Assembly (NCBI GenBank): GCA_004362315.1 | Contig: SNWL01000004.1 | Location: forward strand, 124,001 to 188,000 | Length of the DNA stretch: 64,000 bases | Reading direction: 5' to 3' | Source of the DNA: Mycobacterium sp. BK086 | GTDB lineage: Bacteria > Actinomycetota > Actinomycetes > Mycobacteriales > Mycobacteriaceae | Shown here: one piece after another, positions 1 to 64,000 of the stretch | Position numbering within the stretch: the stretch's first letter is position 1 | Layout: every line of letters begins with the position of its first letter | Translations under genes and position numbers: made by a program | The notes under the pieces: generated by a model | What the model saw: the letters and a program-made list of their open reading frames with translations, nothing else | The model's database searches: none | What the model was told of the DNA's origin: nothing

Positions 1-1138
1 TGGCCATCAGCGCGGCCGGTTCCATCGCGACGGAGATGGGGATCCCGCCGATCCGAGACCTGTTGCGATACGACCGGCGCATCGCAAGGCCCATCATCGT
101 GGCCTGCCAGCGACCGCCGACGGTCTCCATCGAACTGAACACCGACCCGCCAGGAGCATCGAGATTGCCCGCGACGAGGTTCACCGCATCGATCAGGTAG
201 GTGGTCAGCGTGCCGTACCGGCCGACGCAGGTCCCGAGCCTGCCGTAGACGGCCGCTCGCGGTTCGCGCGCCAAGTCCCGCGCGAGCGCGCGGACACTGT
301 CCGCGTCGATGCCGGTGTGGGCCGCGGTGAACTCCGGGGTGAACCGCGCGCACAGCGACTGTAGCCATTCCAGGCCGTCGGCCTGTGTTTTCACCCGCGC
401 GGTGTCGACCAGGCCCTCGGCGAACATCACCTGCAGAAGCGAGAGCAGCAGGAAGGAGTCGGCGTCGGGCACGATACCCAGCCATTCGAACTGGGCCGCG
501 GTCTCGGTCTTGCGAGGATCGACCACGACGACTCGTCCGCCCCGCTTGACGATATCGTGCATGCGGTCCTTGATCCGCGGCGCGGTCAGGAAACTGCCAT
601 GGGAGACAACGGGATTGGCTCCCATCATCACCAGAAGCTCGGTGCGGGTCAGATCGGGAATCGGCACCGACGTCGGCGCACCGTACAGCATCTGGCTGGC
701 GATCAGCCTGCTGTTGGTGTCTTGAGACGATGCCGTGAAGTAGTGGCTGTCGCGCCCGAGGCTCTTGATGAAGCCCAGCGCCGCGAACGTATGCGCGTAG
801 CTGAAGGCCCCTGGGTTGCCCATGTACCAGCCGACCGCCCCCGATCCGCGGGCCGTGAGGATCGCGGTCAGCCGGGCGGCGATATCCGAGAGTGCCTCGT
901 CCCAACTGACCTGCACATACCCGTTCGGGGTCTTGCGCAGGGGCGTCGTGACCCGGTCCGGATCGTTCTGCACCTCGGTGAACGCGATGCCCTTCTGGCA
1001 GGCGAAACCCGCGGAGAGCGGGTGGTCTTTGTCCGGGCGCAGGGCCGTCAGACGGCCGTCCTCGACGGTGGCCACCATGCCGCACAGCGGCTCGCAGATC
1101 CGGCAGAACGTGGTCTTGTGCTCGATGTTCGACGCCAC
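1..1138 (-). CDS. Molybdopterin-dependent oxidoreductase (N-terminal part; runs off the left edge)
   Basis: Only the first ~379 codons are present, so the C-terminal cofactor-binding domain lies outside the window. The N-terminus carries the 4Fe-4S motif CRICEPLCGM (C12, C15, C19) followed by C47 in CQKG, as in the formate dehydrogenase / nitrate reductase / DMSO reductase family. The following residues (VGWYMGNPGAFSY, MMGANPVVSHGS, VVVVDPRKTETA) match the molybdopterin-binding fold. The substrate cannot be deduced; many mycobacterial members are annotated only as molybdopterin oxidoreductases. No twin-arginine signal is visible, so a cytoplasmic enzyme is likely. I chose the GTG at 1138 because the Fe-S domain starts 11 residues later and no better in-frame start lies upstream. 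It is divergent from the SCP2 operon, and an ACTGTA-type operator sits 13 bp upstream of its start. Confidence 0.85.
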   Translation of the reverse strand, partial: MASNIEHKTTFCRICEPLCGMVATVEDGRLTALRPDKDHPLSAGFACQKGIAFTEVQNDPDRVTTPLRKTPNGYVQVSWDEALSDIAARLTAILTARGSGAVGWYMGNPGAFSYAHTFAALGFIKSLGRDSHYFTASSQDTNSRLIASQMLYGAPTSVPIPDLTRTELLVMMGANPVVSHGSFLTAPRIKDRMHDIVKRGGRVVVVDPRKTETAAQFEWLGIVPDADSFLLLSLLQVMFAEGLVDTARVKTQADGLEWLQSLCARFTPEFTAAHTGIDADSVRALARDLAREPRAAVYGRLGTCVGRYGTLTTYLIDAVNLVAGNLDAPGGSVFSSMETVGGRWQATMMGLAMRRSYRNRSRIGGIPISVAMEPAALMA

Positions 1139-1150
1139 ACTCCCGACAAT

Positions 1151-1167
1151 ACTGTGAGTCTTACAGT
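1151..1167. promoter_or_regulatory. ACTGTA-type operator, site 1
   Basis: ACTGTGAGTCTTACAGT, a 7-3-7 inverted repeat with one mismatched pair. It lies in the divergent promoter between the molybdopterin oxidoreductase and the SCP2-ADH-P450-ferredoxin operon. It is one of seven related sites in this window, all in promoter regions of catabolic operons. Binding by the TetR protein at 23797-24531 is inferred, not shown. Confidence 0.6.
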
Positions 1168-1198
1168 TGTTCTCTCTTTTTCGGACAGGAGGGCCTCC

Positions 1199-1216
1199 GT
1201 ACCCCTTCGGGGATAC
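1199..1216 (+). other. Small hairpin in the probable 5' leader of the SCP2 operon
   Basis: GTA-CCCC / GGGG-A-TAC closes around a TTC loop with one bulged A, a 7-bp stem about 50 bp before the SCP2 start. A second short repeat, GGAGG-g-CCTCC (1188-1198), precedes it. Neither has a T-tract, and neither resembles a riboswitch that I know. The role is unknown. Confidence 0.3.
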
Positions 1217-1267
1217 AAACAGTCCCCACTCGGGTCTGACCGGGAGGCCACGGTCGGTGGTTGCATC

Positions 1268-1711
1268 GTGAGCATCGCGACAACCGAGCTGAAAGCGACT
1301 GGGACCATGGGCTTTTTCACCGATCAGGCAGAACTCGACACATACATCGGCGGGGTGTTCCGCGAGGCCGGCGAACACCCGGAATCGGGTCCCAAGCTCA
1401 AGGCCGCCAACATCGTCATGCGAGTGATCTACACCGACCCGGACTGCGAGATGACGATGGCGTTTCGCGACGACTACCAGGTCATCTCCGGCCCCACCGA
1501 CGTCAAGGCCGATGTCACACTGCTGATGCGCGGGGATACCGCAGACCAGTTCTGGCGCGGCGACTACAACCTGGCGATCGGACTGGCCAAGGGCCAGGTC
1601 AAGGCCAAGGGGCCGGTGAACAAGATCCTGAAGCTCGTTCCGCTCACCAAGCCGCTGTTTCCGATGTACCGCAGCAAGATCGCCGAGAAGGACGCCGCCG
1701 CCAATGCCTGA
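1268..1711 (+). CDS. SCP2 sterol-binding domain protein
   Basis: A 147-residue protein that is essentially one SCP2 (sterol carrier protein 2) domain, a small alpha/beta fold with a hydrophobic tunnel for acyl-CoAs, sterols or other lipids. Diagnostic stretches are MAFRDDYQVISG, ADVTLLMRGDTADQFWRGDYNLAIGLAKGQVKAKGP and the basic C-terminus. It has no catalytic residues, so a carrier or presenter role for a hydrophobic intermediate is likely. I chose the GTG at 1268; the ATG at 1307 would remove 13 residues and remains possible. It overlaps the next gene by 8 bp, so it is co-transcribed with the alcohol dehydrogenase, P450 and ferredoxin. This supports a hydrophobic substrate for the pathway. 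Confidence 0.85.
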   Translation: MSIATTELKATGTMGFFTDQAELDTYIGGVFREAGEHPESGPKLKAANIVMRVIYTDPDCEMTMAFRDDYQVISGPTDVKADVTLLMRGDTADQFWRGDYNLAIGLAKGQVKAKGPVNKILKLVPLTKPLFPMYRSKIAEKDAAANA

Positions 1712-2756
1712 CGTCATGCGAGCCGCGGTGCTGCGAGCACCGCATGAGGTCGAGGTGGCCGAGGTCCCGGTCCCCACGATCACCAACCCCACCGACGTCC
1801 TCGTTCGCGTGGAGCAGACCGCCATCTGCGGGACCGATCTGCACCCGTACGAGGGCCGCCTGGAGGTCGAGCCCGACATCGTGCTCGGACACGAATTCCT
1901 GGGGACCGTGGTCGCCGCCGGGGATGCGGTGGGACAGTTCTCCGTCGGTGACCGCGTGGTGAGTTCGTGTGTGGTCAGCTGCGGATCCTGCTATCAGTGC
2001 CGACGTCATCAGCCCGGAAACTGTGCGGGTTCAAGGATTTTCGGTCTGGGTCTGGCCCTCGGCGATCTGATGGGCGGGCAAGCCGAATACGTCGCGGTAC
2101 CCAACGCCGACCTGACCGCGCGCCGCGTCCCCGACGCGGGAATCGACGAGGACATCTTGTTCGCGGGCGACATCATGACCACCGGATACGAAGCGGTGGC
2201 GCGGGCCATGCGGCCGGGTGACACCGTGGCAGTTGTCGGTGCCGGCCCGGTCGGCCTGTGCGCGGCCATGGCCGCCACCGCACTGGGGGCGGCTCAGGTG
2301 ATCGTCGTGGACAAGGTCGACACCCGCTTGAAGGAAGCCGCGAATCACGGCGCCATCACCGTCGACGCCGGTCAGGTCGAACCGGCCGACGTGGTGCTGG
2401 ACCTGACCGATTGGCGCGGCGCCGATGTCGTCGTCGATGCCGTCGGCCACGAATCGGCACTGCTGTCCGCCATCTCACTGGTGCGCGCCGGCGGCACGCT
2501 GTCCATCCCGGGGGTGTACACCGAGGACGCGATCACGATCCCGTTCGGCGAGCTCTACCTCAAGGGCATCACACTCGAGATGGGCGTCTCGCACATCACC
2601 GAGTACATGGACGAGGTCATCGCCTTGACCGTAGCCGGCAAGCTGACGCCGAGTTCGATCATCTCGCACCGGATGGGACTGTCCCAGGCGGCCGAGGCCT
2701 ACCGCATGTTCGAAGCCCGCGAAGCCACGAAGATCATCCTGGATCCGGCGATCTGA
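1704..2756 (+). CDS. Zinc-dependent medium-chain alcohol dehydrogenase
   Basis: A 350-residue MDR-superfamily dehydrogenase that oxidises an alcohol or reduces a carbonyl with NAD(P). The catalytic zinc site is visible as C42 (ICGTDLH) with H63-E64 (GHE). The structural zinc lobe is the four-cysteine cluster CGSCYQCRRHQPGNC. The Rossmann motif is GAGPVGL, followed by an acidic residue in VVDKVD that suggests NAD preference. Length is normal for the family. It overlaps the SCP2 gene by 8 bp and the P450 start by one base (TGATG). Placed just before the P450, it could oxidise the alcohol that a hydroxylation makes. The substrate is unknown. Confidence 0.9.
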   Translation: MPDVMRAAVLRAPHEVEVAEVPVPTITNPTDVLVRVEQTAICGTDLHPYEGRLEVEPDIVLGHEFLGTVVAAGDAVGQFSVGDRVVSSCVVSCGSCYQCRRHQPGNCAGSRIFGLGLALGDLMGGQAEYVAVPNADLTARRVPDAGIDEDILFAGDIMTTGYEAVARAMRPGDTVAVVGAGPVGLCAAMAATALGAAQVIVVDKVDTRLKEAANHGAITVDAGQVEPADVVLDLTDWRGADVVVDAVGHESALLSAISLVRAGGTLSIPGVYTEDAITIPFGELYLKGITLEMGVSHITEYMDEVIALTVAGKLTPSSIISHRMGLSQAAEAYRMFEAREATKIILDPAI

Positions 2757-4108
2757 TGACCACAGAAAACGAACTCTTCTGCGCTGACCTGTCTTTCGAC
2801 GAGGACGACGACAGCGTCGATCTGCCGCCCACCAATGACGTTGCGGCCAACCGTCGTTACGATCCGCTCAACGTATCGTCAGATGCGTTCTGGGACCTGG
2901 ACCTGCCCGAGCGGGAACCGATCTTCGCCGAACTGCGGCGCGACCGGCCGATCAGCTGGCAGCCACCGATCGAGACCGCGGTGTCCCCCGATCCCGACGA
3001 CCCCGGTTTCTGGGCGGTGACCCGGCACAAGGACATCGTCGAGATCAGCCAGAATTCAGACGTTTTCGTCTCCCGCTACGGCGTGATGTTCGACATGCTG
3101 CCGCCCGTCTTCCTGGAGATGGCCATGTCCTTCCTCGCGATGGACAACCCGCAGCACCACAAGGTGCGCCGGCTGGTGTCATCGGTGTTCACCCCGCGAC
3201 AGGTGCGCCGCATCGAATCCGACATCGCGCAACGCGCACAACGGATCGTCGCCGCCGCCGTGGACAAGGCCCGCGATGGCGCCGAGGTGGACTTCGTCGA
3301 CGATATCGCCCGGCACCTGCCCACCGAGATGTTCGGCTACATGTTCGGTTTCCCCGAAGAACTGCGTGCGACGGTGGTGCACGCCGCCGACGAGACACAG
3401 GCCTGGGCCGACCCGGTGCTGTTGGCCGGCAGGGATCCGGCCGAGGTGCAAGTCGAGGCGGCGCTGCGGATCCACGAGATCACCGAAGAGATCATCGAAT
3501 TGCGCCGCGCCGAGCCGGCGGAAGACCTGTTGACCGCGTTGGTGCAGGCCGAGATCGACGGCGAACAGTTGTCGGACTTCGAAATCGGCGCCACCATGGT
3601 GCTGTTCTCGGTGGCCGCCAACGACACCACCCGCCACACAACGAGTCTTGCGGCCAAAGCCCTCAACGACTTTCCCGATCAGCGGCAATGGCTGTGGGAT
3701 GATTTCGACGGCCGCATCGGCCTTGCGACCGAGGAATTCCTGCGCTGGGGTTCGGTGGTGCAGAACTTCCGCCGCACGTGTGTGACTCCCTACGAGCTGG
3801 CGGGCCAACAGATCCTGCCCGGCGACAAGGTCGTCATGATGTACGCCTCGGGCAACCGCGACGAGACGGTGTTCACCGACCCTAACGCCTTCGACCTGCA
3901 GCGCAATCCGAATCCGCACATGGCGTTCGGCGGCGGTGGGATCCACTACTGTCTGGGCAGCCAGCTGGCCAAGGTGATGCTGCGTTCACTGTTCCGGGAA
4001 TTGCGGGATCAGACTCCGAATTTCACGACTGGTGAGCCGGAATTGGTGCGCACCAACTTCATTCGCGGTGTCCTGAGCATGCCGTTCGACCCCGGGGAGA
4101 ACCGGTGA
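2756..4108 (+). CDS. Cytochrome P450 (first of two)
   Basis: A 450-residue class I bacterial P450 that hydroxylates a substrate with electrons from a ferredoxin. The haem-binding loop is FGGGGIHYCLG with the ligand at C399, the I-helix has AANDTT (acid-alcohol pair intact), and an ExxR-type K-helix motif is present in EEFLRWG. The form FGGGGxHxCLG with AANDTT resembles the mycobacterial CYP124/125/142 group of sterol- or fatty-acid-tail hydroxylases, but I cannot assign a CYP family. It has a ~40-residue acidic N-terminal extension (DEDDDSVDLPP). Its stop overlaps the start of the ferredoxin gene, its probable redox partner. The ATG overlaps the dehydrogenase stop. Confidence 0.92.
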   Translation: MTTENELFCADLSFDEDDDSVDLPPTNDVAANRRYDPLNVSSDAFWDLDLPEREPIFAELRRDRPISWQPPIETAVSPDPDDPGFWAVTRHKDIVEISQNSDVFVSRYGVMFDMLPPVFLEMAMSFLAMDNPQHHKVRRLVSSVFTPRQVRRIESDIAQRAQRIVAAAVDKARDGAEVDFVDDIARHLPTEMFGYMFGFPEELRATVVHAADETQAWADPVLLAGRDPAEVQVEAALRIHEITEEIIELRRAEPAEDLLTALVQAEIDGEQLSDFEIGATMVLFSVAANDTTRHTTSLAAKALNDFPDQRQWLWDDFDGRIGLATEEFLRWGSVVQNFRRTCVTPYELAGQQILPGDKVVMMYASGNRDETVFTDPNAFDLQRNPNPHMAFGGGGIHYCLGSQLAKVMLRSLFRELRDQTPNFTTGEPELVRTNFIRGVLSMPFDPGENR

Positions 4109-4311
4109 GCCGGTGCCGGGTGACGATCGACGCCACCCGGTGCGCGGGAATCGGGATCTGTGAGGGCTTGGCACCCGATCTTTTCGAGGTCGGGGACGAC
4201 GGTCGCGCGCACCTGATCGGCGATCTGGTGGACGCCTCACGACTGGCCGAGCTCGACGCCGTCGTCGCCAACTGCCCGACTCAGTCACTCACAGTCGAGG
4301 CGCTCGCCTGA
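4105..4311 (+). CDS. 3Fe-4S ferredoxin, P450 redox partner
   Basis: A 68-residue ferredoxin with the P450-associated 3Fe-4S signature: C13, C19 (CAGIGIC) and C57 (CP). The central variable position of CxxXxxC is Ile16. This position differs widely among mycobacterial P450 ferredoxins and is thought to tune the potential. The protein is cytoplasmic and should pass electrons from a ferredoxin reductase, not encoded nearby, to the P450 next door. It starts with GTG inside the P450 stop (GTGA overlap). It ends 1 bp before the convergent LuxR gene, which leaves no room for a conventional terminator between them. Confidence 0.92.
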   Translation: MSRCRVTIDATRCAGIGICEGLAPDLFEVGDDGRAHLIGDLVDASRLAELDAVVANCPTQSLTVEALA

Positions 4312-4312
4312 G

Positions 4313-5428
4313 TCAGGCCTGGTCCGACTGGTAGAGCAACGACACCGCTTCGACCCGGTTCTCCGCACCCACCTTGCGCAGGATGTGCTTCACGTGTTGT
4401 TTGACCGTGCCCTCTGAGATGAACAGCTTCGCGGCAATGGCGGCGTTGGTCCGGCCATGTGCCATCTGCTCGAGGATCTCGGTTTCCCGTGGCGTCAGGA
4501 CATCTCTGATCGAGTTCAGCGCCCGGCGAACAACTCTGGGCGCCGACGGCATATCGGCCTGGGTCTGCGCATCGTCGTCCAGCGTGAACTCGTGCGCGCC
4601 TGCGACGGCCTCCTCGCAGTCGTTGGCGGCCAACCGAAGTGCGGACCCCAACGCGTCGAGCTGTTCGACGGCACGGGCGCGACTGAGCGCCAGCGCCAAC
4701 CCGTTGGCATAGCCTGCGAGCAGTTCGACATCGGCGGCATCGATGTCCCGGTCGTGCAGATAGCAGTCGCCGTGCAGCAGTCCGACAACCCGGCCGCCGG
4801 ACATCACCGGCGCCGCGACATAGGACGTCGACCGCGAGGCATCCGCGATCGGCCGGTGCACGCGTCGGTCATGTTGGACATCGGTGACGATCCGGGCCTC
4901 CCGGCGACGGACGACTTCGGTTTCGTGCAAGCCGGGCACCAACGGCTGCGGCTGCTCCTGACCGACCCGGTTGATCTCGGCGGCCCACTGCGGATCCTCC
5001 GGTATGCACACCGAATGCGACACCCAGACGCCGTCGACGATGCGGGAGAAGATCGCCCGGTCGAAGCCGAGGTCCACCACCAGCCGCGGGGCCACGTCGG
5101 CCAGGCCGGCGACGGTACAGGGCGCTGCCTCCAGACGACCCAACACAGCGCCAAGCCGGCGCGAGCTGTCCTGCGCGGCCCGCAAGGATGCGTCCGCGCG
5201 GCGTACGGTCAGCAACGCGGTCAACGCGGTCTCCGCCGTGGGGGCCTCGGACAGCGCGTCGGCCAGCAATGACCATGCGTCGGAAACCACGGCGCGCGCG
5301 TCGGTTGAGGTCGGGCGGATGAGCGATCGCAATCCGGCCAGCAGAGCCTGCACCTGCGCATCCGACAGCGACGACACGAGCTCGGCGCCGTCGCTGTGAT
5401 CCACGCCATAAGGATAGTGGAAGGACAT
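4313..5428 (-). CDS. GAF-LuxR transcriptional regulator
   Basis: A 371-residue regulator with a GAF-like sensor in the middle (about residues 95-240, including GLLHGDCYLHDRDIDAADVELL) and a C-terminal LuxR/FixJ helix-turn-helix (about 305-365: LTPRETEILEQMAHGRTNAAIAAKLFISEGTVKQHV, given here as key features TPRE, AxxL and EGTVKxHV). It lacks a receiver domain, so it probably senses a small molecule through the GAF domain and is not phosphorylated. It lies between two catabolic operons and diverges from the thiolase operon at 5549. The ACTGTA site at 5491-5507 is in their shared promoter, so it may be both a regulator and a target within the island. Confidence 0.85.
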   Translation of the reverse strand: MSFHYPYGVDHSDGAELVSSLSDAQVQALLAGLRSLIRPTSTDARAVVSDAWSLLADALSEAPTAETALTALLTVRRADASLRAAQDSSRRLGAVLGRLEAAPCTVAGLADVAPRLVVDLGFDRAIFSRIVDGVWVSHSVCIPEDPQWAAEINRVGQEQPQPLVPGLHETEVVRRREARIVTDVQHDRRVHRPIADASRSTSYVAAPVMSGGRVVGLLHGDCYLHDRDIDAADVELLAGYANGLALALSRARAVEQLDALGSALRLAANDCEEAVAGAHEFTLDDDAQTQADMPSAPRVVRRALNSIRDVLTPRETEILEQMAHGRTNAAIAAKLFISEGTVKQHVKHILRKVGAENRVEAVSLLYQSDQA

Positions 5429-5490
5429 CTCCGTGTACCGAGGAGTTCACCCCAGAATCGACGCGGCCGAACGCCCGAACTGCAGGGTCT

Positions 5491-5507
5491 ACTGTAAGAA
5501 TTACAGT
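5491..5507. promoter_or_regulatory. ACTGTA-type operator, site 2 (perfect palindrome)
   Basis: ACTGTAA-GAA-TTACAGT, a perfect 7-3-7 inverted repeat and the best copy of the motif. It lies in the divergent promoter of the LuxR gene and the thiolase-like operon. TATGCT (5513-5518) just downstream could be the -10 box for the plus-strand operon. The site would then overlap the -35 region, a position typical of a repressor. Confidence 0.7.
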
Positions 5508-5548
5508 TCGTATATGCTCGTGCCGGTCTACAGAGGGGATCCGCGCAC

Positions 5549-6694
5549 ATGAACGATGTCGCCATCATCGGCGTCGGCCTGCACCCGTTCGGCCGGTTCG
5601 AAGGTAAATCCGCGATGGCGATGGCCGTCGACGCCATCTTCGCCGCCGTTGCCGACGCCGGCATCGAGTGGAAGGACGTCCAGTTCGCCACCGGCGGCAG
5701 CTGGACCGTCGCCAACCCCGACGCGATCGTCGGCATGGTCGGCCTGACCGGGATCCCCTTCACCAACGTGTTCAACGCCTGCGCGACAGCTGCCAGCGCC
5801 GCCAAGGCCTGTGCCGACGGAATCCGGCTGGGCGACTACGACATCGGCATCGCGATCGGCCTGGACAAGCATCCCCGCGGCGCCTTCACCGAAGACCCCG
5901 CGCTGGTCGGCATGCCGCGCTGGTACGCCGAGAACGGCCAGTACCTCACCACCCAGTTCTTCGGCATGAAGGCCAACCGCTACATCCACGATCACGGCAT
6001 CTCCGAGGAAACGCTCGCGAAGGTGGCCAACAAGAACTTCCGCAACGGGGTGCTGAACCCGAATGCGTTCCGCCGCAAGGAGATCTCCGTCGAGGACATC
6101 ATGGCCTCGCCGGTGCTGAACTACCCGCTGCGGCAGTACATGTTCTGCGCTCCCGACGAGGGCGCCGCCGCGGTCATCATGTGCCGCGCCGACATCGCGC
6201 ACCGCTACACGTCCAAGCCGGTATACCTCAAGGCCGTCGAGGTCCGCACCCGCCGCTACGGCGCGTACGAGGTCAACACCACCTTCGGCCCGGTCAACGA
6301 GGACGTCGCACCCACCGTGCATGCGGCCCGAGCCGCGTTCGAAAAGTCCGGTGTGTCACCGCAAGACGTCGACGTGATCCAGTTGCAGGACACCGACGCC
6401 GGCGCCGAGATCATCCACATGGCCGAGTGCGGGTTCTGCGCCGACGGCGACCAGGAGCGGCTGCTGGCCGACGGCGAGACCGAGATCAGCGGCTCCATGC
6501 CGATCAACACCGACGGCGGCCTGATCGCCAACGGTGAGCCGATCGGCGCGTCCGGGTTGCGGCAGATCCACGAGATCGTCCGCCAGCTGCGCGGCGAGGC
6601 CGGTGATCGCCAGGTGCCCGGTGAGCCGAAGGTCGGTTTCACCCAGCTCTACGGCGCCCCGGGTACCGCAGCGGCCACCGTGCTGACGCTGTAG
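5549..6694 (+). CDS. Thiolase-fold protein of the SCPx/lipid-transfer (Ltp) type
   Basis: A 381-residue thiolase-superfamily protein. The nucleophile is present at C78 (NACATAAS), but the usual GHP loop reads GEPIGASG, with Glu at about residue 330 where thiolases have catalytic His. The C-terminal CxG motif is also not canonical (TQLYGAPGTA). This fits the SCPx/Ltp branch, whose members include retro-aldolases acting on steroid side chains. Those partners usually need a DUF35/OB-fold protein, and I see none here. It starts a three-gene operon with a CoA-transferase and an amidohydrolase. An ordinary beta-ketothiolase activity is unlikely; retro-aldol or Claisen-type C-C cleavage is my inference. 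Confidence 0.82.
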   Translation: MNDVAIIGVGLHPFGRFEGKSAMAMAVDAIFAAVADAGIEWKDVQFATGGSWTVANPDAIVGMVGLTGIPFTNVFNACATAASAAKACADGIRLGDYDIGIAIGLDKHPRGAFTEDPALVGMPRWYAENGQYLTTQFFGMKANRYIHDHGISEETLAKVANKNFRNGVLNPNAFRRKEISVEDIMASPVLNYPLRQYMFCAPDEGAAAVIMCRADIAHRYTSKPVYLKAVEVRTRRYGAYEVNTTFGPVNEDVAPTVHAARAAFEKSGVSPQDVDVIQLQDTDAGAEIIHMAECGFCADGDQERLLADGETEISGSMPINTDGGLIANGEPIGASGLRQIHEIVRQLRGEAGDRQVPGEPKVGFTQLYGAPGTAAATVLTL

Positions 6695-6698
6695 ATCG

Positions 6699-7880
6699 AT
6701 GGGCGTTCTCGACGGCGTACGGGTGCTGGACTACGGCCGGTTCATCGCCGCGCCCTGGTGCAGTGCGATCCTCGCCGATATGGGCGCCGACGTCCTGCGC
6801 GTCGAGAAGCGGGAAGGCGGCGAGGACCGCTGGGTGCAGTCGGTCACCGATGGCGGTGAAGGCGGCACCTTCCTGCAGTGCAACCGCAACAAGCGCTCGC
6901 TGACCCTCGATTCGACGACGCCGGAAGGCGCCGACATCACCCGCCGGTTGGTCGCCCGGTCGGACATCGTCATCGCCAACATGCCCGCAGCGGGTATGCG
7001 GGCCAGCGGGCTGGACTACGAATCGCTGCGCGCCGTCAAGCCCGACATCATCCTGGCCAGCGCAACCGCCTACGGCGAAGGCGGACCGTACAGCGACCGC
7101 ATCGGATTCGACGGTGCCGGCCAGGTGATGTCCGGTGCGGTCTACCGACAGGGCCTGCCCGACCTGCCGATTCGTACCGTGGTCCCCCAAGCCGACTTCG
7201 GCACCGCACTCACGTTGACCATCGGCGTCATGATGGCGCTCTACCACCGCAGCCAGACCGGCCAGGGCCAGCACGTCGAAGGCGCGCTGCTGCCAACGGC
7301 ATTGATGCTGTCCAACGCGTTCCTCATCGAACGTGAGCTGCTCGGTGTGGACAAGCCCCGGGCGGCCAACCGCGGCACGTCGGTGGCCCCCTGTGATCTG
7401 TACGAGGTCAGTGACGGCTGGGTCCTCCTTCAGATCGCCGGCCAGCCGATGTTCAAGCGGTGGTGCCGGCTGATCGGCCGGGAGGATCTGTTCGACGATC
7501 CACGCTTCGCCGACGACGACTCCCGCTGGCAGCACGGCGATGTCCTCAACGATCTGATGCAGCAGTGGTGCACGGGCAAGACCAAGGCCGAGGTGCTCGG
7601 CCAGCTCGAGGCCGCGAAATTACCTGCCGCGCCGCTGAATTCGCCGCAAGAAGTCCTCGACGATCCGCACGTCGAGGCAATGGGCTACCTCAAGCGGGTG
7701 CCGTTTCCCGGCGCGTCGAAACCCGTGCCGCTCATCGAGACACCCTTCCGGCTCTCGGCCACCCCGGGTTCGATTCGGCGCCGCGCCCCCTTGCTCGGCG
7801 AGCACACCGACGAGGTGCTGGCCGAAATCGGTTACCAGACTTCCGAGATCGCGGATCTACGCCGCGACGGCATCATCTGA
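6699..7880 (+). CDS. CaiB/BaiF family (type III) CoA-transferase
   Basis: A 393-residue class III CoA-transferase that moves CoA between carboxylic acids through an aspartyl intermediate. The N-terminal Rossmann part shows VLDYGRFIAAPWCS and LADMGADVLRVE. The likely catalytic Asp is D166 in PQADFG. The C-terminal part (FDDPRFADDDSRW) is typical. Length is normal for a homodimer. It begins 4 bp after the thiolase-like gene and is followed after 14 bp by the amidohydrolase, so the three form one operon. It would activate an acid of the pathway or recycle CoA; donor and acceptor are unknown. Confidence 0.9.
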   Translation: MGVLDGVRVLDYGRFIAAPWCSAILADMGADVLRVEKREGGEDRWVQSVTDGGEGGTFLQCNRNKRSLTLDSTTPEGADITRRLVARSDIVIANMPAAGMRASGLDYESLRAVKPDIILASATAYGEGGPYSDRIGFDGAGQVMSGAVYRQGLPDLPIRTVVPQADFGTALTLTIGVMMALYHRSQTGQGQHVEGALLPTALMLSNAFLIERELLGVDKPRAANRGTSVAPCDLYEVSDGWVLLQIAGQPMFKRWCRLIGREDLFDDPRFADDDSRWQHGDVLNDLMQQWCTGKTKAEVLGQLEAAKLPAAPLNSPQEVLDDPHVEAMGYLKRVPFPGASKPVPLIETPFRLSATPGSIRRRAPLLGEHTDEVLAEIGYQTSEIADLRRDGII

Positions 7881-7894
7881 CGAAAGGAACGGCC

Positions 7895-9181
7895 ATGCGC
7901 AAAGAGGACATGATCCTGGTCAGCGTCGACGACCACATTGTCGAGCCGCCCGATATGTTCGCCAACCATCTGTCGAAGAAGTACATCAACGAGGCTCCTC
8001 GCTTGGTGCACAACCCCGATGGGTCGGACTGCTGGCAGTTCCGCGATGTGGTGATCCCGAATGTCGCGTTGAATGCGGTGGCTGGTCGGCCCAAGGAGGA
8101 GTACGGCCTGGAGCCCCAGGGTCTCGATGAGATCCGGCCGGGCTGCTACAACGTCGACGAGCGGGTCAAGGACATGAATGCCGGGGGCATCCTCGGCTCG
8201 ATGTGCTTCCCGTCGTTCCCCGGTTTCGCCGGCCGGCTGTTCGCGACCGAGGATCCGGAGTTCTCGCTGGCGCTGGTGCAGGCCTACAACGACTGGCATG
8301 TCGAGGAGTGGTGCGGCGCCTATCCGGCCCGGTTCATCCCGATGACCTTGCCGGTGATCTGGGACCCGGTGGCCTGTGCCGCCGAGATCCGACGCAACGC
8401 CGCCCGCGGCGTGCACTCGCTGACGTTCAGCGAGAACCCGGCAGCCATGGGCTATCCGAGCTTCCACGACTTCGACCACTGGAAGCCGATGTGGGACGCC
8501 CTGGTGGATACCGACACCGTGCTCAACGTGCACATCGGGTCCTCGGGCCGCCTCGCCATCACCGCGCCGGATGCGCCGATGGACGTGATGATCACGCTGC
8601 AGCCGATGAACATCGTGCAGGCCGCCGCCGACTTGTTGTGGTCGCGCCCGATCAAGGAATACCCCGATTTGAAGATCGCCCTGAGTGAGGGCGGCACCGG
8701 CTGGATTCCCTACTTCCTGGAGCGCGCCGACCGCACCTTCGAGATGCACTCGACCTGGACCGGGCAGGACTTCAAGGGCAAGAAGCCCTCCGAGGTGTTC
8801 CGCGACCACTTCCTGACCTGCTTCATCTCCGATCACGTTGGCGTGCAACTACGTAACGACGTCGGCATCGACAACATCTGCTGGGAAGCCGACTACCCGC
8901 ACTCGGATTCGATGTGGCCCGGCGCGCCTGAGCAGCTCGACGAGGTGCTGCGCGAACACAACGTGCCCGACGACGACATCAACAAGATGACCTACGAGAA
9001 CGCGATGCGCTGGTACCACTGGGACCCCTTCACCCACATCTCGAAGGAACAGGCGAATGTCGGTGCGCTACGCAAAGCCGCTGAGGGACACGATGTGTCG
9101 ATCCAGGCGCTGAGCAAGCACGACCACGGCGCGTCCGATCCCAACGCCGCACTCAAGGCGGCGATCGCATCCCAGCGGTGA
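7895..9181 (+). CDS. Amidohydrolase-2 family metal-dependent hydrolase (first of four)
   Basis: A 428-residue TIM-barrel protein of the amidohydrolase_2/ACMSD-like family, which includes metal-dependent decarboxylases and C-C or C-N hydrolases. The first strand carries VDDHIVEPP, so the usual HxH pair is reduced to DxHxxE. A late metal-site Asp is present in WEADYPHSDS. Start: ATG at 7895, preceded by AAAGGA at good spacing; longer in-frame extension runs through the CoA-transferase gene and is not real. It is the last gene of the thiolase/CoA-transferase operon. Three paralogues follow in the minus-strand operon. The reaction is unknown. Confidence 0.87.
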   Translation: MRKEDMILVSVDDHIVEPPDMFANHLSKKYINEAPRLVHNPDGSDCWQFRDVVIPNVALNAVAGRPKEEYGLEPQGLDEIRPGCYNVDERVKDMNAGGILGSMCFPSFPGFAGRLFATEDPEFSLALVQAYNDWHVEEWCGAYPARFIPMTLPVIWDPVACAAEIRRNAARGVHSLTFSENPAAMGYPSFHDFDHWKPMWDALVDTDTVLNVHIGSSGRLAITAPDAPMDVMITLQPMNIVQAAADLLWSRPIKEYPDLKIALSEGGTGWIPYFLERADRTFEMHSTWTGQDFKGKKPSEVFRDHFLTCFISDHVGVQLRNDVGIDNICWEADYPHSDSMWPGAPEQLDEVLREHNVPDDDINKMTYENAMRWYHWDPFTHISKEQANVGALRKAAEGHDVSIQALSKHDHGASDPNAALKAAIASQR

Positions 9182-9225
9182 GCTAGGGGGATGTTGGCAG
9201 GTGGGCAATCAGTTGCGTGCCACAC

Positions 9226-9254
9226 TTGACATCGAACATATGTTCGAATAATCT
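9226..9254 (+). promoter_or_regulatory. LexA-controlled promoter with SOS box
   Basis: A near-ideal promoter, TTGACA (9226-9231), 17-bp spacer, TAATCT (9249-9254), is filled by a perfect mycobacterial/Bacillus-type SOS box TCGAAC-ATAT-GTTCGA at 9232-9247. LexA bound here would block polymerase. The start codon at 9261 sits about 7 bp after the -10 box, so the transcript is probably leaderless. Confidence 0.9.
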
Positions 9255-9260
9255 GAATGC

Positions 9261-10490
9261 ATGAACGCCGCAACCGCGGAACTCATCCGGATCGCCGAGG
9301 AACTGCGTGATCTGGAGCTCGATGATGGTGACGTGATCAGTGAACTACGGGCAGCACTCGCCGTGGTTCATCTCGCCGATCACCGAGCTGCAATGCTGGC
9401 CGGCGCTCTGGCACGTCTGGATGTCGCGGCCCGCGGCGGGAGACGACCGCGAGAAGTCCTGATGGCGTTGGGGTGTGCACCGTCGGTAGCCCTGCGGATG
9501 CTCCGTGTCGGCGCTGCTGCCGAGACGTTGCCGGTGGTAATGGCCCACGCCGCTGATGGAGCGTTGTCCGGCGAACATGTGGATGCAGTGGTCAAGGGCG
9601 CCAACCATATTCGGACACGGTCGGCAGAGCCGGTCGATGAGGACGCCCGGTATCGACATCAGGTCGACCTGTTGGGCCAAGCTCTGTCCAGGGCCACTCC
9701 GGCCGAGATCGCTGATCGGGCAAGGAAGCTGGGCAACCAACTCGCCGAGGAGCAGGATGGGTTACCGGCGGCCGAGGACCGCTCGACCAACGAAATCCAC
9801 TGCGTCAAAACGAGCGAGGGGCGCTGGCGGGTACGAGGGGATCTGGACGCCGAAGTGGGCGTCAAACTCGCCGCCGCCTTGGAGGAGGGGTCGGCACCAC
9901 GCCCCGAGCCCGACGGCACACCCGATCTCCGGCCTGCCGAGCGACGCCGCGCCGATGCCCTGGAAGCGGTACTCGACACCGCCTCGCGCGCCGGTGACAG
10001 CGCCTCACCGCCGCGCACGCAGTTGTTGTTGACCGTGCCTGCCAACACCCCCGATGCTGCAGAGCTCGAATTCATGGGACCGATCAGCCTCGCCAGCCTG
10101 AGCAGGTTGTCCTGCGATACCAGCGTCACCACGATCATCGTGGACGGACACCAGGTGCCCCTCGACATGGGGCATGACAAACGCCTCTTCCCAGCAAATC
10201 TGCGCAAGGCGCTGTATCTGCGGGATCGGTGTTGTATCAAGTGCGGTGCCCCTGCCAGCAGGACCCATTGTCACCATATTCAGCATTGGAGCCACCAAGG
10301 CGAAACCAGCCTGAACAACGGCTGCCTACTCTGCCCGGGCTGCCACACAGATGTCCACCACAACGGCTGGAACGTCATCCTCGGCTACGACAAACATCCG
10401 TGGCTCATCCCGCCCGCAACGGTCGACCGAGAGCGAACACCATTGCCCGCATACAACCGGCGCACCATGCGACTCGACGATGCCGCCTAG
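9261..10490 (+). CDS. DUF222 (13E12 repeat family) protein with C-terminal HNH endonuclease domain
   Basis: A 409-residue protein. The N-terminal two thirds are DUF222 (13E12-REP family; for example RPREVLMALGCAPS and the ADGALSGEHVDAV region). The C-terminus is an HNH nuclease: CIKCGAP, HCHHIQHW, LNNGCLLCPGCHTDVHH, with both zinc CxxC pairs and the catalytic His pair intact. Family members are numerous in mycobacteria, and some are known to be DNA-damage induced. The SOS box directly upstream shows that this copy is under LexA control. It interrupts the catabolic island and has no evident functional link to it; a mobile or selfish DNA origin is possible. The precise role of the family is unknown. 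Confidence 0.93.
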   Translation: MNAATAELIRIAEELRDLELDDGDVISELRAALAVVHLADHRAAMLAGALARLDVAARGGRRPREVLMALGCAPSVALRMLRVGAAAETLPVVMAHAADGALSGEHVDAVVKGANHIRTRSAEPVDEDARYRHQVDLLGQALSRATPAEIADRARKLGNQLAEEQDGLPAAEDRSTNEIHCVKTSEGRWRVRGDLDAEVGVKLAAALEEGSAPRPEPDGTPDLRPAERRRADALEAVLDTASRAGDSASPPRTQLLLTVPANTPDAAELEFMGPISLASLSRLSCDTSVTTIIVDGHQVPLDMGHDKRLFPANLRKALYLRDRCCIKCGAPASRTHCHHIQHWSHQGETSLNNGCLLCPGCHTDVHHNGWNVILGYDKHPWLIPPATVDRERTPLPAYNRRTMRLDDAA

Positions 10491-10543
10491 CGGTCAATAC
10501 TGAAAACTACAGTGTACCTTGATAATTCCACAGAGATACGGGG

Positions 10544-11749
10544 TCAGCTCAACACCTTGACCGGCACGTTGCTCCAACCGGCGACGTTCTGCATGTTGAC
10601 TCGCTTGCAGCCGGCGAAGTCCACCTCGAAGCGGGGCATGAAGTCGAGCATCTTGTCCAGTGCGATGGCGCTCTCCAGGCGTGCCAGGGCCGCGCCCAGG
10701 CAGCTGTGGATTCCGTAGCCCAGTCCCAGATTCTGGGCCTGGGTGCGGTCACGATCGATGTCGAAGCGGTCCGGGTCGGTCCACGCCGCGCCGTCCCGGT
10801 TTGCCGATCCGCCGACCAGGAAGACCGGCTTGCCCGCCGGAATGGTGACGCCGTGCAGCGTGACCTCGCGCAGCGAGCAGCGAACGTTGTACTGGGCCGG
10901 AGCCTCGTAGCGCAGGAGTTCTTCGACAGCCAGCGGAATCTTGCCGCGGTCGCGCTGCAGGATCTCCCACTGGTCGGGGTTCTGCGCGAACACCACCGCG
11001 GCATTGCCGATCAACTTGGTGACAGTCTCCGCACCGGCGCCACCCAATAATGTTGCGAATTCGGTGATCTCGATATTGTCCAGCGGCTCCATCTGGCCGT
11101 CTTCGCGTTCGATCTCGGCACAGATCAGCTTGCTCAGCAGATCGTCACCCAGATCATCACGGCGCTTCTTGATCAGCCGGAAGTAGTAGATGGCCATGTC
11201 GACGGCGGCCTTCTGACCCGCCTCGGTCATCTCGACGTCGCCGTTCTCGCGGTGCAGCAGTTCATCGATCCATAGCCGGATCTGCTGGCGGTCCTCGGCG
11301 GGAACCCCCTGCATGGAGGTCATGACGTCGACCGGGAACAGCGCCGAGAAGTCCTGCACGAAGTCGAACCCGGACGGGTCGACGGCGGCAAGATGCTTGT
11401 CGACCAGCTCGATGACCAGCGCGCGCTGCGCCTCGATCGCCCTGGGGGTGAACACCTTGTTGAGCAGGCTGCGCATCCGCCGGTGCGCGGGCGGGTCCAT
11501 CGCGATGATCGATCCGTGCTTGGTGACCTCGCCCGTGCGCACCTGACCGAGGTCCACGCCGTATGCCGAGGAGTAGGTTTCAAAGTCCTTGAACGCCGCC
11601 GCAACATCGTCATGCCGGGTCAGCGCGTAGAAGTCGTACTCCTGGCTGTAATAGACAGGGGCCTCATCGCGCATCCGCCGGTAGGTGTCGTACGGGCTGA
11701 CGAAGAAGTCTTCCGAGAACGGATCGAAGACCACCGATGTCGTCGTCAT
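10544..11749 (-). CDS. Cytochrome P450 (second; atypical haem loop)
   Basis: A 401-residue P450 and the last gene of the nine-gene operon starting at 20944. The haem Cys is C350 in LGYGIHSCLG. The normally invariant Phe of FxxGxHxC is Leu343. The I-helix reads GGAGAET, so the usual acid is Glu241. The K-helix ExxR is intact (EELLRYEAP). These substitutions are known singly in active P450s, so I do not call it broken. It has no ferredoxin next to it and may use the one at 4105. The ATG overlaps the stop of the upstream acyl-CoA dehydrogenase (ATGA). It probably oxygenates a pathway intermediate or substrate. Confidence 0.9.
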   Translation of the reverse strand: MTTTSVVFDPFSEDFFVSPYDTYRRMRDEAPVYYSQEYDFYALTRHDDVAAAFKDFETYSSAYGVDLGQVRTGEVTKHGSIIAMDPPAHRRMRSLLNKVFTPRAIEAQRALVIELVDKHLAAVDPSGFDFVQDFSALFPVDVMTSMQGVPAEDRQQIRLWIDELLHRENGDVEMTEAGQKAAVDMAIYYFRLIKKRRDDLGDDLLSKLICAEIEREDGQMEPLDNIEITEFATLLGGAGAETVTKLIGNAAVVFAQNPDQWEILQRDRGKIPLAVEELLRYEAPAQYNVRCSLREVTLHGVTIPAGKPVFLVGGSANRDGAAWTDPDRFDIDRDRTQAQNLGLGYGIHSCLGAALARLESAIALDKMLDFMPRFEVDFAGCKRVNMQNVAGWSNVPVKVLS

Positions 11750-12948
11750 GTGGCGGTCGAGACCTTCTTCGCCGGCGGTGAATAGTTCGGCTTCCCGAGT
11801 CCGAGGACGTGCTGCGCGATCATGTTGCGGAACACCTCCAGCGTGCCGCCATAGATCCCGAACAGCGGCGCGAACCGGAAGGCGTACTCGGATGCGCCGT
11901 TGTCGGCCGCCCCATCGGTGTCGACGGGCAATACCGACGCCGCACCGGCGAGATCCATCAGATCCGGTGCGATGTCACGCATGGCCTGCGCCTGCGCCAC
12001 CCGGCCGAAAATGCTTGGCGTAGAGAGGGATGCCTCCAGCCGAGCCGCGGCGCGACCGAGCCGGTAGGCGACCGCCCCGTCGTCGACCATCCGTGTTCCC
12101 GACGGACCGGTTTGTCCGACCCGGGCGGCGACGGCATCGACGGCGGCCGCCATCACGCCGGCCTGATGGGCCATGATCGACACGTCGGAGAGCCCGTCAG
12201 CTTCCGTGGGCGCCGCACCGTGTTCGGCGTCCAGCGGTCCGCGCAGCACCGTCCAGCCCCCGTTGGCTTCGCCGAGCAGATACTTCTCATCCACCCGGAC
12301 ATCGGTGTAGTACACGATGTTGGTGCGATCGCCGTCGACCGTGCGGATGCCCTGGATTTCGATACCCGGCGTATCGAGCGGCACCAGAAACATGCTCAGG
12401 CTCTTGTGCTTCTGCGCATCGGGATCGCTGTTGGTCAGCAGGAAGACGTACTGGCAGTTGTGTGCACCGGTGGTGAACATCTTGGACCCATTGATGACCC
12501 AGTGGTCGCCGTCGCGCACGGCACGCGTCTTGCAGGTCGCGACATCCGAGCCGCCCTCAGGTTCGGTGTAGCCCAAGCACATTCGCGCGGTGCCGTCGAA
12601 GACCCTGGGCATCACCTCGGCGACCAGTTCCGGTTTACCGAAGGCGGCGACCGCCCTGGCCACCATCACCGTGGTCCCCCATGTCACCCACGGCACATGT
12701 GCCCGGCGACGTTCGAGATCCCAGATGCGACGCTGAACGCGACTGAATCCGGCGTCGGTGCCGGTGTTGAATTCCTGCTCCAGATATCCGCGGGCGCCCA
12801 GAGCCAGGTGCACACCCTCGTCGAAGTTGTCCCCGGTCTGCCGATCTCGCAGAATGACTTCGGGCGTGACCAGGTCGGAGAGAAATGCCCGCAGCTCGCG
12901 CTGGAAGGTTGCATCGTCGGCGCTCAGCTCGACTTCGGTGAAATCCAT
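11746..12948 (-). CDS. Acyl-CoA dehydrogenase (FadE type, YGGT variant), copy A
   Basis: A 400-residue flavoprotein of the acyl-CoA dehydrogenase family, which makes 2-enoyl-CoAs by alpha,beta-oxidation. The FAD/substrate motif CLGYTEPEGGSD and INGSKMFTTGA are clear. The C-terminal YEGT segment that holds the catalytic Glu of medium-chain enzymes reads YGGT (G367), so the base must come from elsewhere. It is a close paralogue of the gene at 14198-15391, sharing long identical stretches (VPWVTWGTT, TNIVYY). In mycobacteria such FadE proteins often form alpha2beta2 complexes with a shorter partner, here probably the 345-residue protein at 15404. It overlaps the P450 start by 4 bp. Confidence 0.9.
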   Translation of the reverse strand: MDFTEVELSADDATFQRELRAFLSDLVTPEVILRDRQTGDNFDEGVHLALGARGYLEQEFNTGTDAGFSRVQRRIWDLERRRAHVPWVTWGTTVMVARAVAAFGKPELVAEVMPRVFDGTARMCLGYTEPEGGSDVATCKTRAVRDGDHWVINGSKMFTTGAHNCQYVFLLTNSDPDAQKHKSLSMFLVPLDTPGIEIQGIRTVDGDRTNIVYYTDVRVDEKYLLGEANGGWTVLRGPLDAEHGAAPTEADGLSDVSIMAHQAGVMAAAVDAVAARVGQTGPSGTRMVDDGAVAYRLGRAAARLEASLSTPSIFGRVAQAQAMRDIAPDLMDLAGAASVLPVDTDGAADNGASEYAFRFAPLFGIYGGTLEVFRNMIAQHVLGLGKPNYSPPAKKVSTAT

Positions 12949-12962
12949 GACGGCTCCTCGGA

Positions 12963-14201
12963 TCAGGACGGGACGGCTAGCACCGGCGGCTCGGCGGCGG
13001 CCGGGTCCGGGTTGGCCAGGGGCAGCCCCATGAAGCGGCGGGCGTTGTCGCCCATGAAGTCATACGTCCGGCGTTCGTCCATGCCTTCGGCGTACTTCCA
13101 GAAGCCGCGTGGCTCGGCGAGTCCCTCGGGGTGCGGATAGTCCGACCCGAACAGAACCTTGTCCCAGCCGACGGTGTTCACCACATCCGAGACGCTGCCC
13201 TCCCAGAACGGGCTGACCCAGATGTTGCGCCGGAACACGTCGTGCGGGTGCTCGGGGAAGTTCTGCGGCATCTTCTTGGCCAGGTCTTCGAAGTCGTTGA
13301 ACAGCGGGAAGATCCAGGAGCTGCCGTTCTCGACACTGGCGATCCGCAAGCGCGGGAACCGGGTCAGCGTGCCGTGGCAGATCAGGCTGGTGATCATGTC
13401 GGCGATCTCGCGATGGCCAAGCACCATCCACCGGAACGCGCTCATCGCCATGAAGTTCTGCGTGTGCGGCGGCTCCCACTTGCCGACATAGTCGTCGAGC
13501 GGCGGGTAGCTGGCGTGTAGCACGATCGGCAGGCCGGCGGCCTCGACATCGCGCCAGAACGGATCGAACTCCGGTAGCGCCGGCGAACGCCAGCCGTGCA
13601 CACCGCGGACCGGCCCGGGCTTGATCAGCGCGACCTTGGCCCCCTGGGACAGGATGTACTCGAGTTCCCGTTGCGCGCCATCGACTTCGGAGAGGTTGAT
13701 GATCGGAGTCGAGAACACCCGGTCGTCGTACACGTACGACCAGTGTTCGGCCATCCATTGATTGAGGGCGTGGATGATGGCCAGCGTGAGCTCGGGATCG
13801 TCGGCCGAAGAATGCTCGACGAGGCTGGCCAGCGTCGGGTAGTTGAGTGCTTCGACGACACCCTGGCGGTCGAGTTCGGCGATCCGGTCCGCCGGGTGCT
13901 TGGTGGCAGTCGGCGCTTCGATTGCGGGGCCCTGCATTTCGCGCAGCGTCAGCCCTTCGGTGTTCTCGCCGGCAAAGAACTTCTCGTGCGCACCCGGAGC
14001 GGCGACCCGTTCGAACGTCGGGTTCGGGATGAAATCGCTGACCCGGTTGTTGATCACCAGCCGGGTCTGCCTACCCATCTGCGCATATTGCACCGCATAC
14101 CGGTAGCGCTCGGGCAGATACCGGGTGAGCGCTTCGGGCGTCTCGTACATGTGCTGATCTGCATCGAAGATCGGCACATCGCGCAGCTGCGGGTCGGTCA
14201 T
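12963..14201 (-). CDS. Amidohydrolase-2 family metal-dependent hydrolase (second)
   Basis: A 412-residue TIM-barrel amidohydrolase. The first strand motif is IFDADQHMYETP (D-x-D-x-H-x-x-E), and the C-terminal metal motif is VLFGSDYPHPEG. It closely resembles the protein at 18880-20088 in layout (RLVINNRVSDFIPNPTFE versus FAVMGGVINQFIPNPTFD). The start is the ATG at 14201, which overlaps the upstream acyl-CoA dehydrogenase stop (ATGA). An in-frame extension to 14699 is only the antisense-like read-through of that gene. Members of this family perform decarboxylation or C-C/C-N hydrolysis; the reaction here is unknown. Its place between acyl-CoA dehydrogenases suggests a ring-opening or cleavage step in the same route. 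Confidence 0.88.
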   Translation of the reverse strand: MTDPQLRDVPIFDADQHMYETPEALTRYLPERYRYAVQYAQMGRQTRLVINNRVSDFIPNPTFERVAAPGAHEKFFAGENTEGLTLREMQGPAIEAPTATKHPADRIAELDRQGVVEALNYPTLASLVEHSSADDPELTLAIIHALNQWMAEHWSYVYDDRVFSTPIINLSEVDGAQRELEYILSQGAKVALIKPGPVRGVHGWRSPALPEFDPFWRDVEAAGLPIVLHASYPPLDDYVGKWEPPHTQNFMAMSAFRWMVLGHREIADMITSLICHGTLTRFPRLRIASVENGSSWIFPLFNDFEDLAKKMPQNFPEHPHDVFRRNIWVSPFWEGSVSDVVNTVGWDKVLFGSDYPHPEGLAEPRGFWKYAEGMDERRTYDFMGDNARRFMGLPLANPDPAAAEPPVLAVPS

Positions 14202-15391
14202 GATGCCTTCTTCACCTGGGGTGCGTAGGCCGGCTTGCCCAGCCCGAGAACGTGTTGGCCGATCATGTTGCGGAACACCTCCAGCGTGCCGCCGTAGATG
14301 CCCGACAGCGGAGCGAAGCGGTATACGTACTCGGACGCCCCGTCGTCGGCGGCACCGTCGGTCTCCACCGGAAGTGCGGCCGCCGCACCGAGAATGTCCA
14401 TCAGGTCCGGGGAGATATCCCGCATCGTCTGCGCGATGGCGACCCGCCCGTAGAGGGTCTGCGAGCTCAGGGCGGCTTCCATCCGAGCCGCGCTGCGACC
14501 CAGTCGGTAGGCCACTGCACCGTCGTCGACGGGACGGCTGCCATTCGGGCCGGGCCGGCCGACGTTGGCGGCCACCTTGTCGACGGCGGTAGCCATGAAA
14601 TTGGCCTGGTGCATCATGATCGACACGTCGGCCAGCCCGTCGGCGGCCGCGGCGACCGCACCGTGCTCGACGGACAGCGGTTCCCGCAGCACGGTCCACC
14701 CGTCGTTGACCTCGCCCAGGCGATACTTGTCCTCCACCCGCACGTCGCTGTAGTAGACGATGTTGGTGCGGTCACCGTCCACTGTGCGGATGCCCTGGAT
14801 CTCGATCCCCGGGGTGTCCAGCGGAACGAGGAACATGGTGAGGCTCTTGTGTTTCGGCGCCTCGGGGTCGGTATTGGTCAACAAGAAGACGTACTGGCAA
14901 TTGTGCGCGCCAGTGGTGAACATCTTCGATCCGTTGATGATCCAGTGATCGCCGTCCCGCACGGCACGGGTCTTGCAGGTGGCCATGTCCGAACCACCCT
15001 CGGGCTCGGTGTAGCCGAGGCACAGCCGGACCTGTCCGCTGAAAACCTTCGGCAGCACTTCGGCCTTGACTTCCTCGGAACCGAAGCTGTTGACCGAGCG
15101 CGCCACCATGGCGGTGGTGCCCCACGTGACCCACGGGACATGAAAGCGCCGCTTCTCCAGCTCCCAGATGCGCCTTCGCGTCCGAGTGAACCCGCCCTCG
15201 GCCTGCGTCTTCCACTCCGCCTCGAGGTATCCGGCGGCGCCCTGCGCCAGGTGCACCGCCTCGTGGAAGTTGTCACCGGTCTCCCGGTCGTGCCGGATCA
15301 CTTCGTCGGTGACGTGCTCCGTCAGAAAGGCCCGGACCTCGTCGAGGAAGCCTTGATCCCCGGCGTCGAGCTCGACGCGTGAGAAATCCAT
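14198..15391 (-). CDS. Acyl-CoA dehydrogenase (FadE type, YGGT variant), copy B
   Basis: A 397-residue acyl-CoA dehydrogenase, paralogous to copy A at 11746. It has CLGYTEPEGGSD, INGSKMFTTGA and, as in copy A, YGGT at 366-369 instead of YEGT. Two such copies in one operon suggest either two successive oxidations of similar substrates or two alternative complexes with the single short subunit encoded immediately upstream (15404-16441). FAD-dependent and cytoplasmic, it should pass electrons to ETF. A 12-bp gap separates it from the short subunit, and it overlaps the amidohydrolase start by 4 bp. Confidence 0.9.
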   Translation of the reverse strand: MDFSRVELDAGDQGFLDEVRAFLTEHVTDEVIRHDRETGDNFHEAVHLAQGAAGYLEAEWKTQAEGGFTRTRRRIWELEKRRFHVPWVTWGTTAMVARSVNSFGSEEVKAEVLPKVFSGQVRLCLGYTEPEGGSDMATCKTRAVRDGDHWIINGSKMFTTGAHNCQYVFLLTNTDPEAPKHKSLTMFLVPLDTPGIEIQGIRTVDGDRTNIVYYSDVRVEDKYRLGEVNDGWTVLREPLSVEHGAVAAAADGLADVSIMMHQANFMATAVDKVAANVGRPGPNGSRPVDDGAVAYRLGRSAARMEAALSSQTLYGRVAIAQTMRDISPDLMDILGAAAALPVETDGAADDGASEYVYRFAPLSGIYGGTLEVFRNMIGQHVLGLGKPAYAPQVKKAS

Positions 15392-15403
15392 TGCGGTTGT
15401 CTC

Positions 15404-16441
15404 CTAGGCAGTTTCGCGGTCGGCAAGGATGTGCGCGATCTGCTTGGCGCTGGCACCCGGATCGCCGGCGGCCAGCGGCCAACCGCGCGCCCGCACCAGG
15501 TAGGCGGTCGCGGCTGCCTCCGACGAGACCCCGAGACCACCCTGGATGTGCACGGCCATCGTGGCCGCCTTCGATGCTTCATCGGCCATGAACACGAACG
15601 CCGACGGAGCCAGCTCACGGCGCGCATCGGGCTCGTTGTCGAGGAACCATGCGGCCCGCCGGGACAGGTTGCGGCCGCCCTCGACGGTGATCACCATGTT
15701 GGCCAACGGGTGGGAGATCGCCTGCAGGGTCGAGATGGGCACACCCAGCGTGTAGCGCGACTTGGCGAACTCGGCGGCGATGGTCATGGTCTCCTCGACC
15801 AGCCCGACCAGGGCCGACGCGGTCAACAGGCGCCACTCATCCAGTGCCCGGCCATATTTGGCGAGGGCTGCTTCTCCACTACCGAGTACCGTGCGGGTGT
15901 CCGCGGCCGCGGGATCCACCCAGGCCATCGGCAGCCGACCGATGTTGTCAACCTTCGCAGGCCGGGTTCCGAAGGTCAGCAGAACCACATCGTCGCCATC
16001 CCGGACGACGATGTGATCGGCGATCGAACCGGTGGGGATCAGCCGCGTCCCTGCGGCGCTGTCCAGAGATGCGTCGAGTCCGACGATCTGGCTACCACTC
16101 ATGATCTCGTCGGACAAGGCACCCAGCTCGGCGAGCAGACGGGCGGCACAGACGTGGTCGATCCACGGCACCGGCGCCAGCGAACGGCCGAGCTCCTCGG
16201 CGACCAGGGTCAGGTCCACCAGGGTGGCACCGTCGCCTCCGGCCGACTCCGGCACGCCCATCGTGGTTGCACCCATGGCGCACAGGCGTTCCCACAGGCT
16301 CTTGTCGAATCCGGTGGCCTCGGCGGCTCGCACGGTGTCGATCGGGCTGTGGGTCTTGAAGAACTGCCGGTAGGCGTTCTGCAGATCCTTATGATCCTCC
16401 GAGAGGCTGTAGTCGAGCCTGCGCAGTTCGTAACGGTCCAT
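15404..16441 (-). CDS. Short acyl-CoA dehydrogenase subunit (FadE28/ChsE2-like)
   Basis: A 345-residue acyl-CoA dehydrogenase-fold protein, about 45 residues shorter than canonical members. It keeps the N-terminal helical domain (GVPESAGGDGATLVDLTLVAEELGR) and the C-terminal helices (HIQGGLGVSSEAAATAYLVRA), but lacks a YEGT-type loop and a clear TEPxxGSD flavin motif. Such short chains in mycobacterial steroid catabolism pair with a longer subunit as alpha2beta2 heterotetramers. Pairing here with 14198 and possibly 11746 is inferred from adjacency. It directly abuts the amidohydrolase gene upstream (start at 16441, stop of the other at 16442). Confidence 0.85.
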   Translation of the reverse strand: MDRYELRRLDYSLSEDHKDLQNAYRQFFKTHSPIDTVRAAEATGFDKSLWERLCAMGATTMGVPESAGGDGATLVDLTLVAEELGRSLAPVPWIDHVCAARLLAELGALSDEIMSGSQIVGLDASLDSAAGTRLIPTGSIADHIVVRDGDDVVLLTFGTRPAKVDNIGRLPMAWVDPAAADTRTVLGSGEAALAKYGRALDEWRLLTASALVGLVEETMTIAAEFAKSRYTLGVPISTLQAISHPLANMVITVEGGRNLSRRAAWFLDNEPDARRELAPSAFVFMADEASKAATMAVHIQGGLGVSSEAAATAYLVRARGWPLAAGDPGASAKQIAHILADRETA

Positions 16442-17269
16442 TCAGCGCTCCCTGAAGAAGAATTCGTTGGCGTTGTTGTAGAGATAGTTGTCCATCACGT
16501 CGGCAGGCAGGTCCAGGGCCAGGGCCTCGGGCACCACCCGCTGCATCCGCAGCACCGGGAAGTCAGATGCGAAGATGATCTTGTTCTTGCCGCGGGTGCG
16601 CATGTAGTGCAACAGGCTGTCCGGCAGGCGTTTCGGTGACCACGCCGATGTCATCAGTCGGAGATTCTCGTACTTGATCATCAGCCGGATCGCGACGTCC
16701 CACCAGGGGTCGGCACCGTGAATCATGCACAGCCGCAGCTCGGGGAACCGCACGCATACCCGGTCGAGGTGGATCGGGTTCTGCACCTCACCGGGGATCG
16801 GCGGCCCCGGCAGCCCGGTGTTGACGCACAGCGGCAGTTCCAGCTCCGCGCACTTGGTATAGAGCGGGTAGTACACGGCATCACTCGGGGGGTATTGACC
16901 GTCTCCCCAAAAGCTCGGCCCTACAACGGCATAGGCGACCGGCAGGTCGGCAGCGATCGCGGCCAGCTCGCGCAGCGCCGGGATGGGCCGCAGCAGGTTG
17001 ACCCCGCCCATCGCCAGCGCGAAGCGGTCAGGGTGCGCGTCGACGAACTTGCGCGCTGTCACCGACGGCTTCACCAGTGAGTCCATCAAAATGGCCCGCT
17101 GGACCCCGTGGGTGTCCATCTCATCGAGGAGCGCGGCCAGATCGATCGGGTCGTACATCGACGCCGGCCCCTTGAAGTAATCGTCGCGCACCTTCTTCAT
17201 GAAGGTGGGCTGGTTCTCCGTCTCGCCGAAGTGAACGTTGGCCAGACAATCTATGACTCGGTGCGTCAT
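16442..17269 (-). CDS. Short amidohydrolase-2 family protein (third)
   Basis: A 275-residue amidohydrolase, much shorter than its three paralogues in the window (402-428 residues) and close to the minimal ACMSD-like barrel. The first strand reads VIDCLANVHFGE and the last metal motif is IIFASDFPVLRM. Middle features include LCMIHGADPWWDVA, which supplies a barrel His. Because the first-strand ligands differ from the others, it probably has a different substrate or mechanism. Its ATG overlaps the acyl-CoA synthetase stop by 4 bp, and its stop abuts the short FadE start, so translation is probably coupled. Confidence 0.82.
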   Translation of the reverse strand: MTHRVIDCLANVHFGETENQPTFMKKVRDDYFKGPASMYDPIDLAALLDEMDTHGVQRAILMDSLVKPSVTARKFVDAHPDRFALAMGGVNLLRPIPALRELAAIAADLPVAYAVVGPSFWGDGQYPPSDAVYYPLYTKCAELELPLCVNTGLPGPPIPGEVQNPIHLDRVCVRFPELRLCMIHGADPWWDVAIRLMIKYENLRLMTSAWSPKRLPDSLLHYMRTRGKNKIIFASDFPVLRMQRVVPEALALDLPADVMDNYLYNNANEFFFRER

Positions 17270-18876
17270 GAGAGCGAAACCTTGCTGGCGGCAGTTTCTT
17301 TGGCCCAGCGGTAGTCGGCCTTGCCGTTACCGAGGCGCTTGACCTGTTCGACGACGATGAACTCCTTCGGTGCTTTGTACCGGGCCAGCTGCTCGGTGCA
17401 GTGATCATGTAAGTCGCCGTGCGCAACCTCGTCGTGCAGTGCGACCAGCGCCACGATCTCTTGACCCCATCGCTCACTGGGCCTGCCCACCACCAGGGCG
17501 TCGGCGACACCGGGATGGGCGCGCAGCACTTCCTCGACCTCTTCGACGAAGACCTTCTCCCCACCGGTGTTCACCACTAGTGAATCTCGACCGAACAGGC
17601 GCAACGTGCCGTCCGGTGCCAGCGAGCCGCGATCACCGGAGATCACCACCCGCGCGCCGTCGACCTCGGGGAACGTCTTCTGTGTGGCATCCGCGTCGTC
17701 GAAATAGCCCAGCGGGATCCGCCCCGCGCGGGCCACCCAGCCGACCTGGTCCTCACCGGCGTCCAGGAATCGGCTGTAGTCCTCGGCGAGAACCAGTGCG
17801 CCTTCGCGTAATTCGAAGGTGTCCTTGTGTTCGCCGCGCATGCTGCGGCCGAAGCCGACATTGCCGGTCTCCGACGACCCATAGCCGTTGATCAAGATGA
17901 TGTTGGGCAGCAGTTCGAGCAGTGCGTGCTGATGCTTGGGGTTGGTGGCCGCTCCCCCGGTGGCCAGCGCGAACAACGAGGACAGGTCGTAGTCGCCGCG
18001 CTGCAGCTCCTCGACGAGCGGGGCGGCGTAGGCGTCGCCGACCATCGTCATCATGCCGACCTTCTCCCGCTGCGCGGTGGACAGCACCCGCTGCGGGTCG
18101 AATTTCGGTGAGTCGTAGAGCACGACGGTCTGCCCGTTGAGCACGGCGGCGAACGCCGTCCACATCCCCGCCGCGTGCATCAGCGGGGACACCGCGAACC
18201 ACGGCGCACCCGGAGTGCCGAGCTTGTCGTGGATTTCGGTGACCGACTCGTGGTCGGCACCGTTCATCGAGATGGCATAGGTGTCGGCCTGGCGCCACAT
18301 GACCCCTTTGGGTCGGCCCGTCGTCCCGCCGGTGCAGATCATCAGCACATCGTCCGGTGAGGGCGCGATATCGGCGTCCTGATCGCCCTGTGCCAGAGCG
18401 TCTTCCAGATCGACGGCGTCTGAGAGGTCGGCAGCGCCGCTGCCGTCGTCGATCGAGATCAGCAGCTCGGCGCTCTCCGGCGGCAGCACGTCGGCGAATT
18501 TGGCGCCCAGCGACCGGTGGTAGATCACCCCGCGCGGTTTGACGTAGTCGAGCAGTTCGGCGACTTCGCGGGGCGTGTAGTGATGGTTGACGTTGACCGG
18601 CACCACCCGCGCCTTGAGGCACCCGATGACCATGTCGGGGTAGAGGTCGTTGTGCATGATGAGCGCGATCCGGTCCTGGCCGCACTCCCAGTTGCGGAGC
18701 TCGTCACGCTCACGGTGCGCCCCGAAACCCTTGCCGGCCAGGAAGTTCGCCAGCCTGCGCGTGCGATCTGCCGAGTCGGCGTAGGTGCTGGTGCGGTCAC
18801 CGCAGATCGTCATCGGCCGGTCGGGGATAACCTCGGCGATGGCGTCGAGCACCGCGCCGATCGTCCATTCGGGCAT
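17266..18876 (-). CDS. AMP-forming acyl-CoA synthetase (FadD type)
   Basis: A 536-residue ANL-superfamily ligase that activates a carboxylic acid to its CoA thioester with ATP. The P-loop motif is CTGGTTGRPKGVMW, the A5-like region is NGYGSSETGN, the hinge and A8 region is RLFGRDSLVVNTGGEKVFVEEVE, and the catalytic C-terminal Lys is in GNGKADYRWAK. Full length for the family. It is one of four such synthetases in the window and the only one in this operon. It likely primes the substrate or a ring-cleavage acid for beta-oxidation. It starts 3 bp after the amidohydrolase stop upstream and overlaps the short amidohydrolase downstream. Confidence 0.92.
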   Translation of the reverse strand: MPEWTIGAVLDAIAEVIPDRPMTICGDRTSTYADSADRTRRLANFLAGKGFGAHRERDELRNWECGQDRIALIMHNDLYPDMVIGCLKARVVPVNVNHHYTPREVAELLDYVKPRGVIYHRSLGAKFADVLPPESAELLISIDDGSGAADLSDAVDLEDALAQGDQDADIAPSPDDVLMICTGGTTGRPKGVMWRQADTYAISMNGADHESVTEIHDKLGTPGAPWFAVSPLMHAAGMWTAFAAVLNGQTVVLYDSPKFDPQRVLSTAQREKVGMMTMVGDAYAAPLVEELQRGDYDLSSLFALATGGAATNPKHQHALLELLPNIILINGYGSSETGNVGFGRSMRGEHKDTFELREGALVLAEDYSRFLDAGEDQVGWVARAGRIPLGYFDDADATQKTFPEVDGARVVISGDRGSLAPDGTLRLFGRDSLVVNTGGEKVFVEEVEEVLRAHPGVADALVVGRPSERWGQEIVALVALHDEVAHGDLHDHCTEQLARYKAPKEFIVVEQVKRLGNGKADYRWAKETAASKVSLS

Positions 18877-18879
18877 CGC

Positions 18880-20088
18880 TCAGGCCACCGAGGGTACCGA
18901 GATGCCGAGCAGGTCCAACGCGTTGTCCCGCATGACCTTTCGGGTGTCGGTGGCACTGAACTCGGGGAACTGGGGAATGTCCGCGGTGAACGCCATCGGA
19001 TCGGCCAGGCCCTCGCCATGCGGCCAGTCCGAACCGAACAGGATCTTGTCCACGCCGATGGTGTCGGCCAGCAGCTTCACGTCGTCCTCGTAGTACGGCG
19101 CGATCCAGACGTTGTTCTTGAGCTGCTCGACCGGGTCTTCCTTGAAGTGGTACGGCGCGGTGTTGGCCGCCTTCTTGAGCCGCTTGATCAGGCGGTAGAC
19201 GAAGTACGAACCGTTCTCGATGCTGGCCACCTTCAGCTTGGGGTGCCGGGTGAAGACCTGGTGCACGATCATCGACGCCATCGAATCGTGGATGGCGCGG
19301 TCGTCGAGCAGGACACTGTCGAGGGGATCCCGTTTCCCGAAGCCCTCGAAGGTCCCGGTGCCACCCCACAGCGCCGAAATGGCAAGGTAGCCACTGTCGG
19401 ACAGGTGGAAGACCACCGGTACTCCGGCCTCGGCCAGCCGCGCCCATACCGGGTCGTGCAGCGGGTCGCCGAGTGAGCGCGGCTTGACCCGCCCCGGTAC
19501 CGGTGCCGGTCGAACGCAGACGATCTTGGCGCCCCGGCCGAGCACGAACTCGACCTCTTCCAGCGCGACGTCCGGGTCGGCCAGCGAGATGATCGGTGCG
19601 GAGAGGAACCGGTGGTCGGGCCGGTCGAAGCCCCAGTCCTCGTCCAGCCACAGGTTGAAGGCGTGCACCGAGGCCATGGTGGCCTCGATGTCGTGTTTGA
19701 GGGCTTCCTCGACACCGCACGCGAATGTCGGCAGCATGAAGACGGTTTCGAGGTTCTGCTTGTCCAGGATCTTCACCCGGGCGTCGCGGTTCTGGTATTC
19801 GGGGTGATCGGCCAACCGGTCGACCTTCATCAGCGACCCGGGGTCGACGCCGTCGGGGATCTCGCCGCGGAACAACAGGTCCAGGCAGCCCGGCTCGATG
19901 ATCGGATCGAACGTCGGGTTGGGGATGAATTGGTTGATGACACCGCCCATGACGGCGAAGGTGCGCTTGCCCTCGGTGAGCATCTGCACGCCGCGGCGCT
20001 TGAACTCCTTGGGCAGGTGGCGGGTGAACGAATCGGTCGGCTCGTAGTAGTGATTGTCGACGTCAATCGCCTTGTAATCCAAAGTCAT
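18880..20088 (-). CDS. Amidohydrolase-2 family metal-dependent hydrolase (fourth)
   Basis: A 402-residue TIM-barrel amidohydrolase with DVDNHYYEP on the first strand and ILFGSDWPHGEG near the C-terminus. It is the second gene of the operon starting at 20944. The D-x-D-N-H-x-x-E pattern links it to the 12963 protein more than to the 7895 protein. No signal peptide is present, so it is cytoplasmic. The family contains decarboxylases and hydrolases of ring-cleavage products; a C-C cleavage or decarboxylation role is plausible but unproven. It lies 13 bp after the crotonase and 3 bp before the synthetase. Confidence 0.88.
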   Translation of the reverse strand: MTLDYKAIDVDNHYYEPTDSFTRHLPKEFKRRGVQMLTEGKRTFAVMGGVINQFIPNPTFDPIIEPGCLDLLFRGEIPDGVDPGSLMKVDRLADHPEYQNRDARVKILDKQNLETVFMLPTFACGVEEALKHDIEATMASVHAFNLWLDEDWGFDRPDHRFLSAPIISLADPDVALEEVEFVLGRGAKIVCVRPAPVPGRVKPRSLGDPLHDPVWARLAEAGVPVVFHLSDSGYLAISALWGGTGTFEGFGKRDPLDSVLLDDRAIHDSMASMIVHQVFTRHPKLKVASIENGSYFVYRLIKRLKKAANTAPYHFKEDPVEQLKNNVWIAPYYEDDVKLLADTIGVDKILFGSDWPHGEGLADPMAFTADIPQFPEFSATDTRKVMRDNALDLLGISVPSVA

Positions 20089-20101
20089 CGGAGTCGTCCT
20101 C

Positions 20102-20944
20102 TCAGCTCAGGGGCGGGAAGTTCGGTGGCCGCTTCTCGAAGAAAGCGGTGATGCCCTCGATGAAGTCGGGGCGTTGCATGGATTCGTGCATGAGTGCCTC
20201 GGCCCGCCCGCTCGCGTCAGCCGCCTCGCGCAGCGCGTCGCCGTAAACCTGCCGCTTGATGACGGCCAGCGAGCTGGGCGCACAGTTGGCGGCAATGTCC
20301 GCGGCGTATTCGATTGCGCGATCGAGCAATTGGTCGGGTGCGACCACTTCCTTGACCATGCCGAGTTCGAGCGCCTCCTCGGCGTAGAACACCCGGCCGG
20401 TCATCAGCAGGTCCAGTGCGGCGCCCCATCCGACGACCTTCGGCAGGATCCAGGAGATTCCGTATTCGGCGATCAGGCCGCGACGGGCGAAGGAGGTGGT
20501 GAGCTTGGCCCCTGCCGCGGCGAACCGGATGTCGCACATCAGGGCCTGGGTGAGCCCGATGCCGGCGCAGGCACCGTTGATCGCGGCGATGACGGGCTTG
20601 CTCACGGTCGTGACGAACAGCGGATGCCGCTCCCCCACCATCTTGCTGATGTCGGTCTCGCCGTCGCTGTCGACGGTGGCCGAGCTGATCGACGACAGGT
20701 CACCCATGTCGGCGCCGGCGCAGAACGCGCGGCCCGATCCGGTGACGACGATCGCCCGGACATCCGGGTCGGCTTCGGCGGCGTCCATGCCCGCGTAGAA
20801 GCCGGCGGCCAGGCCACCGCCCCAGCCGTTCATTCGCTCCGGGCGGTTGAACGTCAAGACCGCGACGCCGCTATCGAGAACCTCGTAGAGAACGGCCGGT
20901 GCCGCAGCGGAATTCGCGGTGACATCAGCTTGGGTGTCGGTCAC
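20102..20944 (-). CDS. Enoyl-CoA hydratase/isomerase (crotonase), first of the nine-gene operon
   Basis: A 280-residue crotonase-fold enzyme. The oxyanion-hole elements are AFCAGADM and GACAGIGLT, and a candidate catalytic Glu is in GLIAEYGISW, the position of the second glutamate of true hydratases. It starts with GTG at 20944, is the promoter-proximal gene of the operon that runs to 10544, and has an ACTGTA-type site 48 bp upstream. Likely reaction: hydration or isomerisation of a 2-enoyl-CoA. Six crotonases in the window suggest different ring or chain intermediates. Confidence 0.9.
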   Translation of the reverse strand: MTDTQADVTANSAAAPAVLYEVLDSGVAVLTFNRPERMNGWGGGLAAGFYAGMDAAEADPDVRAIVVTGSGRAFCAGADMGDLSSISSATVDSDGETDISKMVGERHPLFVTTVSKPVIAAINGACAGIGLTQALMCDIRFAAAGAKLTTSFARRGLIAEYGISWILPKVVGWGAALDLLMTGRVFYAEEALELGMVKEVVAPDQLLDRAIEYAADIAANCAPSSLAVIKRQVYGDALREAADASGRAEALMHESMQRPDFIEGITAFFEKRPPNFPPLS

Positions 20945-20991
20945 CTACGCGTACCTCCCGGAATGGCGCGCCAGCATGCGGATATGTCCAT

Positions 20992-21008
20992 ACTGTACAC
21001 CTATCGGT
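20992..21008. promoter_or_regulatory. ACTGTA-type operator, site 3
   Basis: ACTGTAC-ACC-TATCGGT. The left half is nearly perfect, the right half diverges (xATCGGT). It lies in the 78-bp gap between the crotonase start (20944) and the aldolase end (21023), so it probably controls the nine-gene operon. Confidence 0.55.
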
Positions 21009-21022
21009 ATCACCTTCCGCAA

Positions 21023-22030
21023 TTAGTGTGCGATGAGCCCGAGCCGCTGGTAGGCCTGCCGAATCTGGGCCTTTCCAGCGTCGGGCAATTCCGTCTGCGG
21101 CGGGCGCGAATGCGGATAGTCGCCGATCGGAAGTCCGAGCAGCGAGGCGGCGTATTTAAAGGCACTGCCCCAGTGGGTGAAATAGTCCGGTCGCCCCGGG
21201 TAGCAGGTGAACCACGAGCCCATGTCGATGCCGAACTGGTCCAGCCCGGACTTCTGCGCGTAGTCCATCGCCTCGACGAGCTTGTCGGCCCAGACCAGCT
21301 CCCAGTATTCGGAGATGATCGGCTGCTGCGGGGTCTCGTGCAGGTAGCCCGCGGTGCCCAGTTGGGCGGGACCGACGATCCCCGCCCGCAACCATCCCGC
21401 GCGGTAGACCGTGAGATCGCACTCCCAGATCACCAGCCCGGGTGCCAGCTCATGCAGCAGTCGGCTGCTGCCCGGACGGAACGCACCCTCCTTGGTCGCG
21501 CACACCGCGGGGATCTCGGCGTAGATGCGCGCCCCCTCGGCCGGGGTCAGCACGTAGCCCGACGACGGCGAGTTGAACATGCCGAGCGCGATATCGGTGC
21601 GATCGGCGACGTACCGGTAGAAGCGCAATACCCCTTCGCCGCCGTGGGTCTCCATCATCGGTGTCTGGATGTAGGCGATGTCGGCGCCCGCTTCTTGAGC
21701 GTGCCGGGTGAGCTCAAGACAGTCCTTGGCGGCCGTGGCCGCGGTGCAGGCCTGGACGACGACGTCGGGATTGATCCGCCGCGCTTCCTCGATTGCGATC
21801 TCCAGCAACCGCTTTCGCTCATCGAGGGTAAGCGACCAAAACTCGGCGATACCGCTGGTGCACCACAGCATCGGGTGCTTGAGCTCGCCGACGCAGTACC
21901 GCACCAACGTCCGGTAGGCGTCCCAGTCGATATCGTCGCCGTCGGTTCCGGCGAACGGCGTGTAGAGGCTGTTGCCGATTCCACGCAATGAGGTTCGCGC
22001 CCACTCCCGGGCATCGCGCGCTGTCGCCAT
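21023..22030 (-). CDS. DapA-family (class I) aldolase/lyase, catalytic Tyr replaced by Phe
   Basis: A 335-residue TIM-barrel protein of the dihydrodipicolinate synthase / N-acetylneuraminate lyase superfamily. The Schiff-base Lys is K180 (CATKEG). Exactly 28 residues before it, where the family has the catalytic Tyr of YNxP, it has Phe152 (MFNSPSSG). The GTTGE loop is CTSGIAEF. It is therefore not a DapA; members in catabolic clusters act as hydratase-aldolases or retro-aldolases on 2-oxo acids. The start is the ATG at 22030, with AAGGAG 5 bp upstream; a GTG one codon earlier is too close to that site. It is the last gene of the operon starting at 23623. Confidence 0.85.
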   Translation of the reverse strand: MATARDAREWARTSLRGIGNSLYTPFAGTDGDDIDWDAYRTLVRYCVGELKHPMLWCTSGIAEFWSLTLDERKRLLEIAIEEARRINPDVVVQACTAATAAKDCLELTRHAQEAGADIAYIQTPMMETHGGEGVLRFYRYVADRTDIALGMFNSPSSGYVLTPAEGARIYAEIPAVCATKEGAFRPGSSRLLHELAPGLVIWECDLTVYRAGWLRAGIVGPAQLGTAGYLHETPQQPIISEYWELVWADKLVEAMDYAQKSGLDQFGIDMGSWFTCYPGRPDYFTHWGSAFKYAASLLGLPIGDYPHSRPPQTELPDAGKAQIRQAYQRLGLIAH

Positions 22031-22051
22031 CACTGCTCCTTGGTCTCAAGC

Positions 22052-22849
22052 TCAAGTAAAATCGCTGCCGCCGTCGACGTTGATGTTGGCGCCGGTCATG
22101 TACGAATTGCGTTTGGAGGCAAGGAAAGCGACGACCGGTCCGATCTCCTCGGGCAGCCCGGCCCGCGGCAGATGTGCGGGGTGGCCGAAATGCTCGTCGA
22201 TCGCGGCCATCAGAGCGTAGGGGTCGGAGCCGTCGACTCCGACGGATGCGGCCCAGCCGGTCAGCCCTTCCGACGCGATGCTGCCCGGCGATACGACGTT
22301 GACCAAGATCTCGTCGGGCGCCAGCGACAGCGACAGATTCTTGGAGACGCTGGTGACCATCGCCTTGGCCGCGGTGTAGGCCGCCAGCCGCGGGCTCTGC
22401 CGTTGGGTGGACTGCGCGGAGAAGTTGACGATGCGCGCCCACTCCGCGGCCCGCAACAGGGGCAGCGCCGCGCGCACACAGCGCACCATGCCCATCGCGC
22501 CTTCGTCGATGGCGGTGCGCCACAGATCGTCGCTCAGGTCGTCGAAAGTGCCTTGCACGCTTGGCCCGACAGCGTTGATGAGGATGTTGAGCCGGCCACC
22601 CCAGCGCTCGCCGATCTGCTCGAACACCCGCTGCACCTGCGCATCGTCGCCGGTGTCGGCTACCAGGCCGACGGCATCGGGGCTGCCGCGTCCAGCCAGT
22701 TCGTCGGCCGCAGCATCCAGCAGCGCCGCCGTGCGGCCGACGAGTGCGATGCGGGCGCCGTCGTCGGCCAGGCACCGGGCGGCGGCCAATCCCATTCCGC
22801 GACCACCGCCGACCACGACGGCGGTGGCGTGACCGAGTCCGAGATCCAC
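22052..22849 (-). CDS. Short-chain dehydrogenase/reductase
   Basis: A 265-residue SDR with the cofactor motif GGGRGMGLAAA, NAVG in place of NNAG, and the active-site YTAAK. A Ser lies upstream in NFSAQST, so the Ser-Tyr-Lys triad looks intact. The C-terminus NSYMTGANINVDGGSDFT is typical of FabG-like enzymes. It uses NAD(P) to oxidise or reduce a hydroxy/keto group, possibly a 3-hydroxyacyl-CoA made by the neighbouring crotonase. GTG start at 22849; 12 bp from the crotonase and 21 bp from the aldolase. Confidence 0.9.
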   Translation of the reverse strand: MDLGLGHATAVVVGGGRGMGLAAARCLADDGARIALVGRTAALLDAAADELAGRGSPDAVGLVADTGDDAQVQRVFEQIGERWGGRLNILINAVGPSVQGTFDDLSDDLWRTAIDEGAMGMVRCVRAALPLLRAAEWARIVNFSAQSTQRQSPRLAAYTAAKAMVTSVSKNLSLSLAPDEILVNVVSPGSIASEGLTGWAASVGVDGSDPYALMAAIDEHFGHPAHLPRAGLPEEIGPVVAFLASKRNSYMTGANINVDGGSDFT

Positions 22850-22861
22850 GGCCGACTTGGC

Positions 22862-23623
22862 CTACGTGTTGGTCCAATTCGGCGCGCGCTTCTCAGCGAA
22901 CGCGACGGCGCCTTCGCGGGCGTCGTTGGAGGAGAAGACCGGGATAATGAGTTCCAACTGCTTCTTCCACATCTCGGCCTGGCTCCAGTCCGCGGACTGG
23001 ATCAGCACGTCCTTGGTGGCGGCGACCGCAAGCGGGCCATTGGCGCTGATCTTCCCGGCGAGCTCGATCGCCCCGGCAAGCGCCCCGCCCTCTTCGGTGA
23101 GGACGTTGACGAATCCCCACGCCTCACCCTGCTCGGCCGAGAAGGTCTCGCCGGTCAGCGCGAGCTCGAAGGCCTTCTGGTAGGGGATGCGCTGAGGCAA
23201 CCGGAGCAGACCGCCACCGGCTGCCACCAGACCACGCTTGACCTCGGGGATGCCGAACTTGGCCGTCTTGGACGCAACCACCAGGTCGGTGCCCAGCACC
23301 ACCTCGGTACCGCCGGCCACGGCGTAGCCCTCGACGGCCGCGATCAGCGGCTTGCGCGGGGGACGTTCGGTGAAACCGATGCCACGCCCGGGAATGGCCA
23401 CGACCTCGCCCGCTGCGAATGCCTTGAGGTCCATGCCGGAGCAGAAGTTACCGCCCGCGCCGGTGATCACACCGACGGTCAGGTCGGGATCGTTGTCGAG
23501 CTCGTCGACAGCGTCGGCAAGTCCTTGGCTCACAGCAAGATTCACTGCATTTCGCGCCTCGGGGCGGTTGATCGTGATGACCAGAATCCGGCCTTGACGT
23601 TCGCGCAACACTGCGTCCGACAC
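22862..23623 (-). CDS. Enoyl-CoA hydratase (crotonase)
   Basis: A 253-residue crotonase close to canonical enoyl-CoA hydratases: FCSGMDLKAF, GYAVAGGTEVVLGTDLVVA (oxyanion hole) and a catalytic Glu in FGIPEVKRGL; the second Glu position appears as Gly (GLVAAGGG). It starts with GTG at 23623 after AGGAG. It is the first gene of a three-gene operon with an SDR and an aldolase. The operator at 23661-23677 lies 38 bp upstream, in the region shared with the divergent TetR gene. Confidence 0.92.
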   Translation of the reverse strand: MSDAVLRERQGRILVITINRPEARNAVNLAVSQGLADAVDELDNDPDLTVGVITGAGGNFCSGMDLKAFAAGEVVAIPGRGIGFTERPPRKPLIAAVEGYAVAGGTEVVLGTDLVVASKTAKFGIPEVKRGLVAAGGGLLRLPQRIPYQKAFELALTGETFSAEQGEAWGFVNVLTEEGGALAGAIELAGKISANGPLAVAATKDVLIQSADWSQAEMWKKQLELIIPVFSSNDAREGAVAFAEKRAPNWTNT

Positions 23624-23660
23624 CCGTGCTCCTCTATGTTCGCTGGTATCGGTAAAACCT

Positions 23661-23677
23661 ACTATAGGGTTTACAGT
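23661..23677. promoter_or_regulatory. ACTGTA-type operator, site 4, next to the TetR gene
   Basis: ACTATAG-GGT-TTACAGT on the plus strand; on the minus strand it reads ACTGTAA-ACC-CTATAGT. TATAGT within it could serve as the -10 box of the crotonase operon. It lies between the divergent crotonase and TetR genes, the classic position for an autoregulating TetR repressor. A related half, TATCGGTA, occurs a few bases away (23647-23654). Confidence 0.6.
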
Positions 23678-23796
23678 AACGGCTAGGGACCAACGGATAC
23701 GGAGCGGAGACGCAGTTCACACCGCAATGCCCGGTAGATTGCGCTCCGGCCGATTGTGAATACTGGGCGTGAAATCCGAACGGAAGGTGGATAGCA

Positions 23797-24531
23797 GTGG
23801 CCAAGCCAGCGACCGCCACCAAGCGCCCCCGGCGCGAGCGTGGGTCGATCAATCCTGACGACATCATCGCCGGCGCGTTCGAACTCGCCGAACAGGTGTC
23901 GATCGACAACCTGAGCATGCCGCTGCTGGGCAAGCATCTCGGTGTCGGCGTCACGAGCATCTACTGGTACTTCCGCAAGAAGGACGACCTGCTCAACGCG
24001 ATGACCGACCGGGCGCTCAGCCAGTACGTCTTCGCCACGCCCTACGTCGAAGCCGCCGACTGGCGGACGACCCTGGCCAACCACGCGCGCGCGATGCGCA
24101 AGACCTTCATGGGCAGCCCGATCCTGTGCGATCTGATCCTGATCCGTTCGGCGCTGTCCCCGCGGGCCGTGCGCGCCGGCGAGCTCGAGGTGGAGAAGGC
24201 GATCTCCAGTCTGGTCGAGGCGGGGCTGTCCACCGAGGATGCGTTCGACACCTACTCCGCGGTGTCCGTGCATGTGCGGGGTTCGGTTGTGCTGCACCGG
24301 CTTTACGAAAAGAACGTGGCCGCCAACGAGGATGCGCATCCCCTGGAGGACGCGATCATCGGTAACGCCGAGAGCACACCGCTGCTGGCCAAGGTGAGCG
24401 GTGAAGGGCACCGGATCGGTGCCGCCGACGAGCGCAATTTCGAGTTCGGCCTGGAGTGCATCCTCGACCACGCGGCCGCGCTCATCGAAGACGGGAAGAA
24501 ACCCGCCGCGAAGGCGCGCCGCAAGGCCTAG
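23797..24531 (+). CDS. TetR-family transcriptional regulator, candidate master regulator of the island
   Basis: A 244-residue TetR/AcrR regulator. The N-terminal helix-turn-helix is at about residues 22-65 (DDIIAGAFELAEQ, LGVGVTSIYWYFRKKDDLL), followed by an all-helical ligand domain. A basic N-terminal arm (TKRPRRERG) and basic tail flank it. GTG start at 23797 with GGAAGG upstream. It is encoded alone, divergent from the crotonase operon, with an ACTGTA-type palindrome between them. By the usual TetR logic it should repress that operon and itself until a pathway metabolite, often an acyl-CoA, binds. Six more copies of the motif at other island promoters suggest a wide regulon. The link is inferred. 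Confidence 0.88.
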   Translation: MAKPATATKRPRRERGSINPDDIIAGAFELAEQVSIDNLSMPLLGKHLGVGVTSIYWYFRKKDDLLNAMTDRALSQYVFATPYVEAADWRTTLANHARAMRKTFMGSPILCDLILIRSALSPRAVRAGELEVEKAISSLVEAGLSTEDAFDTYSAVSVHVRGSVVLHRLYEKNVAANEDAHPLEDAIIGNAESTPLLAKVSGEGHRIGAADERNFEFGLECILDHAAALIEDGKKPAAKARRKA

Positions 24532-24535
24532 TGTG

Positions 24536-24554
24536 TCGAGGCCCTAGACCTCGA
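24536..24554. terminator. Short inverted repeat between convergent genes
   Basis: TCGAGG and CCTCGA flank a 7-base loop at the junction of the TetR gene and the convergent thiolase, whose stop codon lies in the loop. There is no T-tract, so termination is weakly supported. Confidence 0.3.
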
Positions 24555-25719
24555 TGATGACGGCGCCGCCCTGACCGCCGCCGGCGCACATCGCCGCGAC
24601 ACCGATGCCGCCGCCGCGACGACGCAGCTCGTAGATCAGGGTGGTGATCATCCGGGCGCCGGACGCCGCGATGGGGTGGCCCAGGCTGCAACCGCTGCCG
24701 GAGAAGTTCACCAGCTCCTCGTCGATGCCGTACTCCTTGCACGCCGCGATCGGCACCGAGGCGAAGGCCTCGTTGATTTCCCACAGCGCGACATCGGACG
24801 GCTTGAGGCCTGCCCGGTCGAGCACCTTGCCGATGACGGCGACCGCACCCAGGCCGGTGTCGCGGGCGGGCACGCCCGCGGCTCCCCACGCCTTCACGGT
24901 GGCCATGACATCGAGTCCGTTGGCCGAGGCGTAGTCGCGCTCGGTCAGGGCGACGGCGGCGGCGGCGTCGTTGGTGCCACTGCTGTTACCCGCGGTGATC
25001 GAGAAGCCCTCGATCTCCGGGTGCAGCACCTTGAGGCCGGCGAGCTTCTCGACGGTGGTGTCGCGACGGGGGTGCTCGTCGACGGAGAACTCGGTGACCG
25101 AGCCGTCGAACTGCTCCACCTTCAGCGGGATGATCTCGTCGGCGAACTTGCCCGCGTCCTGGGCGGCGACGGCACGCTGGTGTGAGCGGGCGGCCCATTC
25201 GTCGAGCTGCTCACGGGTGATGCCGTACGACTGCGCGGTGTTCCAGCCGACCGTGATCGACATGTCGCGGGCCGGTGCATCCGGGGTCTCGACGTGGATG
25301 GGCGGCAGCCAGCGCTCTTCGAACTTCAGCTCGGGGCCGGGAATGCGCTGGTTCATCAGCGGCGTCATCGACAGCGACTGCACACCACCGGCGACGAGCA
25401 CCTTCTCCATACCGGAGCCGATCTGTGCCGAGGCGTTACCGATCGCCGTCAGGCTGCCTGCGCAGTGCCGGTTGACGGCCTGGCCGGGTGCGTTCTCGAA
25501 GCCCGCGACCAGCGCGCCATAGCGAGCGAGATCGCCGCCGCCGTAGTGCGATTCGGCGATGATGATGTCGTCGATGGCGTTCGGGTCGATGCCGCCGCGG
25601 CGCACGACCTCGGGCAGCACGGCGCCGAGCAGGACCTCGGGCGGCGTGTTGACGAGCGTGCCCTTGAACGAACGACCGATCGCGGTCCGGACGGCACCAA
25701 CAATGACTGGCTCGGGCAT
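24544..25719 (-). CDS. Acetyl-CoA acetyltransferase (thiolase), complete active site
   Basis: A 391-residue thiolase for the last step of beta-oxidation, cleaving a 3-ketoacyl-CoA with CoA. All catalytic residues are present: nucleophile C86 (NRHCAGSL), H348 (GHPIAASG) and C378 (CAGGGQG). It is therefore a real thiolase, unlike the protein at 5549. It is transcribed alone, converging on the TetR gene, with an ACTGTA site 44 bp upstream of its ATG. The crotonase/GntR/thioesterase operon ends 72 bp upstream on the same strand, so partial read-through is possible. Confidence 0.93.
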   Translation of the reverse strand: MPEPVIVGAVRTAIGRSFKGTLVNTPPEVLLGAVLPEVVRRGGIDPNAIDDIIIAESHYGGGDLARYGALVAGFENAPGQAVNRHCAGSLTAIGNASAQIGSGMEKVLVAGGVQSLSMTPLMNQRIPGPELKFEERWLPPIHVETPDAPARDMSITVGWNTAQSYGITREQLDEWAARSHQRAVAAQDAGKFADEIIPLKVEQFDGSVTEFSVDEHPRRDTTVEKLAGLKVLHPEIEGFSITAGNSSGTNDAAAAVALTERDYASANGLDVMATVKAWGAAGVPARDTGLGAVAVIGKVLDRAGLKPSDVALWEINEAFASVPIAACKEYGIDEELVNFSGSGCSLGHPIAASGARMITTLIYELRRRGGGIGVAAMCAGGGQGGAVIIEV

Positions 25720-25762
25720 TACGACCTCACTTCGACGTTGAGACGTTACAAAAGTAGCAGGA

Positions 25763-25779
25763 ACTGTAGCGCTGACGGT
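25763..25779. promoter_or_regulatory. ACTGTA-type operator, site 5
   Basis: ACTGTAG-CGC-TGACGGT in the 72-bp gap upstream of the thiolase start at 25719. The left half matches the motif in six of seven positions and the right half in five. Confidence 0.5.
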
Positions 25780-25791
25780 AAGTGGTCCGCG

Positions 25792-26661
25792 TCACTCCGG
25801 TTCGGGCACGTGGAAATGCTCGTCTCGCAGTCGGAACGCCTCCTTGGTTCCGACCTGCGCCCGGGTCTTGACGAAATTGAACTCCCCCGGCGAGAACTGC
25901 AGGTTGGTGCCGTACGCATGGAAGATGTAGCTGGCCACCTCTTCGCCCTGATAGGCCTGGCTCTGCTCAACTAAGCGGAAAGCTTCTTTGGCGATGACGA
26001 CGCCGTCGGCGGGCATCTTGGCCGTCTTCTCCGCCCAGTACTGCGCCCGTGCGGTCACCTTCTGAGCATCGCAGGTGTCGGTGAAGACGCCGAGGTGCTC
26101 GACGTCCCCCGCGGTGATGATGTCGCCGGTCAGCAGCATGCGCCGGGCCAGCACCGGGCCGAGCCGGTGGAAGAACATGTGCAGGCTGCCCAGCGCGGGC
26201 CCGAGGAATCGAGTGGCCGGCATCCCGATCTTGGTGTCGCGCGCGATAACTGAGATGTCAGCCATCAGCGCCATCTCAAATCCACCGCCGAGCGCGTACC
26301 CGTTGATCTCCGCAACAGTGACCTTCGGAAAGCCCATCAGGTTGTGATAGAAGCCGAATGACTTGCGGTCCACCGTCAGTCGACGACGCTGACTGGGGCG
26401 GCGTTTGGCCTGTTCTTCGGACTTGTCGCCGTACCAGCCGTACGCGTTGTTCATATTCGCCCCCGTGGAGAACACGCCCTCGACGCCGCGCAACAGCACG
26501 ACGGTGAGGTCGTCGTCCTCGGCCACCACATCGAGGTACCGACCCACGGTCTCGCGCATGGCCGCGTCGTAGGAGTTGCGCTGGGCGGGGTTGTTCAGCG
26601 TGATCGTGGCGATCCGCTTGTCGCGGTCGACCTCGAACAACACCCGATCGTCGTCTGTCAT
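25792..26661 (-). CDS. Enoyl-CoA hydratase/isomerase family protein (crotonase)
   Basis: A 289-residue crotonase. Oxyanion-hole elements FSTGANM and GYALGGGFEMALMADI are present, but the catalytic Glu region reads GMPATRFLGPALGS, without the usual glutamates. It may therefore be an isomerase, a hydrolase or a lyase variant of the fold. The start is the ATG at 26661 after GAGGAA; an in-frame extension to 26898 overlaps the GntR gene and is not supported. It is the last gene of the thioesterase-GntR-crotonase operon, 10 bp after the GntR stop. Confidence 0.87.
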   Translation of the reverse strand: MTDDDRVLFEVDRDKRIATITLNNPAQRNSYDAAMRETVGRYLDVVAEDDDLTVVLLRGVEGVFSTGANMNNAYGWYGDKSEEQAKRRPSQRRRLTVDRKSFGFYHNLMGFPKVTVAEINGYALGGGFEMALMADISVIARDTKIGMPATRFLGPALGSLHMFFHRLGPVLARRMLLTGDIITAGDVEHLGVFTDTCDAQKVTARAQYWAEKTAKMPADGVVIAKEAFRLVEQSQAYQGEEVASYIFHAYGTNLQFSPGEFNFVKTRAQVGTKEAFRLRDEHFHVPEPE

Positions 26662-26671
26662 CGTCTTTTCC

Positions 26672-27442
26672 TCATCTGGGGTCTGCATTGGAAATGAGCT
26701 TGGCCTCAATGGTTCTGTCCCGGCCGAAGGCCAGGGTGTTGCGCCGCGCGGCGGCGAGGTGGTCCTGGGCCAGCCGCACCGCACGGTCGGCGTTGCCGTC
26801 CCGGATCGCGTCGAGCATTTTGTGGTGGTCGCGCAGGGCGGCTCGCATGGTCTTGTGTCGCATGGGGTCCGGCTCGTCGCTCCACACCGACGATTCATGT
26901 GCCGACCAGATCAGCTCCAGGGACCCGATCAGCAGGATCATCGGCTCGTTGCCGCAGCGGGAGACCAGCGCCTCGTGGAAGCGCCGGGCGTTGGGAACGT
27001 ATTGCGTGGTGTCCTCGAATTGTTCTTCCTGCCGGTCTATTTCGGCCTGCAGGTACGGAACGACCTCGGTCAGCCGGTCCTCGCGCGCGGCGCACATGCC
27101 CGCGCAGATCGGCTCGAGGTGCATCAGTGCCCCACTCACGTCGGCCGGTGTCGACGAACGCGATTGCAGCACCATGCTGATCATGTGGGCCGTGCGATCG
27201 GCCGAGGGCAGGTGCACGACAGCGCCGCCCATGTTGCCGCGGCGCACCGACACCAAGCCGTCGATCTCGAGAATGTGGATCGCCTCCCGCAACGCGGGCG
27301 GGCTCACCCCGAATTCGGTGAAGAGGCTCTCCTGCGAGGGCAGCACATCACCTTCACGCAGCCGTCCGGACAGGATGTCGTCACGCAACCGGGACGCGAC
27401 GATCTCGGCGACGCGGGGCTGGCGGATGCGGGGGGTGGCCAT
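26672..27442 (-). CDS. GntR-family regulator, FadR/FCD subfamily (first)
   Basis: A 256-residue regulator with an N-terminal winged helix (about residues 10-75: REGDVLPSQESLFTEFGVSPPALREAI, key features PSQ and LREAI) and a C-terminal FCD ligand domain (about 95-235) with the His-rich metal/ligand pocket (RRFHEALV, DHHKMLDAI). FCD proteins usually sense organic acids or acyl-CoAs. I chose the ATG at 27442; a TTG at 27448 that overlaps the thioesterase stop is an alternative with AGGA closer. The gene is the second of its operon. The 22-bp palindrome at 28119-28140 before that operon has the TTGTACAA core expected for this subfamily, so autoregulation is likely. Confidence 0.9.
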   Translation of the reverse strand: MATPRIRQPRVAEIVASRLRDDILSGRLREGDVLPSQESLFTEFGVSPPALREAIHILEIDGLVSVRRGNMGGAVVHLPSADRTAHMISMVLQSRSSTPADVSGALMHLEPICAGMCAAREDRLTEVVPYLQAEIDRQEEQFEDTTQYVPNARRFHEALVSRCGNEPMILLIGSLELIWSAHESSVWSDEPDPMRHKTMRAALRDHHKMLDAIRDGNADRAVRLAQDHLAAARRNTLAFGRDRTIEAKLISNADPR

Positions 27443-27444
27443 CG

Positions 27445-28095
27445 TCAATCGGTCCTGCGCTGGCCGAACCGGCTGGCCGCCAGCCGATCCTGGTGCCTCG
27501 ACACGGTGTCGGCCTCGCCGATGCAGAGCACCTTGTCGCCCAGTACCAGCCGGGCGGTGGCGGTGATCCCGCGCTCCCCCTCGGTACGCGCGATGTCAAA
27601 AGTCAACTCGGTGTTCAGCGGGGTCGGCTTGCGGTAGCTCACGGTCAGCGACCGGGTCTCGCCGGCCCGCCCGACCGCGCAGCTGTGCTGCTGGATCACG
27701 CAGTCGAAGAACACCCCGAGAAAGCCACCGTGCACCAGGCCCGGCGGACCCTCGTACGCCACCGGGAAATTGACCCGGCCCGAGGCTGCGTCGGGGCCCA
27801 TCTGCTCGAATTGATACTCGGGGAAGCACGGGTTGTACCTGCCGATGTCGAAGGCCCGCTGCACATAGATCCGCTTCGAATCGTCATCGGTGCCCATTCG
27901 GGGCGCCGGGTCCGCAGGCAGCGCGGGCACGAGCTCACGCTCCCAGTCCGCGAACTGCGCGACCATGGCATCGACGACGGCGTGAGGCTGTTCCAGCGAC
28001 ACCATCATGGTGGTCAGCCGGCGCATCGCTGCCGCAGCCTCGACCGTCTGCGGCAGCGGCAGTTCACCGAACCGTCGGTCCTCACCGTCGCCCAT
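27445..28095 (-). CDS. PaaI-like hotdog-fold thioesterase
   Basis: A 216-residue protein. Its C-terminal half (about 95-205) is a hotdog domain with PPGLVHGGFLGVFFD, the HGG motif and following Asp of the PaaI/4HBT-II thioesterase group, and TVSYRKPTPL. The ~90-residue N-terminal part is helical and has no motif that I recognise. It should hydrolyse an acyl-CoA, either to release CoA from dead-end intermediates or to make a pathway acid. First gene of a three-gene operon; divergent from the crotonase at 28186. The promoter region holds both a GntR-type palindrome and an ACTGTA-type site. Confidence 0.87.
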   Translation of the reverse strand: MGDGEDRRFGELPLPQTVEAAAAMRRLTTMMVSLEQPHAVVDAMVAQFADWERELVPALPADPAPRMGTDDDSKRIYVQRAFDIGRYNPCFPEYQFEQMGPDAASGRVNFPVAYEGPPGLVHGGFLGVFFDCVIQQHSCAVGRAGETRSLTVSYRKPTPLNTELTFDIARTEGERGITATARLVLGDKVLCIGEADTVSRHQDRLAASRFGQRRTD

Positions 28096-28118
28096 GTGTC
28101 CCCTCGCCGACCTATCCT

Positions 28119-28140
28119 TGCTATCTTGTACAAGATAGCA
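28119..28140. promoter_or_regulatory. Perfect 22-bp palindrome, probable GntR (FCD) operator
   Basis: Arms TGCTATCTTGT and ACAAGATAGCA meet without a spacer. The core CTTGTACAAG fits the FadR/FCD-type TTGTACAA operators. It sits 24 bp upstream of the thioesterase-GntR-crotonase operon and 46 bp upstream of the divergent crotonase gene. The GntR protein at 26672-27442 is the obvious candidate ligand. Confidence 0.75.
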
Positions 28141-28142
28141 CT

Positions 28143-28159
28143 ACTGTATGGCTATCCGT
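28143..28159. promoter_or_regulatory. ACTGTA-type operator, site 6
   Basis: ACTGTAT-GGC-TATCCGT, two bases after the GntR-type palindrome and 26 bp before the GTG of the plus-strand crotonase. The right half resembles site 3 (TATCGGT). Two regulators could therefore meet at this divergent promoter. Confidence 0.55.
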
Positions 28160-28185
28160 AAAGTGGCGGAAGGGCGGATTCTTCG

Positions 28186-28998
28186 GTGGGTGACGAGGCC
28201 CAGTCGGCCGATGGTGTCGTGACGACATCACGGGACGGCGCCATACTGCACATCATGCTCGACCGCACCGGTCGGCGAAATTCACTGAGCCACAGCATGA
28301 TCGACACCCTTGTCGATGTGCTGGCCAAAGCGGCGAGCGACGACAACTTGCGCGCGGTGCATCTGCGCGGAGCGGGCTCGGACTTCTGCGCGGGCGTGGA
28401 CTGGGTGGGCTCCAACAATGCCGGCGGCCGTCCGCGCACCGGCGACCTGGTCCGCCGCATTCCACACACCGCGCACCGGGTCATCGAGCTGGTACATACC
28501 CTGCATCTGCCGGTGGTGTGCACGGTACGCGGCTGGGCCGCGGGCATGGGTGCCAACCTGGCACTGGCCGCGGACTTCACCGTCGCCGCATCCGACGCCG
28601 TGTTCTGGGAGCCGTTCCTGGACAGGGGCTTCAGCCCGGACTCCGGCTCGACGTGGCTGTTGCCCCGGCTGGTGGGCATGGCCCGCGCCAAGGAGATGCT
28701 GCTGCTCGGCGAGAAGGTCGATGGCGCGACGGCAGCACAGTGGGGCCTGATCCATCGCGCTGCCGACGACGCCGATCTCGACGCCACCGTCGCCGCCCTG
28801 CTGGAGAAGCTGGCGTCGGGTCCGACCGTGGCGATCGGCCTGGCCAAGCAGGCGATCAACCACAGCCAGCACGCCACCCTGAACCAGGCCATGATGCAGG
28901 AACTCTTTAACCTCGAACTATCCTGCCGGACATCCGATTTCAAAGAGGGACTGGCGGCGTTCCGGGAACGCCGCGCCCCCGACTTCACCGGTCGTTGA
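28186..28998 (+). CDS. Enoyl-CoA hydratase/isomerase family protein (crotonase)
   Basis: A 270-residue crotonase that begins the seven-gene plus-strand operon reaching 35599. DFCAGVDW and GWAAGMGANLALAADF form the oxyanion hole. The catalytic stretch reads FLDRGFSPDSGSTWLLPRLVG, with Asp where many hydratases have the second Glu, a pattern common in mycobacterial EchA proteins. GTG start at 28186. It should act on an enoyl-CoA of the pathway; hydratase versus isomerase cannot be decided. Confidence 0.9.
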   Translation: MGDEAQSADGVVTTSRDGAILHIMLDRTGRRNSLSHSMIDTLVDVLAKAASDDNLRAVHLRGAGSDFCAGVDWVGSNNAGGRPRTGDLVRRIPHTAHRVIELVHTLHLPVVCTVRGWAAGMGANLALAADFTVAASDAVFWEPFLDRGFSPDSGSTWLLPRLVGMARAKEMLLLGEKVDGATAAQWGLIHRAADDADLDATVAALLEKLASGPTVAIGLAKQAINHSQHATLNQAMMQELFNLELSCRTSDFKEGLAAFRERRAPDFTGR

Positions 28999-29016
28999 GA
29001 GATGAGGGAACACACG

Positions 29017-29820
29017 ATGTCATACGACACCATCGGCTATGAGGTCGAGGGTCACACGGCCACGATCACGCTGAATCGTCCGGAAGCGCTCAATGCGCTC
29101 AGCCCGCACATGATCACCGAACTGCGGGCGGCCTACGACGAGGCGGAGAACGACGACAACATCTGGCTGCTGATCGTCACGGCGGTCGGGCGCGCATTCT
29201 GCACCGGCGCCGACGTCAAGGAGATCCCCGAAGACGGCAAGGTGATCAACGAACGGCCCTTCCTGTCCACCTACGAGCAGTGGGAGGCGCCACAGGAGGG
29301 CACCCCGCCGTTCCGGCGGATGGCCAAGCCGGTGATCGTGGCGATCAACGGAATCTGTTGTGGCGCAGGACTTGACTGGGTGACCACCGGTGACATCGTG
29401 ATCGCCTCCGAGAAGGCGACGTTCTTCGACCCGCACGTGTCGATCGGCCTCGTTGCGGGGCGCGAGATGGTGCGGCTGGCCCGGGTGCTCCCCCGCACGG
29501 TGGCCCTGCGGATGGCGATCATGGGCAAGCACGAACGGATGGACGCTCAACGCGCCTACGACTTGGGGCTGATCACGGAGATCGTCGAGCACGACCGCTT
29601 GCTCGAGCGAGCCCACGAGATCGCCGAGATCGTCACCCGCAACGCGCCGTTGGCCGTTCGGGGCACCCGGTTGGCGATCATCAAGGGCCGGGAGATCCCG
29701 ATGCACGAGGCCGAGATGCTCGCCGAGGCCTTCCGCGAGCGCAACCTGCACACCGCGGATTCGCTGGAGGGCCCCAAGGCCTTCGTCGAGAAGCGCGCCC
29801 CCGAATGGCTGTGCCGATGA
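29017..29820 (+). CDS. Enoyl-CoA hydratase/isomerase family protein (crotonase)
   Basis: A 267-residue crotonase. AFCTGADV and GICCGAGLDWVTTGDI give the oxyanion hole; the catalytic region is FFDPHVSIGLVAGREMVRL, with Glu in REM as a possible base. I chose the ATG at 29017, 7 bp after GAGGGA, over one five codons upstream. It overlaps the next crotonase (ATGA at 29817-29820), with which it shares the FFDxHVSxGLV pattern. The two are probably paralogues by tandem duplication and may form a mixed complex or act in sequence. Confidence 0.88.
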   Translation: MSYDTIGYEVEGHTATITLNRPEALNALSPHMITELRAAYDEAENDDNIWLLIVTAVGRAFCTGADVKEIPEDGKVINERPFLSTYEQWEAPQEGTPPFRRMAKPVIVAINGICCGAGLDWVTTGDIVIASEKATFFDPHVSIGLVAGREMVRLARVLPRTVALRMAIMGKHERMDAQRAYDLGLITEIVEHDRLLERAHEIAEIVTRNAPLAVRGTRLAIIKGREIPMHEAEMLAEAFRERNLHTADSLEGPKAFVEKRAPEWLCR

Positions 29821-30602
29821 CCGCCGCGTTCGAGACCATCCTTCTCGACTTCGATCGCACCGATCACGTCGCCACTATCACGCTGAACCGGCCCGATCAG
29901 CTCAACTCGTTCAATCGCACGATGTGCGAAGAGGTGGCTGCCGCCTGGCGGATCGTGAAGAACGACAACGCGATCAACGCGGTGGTGCTGCGCGCCGCGG
30001 GGGATCGGGCGTTCAGTGCCGGTCTCGACATCAAGACCCCGTACGGGCAGCCGCAGAACGTCTGGAACCACGAAGATCCGGGCGAGCTGCTCAGCCCGAA
30101 GTGGCAGAAGATGTGGAAACCCGTCGTGTGCGCGGTGCACGGCATGTGCACGGCCGGGGCGTTCTATTTCATCAACGAATCCGATGTGGTGATCTGCTCG
30201 GAAGAGGCCACGTTCTTCGATTCCCATGTCAGCGCCGGCCTGGTGTGCGCGCTCGAGCCGATCGGGCTGATGCGCAAGATCGGCCTCGGCGAGTCGCTGC
30301 GAATCGCATTGATGGGCAATGACGAACGGGTCAGCGCCGACACCGCGCTGCGGATCGGGCTGGTTTCGGAAGTCACCGCACCCGATGACCTCTGGTCGCG
30401 TGCGCACGAGATCGCCGCCACCATCGCCGCCAAACCGCCGTCGGCGACTCAGGGCACGGTCAAGGCGATCTGGGAGTCACTGGACAAGCCGTACCGGGCG
30501 GCGATGGAGCAGAACCTGATCTACACCCGGCTGGGCAATCCGCTGGGGCAGGCCGAGCTGGCCGCGCAAGAGAAGACCCGGACCACCCCTCGGGTTCGTT
30601 GA
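29817..30602 (+). CDS. Enoyl-CoA hydratase/isomerase family protein (crotonase), tandem paralogue
   Basis: A 261-residue crotonase with AFSAGLDI, GMCTAGAFYFINESDV and FFDSHVSAGLVCALEPIGL. The oxyanion loop is unusual (CTAGAFYF in place of an AGGG-type turn). The start is the ATG at 29817 inside the upstream stop; an in-frame start four codons earlier is less likely. It is followed by a synthetase whose ATG shares the last base of its stop. As in its neighbour, the base appears to be Glu in ALEP. Confidence 0.87.
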   Translation: MTAAFETILLDFDRTDHVATITLNRPDQLNSFNRTMCEEVAAAWRIVKNDNAINAVVLRAAGDRAFSAGLDIKTPYGQPQNVWNHEDPGELLSPKWQKMWKPVVCAVHGMCTAGAFYFINESDVVICSEEATFFDSHVSAGLVCALEPIGLMRKIGLGESLRIALMGNDERVSADTALRIGLVSEVTAPDDLWSRAHEIAATIAAKPPSATQGTVKAIWESLDKPYRAAMEQNLIYTRLGNPLGQAELAAQEKTRTTPRVR

Positions 30603-32053
30603 TGCATCCACTGAGCCGGCGCATCGGCGAGGTCCTCGAGCTGGACCCCGAGGCGAGGGCGATCGAGTATGAGGGCGTGTGGTTCGGCTGGGACCAGCTC
30701 GGCACACTGAGCCGTCAGATCGCCGCAACGGTGCAGCCGGGCGCCCAGGTCGGAATCCTGTTACGCAACACCCCCGCCCACGTGGCGACACTTCTGGGTG
30801 TGTTGTCAGCCGGTGCATGCGTGGTCGTCATCAACCCATCACGGGGTGACGAACGCATCCGGGCCGATATCGCCGCGCTGAACCTGCCGGTGATCATCGG
30901 AACCGCCGACGACATCACCCAGCTGGCCGAGCCCGCCGACACCACCACCGTGGTGACGATCGGCAATCTCGACGACATCCCGCAGATCCGTGCCGGCGTG
31001 CCGCGCTACCCCGGGGTCGCGACGGTGGCCGTCCGGATGCTGACCAGTGGCACCACCGGTCCGCCCAAACGGGTCGACCTCACCTACGACATGCTGGCCG
31101 TGTCGGTCATCGGTACCGACTTCACCGATACCCCCGCGCCGTCGGGGGTATCGGGCAGCGTGGCTATCGTCAACGCCCCGCTGGTCCACATCGGTGGGGT
31201 GTACCGGGTCTTGCAATGCGTCTGTGAGGCAAGGCCGTTCGTGCTGTTGCCACGCTTCGAACTGACATCGTGGGCCGAGGCGGTGCGCCGCTATCGGCCC
31301 AAGGCGGTGTCACTGGTGCCCGCCGCGTTGCGGATGGTGCTGCACTCCGATCTGGGTCCCGACGACCTCGACGGCGTACGGGCCGTCACCTCCGGCACCG
31401 CGCCGCTGTCCGCCGAGGACGCCGACGCGTTCACCGAGAAGTTCGGTATTCCGGTGTTGACGTCATACGCGGCAACGGAATTCGGTGGCGGCGTGGCCGG
31501 CTGGACCTTCGCCGACCACCGCACGTACTGGAAGTCCAAGCGAGGCAGCGTCGGCCGGGCGAGCCTGGGCGCCCAACTGCGGGTGGTGTCCGAGGACGGC
31601 ACGCCGCTGGAGCCGGACCAGCAGGGCCTGCTCGAAGTCAAGCCGGGCCAGCTCGGCCGTGATGCGGACTGGGTGCGCACCACCGACCTTGCCCGCATCG
31701 ACGCCGACGGCTTCCTGTGGATTCTCGGGCGGGCCGATCAGGCCATCATCCGCGGCGGGTTCAAGGTCCTGCCAGACGATGTGCGTGCCGCGCTGGAGAG
31801 CCACCCCGCCGTGCTGGGAGCCGCGGTGGTGGGCCGGCCGGACGAGCGTCTTGGTGACACCCCGGTCGCGATGGTCGAGCTGCGTGACAGCGGCTCGGTC
31901 GGCGATATCGAGTTGGCCGACTACCTGCGAAGCCGGTTGGCGCCGTATGAGATTCCCTCGGAGATCGCGATCGTCGAGACAATTCCGCGGACGCCGTCCG
32001 GAAAGGCCGACCTGACCGCGGTCCGGCAACACTTCTCCGGCCGTGACCGCTGA
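30602..32053 (+). CDS. AMP-forming acyl-CoA synthetase (ANL), first of a tandem trio
   Basis: A 483-residue ANL ligase. The P-loop is TSGTTGPPKRV, in which the usual Lys-Gly is Lys-Arg; the A5 region is SYAATEFGGG; the hinge has ILGRADQAIIRGG; the catalytic Lys lies in TPSGKADLT. It is shorter than the 536-residue FadD at 17266, with a compact N-terminus. ATG at 30602 overlaps the crotonase stop. The next synthetase starts 11 bp before its stop, which implies translational coupling. Which acid it activates is unknown. Confidence 0.9.
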   Translation: MHPLSRRIGEVLELDPEARAIEYEGVWFGWDQLGTLSRQIAATVQPGAQVGILLRNTPAHVATLLGVLSAGACVVVINPSRGDERIRADIAALNLPVIIGTADDITQLAEPADTTTVVTIGNLDDIPQIRAGVPRYPGVATVAVRMLTSGTTGPPKRVDLTYDMLAVSVIGTDFTDTPAPSGVSGSVAIVNAPLVHIGGVYRVLQCVCEARPFVLLPRFELTSWAEAVRRYRPKAVSLVPAALRMVLHSDLGPDDLDGVRAVTSGTAPLSAEDADAFTEKFGIPVLTSYAATEFGGGVAGWTFADHRTYWKSKRGSVGRASLGAQLRVVSEDGTPLEPDQQGLLEVKPGQLGRDADWVRTTDLARIDADGFLWILGRADQAIIRGGFKVLPDDVRAALESHPAVLGAAVVGRPDERLGDTPVAMVELRDSGSVGDIELADYLRSRLAPYEIPSEIAIVETIPRTPSGKADLTAVRQHFSGRDR

Positions 32054-33512
32054 CACCGTCGGGCAGCTGCTGCGCGAGCGGGCCACCACCCGCGGCGATC
32101 ATCTCCTGCTGGTGTGTGACACCGACCGGCTCACCTACCGCGAGGCAGAGCAGCGTTCGGCGGTGCTGGCGCGGGGACTGATCGCACTGGGAGCCGGCAA
32201 GGGTACCCACATCGGACTGCTCTACCCCAACGGCTCGGCGTTTGTGGTGGCGATGCTGGCCGCGGCGCGCATCGGCGCCGTCGTGGTCCCGTTCTCCACG
32301 TTCTCCACCGAACGCGAGCTTCGCGACCAACTCGTGCACAGCGATGCCGAGATCCTGCTGGCCACAACGTCCTTCCGTGGACACGACTACGTCGCGCGAC
32401 TCGACGGAATGACGACCCCGTGGCTGCGTCATGTGGTATTCGACAACCAGATCGCCGATACCGCCGCACCGGAGTTGGCCGCGGGTATCGAGGACGACGT
32501 CGACGGCTGCGATCCGCTGGTGATCGTGTACACCTCGGGATCCACCGGTACGCCCAAAGGGGTCGTCCACACCCACGAGGCGCTGGTCGGACATCAGCGC
32601 AACCTCAACGCGATTCGCAGACTGACCGCCGACGACAGATTGTTCTGCAATTCACCGTTCTTCTGGATCGGTGGCCTGGGCTTCGGATTGCTCGCGACGT
32701 TGGTCGCGGGTGCGACCCTGGTGTGCTCCAACGCCGACGCCGGCGCGACCCTCGACCTGCTGGAAGAGGTGCGCCCGACGATGACCAACGGATTTGCTTC
32801 CGGCATACAGCATTTGGCACGCCACGAGAGCTTCGGAGACCGGGATCTGTCGTCTATGCGGCGGGGCAACCTCTATCCCATCATGGCACCCGCCGCCCGC
32901 CCGGCCGACCCGGAATTGCGCCACAACATGCTGGGGATGACCGAGGCAGGCAGTGTCGTCCTGCTCAGCGGCGACGAGACCGACCAGCCCGAGCACCGCC
33001 GCGGGTCGTTCGGCAAGCCGGCGCCGGGGTTCGAGGCGACGATCGTCGACGGTGAGCTGTGCCTCCGGGGCCGCTATCTCATGCAGGGGTACTACAAGCG
33101 CAGCCGCGAGGAATGCTTCGACGCCGACGGCTGGTTCCACACCGGTGATCTGTTCCGGACCGACGACGACGGGTTCTTCTACTTCGTCGGCAGAAGCGGA
33201 TCAATGATCAAAACCGCCGGGGCCAATGTCTTTCCGGCAGAGGTGGAGAAGGCCATCGCCACCGTCACCGGTGGACTGGTGGCCCACGTGCTCGGACTCC
33301 CCGACCCGGGGCGCGGCCAACTCGTCGCCGCGGCGGTGCTCGTTCCCGACGGCGGCACGTTCGACGAAGCCGCCGTGCGGGACAGGCTCAAGACCGAACT
33401 CTCGTCGTACAAGATCCCCCGCCGGTTCGCCACCCTCAGGCCGGACGAGCTGCCACTGAGATCCAGCGGCAAGGTCGACCTCGCCCGGCTCGCGGCGGTG
33501 TTCGATGCCTGA
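32043..33512 (+). CDS. AMP-forming acyl-CoA synthetase (ANL), second of the trio
   Basis: A 489-residue ANL ligase. Signatures: TSGSTGTPKGVVHTH, NMLGMTEAGS, the aspartate of FHTGDLF, FVGRSGSMIKTAGANVFPAEVE and the C-terminal Lys in RSSGKVDLARL. All residues for adenylation and thioesterification appear intact. GTG start at 32043 within the previous gene. It is more similar in layout to the third synthetase than to the first (both have xFFWIGG or PFFWVGG and a GMTE motif), so a local duplication is likely. Confidence 0.9.
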   Translation: MTADTVGQLLRERATTRGDHLLLVCDTDRLTYREAEQRSAVLARGLIALGAGKGTHIGLLYPNGSAFVVAMLAAARIGAVVVPFSTFSTERELRDQLVHSDAEILLATTSFRGHDYVARLDGMTTPWLRHVVFDNQIADTAAPELAAGIEDDVDGCDPLVIVYTSGSTGTPKGVVHTHEALVGHQRNLNAIRRLTADDRLFCNSPFFWIGGLGFGLLATLVAGATLVCSNADAGATLDLLEEVRPTMTNGFASGIQHLARHESFGDRDLSSMRRGNLYPIMAPAARPADPELRHNMLGMTEAGSVVLLSGDETDQPEHRRGSFGKPAPGFEATIVDGELCLRGRYLMQGYYKRSREECFDADGWFHTGDLFRTDDDGFFYFVGRSGSMIKTAGANVFPAEVEKAIATVTGGLVAHVLGLPDPGRGQLVAAAVLVPDGGTFDEAAVRDRLKTELSSYKIPRRFATLRPDELPLRSSGKVDLARLAAVFDA

Positions 33513-34980
33513 GACCGTCGACGCTCTGATCCGGATCCAGGCGACCCTCGGCGACAAGCCGTTCGTCATCGACACCACGGGCCGGATGAGCTACGCCGAA
33601 CTCGATTCCGTGACAGCCACTCTCGCCAGAGAACTGGTCGGAGCCGGAATCGGCAAAGGCAGCAGGGTCGGGCTGATCATGCCCAACAACGTGCGGTGGG
33701 TACAGCTGGCCCTGGCGCTGACCCGCGTCGGCGCGGTGTTGGTTCCGCTGAGCACACTGCTGACCGCACGCGAACTCACCGCCCAGCTCCGGACGGCCTC
33801 GGTGCAGTATCTGATCGCCGTCGAGGAGTTCCGCGGCCACCGATACCTGGACGATCTGTCCGGGCTCCCGGCGCTGCGGCAGGTTTGGCGTGCCGACGAA
33901 TTGCCCACCGGCACTCCCGTTTCCGGCATCGGCGAACTGGCCGGCACCGTGGTACCCGCCGACCCGATGGCCATCATGTTCACCTCCGGTAGCAGTGGTC
34001 CGCCCAAGGGAGTGATCCACTCGCACGGCAGCGCACTGGCGGCCGTCCGATCCGGCCTGGCCGCCCGTTGCATCGACGCCGGCACCAGGCTGTACCTGCC
34101 GATGCCGTTCTTCTGGGTCGGCGGCTTCGCCGGCGGCATCCTGTCCGCTCTGATTGCCGGGGCCACCCTCGTGACCGAGGAGATCCCCTCTCCCGTTGCC
34201 ACCCTGCGACTCCTGGAGCGCGAGAAGGTCACTCTGTTCCGCGGATGGCCCGATCAGGCCGAGACCCTGGCCCGCCGTGCCGCCGACGTACGGGCCGACC
34301 TGTCCGCGTTGAGGCCGGGCAGCCTCGAGGCGCTGCTGCCCGCCGACCAGCGCGCCGAGGCAGGGGCACGAGCCAAGCTCTTCGGGATGACCGAGGCCTT
34401 CGGGCCGTACTGCGGCTACCGCGCCGACACCGATATGCCACGGTCGGCATGGGGCAGCTGCGGAAAGCCGTTCGACGGCATGGAGGTTCGCATCGTGGAT
34501 ACGGGCACAGGCGCTCCGGTCCCGTCGGGCGCGATCGGCATGATCCAGATCCGCGGACCACACACGCTGCGCGGTGTCTGCCGGCGCGGCCGCGAGGAGG
34601 TTTTCACCGCCGACGGCTTCTACCCGACCGGCGACCTCGGGCACCTCGACGACGATGGGTTCCTGTTCTACCACGGCCGATCCGACCACATGTTCAAGGT
34701 CAGCGGCGCCACCGTCTACCCCGGCGAGGTGGAGGCCGCGCTCCGGGAGATCGACGGTGTGCGGGCGGCGTACGTCACCGACGTCGGCGGAAGGGTCGGC
34801 GCTGCCGTCATCAGCCGTCACTCGACCGACGAGTTGCGCACCCAGGCGCGGTCGATGCTGAGCTCGTTCAAGGTGCCGACAGTCTGGCTGCTGCTCGATT
34901 CCGACGAGGACGTTCCCCGTGGCGCCACAGGAAAGGTCGACGTCCAGCGCCTGCGTGAGTTGCTGGCCGGAGAGGCGTAA
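33505..34980 (+). CDS. AMP-forming acyl-CoA synthetase (ANL), third of the trio
   Basis: A 491-residue ANL ligase: TSGSSGPPKGVIHSHG, LFGMTEAFGPY, YPTGDLGHLDDDGF, YHGRSDHMFKVSGATVYPGEVE and the C-terminal Lys in GATGKVDVQRL. It overlaps the second synthetase by 8 bp. Three synthetases in a row, each co-translated with the next, indicate several acid intermediates or a family of related substrates. It ends 10 bp before the MDMPI-like gene. Confidence 0.9.
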   Translation: MPETVDALIRIQATLGDKPFVIDTTGRMSYAELDSVTATLARELVGAGIGKGSRVGLIMPNNVRWVQLALALTRVGAVLVPLSTLLTARELTAQLRTASVQYLIAVEEFRGHRYLDDLSGLPALRQVWRADELPTGTPVSGIGELAGTVVPADPMAIMFTSGSSGPPKGVIHSHGSALAAVRSGLAARCIDAGTRLYLPMPFFWVGGFAGGILSALIAGATLVTEEIPSPVATLRLLEREKVTLFRGWPDQAETLARRAADVRADLSALRPGSLEALLPADQRAEAGARAKLFGMTEAFGPYCGYRADTDMPRSAWGSCGKPFDGMEVRIVDTGTGAPVPSGAIGMIQIRGPHTLRGVCRRGREEVFTADGFYPTGDLGHLDDDGFLFYHGRSDHMFKVSGATVYPGEVEAALREIDGVRAAYVTDVGGRVGAAVISRHSTDELRTQARSMLSSFKVPTVWLLLDSDEDVPRGATGKVDVQRLRELLAGEA

Positions 34981-34990
34981 CTTTCATGGC

Positions 34991-35599
34991 GTGACCCTCG
35001 CCGAGCGCATCGACCTCTATCGGCTCGCCGGTGACCACGCCATCGCGGTGGCCGCCCAGGTACCCACGGACCGGTGGGACACCCCTGCCCTCGGCACGTG
35101 GACGGTGCGCACGCTGGTCGGTCATATCGGCCGGTCGTTCACCACCGTCGTCGACTACTCGGCTCGGCCGGCCGATCGCGTGGACGTTGCGGACTCGGCG
35201 CAGTACTACCTGGCGATCGCCCCGATGCTGACCGACCCGGCGGCGATCGACGCCCGCGCCGTGCAGGCCGGGCTGGCGCTGGGCGATGACCCTGTGACCG
35301 CCCTTCGGGAACTGCAGGATGGCGCGGCCACCGCACTGGTGACCGACGATCGGGTCATCGCGACCATCGCCGGCGGGATGCGACTGTCGGACTACCTGCC
35401 CACCCGCATCTTCGAACTCGGGCTGCACAGCGTGGACCTGGCCCGGGCCATCGGTGTCGCCGAAACACTGCCGCCCGAGATCGTCGACAGCATCCTGGGT
35501 CTCGCTGTCCAGGTGGCGCAGCGCCGCGGTGACGGTCAGGCGCTGATGTGTGCGCTCACCGGCCGTGGCCAGTTCCCGGCCGGCTATTCGGTAGTGTGA
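34991..35599 (+). CDS. Maleylpyruvate isomerase-like / DinB-fold protein
   Basis: A 202-residue four-helix-bundle protein of the mycothiol-dependent maleylpyruvate isomerase N-terminal/DinB_2 group. The metal-site histidines can be recognised in GDHAIAV, VGHIGRSF and LGLHSVDLARA. In actinobacteria such proteins can be mycothiol-dependent isomerases or transferases, though many are uncharacterised. The start is the GTG at 34991, 10 bp after the synthetase; an in-frame extension back to 34919 lies inside that gene. As the last gene of the operon, a mycothiol-dependent isomerisation in the pathway is a reasonable guess. Its end overlaps the convergent GntR gene by 16 bp. Confidence 0.75.
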   Translation: MTLAERIDLYRLAGDHAIAVAAQVPTDRWDTPALGTWTVRTLVGHIGRSFTTVVDYSARPADRVDVADSAQYYLAIAPMLTDPAAIDARAVQAGLALGDDPVTALRELQDGAATALVTDDRVIATIAGGMRLSDYLPTRIFELGLHSVDLARAIGVAETLPPEIVDSILGLAVQVAQRRGDGQALMCALTGRGQFPAGYSVV

Positions 35600-36267
35600 A
35601 ACCGCTGCGCCACACCTTGTTTCACCAAGTGTTCGATCAGGGGTGCGGCCCCGGCCGCCAGATGCTGTGACATCGCCGCTCTGGCGCGATCCTCGTCGTG
35701 TGCCTTGAGGGCTGCCAGGATCCGCTTGTGGTCGGCAATCGATTTCGCCGGCCATCCCTCGATGGTGGGGAACACCGATTCCGGTGCGTACCTGGTGATC
35801 TGGGACATCAACTGGGCGAGCTTCGGGGAATCCGCCGCGACGTTGATGGCCCGGTGGAACTCGTGGTTCAACCGCACCGCGCGGGCGTCGTCGGCGGCAT
35901 AGGCCTCGACCAGCTCGTCGTGGATCGCGGACAACTCCCGCAGCTGCTCGTCGGTGATGTTCAGCGCTGCCCGGGCAGCCAGCTGGCCGCCGACGTACGC
36001 CTGCAGGTTCGAGACGTCGTTGATATCCCGGTCGGTGAACGGCAGGACGACGAAACCGCGCCGCGGCAATTGATCCAGCAGGCCTTCGCCGCGCAGCTCG
36101 AACAGCGCTTCGCGCACCGGGGTGACACTGATACCCAATTCGGCCGCCAGCTGATCCAGCCGGATGTACTCACCGGCCGGGTAGGTGCCGTTGAAGATCC
36201 GGGTCCGGACGAACCGGGCGACGTCCTCGGCCAGCTGCGGGCGTGGCGCGAAATCGGGCGCGCTCAT
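35584..36267 (-). CDS. GntR-family regulator, FCD subfamily (second)
   Basis: A 227-residue GntR regulator: winged helix at about 10-70 (YIRLDQLAAELGISVTPVREAL, key features LDQLA and TPVREAL) and FCD domain at about 80-215 (LNHEFHRAINVAA, IADHKRILAALKAHD). I chose the ATG at 36267, 1 bp after the acyl-CoA dehydrogenase stop. It is the last gene of the SDR-thiolase-acyl-CoA dehydrogenase-GntR operon. The ATCATAT palindrome at 39455-39473 lies in front of that operon, so the protein probably regulates its own operon and the divergent one. An organic acid or acyl-CoA ligand is likely from family behaviour. Confidence 0.9.
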   Translation of the reverse strand: MSAPDFAPRPQLAEDVARFVRTRIFNGTYPAGEYIRLDQLAAELGISVTPVREALFELRGEGLLDQLPRRGFVVLPFTDRDINDVSNLQAYVGGQLAARAALNITDEQLRELSAIHDELVEAYAADDARAVRLNHEFHRAINVAADSPKLAQLMSQITRYAPESVFPTIEGWPAKSIADHKRILAALKAHDEDRARAAMSQHLAAGAAPLIEHLVKQGVAQRFHTTE

Positions 36268-36268
36268 G

Positions 36269-37462
36269 TCAGATCCGGTAGTCGGCAAGCAGCCGCTTGC
36301 TGATGATGTTCTTCTGGATCTCGCTGGTGCCCTCGCCGATGAGCAGGAAGGGTGCGTCGCGCATCAGCCGCTCGATTTCGTACTCCTTGGAGTATCCGTA
36401 GCCGCCATGGATGCGGAAGCTCTGCTGGGTGACCTCCGCGCAGAACTCACTGGCCAGGTACTTCGCCATACCGGCGGCCACATCGTTGCGTTCACCGGAG
36501 TCCTTCAGCCGCGCGGCGTTGACCATCATCAGATGTGCCGCTTCGACTTTCGTGGCCATCTCGGCCAGCTGGAAGGCGATGGCCTGATGCTCGGCGATCG
36601 GCTTGCCAAAGGTGCTGCGCTGCTGGGCATAGCGGACCGCCAGCTCGAACGCGCGAATGCCCACCCCGCAGGCGCGGGCCGAGACGTTGACACGGCCGAC
36701 CTCGACGCCGTCCATCATCTGGAAGAAGCCCTGCCCCGGCTTGGCGCCCAGCACGTCGTCGGCGCTGGCGACATAGCCGTCGAAGACCAGCTCGGTGGTG
36801 TCGATGCCCTTGTAGCCGAGCTTGTCGAGCTTGCCGGGGATCGTCAGGCCCGGGGCGACTTCGCCGAAGCCGGACGGCTTTTCGATCAGGAAGGCGGTCA
36901 GGTTGCGGTGCGGCTTGTCCGCACCTTCGTCGGTGCGCACCAGCGCCGCGACGAGAGTCGAGCTGCCGCCGTTGGTCAGCCACATCTTCTGGCCGTCGAT
37001 CGTGTAGGTGCCGTCGCCGTTGTTCTTCGCCTTGGTGCGGATCGCGGCGACGTCAGAACCCAACTCGGGCTCCGACATCGAGAACGCACCCCGAATCTCG
37101 CCGGTGGCCATCCGGCGCAGGAAGCGCTGCTTCTGCTCGTCGGTGCCGTGCTGCCGGATCATGTAGGCCACGATGAAGTGGGTGTTGATCACCCCGGACA
37201 CACTCATCCAGCCGCGGGCCAGCTCCTCGACGCACAGCGCGTAGGTGAGCAGCGACTCCCCCAGCCCGCCGTACTCTTCGGGAATCATCAGGCCGAACAG
37301 GCCCATCTCCCGCATCTGGTCGACGATGGCCTGCGGATAGGTGTCGGAGTGCTCGAGCTCCTGGGCGTTGGGGATGATCTCCTTGTCGACGAATTGCCGT
37401 ACGGTGGAGACGATTTCGGTCTGGACCTCGGTCAGGCCGAGCGTTTGAGCAATACGGGTCAT
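36269..37462 (-). CDS. Acyl-CoA dehydrogenase, canonical
   Basis: A 397-residue acyl-CoA dehydrogenase with the complete catalytic set: SMSEPELGSDVAAI (flavin motif), TNGGSSTLVA, the arginine-rich FGKPIAEHQA segment, and GEGTSEIQK with the catalytic Glu. In this it differs from the two YGGT variants in the 10-20 kb operon. The start is the ATG at 37462, which overlaps the thiolase stop by 4 bp; upstream read-through is not coding. It gives an enoyl-CoA, with ETF as acceptor. Third of four genes with an SDR, a thiolase and a GntR regulator, a near-complete beta-oxidation set that lacks only a hydratase. Confidence 0.93.
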   Translation of the reverse strand: MTRIAQTLGLTEVQTEIVSTVRQFVDKEIIPNAQELEHSDTYPQAIVDQMREMGLFGLMIPEEYGGLGESLLTYALCVEELARGWMSVSGVINTHFIVAYMIRQHGTDEQKQRFLRRMATGEIRGAFSMSEPELGSDVAAIRTKAKNNGDGTYTIDGQKMWLTNGGSSTLVAALVRTDEGADKPHRNLTAFLIEKPSGFGEVAPGLTIPGKLDKLGYKGIDTTELVFDGYVASADDVLGAKPGQGFFQMMDGVEVGRVNVSARACGVGIRAFELAVRYAQQRSTFGKPIAEHQAIAFQLAEMATKVEAAHLMMVNAARLKDSGERNDVAAGMAKYLASEFCAEVTQQSFRIHGGYGYSKEYEIERLMRDAPFLLIGEGTSEIQKNIISKRLLADYRI

Positions 37463-38676
37463 GCGCCCACCCTTTCGAACACCGCGGCCAGGCCCTGGCC
37501 GCCGCCGATGCACATCGTCTCCAACCCGTAGCGGGCATCCCGACGAACCAGCTCGCGGGCCAGCGTCGCCAGCATTCGCCCACCGGTGGCGCCCACCGGG
37601 TGACCCAGCGAGATCCCGGACCCGTGCACGTTGGTGCGCTCGAAATCCGCTGCGGTGAAATTCCATTCGCGTGTGCACGCTAAAGCTTGCGCGGCGAACG
37701 CCTCGTTGAGTTCGATGAGGTCCATATCGGCCAGCGTCAGGCCGGCCTTGGCCAGCGCGACCTCGGTGGCTGGGACCGGCCCGATGCCCATCACGTTCGG
37801 GGCAACACCGGCCACACCCCACGACACCATCCGGACCAACGGGGTCAGCCCGAGGTCGGCGGCCTTGTCCCGGGTCGTCACCACGCACATCGAGGCCGCG
37901 TCGTTCTGCCCGCTGCTGTTGCCTGCCGTCACCGTCGCGTCCGGATCCGATTTACTTAGAACGGGTTTGAGCTTCGCCAAGGTCTCCACAGAGGTGTCGG
38001 CGCGGGGATGTTCGTCGGTCTCGATCACCTCGTCGCCAGCACGGCTGGTGACGGTGACTCCAATGATGGTCTCCGCCAGCAGTCCGTCCTTCTGGGCGGC
38101 GACCGCACGCTGGTGCGATCGGACCGCGAGCTCGTCCTGCTCGGTGCGGCCGATGTCGTACTGCTTACGCAGATTCTCTGCGGTCTCGAGCATTCCGCCG
38201 GGGACCGGGTAATGCTTACCGCCCGCTGTGGTGCGTCCCCGTGCCAGCGCGTCGTGCACCTTGACTCCGCCGCGGGCTCCACCCCACCGCATATCCGTCG
38301 AGTGGAACACCACGTTGCTCATCGACTCGGCGCCGCCAGCGACGACGAGATCGTTGTTGCCACTTGCCACTTGCATGCAGGCCTGGATGACCGCCTGCAG
38401 TCCCGACCCGCAGCGCCGGTCGAGCTGCATGCCCGGAACCGTCACCGGCAGACCGGCATCCAGCGCGATCACCCGGCCGATCGCCGGCGCCTCCATGCTC
38501 GGGTAGCAGTGCCCGACGATCACGTCTTCGACCGCGTCGGCCGGGATACCGGTGCGCTGCAGCAGACCGGTCAACGCGGCCACGCCGAGATCCACCGCGG
38601 TCAGCGACTTGAACATGCCGTCATAGCGGCCGATCGGAGTCCGTACCGGTTCGCAGATGACGACCTCGGTGGTCAC
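37459..38676 (-). CDS. Acetyl-CoA acetyltransferase (thiolase), complete active site
   Basis: A 405-residue thiolase. C89 ([10 protein letters not shown]) is the nucleophile, H359 (GHPVGATG) and C389 (CIGGGQG) complete the site, so it should cleave 3-ketoacyl-CoAs. It resembles the FadA5/FadA6 group by length and motif style, though I do not assign either name. GTG start at 38676, overlapping the SDR stop (GTGA). It is the second true thiolase in the window. Confidence 0.93.
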
Positions 38677-39413
38677 AGGTGCCGTCCGCCGGTGACCTCC
38701 AGAACGGTGCCGGTCATGTAGGACGACAGGTCGGAAGCCAGGAACAGTGCGACCTTGGCGACCTCGGACGGCTCGCCGGCGCGGCCGAGCGGCACCTCGG
38801 CCACCTTGGAATCCCAAATGCGTTGCGGCATGGCCTCGGTCATCGCCGAGCGGATCAGGCCCGGCTGAATGGCGTTGACCCGCACACCCAGATGCGCGAG
38901 TTCCTTGGACGCGGCCTTGGTCATACCCACGATGCCGGCCTTGGCTGCCGAATAGTTGGTCTGCCCGATCATGCCGACCTTGCCGGAGATCGAGGACATG
39001 TTCACGATCGCGCCGCGCTTCTGCTCACGCATCACCGTCGAAGCCTTCTTCAGGCCGTTCCAGGTGCCCTTTAGGTGTACCGAGATCACCTGGTCGAACT
39101 CGTCCTCGGTCATCTTGCGCAGGGTGGCGTCGCGGGTGATCCCGGCGTTGTTCACCATGATGTCGAAACTGCCGAACTGCTCGATGGCCGAGTCGACGAG
39201 TGCGTCGACATCCGCGTAGGCGGTGACATTGCACTGAAAGGCGCGGGCGACGTCGGCGCCGCCGAGCTTGTTGACCGCCTCCTGGGTCGCGTCGAGATTG
39301 AGATCGCCGAGCACCACACGGGCACCCTCGGCGATGAACTGCTCGGCGATCGCAAAGCCGAGGCCCTGCGCTCCACCGGTGATGACCGCGGTCTGGCCGG
39401 CCAGCAACGACAT
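38673..39413 (-). CDS. FabG-like SDR, probable 3-hydroxyacyl-CoA dehydrogenase
   Basis: A 246-residue classical [19 protein letters not shown] after strand 2 (acidic, NAD-type), [19 protein letters not shown] and YSAAKAG, ending in [10 protein letters not shown]. It closely follows the FabG pattern. Being the first gene of an operon with a thiolase and an acyl-CoA dehydrogenase, it most likely oxidises a 3-hydroxyacyl-CoA. Its ATG is 42 bp from the palindromic operator at 39455-39473. Confidence 0.92.
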
Positions 39414-39454
39414 CTGATCTCCCTCTTCCTTCGACGGACCCCCGAATTGGCAAC

Positions 39455-39473
39455 ATCATATTTCATATATGAT
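39455..39473. promoter_or_regulatory. 19-bp inverted repeat, probable operator of the second GntR
   Basis: ATCATAT-TTCAT-ATATGAT, perfect 7-bp arms with a 5-bp spacer, in the 94-bp divergent promoter of the SDR operon and the acyl-CoA dehydrogenase at 39508. TATGAT within the right arm could be the -10 box for the plus-strand gene. It is AT-rich in a GC-rich setting. The GntR gene at 35584 is the local candidate. Confidence 0.7.
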
Positions 39474-39507
39474 CGCCGGAGCCAGTGCCCCCGACCCAAG
39501 GAGCCTG

Positions 39508-40671
39508 ATGACTGACGTCAGCGACGACGACTTCCGCGAGATTTTGGCCCAGACCCGCCACTTCGTGCGGTCGGCCGTGGTGCCACGGGAGGCGGAGATC
39601 ATGGCCGAGGACAAGGTCCCCGACGATCTGCGCGACCAGGCCAAGAAGATGGGCCTGTTCGGCTACGCGATCCCCCAGGACTGGGGTGGGCTGGGCCTGA
39701 ACATCGCTCAGGACGTCGAGCTTGCGATGGAAATGGGCTACACGAGCCTGGCGCTGCGGTCGATGTTCGGCACCAACAACGGCATCGCCGGCCAGGTGCT
39801 GGTCGGGTTCGGCACCGACGAACAGCGGGCACGCTGGCTGGAGCCGATCGCGTCGGGCGAGGTCGTCGCGTCGTTCGCGCTCACCGAGCCGGGCGCGGGC
39901 TCCAATCCGTCCGGCCTGAAGACGAAAGCCGTTCGCGACGGCGACAGTTGGGTGATCAACGGACGCAAGCAATACATCACCAACGCGCCGGTGGCCAACC
40001 TGTTCATCGTGTTCGCCCGCACCCGGCCCGCAGACGAGAACGGCGCGGGCATCGCGGTGTTCCTGGTGCCCGCGGACACGCCGGGCGTCGAAATCGGGGC
40101 CAAGGACGCGAAGATGGGCCAGGAGGGCGCCTGGACGTCGGATGTGAACTTCACCGACGTCCGGGTCGGCGACGACACCCTGGTCGGCGGCAGCGAGGAC
40201 ATCGGCTACCGGGCGGCTATGACATCCTTGGCGCGCGGCCGCATCCACATCGCCGCGCTGGCCGTCGGCTCCGCCCAGCGGGCGCTCGACGAGTCGGTCG
40301 CCTACGCCGCGACCGCGACGCAGGGCGGCACCCCGATCGGCAATTTCCAACTGGTGCAGGCGATGCTAGCCGATCAGCAGACCGGGGTGATGGCCGGGCG
40401 CGCGCTGGTGCGCGACGCCGCACGCAAGTGGGTCGACAACGAGGACCGCAGGATCGCCCCGTCGGTGGCCAAGCTGTTCTGCACCGAAATGGCAGGCAAC
40501 GTAGCCGATCTCGCGGTTCAGGTGCACGGCGGAGCGGGTTACATGCGCGGTGTGCCGGTCGAGCGGATCTATCGCGAAGTGCGTCTGCTACGACTGTATG
40601 AGGGCACCAGCGAAATTCAGCGCCTCATCGTGGGCGGCGGACTAGTCAAGGAAGCGCAGCGCAAAGCATGA
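39508..40671 (+). CDS. Acyl-CoA dehydrogenase, canonical
   Basis: A 387-residue acyl-CoA dehydrogenase with FALTEPGAGSNPSG, INGRKQYITNA and LYEGTSEIQR carrying the catalytic Glu. The sequence AVQVHGGAGYMRGVPVERIYREVR is the usual C-terminal signature. The start is the ATG at 39508 after AAGGAG; an upstream in-frame ATG at 39469 lies inside the operator and has no ribosome site. It is co-transcribed with the mycofactocin-type SDR (ATGA overlap at 40668). Confidence 0.93.
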   Translation: MTDVSDDDFREILAQTRHFVRSAVVPREAEIMAEDKVPDDLRDQAKKMGLFGYAIPQDWGGLGLNIAQDVELAMEMGYTSLALRSMFGTNNGIAGQVLVGFGTDEQRARWLEPIASGEVVASFALTEPGAGSNPSGLKTKAVRDGDSWVINGRKQYITNAPVANLFIVFARTRPADENGAGIAVFLVPADTPGVEIGAKDAKMGQEGAWTSDVNFTDVRVGDDTLVGGSEDIGYRAAMTSLARGRIHIAALAVGSAQRALDESVAYAATATQGGTPIGNFQLVQAMLADQQTGVMAGRALVRDAARKWVDNEDRRIAPSVAKLFCTEMAGNVADLAVQVHGGAGYMRGVPVERIYREVRLLRLYEGTSEIQRLIVGGGLVKEAQRKA

Positions 40672-41489
40672 CAGGAAAGCTCAGCGGCAAGGTCGCATTC
40701 ATCACCGGAGCCGCTCGCGGCCAGGGCCGCGCGCACGCGGTGAAGATGGCCGCCGAAGGCGCCGACATCATCGCCGTCGACATCGCGGGCAAGCTGCCGG
40801 ACTGCGTCCCCTACAACCCGGCCACCCCCGAAGAGTTCGCCGAGACCGTGCGCCTTGTCGAGGCCACCGGGCAGCGGATCGTGTCGGCCGTCGTCGACAC
40901 CCGCGACCTCGAAGGCCTCAAGGACGTGGTTGCCGACGGTGTCGCCAAGCTGGGCCGCCTCGACATCATCGTCGCGAACGCGGGTATCACCTCGCCGGCC
41001 GCGTGGGATGAAATCACCCCGGAGGCGTTCCGGGATGTCATGGACGTCAACGTGACCGGGACGTGGAACACCGTGATGGCCGGGGCGCCAACAATGGTCG
41101 AGGCCGGGCGCGGTGGATCGGTAATCTTGATCAGCTCGGCGGCCGGTATCAAGCTGCAGCCGTTCATGGTGCACTACACCGCGAGCAAGCACGCGGTGAC
41201 CGGCATGGCCCGGGCCTTCGCCGCCGAACTCGGCAAGCACAACATCCGGGTCAACAGCGTGCACCCCGGCCCGGTCAACAGCGATATGGGCACCGGCGAC
41301 ATGGTGGCGGCGCTGGGCAAGGCGATGGAGACCAACCCGGCGTTGGAAAAGATGATGATGCCGTTCCTGCCGGTCTACATCGCCGAGCCCGAGGACATCG
41401 CCGACACGGTCTGCTTCCTGGCCAGCGATGATGCGAAACTGATTACCGCTGAAGCGATTTCCGTGGATCAGGGCTCGACGAAGTACTGA
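40668..41489 (+). CDS. Mycofactocin-coupled type SDR
   Basis: A 273-residue SDR with TGAARGQGRAHAVKMAAEGADIIAVDI and an insertion of about 20 residues after strand 2 (GKLPDCVPYNPATPEEFAET). This arrangement defines the mycobacterial subfamily whose nicotinamide is held tightly and which is thought to be re-oxidised by mycofactocin (carveol dehydrogenase-like). The active site is NAGITS, SSAAG and YTASK. It probably oxidises a secondary alcohol. It needs the mycofactocin genes elsewhere in the genome; none are in this window. Its last 47 bp overlap the convergent alpha/beta hydrolase gene. Confidence 0.88.
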   Translation: MTGKLSGKVAFITGAARGQGRAHAVKMAAEGADIIAVDIAGKLPDCVPYNPATPEEFAETVRLVEATGQRIVSAVVDTRDLEGLKDVVADGVAKLGRLDIIVANAGITSPAAWDEITPEAFRDVMDVNVTGTWNTVMAGAPTMVEAGRGGSVILISSAAGIKLQPFMVHYTASKHAVTGMARAFAAELGKHNIRVNSVHPGPVNSDMGTGDMVAALGKAMETNPALEKMMMPFLPVYIAEPEDIADTVCFLASDDAKLITAEAISVDQGSTKY

Positions 41490-42384
41490 GGTGGCGGGTC
41501 AGGAAGGCCACCTGGTCACCGGCGGCCTTCTCGAACCAGTCATGCCCGGGCCACACGTCGAAGTGGTCACACGGGTAGTGGTGCACTTCTCCCCTGCCCA
41601 GCACGGCGGTCTTGACCACCGACTCGGCGGGCACGTACCGGTCGAAGTCGGCGATCTGCACCAGCAGCGGGCACCGTAACCGCTTGGCGGCGTCCGCCGT
41701 TCGGATCGAGGCGATCTGCAGGCCGACCGCCGAGTCGACCTCGTTACGCCAGGTCGGTCCGGCCATCGCGGTGTAGCTCTCGTAGGCCCCGTCCAACGCC
41801 AGCGCACCGGGCTCACCGGGATAGGCGACCAGCGGCATCAGCGTCGGGCGACGGCCGCGGGCCACGTCGATACGGCTCTTGAGGCCCACCGCTGTCCATT
41901 TCAGTGCCTGCCCGACATCGCGGTGTTCGACGGCCGCGCGGCTGACGGCCACGCCGCTGGTCAGCGGCGTCATGGCGATCACGCCCGCGATGTCGTCGCG
42001 GTCGGCGGCGACCCGGAAGATGTGACCGCCCGACATCGACGACCCCCACAGCACGATCCGATTCGGATCGACGCCGGGCAGCCGCTTGGCCGCGGTGACC
42101 GCGGCCTCGAAGTCACCGATCTGGGCGGCTACCGAAACCGTCTGCCGCGGTGTGCCTTCCGATGCCCCGAAGCCGCGATAGTCGAAGGCCAGCACGTCGA
42201 CGCCTGCGGCGCTGATCCGCTCGGCGAACGGCTCCAGCCCGGAGTCCTTGGTTCCGCCGAAGCCGTGGCCCATCACCACGATCGGGCGCCCGGCCGGCCC
42301 TGCGAAGGCATCGCCCTGCCCGGGGAAGTGCCATGCGCTACACCGCACCCCGGACGAGTCGAAGGTGATGTCGTTGCGGCTCAT
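41443..42384 (-). CDS. Alpha/beta hydrolase
   Basis: A 313-residue alpha/beta hydrolase. The oxyanion region is VMGHGFGGTKD, the nucleophile elbow is GSSMSGG (Ser), the acid is in IADFDRYVP and the His in DHFDVWPG. FDYRGFGASEG is typical of dienelactone-hydrolase or esterase-like members. No signal peptide. It is the last gene of the five-gene operon from 46398, overlapping the monooxygenase stop by 4 bp. After a Baeyer-Villiger-type oxidation it could open the ester or lactone formed, which is inference from order only. Confidence 0.88.
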   Translation of the reverse strand: MSRNDITFDSSGVRCSAWHFPGQGDAFAGPAGRPIVVMGHGFGGTKDSGLEPFAERISAAGVDVLAFDYRGFGASEGTPRQTVSVAAQIGDFEAAVTAAKRLPGVDPNRIVLWGSSMSGGHIFRVAADRDDIAGVIAMTPLTSGVAVSRAAVEHRDVGQALKWTAVGLKSRIDVARGRRPTLMPLVAYPGEPGALALDGAYESYTAMAGPTWRNEVDSAVGLQIASIRTADAAKRLRCPLLVQIADFDRYVPAESVVKTAVLGRGEVHHYPCDHFDVWPGHDWFEKAAGDQVAFLTRHLSTSSSPDPRKSLQR

Positions 42385-43730
42385 ACGGTTTCCTTAACCC
42401 GGTGGCGGCGAAGTTCGGCCCGCTTCATCCCGGCCGGCAGTTCCCTGGTCCGGATGTCGTGGTCGTAGTGGAAGTAGTCGACCTGCTGGGTATGCCGCGG
42501 ACGGTCGGTGCAGTGCCCGGTGTACAGCTTCTGGTCGGCGTCGATCACCCGCTCCATCTCGGCGGCCGGCGGCAGGGCGTAGCGGCCCACCGCGTAGGCG
42601 GCCAGCAGTTTCGCCTGGCATTCGATGAACGGGAAAAGGGTCGGCACAGCCTGGGCGAAACCGATGAATGCCAGATTGTCCATGCCCGGCTTGAACATTC
42701 GCTTGTACAGCCGGATGGCATTGTCGGGCGCGTTGATGAAGTCGGGGTCGAAGAATGGGAACGTGATGTTGTAGCCGGTGGCGTAGACGATCGCGTCGAA
42801 CTGTCCGCTGGTGCCGTCATCGAAGTGGACCGTGTCCCCGTCGAGCTGGCTCACGTTCGGCTTCGGGATCACGTCACCGGAACCCAGGCGCAGCGGCAGT
42901 TCCACCGACTGGGTCGGATGCGCCTCGAACAGCTTGTGATTCGGCGCGGGCAGGCCGTACAGCTCCGGATTGATGCCCATCGCGGGCGCCAGCAGTTGAA
43001 CCGCCTTGCGCTGCCACGACAACGGGATGTGCGGCGACGTCTGCCACACGCTGTCACCGGGGCGCCCGGCGATGTACTTGGGCACGATCCAGGCACTCGA
43101 GCGCGTCGACAGCGTCACCGTGTTCTGCAGGGTCCGCGACGACAGCTCCACCGTGATGTCGGCGGCACTGTTGCCGATACCGACGACCAGGATCCGCTTA
43201 CCGGTCAGGTTCAGCGGGGTTTGCGGATCGACGTAGTGATGGGAATGGATTGTCTCGCCGGTGAATTCGCCAGGGAAATTCGGGTACCGGGCATCCCAGT
43301 GGTGGCCGTTGCCGACGACCAGAAGGTCGAACTCTCGGGTCGTCCCCTTCTGGTCGGTGATGTCCCATCGCCCGTCACCGTTGCGCGCGGCGTGCTGGAC
43401 GCCGTTGTTGAACTCGATGTTCTCCAGAAGTCCGAACGTCTCGGCGTAGGAGTCCAGGTAGGTCTTGATGTCACTGTGGTGCGGAAACGACGGAAAGTGT
43501 TCGGGGATCGGGAAATCCCGGAACGACAGCCGCTGTTTGGAGGTGTCGATGTGCAGGGACCGGTAGGCGCTGCTCATTCCGTTGGGGTTGGCGAACGCCC
43601 AGTTACCGCCGATGCGGTCGGACAGCTCGAAGGTGGTGTACGGCACGCCGTAGTCCTTGAGCATCTTGCCCGAGGTCAGCCCGCTGATGCCCGCGCCGAT
43701 GATCGCGGTGCGCGGCAGGGATTCTCCCAA
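42381..43730 (-). CDS. Flavin-containing monooxygenase (FMO/Baeyer-Villiger type)
   Basis: A 449-residue class B flavoprotein monooxygenase. FAD site GAGISGL, NADPH site GIGNSAAD, the FMO fingerprint FPGEFTGETIHSHHY (FxGxxxHxxxY form) and the ATGY motif (YATGYN) are all present. It adds oxygen from O2 using NADPH, either to a heteroatom or in a Baeyer-Villiger reaction on a ketone. The TTG start at 43730 is supported by AGGAG 6 bp upstream, which overlaps the kinase stop. The alpha/beta hydrolase that follows would suit a lactone or ester product. Confidence 0.9.
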   Translation of the reverse strand: MGESLPRTAIIGAGISGLTSGKMLKDYGVPYTTFELSDRIGGNWAFANPNGMSSAYRSLHIDTSKQRLSFRDFPIPEHFPSFPHHSDIKTYLDSYAETFGLLENIEFNNGVQHAARNGDGRWDITDQKGTTREFDLLVVGNGHHWDARYPNFPGEFTGETIHSHHYVDPQTPLNLTGKRILVVGIGNSAADITVELSSRTLQNTVTLSTRSSAWIVPKYIAGRPGDSVWQTSPHIPLSWQRKAVQLLAPAMGINPELYGLPAPNHKLFEAHPTQSVELPLRLGSGDVIPKPNVSQLDGDTVHFDDGTSGQFDAIVYATGYNITFPFFDPDFINAPDNAIRLYKRMFKPGMDNLAFIGFAQAVPTLFPFIECQAKLLAAYAVGRYALPPAAEMERVIDADQKLYTGHCTDRPRHTQQVDYFHYDHDIRTRELPAGMKRAELRRHRVKETV

Positions 43731-43739
43731 CGTGTGCTC

Positions 43740-44810
43740 CTAGCTTGTGATCAGTTCCAGGGTGCCCAGATCGCGAATGGCCGCACAGCCTCGGCGCAGC
43801 ATCGCCGCCATCATGTCGTCGCCACGTTCGGTCTCCACCGCGAACGCGCAGCCCAGCGCTGAGATCAGCGGAACCTGGATCATGCCCAACAGGTAGTCAT
43901 GCCAACAGGTCTGGGCGTCGTAGCCGCTCACGCCGGTGTCCAGCAGCGCTCGATGGTATTCGGCGACCAGGTCCTTCTCGGCGTGCGCCCGCAAGGCGGG
44001 TTCCAGGCTCGTGCCGGTGAAGTACGCCAGGTCGCGGCCGGCCAGCCCGACACCGAGCGTCTGCCAGTCGACGACGCTGACCCGCTCGCCGTCGAAGAGC
44101 AGATTGTCCAGCCGGTAGTCACCATGCAGCAACGCGAACCGCTCGGGCGCGTTCAGCAGCCATGGCGTCACCAAATCCATGGCGGCGACCAGGGTTTCGG
44201 CATCCTCGGCATTCAGCCGCGACCCGAGCTTCTCGACCGTGATACCCGCGGCCATCTTGGAGATGTCGCCGAGACCGCGGATGGCGTCCTCCCCGACGAC
44301 CGACATCGCCAGGCCGGGAAAGGTCTGCCACTGCGGATCGCACCACGTCGGACCGTGCAGCCCGGCCAGCGCACGCACGGCAAGGCGGGCCTCCGGCAGA
44401 TCGCAGCCGGCGATCTGATCGCCCTGCACGGCCGGCGCCTGATCGGCCAGCAGCAGTGCGTAACTGGCGCCCTCGTCGGCGATGGAGACGTGGTAGCACT
44501 GCGGAATCGGGATCGTCACAAGCTCGGCGACCGACTGATAGAAGGCGCACTCGCTGCGATAGCCGAGCGTCACCCGGTCCCGAACGGCGTCGTCGCCGGC
44601 GGGCAACTTCAGGATGAAGCTGGTCGGCAGGTCGGCGTCGCCGCCATAGGTGGCTTTGACCCGGAAGGTGGCGCCGGTCTGGCCGGTCCCCACCGGACTC
44701 ACCTCGACGCTCTCGACCTCGACGGGTGCACCGGGGCGGCTGAGGATGCCGGCCAGCCAGCCGCCGGTGACGTCCGAGGGGTAACGGGGAATCGCGGTCG
44801 GGGCGCTCAT
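43740..44810 (-). CDS. APH-family phosphotransferase
   Basis: A 356-residue protein with the aminoglycoside-phosphotransferase/choline-kinase fold. The catalytic loop is LLHGDYRLDNLLF and the metal Asp is in VVDWQTLGVG. Such proteins occur in mycobacterial lipid and steroid gene clusters and, fused to acyl-CoA dehydrogenases, in ACAD10/11, where they phosphorylate 4-hydroxyacyl-CoAs. A similar role on a hydroxylated intermediate is possible; antibiotic modification is less likely given the operon. The start is the ATG at 44810, overlapping the SDR stop; a longer in-frame reading is not supported. Confidence 0.85.
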   Translation of the reverse strand: MSAPTAIPRYPSDVTGGWLAGILSRPGAPVEVESVEVSPVGTGQTGATFRVKATYGGDADLPTSFILKLPAGDDAVRDRVTLGYRSECAFYQSVAELVTIPIPQCYHVSIADEGASYALLLADQAPAVQGDQIAGCDLPEARLAVRALAGLHGPTWCDPQWQTFPGLAMSVVGEDAIRGLGDISKMAAGITVEKLGSRLNAEDAETLVAAMDLVTPWLLNAPERFALLHGDYRLDNLLFDGERVSVVDWQTLGVGLAGRDLAYFTGTSLEPALRAHAEKDLVAEYHRALLDTGVSGYDAQTCWHDYLLGMIQVPLISALGCAFAVETERGDDMMAAMLRRGCAAIRDLGTLELITS

Positions 44811-45631
44811 GATGACGGTTGCCTTCTGTCGGTGCGTTGCTGGTCGACGAACCGCACAGCCATCCGGTTGAGCAAGCCGGGTGCCAGACGCGCGAAAAGC
44901 CACGCCATGCGGGCCTGACGGGGTGCGACCAGGAGGGCCTTGTTGCGTTCGATGGCCCGGAGCGTATCGGCGGCCAGCCGGTCCGGGCTATAGAACGTCT
45001 CACTGCGCTGACCCATCTGATAGAACTCGCGTCCGTTGAAGTCGCCGAGCCAGCCCTTGTCCAGGATCGGGGTGTCCACCGCGGTCGGGCAGATGGCCAG
45101 CACGCCGACTCCCCGGCCGACGGCCTCGGTGCGCAGAGCCAGCGACAGCCCGACGATCGCGTGCTTGCTCATCACATAACTGGTGATCCGGCCTGCCGCG
45201 GCGAGGCCCGCCATGGAAGCGGTGTTGACGATGTGGCCGCTGCGCTGGCGAACCATGTGCGGGTAGGCGGCATGCACGCCGTGGACGACGCCGCGGATGT
45301 TCACATCGATGATGCTGTTCCACTGATCGAGGGTCAGCAGCTCGGTGTCGCCGCCCCAGGTGATACCGGCGTTGTTGAACAGCAAGTCGATTCGGCCGGT
45401 GCGCTCGACAAGGCCGTCGACCGCTGCCTGCACGGCGGCCGCGTCGGTGACGTCGAGTTGTGCTGACGTGCCGCGCTTGGCCAGTGAGGCCGCGGTGCGT
45501 TCGGCGGCGTCGCCGTCGATATCGGTGCACACCACGTCGGCGCCGGCACCGGCCAGGGCCCGGCACAGTGCCGCGCCGATGCCCGAGCCGGCACCCGTGA
45601 CGATCGCCTGCTTGCCGGCGAATCGGGTCAC
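44807..45631 (-). CDS. Short-chain dehydrogenase/reductase
   Basis: A 274-residue SDR: TGAGSGIGAAL, NNAGITWGG, NTASMAG and the active site Tyr-Lys in YVMSKHA. The C-terminus (LLVAPRQARMAWLFARLAPGLLNRM) is longer and more hydrophobic than in FabG-like enzymes, a pattern of mycobacterial SDRs acting on lipid-like substrates. GTG start overlapping the upstream SDR stop (GTGA). Substrate unknown. Confidence 0.9.
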   Translation of the reverse strand: MTRFAGKQAIVTGAGSGIGAALCRALAGAGADVVCTDIDGDAAERTAASLAKRGTSAQLDVTDAAAVQAAVDGLVERTGRIDLLFNNAGITWGGDTELLTLDQWNSIIDVNIRGVVHGVHAAYPHMVRQRSGHIVNTASMAGLAAAGRITSYVMSKHAIVGLSLALRTEAVGRGVGVLAICPTAVDTPILDKGWLGDFNGREFYQMGQRSETFYSPDRLAADTLRAIERNKALLVAPRQARMAWLFARLAPGLLNRMAVRFVDQQRTDRRQPSS

Positions 45632-46398
45632 GCCGACGCCATCCGGTCGACGTGGGCGAGCACGTCGGGATAGCGCTTGAGATGGGCGCCGCCGTTGAGG
45701 TCGAGGACCTCACCGGTGAGCCAGGAGGCTTGGTCCGAGCAGAGGAACAGCACGGCCTCGGCGACGTCTTCGGGGACACCGACCCGGCCGAGCGGCGTGT
45801 TCTCGATGTAGTCCTCCAGGACTCCGTCGGCCAGGGTGACCAGCTCGGTCAGCGGGGTGTGGACGAAGCCTGGCGAGACGGCGTTGACCCGGATGCCGCG
45901 CGGGCCCAGTTCCAGGGCGGCCACCTGGGTGAGCATCGCCAGACCGGCTTTGGCCGAACAGTACGCACTCATGCCCGGCGCTGCGAGCCGCGCATTCAGC
46001 GAGGTGATCGATACCAGCGATCCGCCCGCACGCAACTGGCGGCCGGCGTACTTCATGACGATGAAACCGCCGGTGAGGCAGCAGTCGACGATCGCCCGGA
46101 AATCCTCGACGGGTTGTTCGGTGATGCGGCCGAAGCCGCCGAACCCGGCGGTGTTCACCACGATGTCGACTTCGCCGGTCCGCTCGAACAGCGCAGCGAC
46201 GCTGGCTTCGTCGGTGACGTCCACCTCCGCGGCGTCATGCGGTGCCCCGAGTTCGGCGGCCCGCTCGTGCGCTCCCTCGGCGTTGCGGTCGGCGATGGTG
46301 ACTTGCCGACCGCCGTCGGCAAGCCCCTTCGCCACCGACCAGCCGATCCCCGACGCGCCGCCGATGACAACCGCTCGCTGCACTGCACTTTCCGGCAT
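45628..46398 (-). CDS. Short-chain dehydrogenase/reductase, first gene of the five-gene operon
   Basis: A 256-residue SDR with GGASGIGWSV, NTAGFGGFG (Thr instead of the second Asn), SITSLNARLA and YCSAKAGLA, ending in LTGEVLDLNGGAHLKRYPDV. The triad is intact. It begins the operon SDR-SDR-kinase-FMO-hydrolase, and an ACTGTA-type site lies 45 bp upstream of its ATG. Confidence 0.9.
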   Translation of the reverse strand: MPESAVQRAVVIGGASGIGWSVAKGLADGGRQVTIADRNAEGAHERAAELGAPHDAAEVDVTDEASVAALFERTGEVDIVVNTAGFGGFGRITEQPVEDFRAIVDCCLTGGFIVMKYAGRQLRAGGSLVSITSLNARLAAPGMSAYCSAKAGLAMLTQVAALELGPRGIRVNAVSPGFVHTPLTELVTLADGVLEDYIENTPLGRVGVPEDVAEAVLFLCSDQASWLTGEVLDLNGGAHLKRYPDVLAHVDRMASA

Positions 46399-46442
46399 CT
46401 GGCCTCCCAGGACGCTCAGGCGGGTTCGCTCATGTCGTGTCT

Positions 46443-46459
46443 ACTGTAAGGCATACGGC
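46443..46459. promoter_or_regulatory. ACTGTA-type operator, site 7
   Basis: ACTGTAA-GGC-ATACGGC. The left half is perfect, the right half weak. It lies upstream of the operon 46398-41443 and marks the right-hand end of the island. Confidence 0.45.
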
Positions 46460-46470
46460 AAGAGTTGCGA

Positions 46471-46776
46471 TCAGCACTGCAGACTGACGTGGACGGTCGT
46501 CACCCGCTGCAGGTTCGGGACGCCCGTCAGGGCATTACCCGTCGGCAGCGGCGGGTTGACGACCGAGCTCACCGACTTCACCGTGCAGTTGGCCGCCGGC
46601 CCTGTCCCCACCTTGTTGACGATGACGCGATTGCCATCGGCCTGTAGCCGGGCGATCGTCTCGGTGGCCGACGGGCCGGCGGGGGCAGCTGCCGCCACGC
46701 CCGTCCCTACGGCGAGCAACGCCGCCGCTCCGACCACACCGACAGCCGCATCCTTGGCGATCTTGTTGAATCTCAT
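46471..46776 (-). CDS. Small secreted protein with two cysteines
   Basis: A 101-residue protein with a clear Sec signal peptide (basic MRFNK, hydrophobic GVVGAAALLAVGTGVA, cleavage near AAA|APA). The mature part of about 70 residues has two Cys (AANCTVKSV and the C-terminal SLQC) that can form a disulfide. The segment TETIARLQADGNRVIVNKVG resembles the start of the two secreted proteins at 56.6 and 57.3 kb. I chose the ATG at 46776 with GGAG 8 bp upstream; other in-frame starts give only longer leaders. Function unknown; an extracytoplasmic role is likely. Confidence 0.78.
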   Translation of the reverse strand: MRFNKIAKDAAVGVVGAAALLAVGTGVAAAAPAGPSATETIARLQADGNRVIVNKVGTGPAANCTVKSVSSVVNPPLPTGNALTGVPNLQRVTTVHVSLQC

Positions 46777-46847
46777 GAGCTTCTCCATTTCTGTATTCGT
46801 AAGTGATACAACAAGATTAAGAAGCCTCACGATGCGGCGCAACGAAT

Positions 46848-49094
46848 TCATATGCCGTACATACGATTTCGGTCGCCGCGATGGCCGTTCATGCTCAGCG
46901 CGACCTCGAACCCGCCGATCGACTCGGATCCGATGCGCAATGGTGCGGCACTGGAGATGTCATAGAACATCCCGATCACTTCAAGGTCACCACGACGGTG
47001 GGCATCTGCGACAAGCGGGTGCCGAGTGAGGACATCCACCTGTGTGGCGACGTTGACCATGCTGAGCTGGTCGACGGGATCGAAGCCGGCAGCCGCCGCC
47101 TCTTGAGCGACGGGGTGACGTCCGCCGTCGTAAGCGGTCAGTGTCGGCAATCCGTGCGCGAGCCATGTGTGCAGATGCCCATCCCCCGGGGTCCCTTCGG
47201 CGAGCAGAGCTTTCATCGCACCGCAGCAGGAGTGTCCGCACACCACGATCGATGTGACCCGCAACGTCTCCACGGCAAAGGCGATCGCAGCCTCCGTCGA
47301 CAGATCACGTCGATCGGGCGGGACCAGGTTGCCGACATTGCGCATGGTGAACAGGTCACCGGGCCCGCTACTGGTGATCACGTTGGGCAGAATCCGGGAA
47401 TCGGCGCACGTGACGAACAACGTCTCGGGCTCTTGGGTGTCGGCGAGCTTTTCCAGATGGGGTCTCAGATACGGTGCGGTTCGGCGTTGATACACCGCAA
47501 GGCCTTTCACGACCGCGGGTCCCTCCGACCCTGCCTGGCTGTCGCCGTCCGCGTTCTGCCAGGTGCTCCACGGCATCAGCCTGGGCCGCATGTCGATGCC
47601 ATTGATGTCGCGGACCGGCGGGCCAGCCAGAGTCGCGTCCATCTCGACCGAACCGAGTTGCCGAATCTCGACCGCGCCACCGGAGGCACGATGCTGGTGG
47701 CACCAATCCTCGATGGCTTCCCGCGCCGCGTGATCGATGAAATCGACCGAAAGTTCCACCGTCACATCGGCCTGCGGCGGCACCGAGCCGAGAACTCCCG
47801 TCAGTCGCGGGACCGACAGGAAACTGCACGACCCCTCGATCACCACATGCCACGAATGCTCGCCATCGGGTTCGGCGTGGATGCGCACCCGCACCACCCG
47901 CCATACGGTCAGCGCGATCGACAGCGCCAGCCCGATGAGCACACCTTCGAGCAGATTGAGGAAGAGCACGCACAGGACCGTGACAACGTAGACGGCGATA
48001 TCGCCTGTCTTGCTTGCCGTTTCGATGTGAACTCGATTGACCAGCCGAATGCCGATCATGACCAGAAGCCCCGCGAGCGCGGCCATCGGGATCATCTGCA
48101 CCAGACCTGCGAACGGAATCGCGAACACCAGCACCCAAACCCCGTGCAGGATCGCCGATGCGCGCGTGCGCGCTCCGGAATTCACATTCGTCGAGCTGCG
48201 CACGATCACTCCGGTGACGGGCAGTCCACCGAGGGTTCCCGACGCGATGTTGGCCGCACCCTGGCCGATCAGTTCCCGGTCGAAGTTGGTGCGATGGCCC
48301 GGTCGCATCTTGTCCACCGACACCGCGGACAGCAGGCTCTCCACACTGGCAATCAGCGCGACGGTCAGCACTCCGACCGCGACGGCACCCCAGTTGCCAC
48401 TGGGCAGGCTGGGCAGCGCGATCGCATCCAGCAGCGAACCGTCGAGCTGAACGCGGGCCACGTCGAGCCGCAAGACGATCGAGGCCACCGTCGCGGCGAC
48501 GATGGCGACCAGCGGGCCGGGAACCTTTCCGAGAACGCCGGGCACCCAGCGCCACGCGATGAGGATCGCGATCACCAACGTGCCGATCAGCATCTCGTCG
48601 CCGTGCGCATCGACGATTTGGCCGGGCAGTTGGGTCAGGTTCTGCCATGCAGAACTGCGCGCGTCGCCGCCGAGGACGATGTGGATCTGCTGCAACGCGA
48701 TGGTGAGGCCGATTCCGGCCAGCATCGCGTGCACGACCACCGGGGAGATGGCCAATGCCGCCCTGGCCACCCGGGACAGCCCGAACAGCACCTGAAGCAC
48801 GCCGGCGGCGACCGTGATCGCACACGTCACCGCCCAGCCGAACTGATCGACCAGCCCGGCGACGATCACCGTCAGACCAGCGGCGGGTCCGCTGACCTGG
48901 AGTGGCGACCCGCCGAGAGCTCCGGCAACGATGCCGCCGACCACCGCGGCGATGAGACCGGCGAGCGCAGGCGCGTCGGATGCGATCGCGATGCCCAATG
49001 ACAGCGGGAGCGCGACCAGGAAGACCACCAGCGATGCCGGCAGGTCATAACGCATGAGTGGACCCAGCCGTTGGGTCAGTCTTGTCGGTAGCAA
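46848..49094 (-). CDS. SulP-family anion transporter fused to beta-carbonic anhydrase (Rv3273 type)
   Basis: About 748 residues. Residues ~10-440 form a SulP transporter (DLPASLVVFLVALPLSLGIAI, SGPAAGLTVI, many membrane helices), a STAS-like part follows (~450-530), and the C-terminal ~200 residues are a beta-carbonic anhydrase with CADSR and VCGHSCCGA, that is the Cys, Asp-Arg, His and Cys zinc/active-site residues. The order matches M. tuberculosis Rv3273 as I recall it. The fusion suggests bicarbonate uptake or efflux coupled to CO2 hydration at the membrane. The start is uncertain: the TTG at 49094 has GGAG 5 bp upstream; the ATG at 49055 is the alternative. Long upstream in-frame codons (to 49280) are AT-rich and unlikely coding. 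Confidence 0.92.
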   Translation of the reverse strand: MLPTRLTQRLGPLMRYDLPASLVVFLVALPLSLGIAIASDAPALAGLIAAVVGGIVAGALGGSPLQVSGPAAGLTVIVAGLVDQFGWAVTCAITVAAGVLQVLFGLSRVARAALAISPVVVHAMLAGIGLTIALQQIHIVLGGDARSSAWQNLTQLPGQIVDAHGDEMLIGTLVIAILIAWRWVPGVLGKVPGPLVAIVAATVASIVLRLDVARVQLDGSLLDAIALPSLPSGNWGAVAVGVLTVALIASVESLLSAVSVDKMRPGHRTNFDRELIGQGAANIASGTLGGLPVTGVIVRSSTNVNSGARTRASAILHGVWVLVFAIPFAGLVQMIPMAALAGLLVMIGIRLVNRVHIETASKTGDIAVYVVTVLCVLFLNLLEGVLIGLALSIALTVWRVVRVRIHAEPDGEHSWHVVIEGSCSFLSVPRLTGVLGSVPPQADVTVELSVDFIDHAAREAIEDWCHQHRASGGAVEIRQLGSVEMDATLAGPPVRDINGIDMRPRLMPWSTWQNADGDSQAGSEGPAVVKGLAVYQRRTAPYLRPHLEKLADTQEPETLFVTCADSRILPNVITSSGPGDLFTMRNVGNLVPPDRRDLSTEAAIAFAVETLRVTSIVVCGHSCCGAMKALLAEGTPGDGHLHTWLAHGLPTLTAYDGGRHPVAQEAAAAGFDPVDQLSMVNVATQVDVLTRHPLVADAHRRGDLEVIGMFYDISSAAPLRIGSESIGGFEVALSMNGHRGDRNRMYGI

Positions 49095-49363
49095 AGTCAA
49101 CTCCTGATACTGGCGACGCCATGAAAAGCATTGAATAGCAATGGAATACGTCGTTGTATCGGCCAATTGCCAAGTACCAGAGTATTTATCGCGAAACTTC
49201 GCCTTCAAGGACAGCGAGCCGATGCATAGAAGACGCAAATAAATGTTGCGAGCATCACAGTCACCTTCGGAACGAAACACGAGAAGTGATGTCCGCCATG
49301 CGCATTCTGAGAATCGGGTATGAATCCCGTGACAACACGGTATGAGATTCGGAGAATCGAGTC
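49095..49363. promoter_or_regulatory. AT-rich divergent promoter region of the SulP-CA gene and trcRS, with GGTATGA repeats
   Basis: This 269-bp gap is clearly richer in A+T than the rest of the window (for example the stretch around 49140-49250). TrcR of M. tuberculosis is known to bind an AT-rich region at its own promoter. Two direct copies of GGTATGA (49317-49323 and 49339-49345) lie 22 bp apart, two helical turns, just before the trcR start. No further gene is seen. Confidence 0.5.
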
Positions 49364-50137
49364 ATGACGACGATGTCAGTGCCCCCTCGATCCCACCAGC
49401 CACGACGCGCGATGCTCGGACAGTTGCCACCCATCCGGCGCACCGACGGCACACCGATTCGAGTCCTTCTGGTGGACGACGAACGCGCACTGACCAACCT
49501 GGTGACGATGGCTCTGCGCTACGAAGGCTGGACCGTCGAAGTGGCGCACGACGGCCGGGACGCGATCGCGAAACTCGACTCGGTCAAGCCCGACGTCATC
49601 GTCCTCGACATCATGCTGCCCGACCTCGACGGCCTACGAATCCTGGAACGCATCCGTGCCGCGGCGTCCTATACCCCGGTGCTGTTCCTCACCGCACGCG
49701 ACTCGGTCAGCGACCGCGTCACCGGGCTCACGGCCGGCGCCGACGACTACATGACCAAGCCGTTCAGCCTGGAGGAGCTGGTCGCCCGCATGCGCGGCCT
49801 GTTGCGCCGGGTCGGCGAGACGACGCCGGCCGACGACGAGTCACTGCGGGTTGGCGATCTCGAATTGGATGGCGCCAGTCGTGAGGTCACCCGCGGCGGT
49901 GAGCGCATCGAGCTGACGGCCACGGAGTTCGAACTCCTGCGCTTTCTGATGCGCAACCCACGCCGGGCGCTGAGCCGCGAGGAGATCCTGCAGCGGGTCT
50001 GGAATTACACGTTCGGCGGCAAGACCAGCATCGTCGACCTCTACATCTCCTATTTGCGCAAGAAGATCGACGCCGGCCGAGAGCCGATGATCAACACCAT
50101 TCGCGGAGTGGGCTACCAACTCCGGCCGTCACCTTGA
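49364..50137 (+). CDS. trcR: Two-component response regulator TrcR
   Basis: A 257-residue OmpR-family regulator, the same length as M. tuberculosis TrcR and very similar, as I recall that sequence, from the N-terminus (MTTMS, AxLGQLPxI, IRVLLVDDE). Receiver domain at ~32-150 with acidic pocket D38-D39, phospho-acceptor D82 and K132; winged-helix DNA-binding domain at ~160-255 (ATEFELLRFLMRNP, SIVDLYISYLRKKID). The ~30-residue N-terminal extension is characteristic of TrcR. It should be phosphorylated by TrcS, whose start overlaps its stop. Autoregulation from the AT-rich upstream region is known for the family. Confidence 0.93.
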   Translation: MTTMSVPPRSHQPRRAMLGQLPPIRRTDGTPIRVLLVDDERALTNLVTMALRYEGWTVEVAHDGRDAIAKLDSVKPDVIVLDIMLPDLDGLRILERIRAAASYTPVLFLTARDSVSDRVTGLTAGADDYMTKPFSLEELVARMRGLLRRVGETTPADDESLRVGDLELDGASREVTRGGERIELTATEFELLRFLMRNPRRALSREEILQRVWNYTFGGKTSIVDLYISYLRKKIDAGREPMINTIRGVGYQLRPSP

Positions 50138-51621
50138 TGGCGCCGCGGGCCACCCAGTGGTGGCGGCCGCGCACCGTGAGCAGACAACTGATGATCGGCG
50201 TCTCCAGCCTGGTCTCAGTCGTGGTGCTCCTGGTCGGTGCGCTGTCGATCTACACGCTGCGTGAGTACGTCGCGGCGGCAAGCAACTCCGAGGTCATGCA
50301 CTCACTCGCCGCGCTCAAGCACTCGTTCGCCGAGGCGCCCGCCGGTGACCCGGCAGGCAGGCAGCTCATCAAATTCACCGGCCAATCGGCAGGCACCGTC
50401 ATCGCGGTGATGAACGGTGGTCGGGTTGTGCAGGCCGCGACCTTCGACGACGCGGGCGCTCGGCCGGCGCCTGCCGAGGCGGTGACGGCCCTCGAAACGA
50501 TCCGGTGGACCGGCGACGCTCCGCAGAGCGTCGACTTCGGCGACCTGGGCCGCTACCGGGTCGCAGCGACCGAGAGCGGCGACGGCCAGCGACTGGTCTC
50601 GGCCATCTCGTTGCGCAGCGCCAGCGACGCGATCGCCAAGAAAACCGCCGCGGTCGCCGCGATAACCCTGCTGGCCGCCATCGCGGCGGCCGTCGGAACC
50701 GTGACACTGGTGCGCCGGGCCCTGCATCCGTTGCGCCGAGTCGCCGCCACCGCTGCGAAAGCCGCACGAATCCCGCTGGCCGACGACGAGCACCGGATCA
50801 CCGCACGTGTCCGGCACGCCGACACCGACCCCGACAACGAGGTGGGCATCGTCGGCGAGACGTTGAATCGCCTACTGGCCAACGTGGACTCCGTCCTGGC
50901 CGCGCGGGCCGAGGCCGACCGACGGATGCGCCGTTTCCTCACCGACGTGAGTCATGAACTGCGCACACCGTTGGCCACGATCCAGGGGTATGCCGAACTC
51001 ACCCGGCAGGACTCCGCATCGCTGCCGGAAACCAGCGAATACGCGCTGGCACGGATCGAGTCCGAAGCACGCCGGATGAGTGCGCTCGTCGACGACATGC
51101 TGCTGCTGTCCAGGCTCGACGAGGGACAGGGGCTCGAACTCGAACGCCTGGATCTGTGCGCGCTCGTCGCCGACGCGGTCAACGACATCGCGGTGACGGC
51201 CCCCGATCACCGATTTCTAGCCGAACTACCCGCCGATCCGGTGTGGATCCAAGGGGATAGAGCCCGCCTGCATCAGGCTGTCGGCAACCTGCTGACCAAC
51301 GCCCGCATCCATACCCCCGACGGCGTCACGGTCACGACGTCGATCAGGCAGGCAGCCGACGCAGTCGAGCTCACAGTCCTCGATGACGGACCGGGTATCG
51401 ACCCCGAACTCCTTCCGGACCTGTTCGGCAGGTTCGTGCGCGCCGACCGGGCGCGCTCCCGCGAATTGAACAGCTCGGGACTGGGCCTGGCGATCGTGGC
51501 CTCGATCGTCAGGGCTCATGGCGGAACGGTCGAGGTCGAATCCCGCCCGGCGCACACCGAGTTTCGCGTGCGACTGCCGTCGGGATTCGTGAAAGACATT
51601 GACCGCGTAGGTCATCGGTGA
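50137..51621 (+). CDS. trcS: Sensor histidine kinase TrcS
   Basis: A 494-residue membrane kinase. TM1 at ~20-42, extracytoplasmic sensor ~45-165, TM2 at ~170-192, HAMP ~195-260, dimerisation/phosphoacceptor H273 (DVSHELRTPL), and the ATPase domain with N-box GNLLTNARIH, G1 DDGPGID and G2 SSGLGLAI. It should autophosphorylate and pass phosphate to TrcR. ATG at 50137 shares one base with the trcR stop (TGATG). The signal sensed is not known to me. Confidence 0.93.
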   Translation: MAPRATQWWRPRTVSRQLMIGVSSLVSVVVLLVGALSIYTLREYVAAASNSEVMHSLAALKHSFAEAPAGDPAGRQLIKFTGQSAGTVIAVMNGGRVVQAATFDDAGARPAPAEAVTALETIRWTGDAPQSVDFGDLGRYRVAATESGDGQRLVSAISLRSASDAIAKKTAAVAAITLLAAIAAAVGTVTLVRRALHPLRRVAATAAKAARIPLADDEHRITARVRHADTDPDNEVGIVGETLNRLLANVDSVLAARAEADRRMRRFLTDVSHELRTPLATIQGYAELTRQDSASLPETSEYALARIESEARRMSALVDDMLLLSRLDEGQGLELERLDLCALVADAVNDIAVTAPDHRFLAELPADPVWIQGDRARLHQAVGNLLTNARIHTPDGVTVTTSIRQAADAVELTVLDDGPGIDPELLPDLFGRFVRADRARSRELNSSGLGLAIVASIVRAHGGTVEVESRPAHTEFRVRLPSGFVKDIDRVGHR

Positions 51622-51628
51622 CGCTTGG

Positions 51629-51702
51629 TGGCCAGGGCCGGGATCGAACCGGCGACCTTCCGCTTTTCAGGCGGACGCTCGTACCAACTGAGCTACCTGG
51701 CC
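51629..51702 (-). tRNA. tRNA-Phe (GAA)
   Basis: 74-nt cloverleaf, acceptor GGCCAGG/CCTGGCC, anticodon GAA in CTGAAAA, T-loop GGTTCGATCC, discriminator A, and an encoded CCA (51626-51628). It lies just after trcS on the other strand. Confidence 0.97.
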
Positions 51703-51745
51703 GGAAGGCACTGTCTCCAACCCATGTGCCTCACCACATACATGG

Positions 51746-51819
51746 CGACCCTGACGGGACTCGAACCCGCGACCTCCGCCGTGACAGGGCGGCGCGCTAA
51801 CCAACTGCGCCACAGGGCC
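51746..51819 (-). tRNA. tRNA-Asp (GTC)
   Basis: 74-nt cloverleaf, acceptor GGCCCTG/CAGGGTC with one G-U pair, anticodon GTC in CTGTCAC, T-loop GGTTCGAGTCC, discriminator G, encoded CCA at 51743-51745. Part of a Glu-Asp-Phe series on the minus strand. Confidence 0.97.
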
Positions 51820-51859
51820 TTGCTTGTACTGCTCGCTCCGACGATACCGCCGTCACGCG

Positions 51860-51932
51860 TACCCCCAACGGGATTCGAACCCGTGCTACCGCCGTGAAAG
51901 GGCGGCGTCCTAGGCCACTAGACGATGGGGGC
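51860..51932 (-). tRNA. tRNA-Glu (TTC)
   Basis: 73-nt cloverleaf, acceptor GCCCCCA/TGGGGGT, anticodon TTC in CTTTCAC, T-loop GGTTCGAATCC, discriminator A. CCA is not encoded. It is the first of the three minus-strand tRNA genes. Confidence 0.97.
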
Positions 51933-52053
51933 CTGAACCGAATCACTCCGGGGTACTCACAACGAGTGCACGTTAGAGCGTCGTTAGCTTAGGGCACAGC
52001 GGGCACAATCCCAAAACGAGCAACCGCCGCGTAGGCAGTATTGTGTGCGACGC

Positions 52054-52126
52054 GCCCCTATAGCTCAGTCGGTAGAGCTACGGACTTTTAATCCGCAGGT
52101 CCCAGGTTCGAGCCCTGGTGGGGGCA
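52054..52126 (+). tRNA. tRNA-Lys (TTT)
   Basis: 73-nt cloverleaf, acceptor GCCCCTA/TGGGGGC with a T-T apposition at one position of the stem, anticodon TTT in CTTTTAA, T-loop GGTTCGAGCC, no encoded CCA. It is divergent from the Glu-Asp-Phe cluster, an arrangement (lysT, gluT, aspT, pheU) also known in M. tuberculosis. Confidence 0.96.
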
Positions 52127-52201
52127 CAACGTTGGGCCGATAGAGCTTTCGGCGGAGCAGTCCGCCGCGAGATGGCCCGTCGCCGTCGGGGGTGACCTAT
52201 C

Positions 52202-52864
52202 GTGAACGACATGAATGACACGGCGCCGCAGCCTGCGGACGGTCCGCGCCGCGGCGTCGACCGGGTCACCGGCCGGCACGTGATCGCGCGACTGGCCGGG
52301 CCCGAACACGACCAGACCGTGCGCGCGGTCGTGGACCTGCTCTCCGGCGAGCAGAGCGCTGTCGACGAGATCATCAACGACGCGGTATCCGACCCCGAGC
52401 GGCTGGAATCACTGGAGCGCCTCGGCACCTACGACGAGGTCCGAAACCCGACCCTCGATCGTGTCGCGGTATTGGTCGCCGAAGCCCTTGGCACCCAGAT
52501 GGCGGCGGTTTCCATCGTCTATCCCGACCGGCAGGTGCTCGCGGGAACTAATGCCAGCGATGAGGTGATGCCCCGCGTCGCGCCGCTGGAGATGTCGATC
52601 TGCAAGTTCACGGTCGCCAGCCGGGAACCGTTGGTCGTCGACGACACCAGGGCCCATCCCCTGCTGGCGGATCATCCGGCTGTTCGCGACGGGATCTTGG
52701 CCTACGCCGGGATTCCCTTGATCGACAGCAACGGTCATGTGGCGGGAACGTTGTGCACCTGGGACACTCGTCCGCGCCACTGGTCGAGCGGACAGGTTCA
52801 GATCCTCAACGATCTCGCCGATGTTGCGCGACAGAGGCTCCTCGCCGATCCACGCGGTAAATGA
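52202..52864 (+). CDS. GAF-domain protein
   Basis: A 220-residue single-GAF protein. The GAF domain covers ~85-215 (VLVAEALGTQMAAVSIVYPDRQVLAGT, LVVDDTRAHPLLADHPAV, AYAGIPLIDSNGHVAGTLCTWD). The first ~75 residues are helical and hydrophilic. It has no output domain, so it may act as a sensor or binding subunit for another protein. The two cysteines (SICKF, GTLCTW) could be relevant in redox-type GAFs, but this is speculative. GTG start at 52202; the ATG three codons later is possible. It is not obviously in an operon. Confidence 0.82.
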   Translation: MNDMNDTAPQPADGPRRGVDRVTGRHVIARLAGPEHDQTVRAVVDLLSGEQSAVDEIINDAVSDPERLESLERLGTYDEVRNPTLDRVAVLVAEALGTQMAAVSIVYPDRQVLAGTNASDEVMPRVAPLEMSICKFTVASREPLVVDDTRAHPLLADHPAVRDGILAYAGIPLIDSNGHVAGTLCTWDTRPRHWSSGQVQILNDLADVARQRLLADPRGK

Positions 52865-52965
52865 TCTTTGCCAATCTTTCGCCACACGGGGGGACTACAT
52901 GGCTCGGCGGGTAGCAAAATCGGGTAGCGTCCGCCCTGTGGTTCAGCAGGTGATGTGAGCGGATC

Positions 52966-54450
52966 ATGGCAATACGGACGCTTCACGTTGAAAATGAGCC
53001 GGCGACGCCGGTAACTAGCGGCAAGCTGCCCGCACGACGCAAGACGTTTGCCGAGCGGGTGCGCTCCGACCCATTGAGCACGATCATCACCGTCTCGATC
53101 GACGTTCTCACCGCGACGGTGGCGACGATCATCGGCGTGCGGTGGGCGATGGCGACCCACGACTATCCACCCAACCTCTGGCTGGCCTATCTGTACGTGC
53201 CCGTCGTGATCCTCGTGCTCGCCGCACGAGGTGTCTACCGGCGCCGCCTCAATCGGGAATTCCTCGACGAGATCGGGCCCATCGAGGCGACGGTGGCCAT
53301 CGCGACCATGTTCCTGCTCGGTGGCTTGGTGCTGACGAACGAAACCGGCCGTCCCGGCGCCGCGGTGCTGAAGATATGGATCTGTGCCGCGATACTCATG
53401 CCGTTCGGGCGGCTGGTGCGGGTGATCATCCAGCGGAGCCTGCGCCGACACGACCATCTGCAGGCGCCAACTCTCATCGTGGGGAACGGACGCGTCGCCG
53501 GGCACATCATCAGCCGCTTGGAAGAGTTTCCGCAGTACGGCCTGGCGCCGGTCGGCATCGTCGACGCCGAACCCTGGTTCGGTCAGCCCGGTGACCCGCG
53601 CCCCGACCTGCCCTGGCTGGGATCGCCGGAGAACATCGACGAAGCGATCCGGCAGACCGGTGCGCAGAACGTCGTCATCGCCTTCTCCCGAACTCAGGAC
53701 CAGGTGCTCACCCACGTGGTGCGAACGGCACATCAGAACGGACTGCGAGTCTGGGTCGTGCCCCGCATGTTCGACACGATCGGTGAGCGGGCGCGGATCG
53801 AGCACGTGGGCGGCACGCCGCTGCTCGCGCTGCCCCACACCGACCCCCGGGGCTGGCAGTTCGCGGTCAAGCACATCTTCGACCGGGTGATGGCCGCTTT
53901 CCTCCTGCTGCTGATCTCGCCGGTGTTCCTGACGCTGGTCCTGCTCGTGAAATTGAGCTCGCCGGGGCCGGTCTTCTTCAGCCAGCCACGGGTGGGCCGC
54001 GACGGCCGCGCGTTCGGCTGCCTCAAGTTCCGCTCGATGCGCGCGGCCGAGGACACCGATGCCGCATTCCAGCTCAAGACCGGTGCCGCGCCGGGCGGTG
54101 TCGAGGGCGTCGACCGGCGCACCAAGATCGGCAAGATCCTGCGCGCCACCTCACTGGACGAGCTGCCCCAGTTCATCAATGTGTTGAAGGGCGAGATGAG
54201 CCTCGTGGGCCCGCGGCCGGAGCGCCCGGAATTCGTGGAGCTCTTCGAAGCCCAGATCCAGCGGTACGGCGAGCGGCACCGGGTCCGAGCCGGTGTCACC
54301 GGCTGGGCTCAGGTGCACGGGCTGCGCGGGCAGACGTCGATCGCCGATCGCGCCGAGTGGGACAACTACTACATCGAGAACTGGTCTCTTGCTCTCGACC
54401 TGAAGATCCTGGCGCTGACCGTCCCGGCTGTCCTGCGACGGGCCGAATAA
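52966..54450 (+). CDS. Polyprenyl-phosphate sugar phosphotransferase (WbaP/CpsE type)
   Basis: A 494-residue membrane enzyme that transfers a sugar-1-phosphate from a nucleotide sugar to polyprenyl phosphate, the first step of exopolysaccharide or glycan synthesis. Four N-terminal membrane helices (~40-150), a Rossmann-like CoA-binding-type domain (~155-290: LIVGNGRVAGHII), then a membrane hairpin and the bacterial sugar-transferase catalytic domain (~305-490) with FFSQPRVGRDGR, LKFRSM, TSLDELPQ, GPRPERPEF and VRAGVTGWAQV. Complete. Transcribed alone; no other glycan genes are adjacent. Confidence 0.93.
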   Translation: MAIRTLHVENEPATPVTSGKLPARRKTFAERVRSDPLSTIITVSIDVLTATVATIIGVRWAMATHDYPPNLWLAYLYVPVVILVLAARGVYRRRLNREFLDEIGPIEATVAIATMFLLGGLVLTNETGRPGAAVLKIWICAAILMPFGRLVRVIIQRSLRRHDHLQAPTLIVGNGRVAGHIISRLEEFPQYGLAPVGIVDAEPWFGQPGDPRPDLPWLGSPENIDEAIRQTGAQNVVIAFSRTQDQVLTHVVRTAHQNGLRVWVVPRMFDTIGERARIEHVGGTPLLALPHTDPRGWQFAVKHIFDRVMAAFLLLLISPVFLTLVLLVKLSSPGPVFFSQPRVGRDGRAFGCLKFRSMRAAEDTDAAFQLKTGAAPGGVEGVDRRTKIGKILRATSLDELPQFINVLKGEMSLVGPRPERPEFVELFEAQIQRYGERHRVRAGVTGWAQVHGLRGQTSIADRAEWDNYYIENWSLALDLKILALTVPAVLRRAE

Positions 54451-54564
54451 AACTTCGATAACAACGCGGTTAGCTGGCGTGTGAGAAATACCCGGAGTGG
54501 GTAAAGGACAGTTAACGCAACGGGGTGCGAGAAGTCCCCTTTCACGCGCGCCACAGGAGTAGAC

Positions 54565-54723
54565 ATGAGTCACCCCTTAACCACATCGACAGACGTCATT
54601 CGTCATGCGATCGCCGAGCAGGTTCGGCGGATCGGCGGCAATGAGGCGGACATCGACGACATCGCTTTTGCCGCGTCGTATGCGGTGATGTGCTTCGGTT
54701 TCGCTGCCACAGAAAGCATTTGA
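54565..54723 (+). CDS. Small protein of 52 residues
   Basis: An ATG preceded by AGGAG at 5-bp spacing (54555-54559) opens a 52-codon frame: residues 7-40 are amphipathic and charged (DVIRHAIAEQVRRIGG, NEADIDDIAFAASYAV) and the C-terminus is hydrophobic (VMCFGFAATESI). The N-terminal part looks like two helices. I do not recognise a family. It lies 114 bp after the glycosyl transferase on the same strand and could be its downstream partner or an independent gene. Support comes from the ribosome site and coding-like composition only. Confidence 0.6.
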   Translation: MSHPLTTSTDVIRHAIAEQVRRIGGNEADIDDIAFAASYAVMCFGFAATESI

Positions 54724-54925
54724 CGGCTACGTCAGTTCCGAAGGCTGGGCGGCGGCGACCCCCGCCCACTGTCGAAAGCTCGCGCGCCCCGGACTTCCAC
54801 GCTTAGTGCGATAGCCACGGCCCCGGCCTCAAAAATTTGCGCTGGCAAGGATCGCTTGGTCAGGCCCCGAGGTTGCTGAGCCCGCCGACTCGGTAGCCGG
54901 CAAACAGAGTGTGTGCGTTTTTCGG

Positions 54926-55957
54926 CTACGCCGATTGCGTTTTCTGGACTGGGCAGGCACCCAGGTAATGAATTCCGTTGTCGCGCTCCCCCACTGGCGG
55001 CAGGTTGCGCGCCGGGGTGTGGACCAGCGGGGCGTCGACCGGAATCCTGCCATTGGCGCGGTCCCATCCGGACCGGGCACGTGGGTGCATCCGGCGCCGC
55101 TTGGGCAACAGCTTGAACGCGAGGTTGACCGACCGGCCGAACAGCCGGTGCAGGCGCTCGTCACGTTTGGACCACGTGTAGCCCATCAGGTCCCGGACCG
55201 GCTGGTCGTAGAGGCCGACGGTCACCCACACCGCGAACGGTCCGAGAACCTTGAGATACGCCGACCACAGGAAGTCCGGAATCCATTGCAGCGAAGGATG
55301 TTTCGGCATCGTGGAGAGGTCGAGAACTTCACGGGTGGCGTAATTGTTCTCCAGCACGTTGCGACACATGTGGTCCCAGTAGACCTGGAACTCTTCCCAG
55401 CTGGCCGGCACCGGGCGCATGCTCATGCCGTACATCCGGTACCAGGTGACGTGCTCGTCGAACAGTTGGCGCTTCTGATCCTCGGTGAGGCCGTCGCCGA
55501 AATGCTCGGCGGTCAGCACGGTGCCCATGAAAAACGTTGAGTGCGCCCAATAAAACACGTCGGGGTTCAGCGCGCTGTACCGACGCCCTTGGGCGTCAAC
55601 ACCTTTGATCGGGATGTGGTAGTCGCGAACCTCGGCACCGGTCATCGGCGCCCGGTCGCCGTCGAAAACCACCCCGCCGATCGGGTACAGCGAGCGCAGC
55701 AGACGCGGCAGGCGCTCCATGAAGAAGATCGAGTGCTCTTCGACCGCGGCACCGAGCTGAGGGTGCATGTTCTGCATCGAGCCGGCCCACGGCCCTTGCA
55801 GCAGCCCACGCCAATCACCGAAGTATTTCCACGTCAGCGAGTCGGGTCCGAGGACGGCGGGTGGGGCGTCGTAGGCCCCACCGGTCACCGGGCAACCAGA
55901 CGCCCCCGGCGCGCCGTCGCTGGTGGCCGGGCACACGTCGGACGTATCTTGACTCAA
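54926..55957 (-). CDS. MpaB-like oxygenase (DUF2236), Rv0826-type
   Basis: A 343-residue protein of the oxygenase MpaB/DUF2236 family, which includes the latex-clearing protein Lcp, a haem-b dioxygenase. The Arg/His-rich family regions are seen in FYWAHSTFFMG (a candidate haem His), HVTWYRMYGMSMRPVP and WDHMCRNVLENNY. No signal peptide. The TTG start at 55957 has GGAAGG 7 bp upstream. It is divergent from a TetR gene, with an 18-bp palindrome between them. The location next to desA1, dus and phoU suggests the Rv0826 orthologue. Substrate unknown. Confidence 0.85.
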   Translation of the reverse strand: MSQDTSDVCPATSDGAPGASGCPVTGGAYDAPPAVLGPDSLTWKYFGDWRGLLQGPWAGSMQNMHPQLGAAVEEHSIFFMERLPRLLRSLYPIGGVVFDGDRAPMTGAEVRDYHIPIKGVDAQGRRYSALNPDVFYWAHSTFFMGTVLTAEHFGDGLTEDQKRQLFDEHVTWYRMYGMSMRPVPASWEEFQVYWDHMCRNVLENNYATREVLDLSTMPKHPSLQWIPDFLWSAYLKVLGPFAVWVTVGLYDQPVRDLMGYTWSKRDERLHRLFGRSVNLAFKLLPKRRRMHPRARSGWDRANGRIPVDAPLVHTPARNLPPVGERDNGIHYLGACPVQKTQSA

Positions 55958-55990
55958 CTGATGACCTTCCCAATGGCGTGCGGGGCATTT

Positions 55991-56008
55991 TGACTACACG
56001 CGTTGTCA
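55991..56008. promoter_or_regulatory. Imperfect palindrome in the MpaB/TetR divergent promoter
   Basis: TGACTACACGCGTTGTCA pairs with its own complement at 14 of 18 positions (TGACnACnCGnGTnGTCA). It sits midway in the 70-bp gap between the divergent oxygenase and TetR genes, as expected for a TetR operator. Confidence 0.6.
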
Positions 56009-56027
56009 CCATGAGCTTAGGAGCGAT

Positions 56028-56624
56028 GTGACGTCGGGTCAACGACGGGGCCGCTGGTCGGGCGTCCCGCTGCCGGACCGGCAGGCGCTACGCCGCGACG
56101 AGTTGATCGCGGCGGGAGTGACCCTGCTCGGCAGCGCGGACGGCCCTGCGCTGACGGTGCGGGCGGTGTGCCGGCACGCCGGTCTGACCGAGCGGTACTT
56201 CTACGAGAGCTTCTCCGACCGGGACGAGTTCGTCCGCGCGGTCTACGACGATGTGTGCAATCGCGCCATGGCCACGCTGAGGTCGGCGGGTACCCCCCGG
56301 GCTGCCGTCGAGAGATTCGTGGCCCTCATGGTCGACGATCCGGTGCGGGGCCGCGTGCTGTTGTTGGCGCCGCAGGTGGAGGCCGTGCTGATCCACTCCG
56401 GCGCGGAGTGGATGCCGAGCTTCATCGAGCTGCTGCAGAGCAAGCTGACCGCGATCAGCGATCCGGTGCTGCAGAAAATGATGGCAACCGGCCTGATCGG
56501 GGCGTTGACGGCGCTGTTCACCGCCTATTTGGACGGCCGATTGGCGGCGTCTCGTGAGCAGTTCATCGACTACTGCGTCGACCTGCTGCTCACCCGCGCG
56601 GCGAGTTACCCGCCGGCGACCTGA
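56028..56624 (+). CDS. TetR-family transcriptional regulator
   Basis: A 198-residue TetR regulator. HTH at ~25-65 (TVRAVCRHAGLTERYFYESFSDRDEFV), then a helical effector domain with no recognisable subfamily. GTG start at 56028 with AGGAG 4 bp upstream; an ATG overlapping it (56026) is followed at once by a stop. It probably represses the divergent MpaB-like oxygenase through the 55991-56008 palindrome. Its last 19 bp overlap the end of the convergent secreted-protein gene. Confidence 0.9.
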   Translation: MTSGQRRGRWSGVPLPDRQALRRDELIAAGVTLLGSADGPALTVRAVCRHAGLTERYFYESFSDRDEFVRAVYDDVCNRAMATLRSAGTPRAAVERFVALMVDDPVRGRVLLLAPQVEAVLIHSGAEWMPSFIELLQSKLTAISDPVLQKMMATGLIGALTALFTAYLDGRLAASREQFIDYCVDLLLTRAASYPPAT

Positions 56625-57076
56625 CCGGCTTCACCCGGCACGTTGCCGGTCTGCTCGAGTTCAGAGGACTCGCTCTGCTCGGCTTCGGCCTGCGCCTCGG
56701 CGAGCTTCTCTTCGTAGTCGGAGCGGGCCGCGCGGCCTTCCGGGCTGCCGATCGAGTTGCCGGGGACGCCGGCGGTGGCGAACGTGTTGTTGCAGTTCAG
56801 GTACAGCAGCACTCGGCCGCCCGGGTTCGTGCCGCTGGAGTCGAGGAAGTTGGCGCTCCGCGACCCGGTGACCATGCACTGGTCGGTCGGCAGGAAGCTG
56901 CCGACGCGGGTGGCAATCGTCGCGGACTGACCGGAGTCGCTGATCGCTTGCGCGGCATCCGCATAGGTCTGACCCGCGTACTCGTTGGTCGCCGAGGCAA
57001 CGCCAGTGCCGAACATCGCGAACGACGCCGCGGCGGCACCGACAGCGCCGATTCCAACGGCCAATTGCTTCTTCAC
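56606..57076 (-). CDS. Secreted protein, paralogue of the next gene
   Basis: A 156-residue protein with a Sec signal peptide (MKKQLAVGIGAVGAAAASF, cleavage near ASA|TNE). The mature part begins GQTYADAAQAISDSGQSATI, has two Cys (TDQCMVTGS, LNCNN) and ends in an acidic, Glu/Gln/Ala-rich tail (EEKLAEAQAEAEQ). Motifs TGSxRxxFLDSSG and LNC are shared with the protein at 57294-57782, so the two arose by duplication. The GQTYxxA start recalls PASTA domains, but it is not a full one. GTG start after GGAGGT. Function unknown; it lies near envelope genes. Confidence 0.85.
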   Translation of the reverse strand: MKKQLAVGIGAVGAAAASFAMFGTGVASATNEYAGQTYADAAQAISDSGQSATIATRVGSFLPTDQCMVTGSRSANFLDSSGTNPGGRVLLYLNCNNTFATAGVPGNSIGSPEGRAARSDYEEKLAEAQAEAEQSESSELEQTGNVPGEAGQVAGG

Positions 57077-57293
57077 GTCTCACGACCTCCGGACATGTGC
57101 GTTGCCTGTGCATTTGCGTACGAAATGCTGGTGTCACCAGTGCGCAAATGGTACTCCAGTAATTCGGAGCATGCAGGGTCAGCGTTACGCGCGAAAACCC
57201 GCGGTCACGGTCGGCTCGTCACAACGACGATCAGGACCGGACAAGTCATAGGCGATCAGCCAGTCGGCGTCAGATCACGCGACCGTTCACGAC

Positions 57294-57782
57294 TCAGCCG
57301 AGCACCTGCAGAAGCTCGGCGGAGCACTTGTCGGCGTACTTCTGGCACAACTGCTTGCAGTACTCGAGACTCTCCCCGTCACATCGGGTCGGATCCTTGT
57401 CGTACCACGCCAGGGACTTGAGTTCTTTTGCTTGCTTGCGTCCCTGCGGGCTGGCAGCCGAGACGCCCGGCTTACCCGCCGCAGCGAGCGAACCGTCACA
57501 ATTCAAATTCAGGAGGAATGCCGAATCTTGTTTTCTGCCACTGGAATCCAAGAAGCCCGCGCGACTGGAACCGGTCACGATGCAATCGTCCATCGCAAGC
57601 TGGTCACCCACGACCGAAGAGATCACCGCCTTGGATCCCCAACTCGCGATTTTCTCCGATGCCTGCGAATACGTCTGGCCGGTCAGATTCGGGCCACTCG
57701 CACCGGCGATCCCGGTACCAACTCCAACGGCCACAACCGCGCTCACGATGGCGCCCGCGCCTAGAAGAGTCCTCTTGTTCAT
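57294..57782 (-). CDS. Secreted cysteine-containing protein, paralogue of the previous gene
   Basis: A 162-residue protein with a signal peptide (MNKRTLLGAGAIVSAVVAV, cleavage near AGA|SGP). The mature part shares GQTYxxAxxxI, DxCxVTGSxRAxFLDSSG and LNC with the 56606 protein, but its C-terminus differs, with four Cys (TRCDGESLEYCKQLCQKYADKC, positions spaced 7, 4, 7) in place of the acidic tail. This is a plausible small disulfide-stabilised helix. The start is the ATG at 57782, with the signal peptide right after it; upstream in-frame codons are not coding. The gap 57077-57293 shows no further gene. Confidence 0.85.
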   Translation of the reverse strand: MNKRTLLGAGAIVSAVVAVGVGTGIAGASGPNLTGQTYSQASEKIASWGSKAVISSVVGDQLAMDDCIVTGSSRAGFLDSSGRKQDSAFLLNLNCDGSLAAAGKPGVSAASPQGRKQAKELKSLAWYDKDPTRCDGESLEYCKQLCQKYADKCSAELLQVLG

Positions 57783-57997
57783 TGATCCCCCGAACCCACA
57801 TGGGCGCACAGCCGCCCCCCAACCGACTCGGGGTAGACCATACCTGTGCGCGCCCTGATGCAAGTGGCCGATGGCTGAACACACAGCGACCCTCAGCGAA
57901 CTGCCAGCGCCGACATGCCGGGATGGGGAACTTGAATGTCACCGGGATACACAGATATATTGAGTGCAACCACAAGGAACAGATAACTGGAGGGTCC

Positions 57998-58993
57998 ATG
58001 TCGAAAGACCTGACCGACCTCGATCTCCTGCGTGAGCTGGAACCGGTGGCGGAAAAGCTCATCAACCGCCACATGACGATGATGAAGGACTGGAATCCGC
58101 ACGACTACATCCCGTGGTCGGACGGCAAGAACTACTACGCCCTGGGCGGCCAGGACTGGAGCCCCGAGCAGGCCAAGCTGTCCGAAGTCGCGCGCACCGC
58201 GTTGATCCAGAACCTCCTGACCGAAGACAATCTGCCCGCGTATCACCGCGAGATCGCGATGAACTTCTCCATGGACGGGCCCTGGGGCTACTGGGTCAAC
58301 CGGTGGACCGCCGAGGAGAACCGCCACGGCATCTCGATCCGCGATTATCTGGTCGTCAGCCGCAACTGCGATCCCGTCGAGCTCGAGGAGCTGCGGGTGG
58401 AGCAGATGACCCGCGGCTTCTCGCCGGGCCAGAACCAGCAGGGTGATCTGTTCGCCGAGAGCCTTTTCGACTCGGTGATGTACGTCAGCTTCCAGGAGCT
58501 GGCCACCCGGGTGTCGCACCGCAACACCGGCAAGGCCTGCGACGACCCGGTCGCCGAGCAGTTGCTGGCCAGGATCTCCAACGACGAGAACCTGCACATG
58601 ATCTTCTACCGCGATGTCAGCGAGGCTGGCTTCGACGTAGCCCCCAACCAGGCAATGAAGTCGCTGCACCGGGTGCTGAAGAACTTCAAGATGCCCGGTT
58701 ACACCGTGCCGGACTTCCGGCGTAAGGCCGTCGTCATCGCGATGGGCGGCGTCTACGACCCGCGCATCCACCTCGACGACGTCGTGATGCCGGTGCTGAA
58801 GAAGTGGCGCATCTTCGAACGTGACGACTTCACCGGCGAGGCCGCTGAGATGCGCGACGATCTGGCGGCGCTGATCAAGGAACTCGAAGAAACCTGCGAC
58901 AAGTTCGAAGAGGCGAAGATGCGCAAGCTCGAGCGCGACGCGCGCCTCGCCGAGAAGCGCAGCGCCAAGGCGCTGGCGGGGGCAGCGACATAG
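57998..58993 (+). CDS. desA1: Acyl-[acyl-carrier-protein] desaturase DesA1
   Basis: A 331-residue soluble di-iron desaturase of the stearoyl-ACP type. Iron ligands are visible as E106-E107xxH110 (EENRH), E167 with H174 and E197xxH200 (ENLH). In mycobacteria DesA1 introduces a double bond into acyl-ACPs used in mycolic acid synthesis and is essential. Length and neighbours (oxygenase, dus, LCP protein, phoU, pstB) agree with Rv0824c. The start is the ATG at 57998 after GGAGGG; the long in-frame upstream stretch is not coding. The tRNA-dihydrouridine synthase gene follows almost at once. Confidence 0.95.
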   Translation: MSKDLTDLDLLRELEPVAEKLINRHMTMMKDWNPHDYIPWSDGKNYYALGGQDWSPEQAKLSEVARTALIQNLLTEDNLPAYHREIAMNFSMDGPWGYWVNRWTAEENRHGISIRDYLVVSRNCDPVELEELRVEQMTRGFSPGQNQQGDLFAESLFDSVMYVSFQELATRVSHRNTGKACDDPVAEQLLARISNDENLHMIFYRDVSEAGFDVAPNQAMKSLHRVLKNFKMPGYTVPDFRRKAVVIAMGGVYDPRIHLDDVVMPVLKKWRIFERDDFTGEAAEMRDDLAALIKELEETCDKFEEAKMRKLERDARLAEKRSAKALAGAAT

Positions 58994-59019
58994 TCGACAC
59001 CGCCCCGGCTGCTACCGGG

Positions 59020-60153
59020 CTGCGGATCGGGCCCTTCGCCCTCCGCAGCCCGGTTGTCTTGGCGCCCATGGCCGGTGTCACCAACGTCGCGTTCCGCACC
59101 CTGTGCCGCGAGCTCGAAGAGGAGCGGGCCGGAACCGTCAGCGGGCTCTACGTATGCGAGATGGTCACGGCCCGCGCGCTCGTCGAGCGCCACCCCGTCA
59201 CCATGCACATGACGACCTTCGCCCCGCAGGAGTCGCCGCGCTCGCTGCAGCTCTACACCGTGGACCCGGCCACCACGTACGAGGCCGCCCGGATGATCGT
59301 CACCGAAGACCTCGCCGATCACATCGACATGAACTTCGGCTGCCCGGTACCCAAGGTCACCCGTCGCGGCGGCGGGGCGGCACTGCCCTACAAGCGGCGC
59401 CTCTTCGGTCAAATCGTGGCCGCCGCCGTCCGCGCCACCGAGGGCACCTCGGTCCCGGTGACGGTCAAGTTCCGGATCGGGATCGACGACGCCCATCGCA
59501 CCCACCTGGATGCCGGCCGCATCGCCGAGCAGGAAGGTGCCGCCGCGGTGGCGCTGCACGCCAGAACCGCAGCCCAGCGCTACTCGGGTACCGCCGACTG
59601 GGACCAGATCGGACGCCTCAAGGAGGCGGTGACGTCGATCCCGGTGCTCGGCAACGGCGACATCTTCGAGGCCAACGACGCCCTGGCCATGATGGCGGCG
59701 ACCGGGTGTGACGGAGTCGTCATCGGCCGCGGCTGCCTGGGCCGGCCATGGCTGTTCGCCGAGCTGTCGGCCGCCTTCACCGGCGCACCGACCCCGACTC
59801 CGCCGACCCTGGGTGAGGTCACCGACATCGTCCGCCGCCACGGCAAGCTCCTCGCCGATCACTTCGGCGAGGACAAGGGCATGCGGGATATCCGCAAACA
59901 CGTCGCCTGGTACCTGCACGGATTTCCGGCAGGTGCGGACATCAGACGGGCATTGGCACTGGTCAAGACGCTCGATGAGCTCGACGAGCTGCTCGGCAGG
60001 CTCGATCGCGACGTTCCGTTCCCCGATGCTGCCACCGGGCCACGCGGGCGCCAGGGCTCTGCAGCGTCGGTCACCCTCCCCGAGGGCTGGCTCGACGACC
60101 CGGATGACTGCACGGTCCCGGCGGGCGCCGACGTCATGCACTCCGGAGGCTGA
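59020..60153 (+). CDS. dus: tRNA-dihydrouridine synthase
   Basis: About 378 residues. FMN-dependent TIM-barrel enzyme that reduces uridines in the tRNA D-loop. VVLAPMAGVTNVAFR, the catalytic Cys in FGCPVPKVTRRGGGAAL, VKFRIGIDD, LHARTAAQRYSG and GRGCLGRPW are diagnostic. The start is unresolved: homology begins at LRIGPFAL (59020), where the codon is CTG, and no ATG, GTG or TTG lies in frame between the desA1 stop and the TTG at 59059, which is too late because it would cut the first barrel strand. CTG at 59020 is given as the best guess. It is 26 bp from desA1 and very likely coupled with it. Confidence 0.88.
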   Translation: MRIGPFALRSPVVLAPMAGVTNVAFRTLCRELEEERAGTVSGLYVCEMVTARALVERHPVTMHMTTFAPQESPRSLQLYTVDPATTYEAARMIVTEDLADHIDMNFGCPVPKVTRRGGGAALPYKRRLFGQIVAAAVRATEGTSVPVTVKFRIGIDDAHRTHLDAGRIAEQEGAAAVALHARTAAQRYSGTADWDQIGRLKEAVTSIPVLGNGDIFEANDALAMMAATGCDGVVIGRGCLGRPWLFAELSAAFTGAPTPTPPTLGEVTDIVRRHGKLLADHFGEDKGMRDIRKHVAWYLHGFPAGADIRRALALVKTLDELDELLGRLDRDVPFPDAATGPRGRQGSAASVTLPEGWLDDPDDCTVPAGADVMHSGG

Positions 60154-60390
60154 ACCGAGACGGTCTCGACATCCCTGCGAGCTGGCGGCGGGCGGGGTTG
60201 TCTCAGTACGATGATGATCTTGTTGAATTGGCCACTGAAGTGGCGGACCCCCACGCACTGCTGCTACAAGACATAGAACGGTTGACACGGCCGCGCATCG
60301 GCGCCCGGCCGACATGACGAGACAACCGCAACCGGGATTGCAGGCGCCTCGACGCGCCAGACCCGCACCAGAGTCGGAGGCGACTGGAAC

Positions 60391-62418
60391 ATGAGTGATG
60401 GCGGCAACGCCTCGCCCGGCCAGCACCGCGCCCTCGACGAGGGCGAGCGGGTAACCCCGGCACCCCGATCGGGCGCTGCGGCCGCGCCGTGGGAGCGCGC
60501 CAGGGCCGCTTCACATCGCGCAGCCGAGGCCGGCCCGTCCAGCGGTAGCCATACCGAGGGCGTCACGGTCGCCGACCTGATCGCGAAGCTGTCCGGCTCC
60601 ACGGTCCCGGCCGAGCCCACCCGTCATCGCTCGGAAGCCCCGCCCGACGACGAACCGGCCGAGCTCGAAGAGCTGGACGAGGCCACCGATCTGACCGTGC
60701 CGATCCCGGTCGTGGTCGCCGCCTACGCCGACGAGGTGCCCGACCTCGAGGCACTCAACCGGGCCAGAGGCCCGCTCGTTGCCGACCCCGACCCGGCCAC
60801 CACCGCGGCGCCGAAGGCCAGCAAGAAAAAGAAGACCAAGGCGCTGCGGCCCGTCCTGTTGGCCGGCCGGTCGGCAGCGGCTGTGTTCGCGGTGTCGGCG
60901 CTCGTGCTGACCGGCGGCGCCTGGCAGTGGCAGTCCACCAAGAACGACCTGCTGCGCAACGTCGCGGCCCTTGATCCCAACTCACGCGACATCGTCGACC
61001 CCAACGCCCAGTTCGGCGACGAGAACTTCCTGATCGTCGGTGTTGACACCCGGACCGGCGCGAACGGCGAGATCGGTGCCGGTACCACCGAGGATGCCGG
61101 CGGTGCCCGGTCGGACACCGTCATGCTGGTCAACATCCCCGCCGACCGAAAGCGCGTCGTCGTGGTGTCCTTTCCCCGCGACCTGGCGATCACCCCGGCT
61201 TACTGCCAAGCCTGGGATCCCGATACCGGCAACTACGGCCCCGTCGTCGACAAGAACACCGGTGAGAAGAGCGACGACTACCGCTACACCGAAACAAAGC
61301 TGAATTCGGCGTACTCATACGGCGGCCCCAAGTGCCTGGTCAAGGTCATCCAGAAGATGTCGGGACTGTCGATCAACCGGTTCATGGCAGTCGACTTCGC
61401 CGGCTTCTCCAAGATGGTCGACGCCCTGGGCGGCGTTGACGTCTGCAGCACCACCCCGCTGGACGACTACGAGCTGGGGACCGTGCTGGCCAGTGCCGGG
61501 CATCAGACGCTCGACGGGCACACCGCGTTGAACTACGTGCGCGCCCGGCAGGTCACCACTGAGGTCAACGGTGACTACGGGCGGATCAAGCGCCAGCAGC
61601 TGTTCCTGTCCTCACTGCTGCGCTCGATCATCTCCAAGGACACGCTGTTCAGCCTCAGCAAGCTCAACAACGTGGTCAACATGTTCATCGATGACACGTA
61701 CGTGGACAACGTCCGGACCAAGGACCTCGTCGACCTCGGGCAGTCGCTGCAGGGCGTCAACGCCGGCCGGATCACCTTCGTCACCGTCCCCACCACCGGA
61801 ATCACCGATGCCGACGGGAACGAGCAGCCGCGAACCCAGGACATCCGAAGCCTGTTCGACGCGATCATCAATGACGACCCGCTGCCTGGCGAGAACGACA
61901 CCAACGCGACGACGAGCCCGCTGACCGCCGCGCAGAAGACACTTCAGGCCGCCAAGCCGAACCCGACCGAGGCGCAGGCCGACACCACCCAGACCGAGTT
62001 GGTCAACGCGGTGACCACCGATCCGAGTGACATCAGCGTGCAGGTCTCGAATTCCACCGGACAGGACGGGTTGGGCGCGACCGCGGCCGCAGCATTGCGC
62101 GAACACGGCTTCCGCGTGCTGGAGCCCGAGGACTACACCGGCAGCGCCGTCACCACGACGACGGTGATGTTCTCTGCCGGCAACGAGCAGGCCGCCGCCA
62201 CGGTCGCCGCGGCGTTCCCCGCCGCGCAGATGGAGCGGGTCGACGGCCTGAAGAACACCGTCCAGGTGGTTCTCGGGCCTGACTTCAGCGCCGTCGGGGC
62301 GCCGCCGCCGAGCGGATCGACGGTCAGCGTTCACGTCAGCCGCAACACCAACAGCACCCCCACGCAGCTGCCCGAGGACCTCACCGTCACCAACGCCGCG
62401 GACGTCACCTGCGAGTAA
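60391..62418 (+). CDS. LytR-CpsA-Psr (LCP) family protein with C-terminal LytR_C domain
   Basis: A 675-residue envelope protein. Residues 1-145 are cytoplasmic and disordered (acidic and Pro/Ala-rich, ending in KKKKTKALR), one membrane helix follows at ~150-172, then the LCP catalytic domain (~205-460: [40 protein letters not shown]), and a LytR_C domain (~540-640). LCP enzymes transfer polyprenyl-linked glycans to peptidoglycan, in mycobacteria arabinogalactan. It is the Rv0822c-type member by context. ATG at 60391 after GGAGG. The 237-bp gap before it (60154-60390) holds no gene that I can see. Confidence 0.93.
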
Positions 62419-62449
62419 GCCGGTCCGGGCACGGCGGTCGTTTGCTTTC

Positions 62450-62467
62450 ATTCACCGTTCGTTCACC
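62450..62467 (+). promoter_or_regulatory. Pho box (RegX3-type direct repeat)
   Basis: ATTCACC-GTTC-GTTCACC: two 7-bp units in an 11-bp period, the arrangement known for actinobacterial PhoP/RegX3 operators. It lies 47 bp upstream of phoU and suggests induction on phosphate limitation through SenX3-RegX3. Confidence 0.75.
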
Positions 62468-62513
62468 CCGCCTGGGCATACTCAGCGCTCACGCAGAAAG
62501 TAGGGTGGGTGCT

Positions 62514-63179
62514 ATGCGGACCGCGTACCACGAGCAACTCGATGCTCTGACCAACCAGCTGGCCGACATGTGTCGGTTGGCCGGGGTCGCAATGGAACGG
62601 GCGACCCAGGCGCTGCTCCAGGCCGACCTGGTGCTCGCCGAACAGGTCATCACCGACCACGATCAGATCTCCGCGGCCAGTGCCCGCGCAGAGGAAGCGG
62701 CCTTCGTGCTGCTGGCCCTGCAGGCGCCGGTGGCCGGCGATCTTCGGGCCATCGTCAGCTCGATTCAGATCGTCGCCGACGTCGACCGGATGGGGGCACT
62801 GGCGCTGCATGTCGCCAAGATCGCCCGCCGCCGACACCCGCAGCACACGCTGCCCGAGGAAGTGAACGGCTACTTCGCCGAAATGGGCCGTGTTGCAGTC
62901 GAATTGGGCAATAGTGCCCGCGAGGTTCTGTTGTCCCGGGATCCGGAGAAGGCTCGCCGCATCCGCGAGGAAGACGACGCGATGGACGACCTGCACCGGC
63001 ATCTGTTCACCGTGCTGATGGATCGCGAGTGGAAGCACGGCGTGGCCGCCGCGGTCGACGTGACGCTGCTGGGCCGGTTCTACGAGCGCTTCGCCGACCA
63101 TGCCGTGGAGATCTCGCGGCGAGTGATCTTCCAGGTCACCGGCCGACTGCCCGAGGAAGAGGAAACCCCGGCTTACTGA
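62514..63179 (+). CDS. phoU: Phosphate signalling protein PhoU (PhoY2-type)
   Basis: A 221-residue PhoU with two three-helix-bundle repeats. Metal-binding acidic motifs are seen in DVDRMG (first repeat) and [14 protein letters not shown] (second repeat). It links the PstSCAB transporter with the SenX3 kinase and keeps the Pho regulon off when phosphate is ample. In mycobacteria such proteins also affect persistence. The start is the ATG at 62514; an in-frame start at 62442 would place the Pho box inside the gene. It faces pstB convergently, with a strong terminator between them. Confidence 0.94.
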
Positions 63180-63187
63180 GATTCAAT

Positions 63188-63224
63188 GAAAAGGCCGGTA
63201 TCGCTTGGCGATACCGGCCTTTTC
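63188..63224. terminator. Bidirectional intrinsic terminator between phoU and pstB
   Basis: Perfect 17-bp inverted repeat: GAAAAGGCCGGTATCGC, loop TTG, then the complement ending in CTTTTC. The T-runs on both strands make it work in both directions. It lies 9 bp after the phoU stop and 15 bp before the pstB stop. Confidence 0.93.
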
Positions 63225-63238
63225 GTATAGCGGGCGGG

Positions 63239-64000
63239 TTAGCCGAACCGGCCGGAGATGTAGTCCTCCGTGGCCTTCTGGCTGGGGTTGGAGAAGATCT
63301 TCTCGGTGTCGTCGATCTCGACCAGTTTGCCCGGCTTGCCGGTGGCCTCCAAGTTGAAGAACGCGGTCTGATCGCTGACCCGCGCGGCCTGCTGCATGTT
63401 GTGCGTGACGATGACGATCGTGAACTCCTGCTTGAGTTCTCCGATCAGGTCCTCGATGGCCAGCGTGGAGATCGGGTCCAGTGCCGAACACGGCTCGTCC
63501 ATCAGCAGCACGTCGGGCTGCACGGCGATGGCGCGGGCGATGCACAACCGCTGCTGCTGACCGCCGGACAGACCGCCGCCGGGCTTCTCGAGGCGGTCCT
63601 TGACCTCGTTCCACAGGTTGGCACCCTTGAGTGAACGCTCGCAGGTCTCGTCGAGCACCTTGCGGTTGCGCACGCCCTGCAGCTTGAGTCCGGCCACCAC
63701 GTTGTCGCGAATCGACATGGTGGGGAACGGATTCGGCCGCTGGAAGACCATACCGATGGTCTTGCGCACACCGACCGGGTCGACACCCGAGCCGTAGATG
63801 TCCTCACCGTCGAGTAAAACCGAACCCTCGACGCGCGCTCCGGGGATGACCTCGTGCATGCGGTTGAGCGTGCGCAGCACGGTGGACTTCCCGCAACCGG
63901 ACGGACCGATGAACGCGGTCACGTTGCGCGGCGGCACCGCGAGCGACACATCGGCGACCGCGTGGAACGCGCCGTAGTAGATGTTGACGTCTTTGAGATC
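63239..64000 (-). CDS. pstB: Phosphate ABC transporter ATP-binding protein PstB (start lies beyond the right edge)
   Basis: 254 codons up to the window edge, probably missing only a few N-terminal residues (first visible [15 protein letters not shown]). Walker [11 protein letters not shown]-loop FQRPNPFP, signature LSGGQQQRL, Walker B VLLMDEP, D-loop SALDP and the switch His in VTHNM are all present. Residues in [15 protein letters not shown] and [16 protein letters not shown] are typical of PstB. It powers high-affinity phosphate import with PstA/PstC, probably encoded just outside the window. Convergent with phoU. Confidence 0.97.

Follow-up and report, generated by a model that had tools for sequence, protein, structure and literature searches.

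A conserved palindromic motif and a linked TetR-family regulator in a mycobacterial catabolic gene cluster

Do the many degradation operons that lie together in this part of the Mycobacterium sp. BK086 genome answer to a single regulator? The stretch that we analyzed (the window, 64,000 nucleotides) had been proposed, in a preliminary description, to hold seven copies of a 17-bp element that define a 46-kb regulon of the TetR-family gene at 23797..24531 (plus strand). We examined the element itself, its occurrence in this and other genomes, and the regulators that could read it.

The motif and its sites

All seven sequences were found exactly at their positions and on their strands, but their number was an underestimate. 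A weight matrix with a threshold of 12 bits gave 11 matches in 104 kb (the window plus 20 kb on each side), so that the total is at least 11: seven within the window (1151, 5491, 20992, 23661, 25763, 28143, and 46443) and four to its left (-17627, -9090, -7672, and -2390). The span is accordingly closer to 64 kb and extends past the left edge of the window. The element had been described as ACTGTA followed 7 to 8 bases later by a (W/A)CNGT-like half; the two halves are real, but the underlying motif is a true palindrome, ACTGTA-N5-TACAGT, with one half often degenerate. The training set of the matrix comprised 8 own-genome sites and 4 orthologous ones; the remaining three of the 11 sites (46443, -7672, and -17627) were outside it.

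The claim that every copy lies in a promoter gap held for the larger set as well. By our own gene calling, none of the 11 matrix sites overlaps a called gene, yet intergenic bases make up just 7,071 of the 104,000 surveyed; the sites stand 13 to 120 bp from start codons. Lower thresholds admit coding matches: one of the 12 matches at 11 bits lies in a gene, as do 7 of the 19 at 8 bits. Roughly twelve groups of degradation genes are preceded by the motif.

Within the window, the site ACTGTAAGACTCACAGT (1151..1167, minus strand; score 23.8) occupies a divergent promoter: on one side is g19, a molybdopterin oxidoreductase gene, and on the other an operon (g20-g23) that includes ADH and P450 genes. 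The perfect 7-3-7 palindrome ACTGTAAGAATTACAGT (5491..5507, plus; score 27.3) lies in the divergent promoter of a LuxR-GAF gene and an operon encoding an Ltp-thiolase (g25), a CoA-transferase, and an amidohydrolase. Perfect palindromes are found 36 to 46 bp 5' of the g25 orthologue in five relatives (G151, G136, G102, G028, and G087), and in the first three of these the g19 and g25 orthologues are divergent, with one perfect palindrome common to both. The site ACTGTACACCTATCGGT (20992..21008, plus) is upstream of a nine-gene minus-strand operon (20944-10544) encoding a P450, three acyl-CoA dehydrogenases, three amidohydrolases, an AMP-binding ligase, and an enoyl-CoA hydratase. A ACCGATAGGT(A/G)TACAGT-like sequence holds this position in 14 of the 16 genus genomes that have the gene, and the same form precedes orthologues of the g34-g37 operon in G360, G227, G335, G388, G310, and G340.

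Between the TetR gene and an ECH/SDR/DHDPS-like operon lies ACTGTAAACCCTATAGT (23661..23677, minus), a candidate autoregulatory site that the genome-wide scan recovered as a two-mismatch member of the palindrome. A weaker candidate, ACTGTAGCGCTGACGGT (25763..25779, plus; score 16.4), is upstream of a thiolase gene (25719-24544, minus) and is the least conserved: of 15 genomes, just 2 retain at least 10 of the 12 half-site letters. The site ACTGTATGGCTATCCGT (28143..28159, plus) is in the divergent promoter of a gene starting at 28095 (minus) and an operon starting at 28186 (28186..35599, plus; three crotonases, three AMP-binding ligases, and one MDMPI_N protein); at least 8 of 12 letters are kept in all 15 genomes and at least 9 in 13. 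Many relatives have a third half-site 12 bp from this one. Three half-sites spaced in this way, as seen in some promoters, would form overlapping operators that two dimers could fill. Finally, ACTGTAAGGCATACGGC (46443..46459, plus; score 16.6) is upstream of an SDR/SDR/APH/flavin-monooxygenase/hydrolase operon (46398-41443, minus), and a similar site precedes g63 in G151 and G136 and g62 in G028.

We compared these occurrences with chance expectation. The loose form ACTGTANNNNNNWNNGT matched six of the seven places in the window (seven strand matches, one place being palindromic) and missed just the site at 46443, which ends in GGC; across 100 dinucleotide shuffles of the window, the mean was 0.10 and the maximum 1. 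Genome-wide, this form was non-specific (19 strand matches versus 26 for the reversed pattern). Its matches outside the cluster were unconvincing as a set, and one of them (C3:83231) falls inside a subtilase-like gene. The palindrome ACTGTAANNNTTACAGT, with up to two mismatches, occurred at 7 places in 6.93 Mb versus 3 for its reversed pattern, and 5 of the 7 belong to this cluster, including the TetR gene's own promoter. Twenty 20-kb control stretches of the same genome (400 kb) yielded a single matrix match.

Association of the motif with the TetR gene

The protein encoded at 23797..24531 belongs to the TetR family by both of its Pfam domains, TetR_N (PF00440, the helix-turn-helix; E = 5.7e-12, 45.7 bits against a cutoff of 24) and TetR_C_1 (PF02909; E = 5.4e-12, 46.2 bits against a cutoff of 21). 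The recognition helix, GVTSIYWYFR, is unchanged across 29 of 29 homologues, whereas identity over residues 81 to 230 drops to 40%.

The gene had been said to carry a copy of the element in its own divergent promoter, and we found there a candidate site, recognized by sequence, of the kind expected of an autoregulated TetR-family gene. It is conserved in the genus: when 250 bp were searched for the best 17-mer, 15 of 20 genomes reached at least 10 of the 12 half-site letters and 17 reached at least 9, and in the alignment the site stands out against diverged flanks. Second-best 17-mers reach 8 to 9 letters, so a score of 9 is weak by itself, and in one of the 15 (L062) the best 17-mer differs from the aligned copy. 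Three of the 20 genomes (L064, L067, and L068) have 8 letters or fewer, and the TetR promoter of G183 has no site of at least 12 bits.

Beyond this promoter, ten further species of the genus have matrix sites at most of the corresponding promoters, although not every promoter has a site of at least 12 bits in every relative. G172, in the 35 kb covered, lacks g10-g39 and g43-g51 yet keeps the TetR gene, the site in that gene's promoter, and the g2/g3 site. Counting across the genus by E-value or identity cuts applied to match listings, we found a close TetR homologue (E ≤ 4.4e-77) in 152 of 198 genomes and the exact palindrome ACTGTAANNNTTACAGT in 113 of 198, versus 2 of 198 for the reversed pattern. 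The exact palindrome was present in 113 of the 152 genomes with a close homologue and in 0 of the 46 without one (Fisher 9e-22), leaving 39 TetR-positive genomes in which it is missing; among the 46, seven carry weaker homologues (E = 1e-41 to 1e-58). Among the matches listed, the TetR-negative genomes had no close orthologue of Ltp (g25), and this part of the association is accounted for by loss of the cluster as a unit. The genus association alone therefore fails to separate reading of the motif by TetR from loss of the whole cluster together. A plasmid search (E ≤ 1e-20) returned two distant TetR homologues.

Other genera of the family also hold close TetR homologues. In six such genera (11 genomes), where gene order is rearranged, sites precede orthologous genes at several of the promoters. 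Of 13 regions, 10 have a match in the 200 bp ahead of the TetR gene; none was found near it in G360, G409, and G227. These regions, like those from the genus, were fetched around the TetR gene, whose presence there follows from the sampling. A second matrix, made from the 11 own-genome sites only, gave 48 matches of at least 16 bits in 400 kb of other-genus regions versus 0 in the 400-kb own-genome control, and 200 column-permuted versions of it gave a mean of 0.91 and at most 27 matches. In the rest of the family, the palindrome was found in 13 of 23 TetR-positive versus 3 of 249 TetR-negative genomes (Fisher 1e-13), and the reversed pattern in 1 of 23 versus 28 of 249. Over the whole family (301 genomes), 31 genomes contain the reversed pattern and 39 the real palindrome, and some palindromes in the wider family are far from the TetR gene.

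Which regulator reads the motif

Since this element recurs next to a repressor gene of one type in the majority of sampled mycobacterial species and in related genera, a large breakdown pathway is probably under the control of a single repressor. We consider it very probable that the sites are operators of the TetR protein encoded at 23797..24531, which would repress roughly 50 catabolic genes and its own gene. The proposal that this protein reads the regulon is supported by the conserved site in its own promoter, by the association of palindrome and TetR gene, and by the rarity or absence of the other linked regulators. Those regulators are the LuxR-GAF protein, whose promoter contains the site at 5491, an upstream TetR, and a GntR/FCD protein (26672..27442, minus; PF00392 and PF07729). 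Whereas 113 of the 198 genus genomes have the exact palindrome, the LuxR-GAF gene was found in 9, the upstream TetR gene in 43, and the GntR gene (at least 75% identity) in 71. In the 13 regions from six other genera, all of these and a second GntR gene (35584-36267) are absent while the sites persist; by local comparison, this second GntR gene is also absent from 2 of 10 genus regions. It is scarcely credible, then, that one of them reads the motif. The GntR/FCD protein is a candidate second regulator of the 28.1-kb promoter, where the site at 28143 abuts a GntR-like palindrome, CTATCTTGTACAAGATAG (28121..28138), its candidate operator; of the genus rows, 7 of 8 that have this GntR gene and 0 of 8 that lack it keep TTGTACAA intact.

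The proximity of the sites to start codons, and the fit of TACAGT to the relaxed mycobacterial -10 element TANNNT, would also suit repeated core promoter elements that are no operator at all. Conservation of both half-sites in a fixed 17-bp geometry, near confinement of the palindrome to one cluster, and its tracking of a TetR gene across genera make this extremely unlikely. A division of labor between two regulators deserves somewhat more weight but is still improbable. The clean left palindromes (-9090, -2390, 1151, and 5491) would then belong to another protein and TetR 23797 would read just the degenerate sites at 21 to 28 kb. The left sites do outscore most right sites with the weight matrix, and a second TetR, 48 to 50% identical, lies within the left zone in G102 and G119, while G409, G335, and G388 have two copies 22 to 24 kb apart. 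However, 8 of the 10 genus genomes studied have a single TetR copy in the 60 kb fetched and still keep perfect or one-mismatch left palindromes, the TetR gene's own site is a two-mismatch member of the palindrome, and spacing, half-site, and recognition helix are the same throughout. The one other homologue in this genome at E ≤ 1e-40 (C7; 42 to 45% identical, helix PVTSIYWHFR) has no site of at least 12 bits in its surroundings (20 kb).

The second TetR of some relatives has the same recognition helix as TetR 23797. We tentatively suggest that TetR and such a neighboring paralogue may read the same operators with ligand domains diverged to as little as 40% identity, giving one operator code with two sensors; the regulon could in that case respond to two distinct metabolites, and the motif would provide a family-wide test of operator sharing by paralogous repressors. 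Such a neighboring paralogue occurs in some mycobacteria and in other genera.

Proposed control and known relatives

Under control by TetR 23797, a TetR dimer would read both halves of ACTGTA-N5-TACAGT at 11 or more promoter regions. The operators would lie close to the core promoters and probably overlap them; a consensus search of 23500-28300 found no sigma-70-type promoter. Bound TetR would block its own gene and roughly 50 genes of an acyl-CoA-type catabolic pathway, among them P450s, a KshA-like Rieske oxygenase, luciferase-like and flavin monooxygenases, CoA ligases and transferases, acyl-CoA dehydrogenases, crotonases, thiolases, and amidohydrolases. A pathway metabolite, probably a CoA thioester, would be expected to release it. 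Compared with solved structures, the P450s had no match at E ≤ 1e-60, and the Rieske protein matched KshA alone, and distantly; one amidohydrolase matches a putative TIM-barrel metal-dependent hydrolase (PDB 4dzi, E = 5.7e-223). Judged by TetR, about three-quarters of the sampled Mycobacterium species (152 of 198) and several other genera of the family appear to hold this large catabolic programme. The sharp operator motif marks candidate members of the pathway and could serve as a reporter for finding the substrate in a derepression screen.

Comparable systems are known from mycobacteria. KstR, as described in PMC1995591, is an autoregulated TetR repressor of lipid and cholesterol catabolism; the present cluster resembles its regulon in having a TetR gene with an own-promoter palindrome and many catabolic promoters, conserved in mycobacteria. 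As had been noted, the KstR motif itself is not shared: by eye against the 14-bp TnnAACnnGTTnnA of that paper, 0 of 11 sites contain AACnnGTT. BkaR, in PMC3920632, is a TetR repressor with an autoregulatory palindrome, GTTANTN4ANTAAC, and neighboring catabolic operons (10 genes in M. smegmatis). That arrangement is similar here, but by eye none of the 11 sites fits its palindrome. Motif X, a TetR-linked palindrome upstream of mycobacterial catabolic operons with P450s and SDRs, is assigned to an Rv0767c orthologue in PMC6593523 and PMC4482099; its likeness to the present system is one of description.

Literature searches, within the library consulted, found no description of the motif, its regulator, or the regulon and returned other regulators or unrelated papers; on this basis the regulon appears to be a new one of a familiar kind. 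The KstR2 operator is AAGCAAGnnCTTGCTT-like, and the sites here are presumably unlike it. By sequence, the closest solved structures to TetR 23797 are those of the tetracycline repressor TetR (5mru, E = 3.9e-13; low identity, partial match), which shares the TetR_C_1 domain, whereas the targets here are catabolic. Its tetO half-site, ACTCTAT, resembles ACTGTAA here, and the operator centre differs.

Putative operator sites in the host genome

The preliminary description listed seven 17-bp copies of an operator across a 46-kb island and proposed a TetR-family regulator (23797-24531, plus strand; hereafter the TetR) as their reader. All seven sequences match the window (G000:C2:124001-188000) as reported. 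A loose form of the motif occurs at 6 places in the window, compared to 0.10 expected from shuffles, but across the whole 6.93-Mb genome it is unspecific, with 19 strand matches versus 26 for the reversed control pattern. The palindromic form ACTGTAANNNTTACAGT is specific: with up to two mismatches it occurs at 7 places genome-wide, compared to 3 for the reversed pattern, and five of these lie in the cluster (sites -9090, -2390, 1151, 5491 and 23661, named by start coordinate, negative values lying left of the window). A weight matrix, whose training set took in 8 of the 11 own sites, found those 11 at ≥12 bits in 104 kb (the window and 20 kb on each side, carrying our gene calls g0 to g101) and 1 match in 400 kb of own-genome control DNA. 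All 11 fall outside called genes, and only 7,071 bases of the 104 kb are intergenic by our calls; coding matches appear once the threshold is lowered, making up 1 of the 12 matches at 11 bits and 7 of the 19 at 8 bits. The earlier observation is real, but seven copies understated it, as did the left limit, since sites extend out to -17627.

One unlinked site, ACTGGAAGTATTACGGT (L297:6432-6448; G000:C3:844432), lies ∼12 bp before an SDR gene, at a locus that holds another KshA-like Rieske gene, and is a possible regulon member.

Conservation within and beyond the genus

A close homologue of the TetR occurs in 152 of 198 genus genomes, counted from the matches listed. The ten closest named records (e.g., M. 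sphagni and M. rhodesiae) share 90 to 95% identity with it, placing the host among environmental-type mycobacteria. When 20 fetched genomes were aligned with the window, the TetR-promoter copy around ATA-N-N-N-N-TTACAGTA was clearly visible in most rows, its flanks having diverged. Within 250 bp of the TetR, the best-matching 17-mer kept at least 10 of its 12 half-site letters in 15 genomes out of the 20 and at least 9 in 17 of them; in one region (L062) it differs from the aligned copy. Other copies varied: site 20992 (g37) kept at least 9 letters in 14/16 genomes and site 28143 (g46) at least 8 in 15/15, while site 25763 (g42) kept at least 10 in only 2/15. Over 60 kb in ten genus genomes, matrix matches fell mostly in the same orthologous gaps. 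Not all promoters matched in all ten (the TetR promoter of G183 had no matrix match), and a few weak matches lay elsewhere, such as one within g55 of G151. In the 35 kb examined of G172 (L296, L051), g10-g39 and g43-g51 are absent; the TetR is kept together with the site in its own promoter, as is the g2/g3 site at the carboxyltransferase gene.

The phylogenetic reach is deeper than previously claimed, as sites also precede orthologous genes in six other genera (13 regions, 11 genomes), where gene order differs from that of the host. These genes include orthologues of g17/g18, the g34-g37 operon, g45/g46 and g29. In 10 of the 13 regions the stretch of 200 bp upstream of the TetR holds a matrix match, G360, G409 and G227 having none there; G340a and G427 contain little of the cluster, yet have three matches each. 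A second matrix, built from own-genome sites alone, gave 78, 59, 48 and 24 matches in 400 kb of other-genus regions at thresholds of 12, 14, 16 and 18, compared to 1, 0, 0 and 0 in the own-genome control. For 200 column-permuted matrices the means were 7.1, 2.6, 0.9 and 0.2 and the largest counts 53, 33, 27 and 6, so that no permuted matrix equaled the observed number.

The proposed regulator reading the motif

The TetR carries TetR_N and TetR_C_1 domains (Pfam), and its closest solved sequences are tetracycline repressors. Its GVTSIYWYFR segment is identical in 29/29 homologues, whereas identity over residues 81-230 falls to 40%; the host's C7 paralogue, outside the 29, reads PVTSIYWHFR. A constant recognition helix alongside a constant operator is what would be expected. 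The exact palindrome occurs in 113/198 genus genomes (reversed pattern, 2/198), that is, in 113 of 152 TetR-positive versus 0 of 46 TetR-negative ones, related genomes not being independent of each other. Among the other genomes of the family, ACTGTANNNNNTACAGT was found in 13/23 TetR-positive versus 3/249 TetR-negative genomes, and the reversed pattern in 1/23 versus 28/249 (counted from the matches listed). Raw totals over the family sample are close (39 versus 31 of 301 genomes), so the signal is the association with the TetR rather than the total. Association alone is no proof, because the TetR-negative genus genomes also have no close orthologue of g25, the Ltp-thiolase gene, among the matches listed.

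Four other linked regulators were considered as readers. Across the 198 genus genomes, the LuxR-GAF gene (4313-5428) has a match in only 9 (E≤1e-60), the upstream TetR in 43 and the GntR gene (26672-27442, minus strand) in 71 (at ≥75% identity). In a comparison of 24 regions (11 from the genus, our own included, and 13 from other genera), in which the TetR is present by construction, all four are absent from 13/13 other-genus regions although the sites persist.

In the left zone of G102 and G119 there is another TetR copy (48 to 50% identity); the other eight genus genomes have none in the 60 kb fetched. Two copies lie 22 to 24 kb apart in G409, G335 and G388, and in G133 (G133:C1:1955001-1990000; L294, L295) the orthologue's frame is interrupted while a second copy and the operator sites are kept. 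Given these copies, it is plausible that paralogues may share one operator as two sensors.

In G311, ACTGTAGGTAATACAGT (G311:C1:1411849-1411865) lies slightly more than 100 bp before the match start of a TetR homologue that shares only 39% identity, which suggests that the operator predates the regulon described here. In G225, a genome with no TetR match at E≤1e-40, a tandem pair of ACTGTACGCCGTACAGT-type palindromes (G225:C27:38083 and 38105) probably belongs to another system.

From its family, we infer DNA binding and repression by the TetR, a ligand that it responds to, and a substrate of the pathway. Repression would most likely work by occlusion near start sites, with release most likely by a pathway metabolite. 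We consulted papers on KstR (PMC1995591), BkaR (PMC3920632) and motif X (PMC6593523), and a survey of 30 TetR regulators arranged by M. tuberculosis gene (PMC4482099). No description of the operator was found in the openly licensed papers searched, and one outside that scope is possible. The proposed interpretation as a TetR regulon is sound; the regulon is new, its kind well known.

Promoters and genes under the sites

Roughly 50 adjoining same-strand genes lie under the 11 sites, with functions taken from our gene calls and domain matches. Site -17627 separates a luciferase-like monooxygenase from a carboxyltransferase; -9090, an FAD oxidoreductase from a luciferase-like monooxygenase; -7672, a SnoaL_4 protein from KshA-like Rieske, isochorismatase-like and P450 genes; and -2390, an aldehyde dehydrogenase and SDR from a CoA-transferase III. 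Site 1151 lies between a molybdopterin oxidoreductase and genes for an ADH, a P450 and a protein whose SCP2 match is weak and below the cutoff, and 5491 between LuxR-GAF and Ltp-thiolase, CoA-transferase and amidohydrolase genes. Site 20992 serves a nine-gene operon, 25763 a thiolase, and 46443 two SDRs, an APH-like protein, a flavin monooxygenase and a hydrolase. The copy described in the TetR's own divergent promoter is indeed there: site 23661 lies between an ECH, SDR and DHDPS-like operon and the TetR. The block at 35584-41489 has no site in the matrix scan. LuxR-GAF seems to have come late to its divergent promoter, which serves an operon older than itself.

Site 28143 has an unknown gene, GntR and an ECH on one side, and three ECH and three ligase genes on the other. 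This 28.1-kb promoter has three half-sites at 12-bp steps in many relatives; in the host the leftmost is unrecognisable, with a TTGTACAA palindrome in its place. The palindrome CTATCTTGTACAAGATAG (28121-28138), in the g45/g46 promoter, adjoins GntR, and TTGTACAA is intact in 7/8 genus rows with GntR versus 0/8 without, so that GntR is likely an additional regulator here. A sulfate permease fused to a carbonic anhydrase domain lies at the island's right edge (46848-49055).
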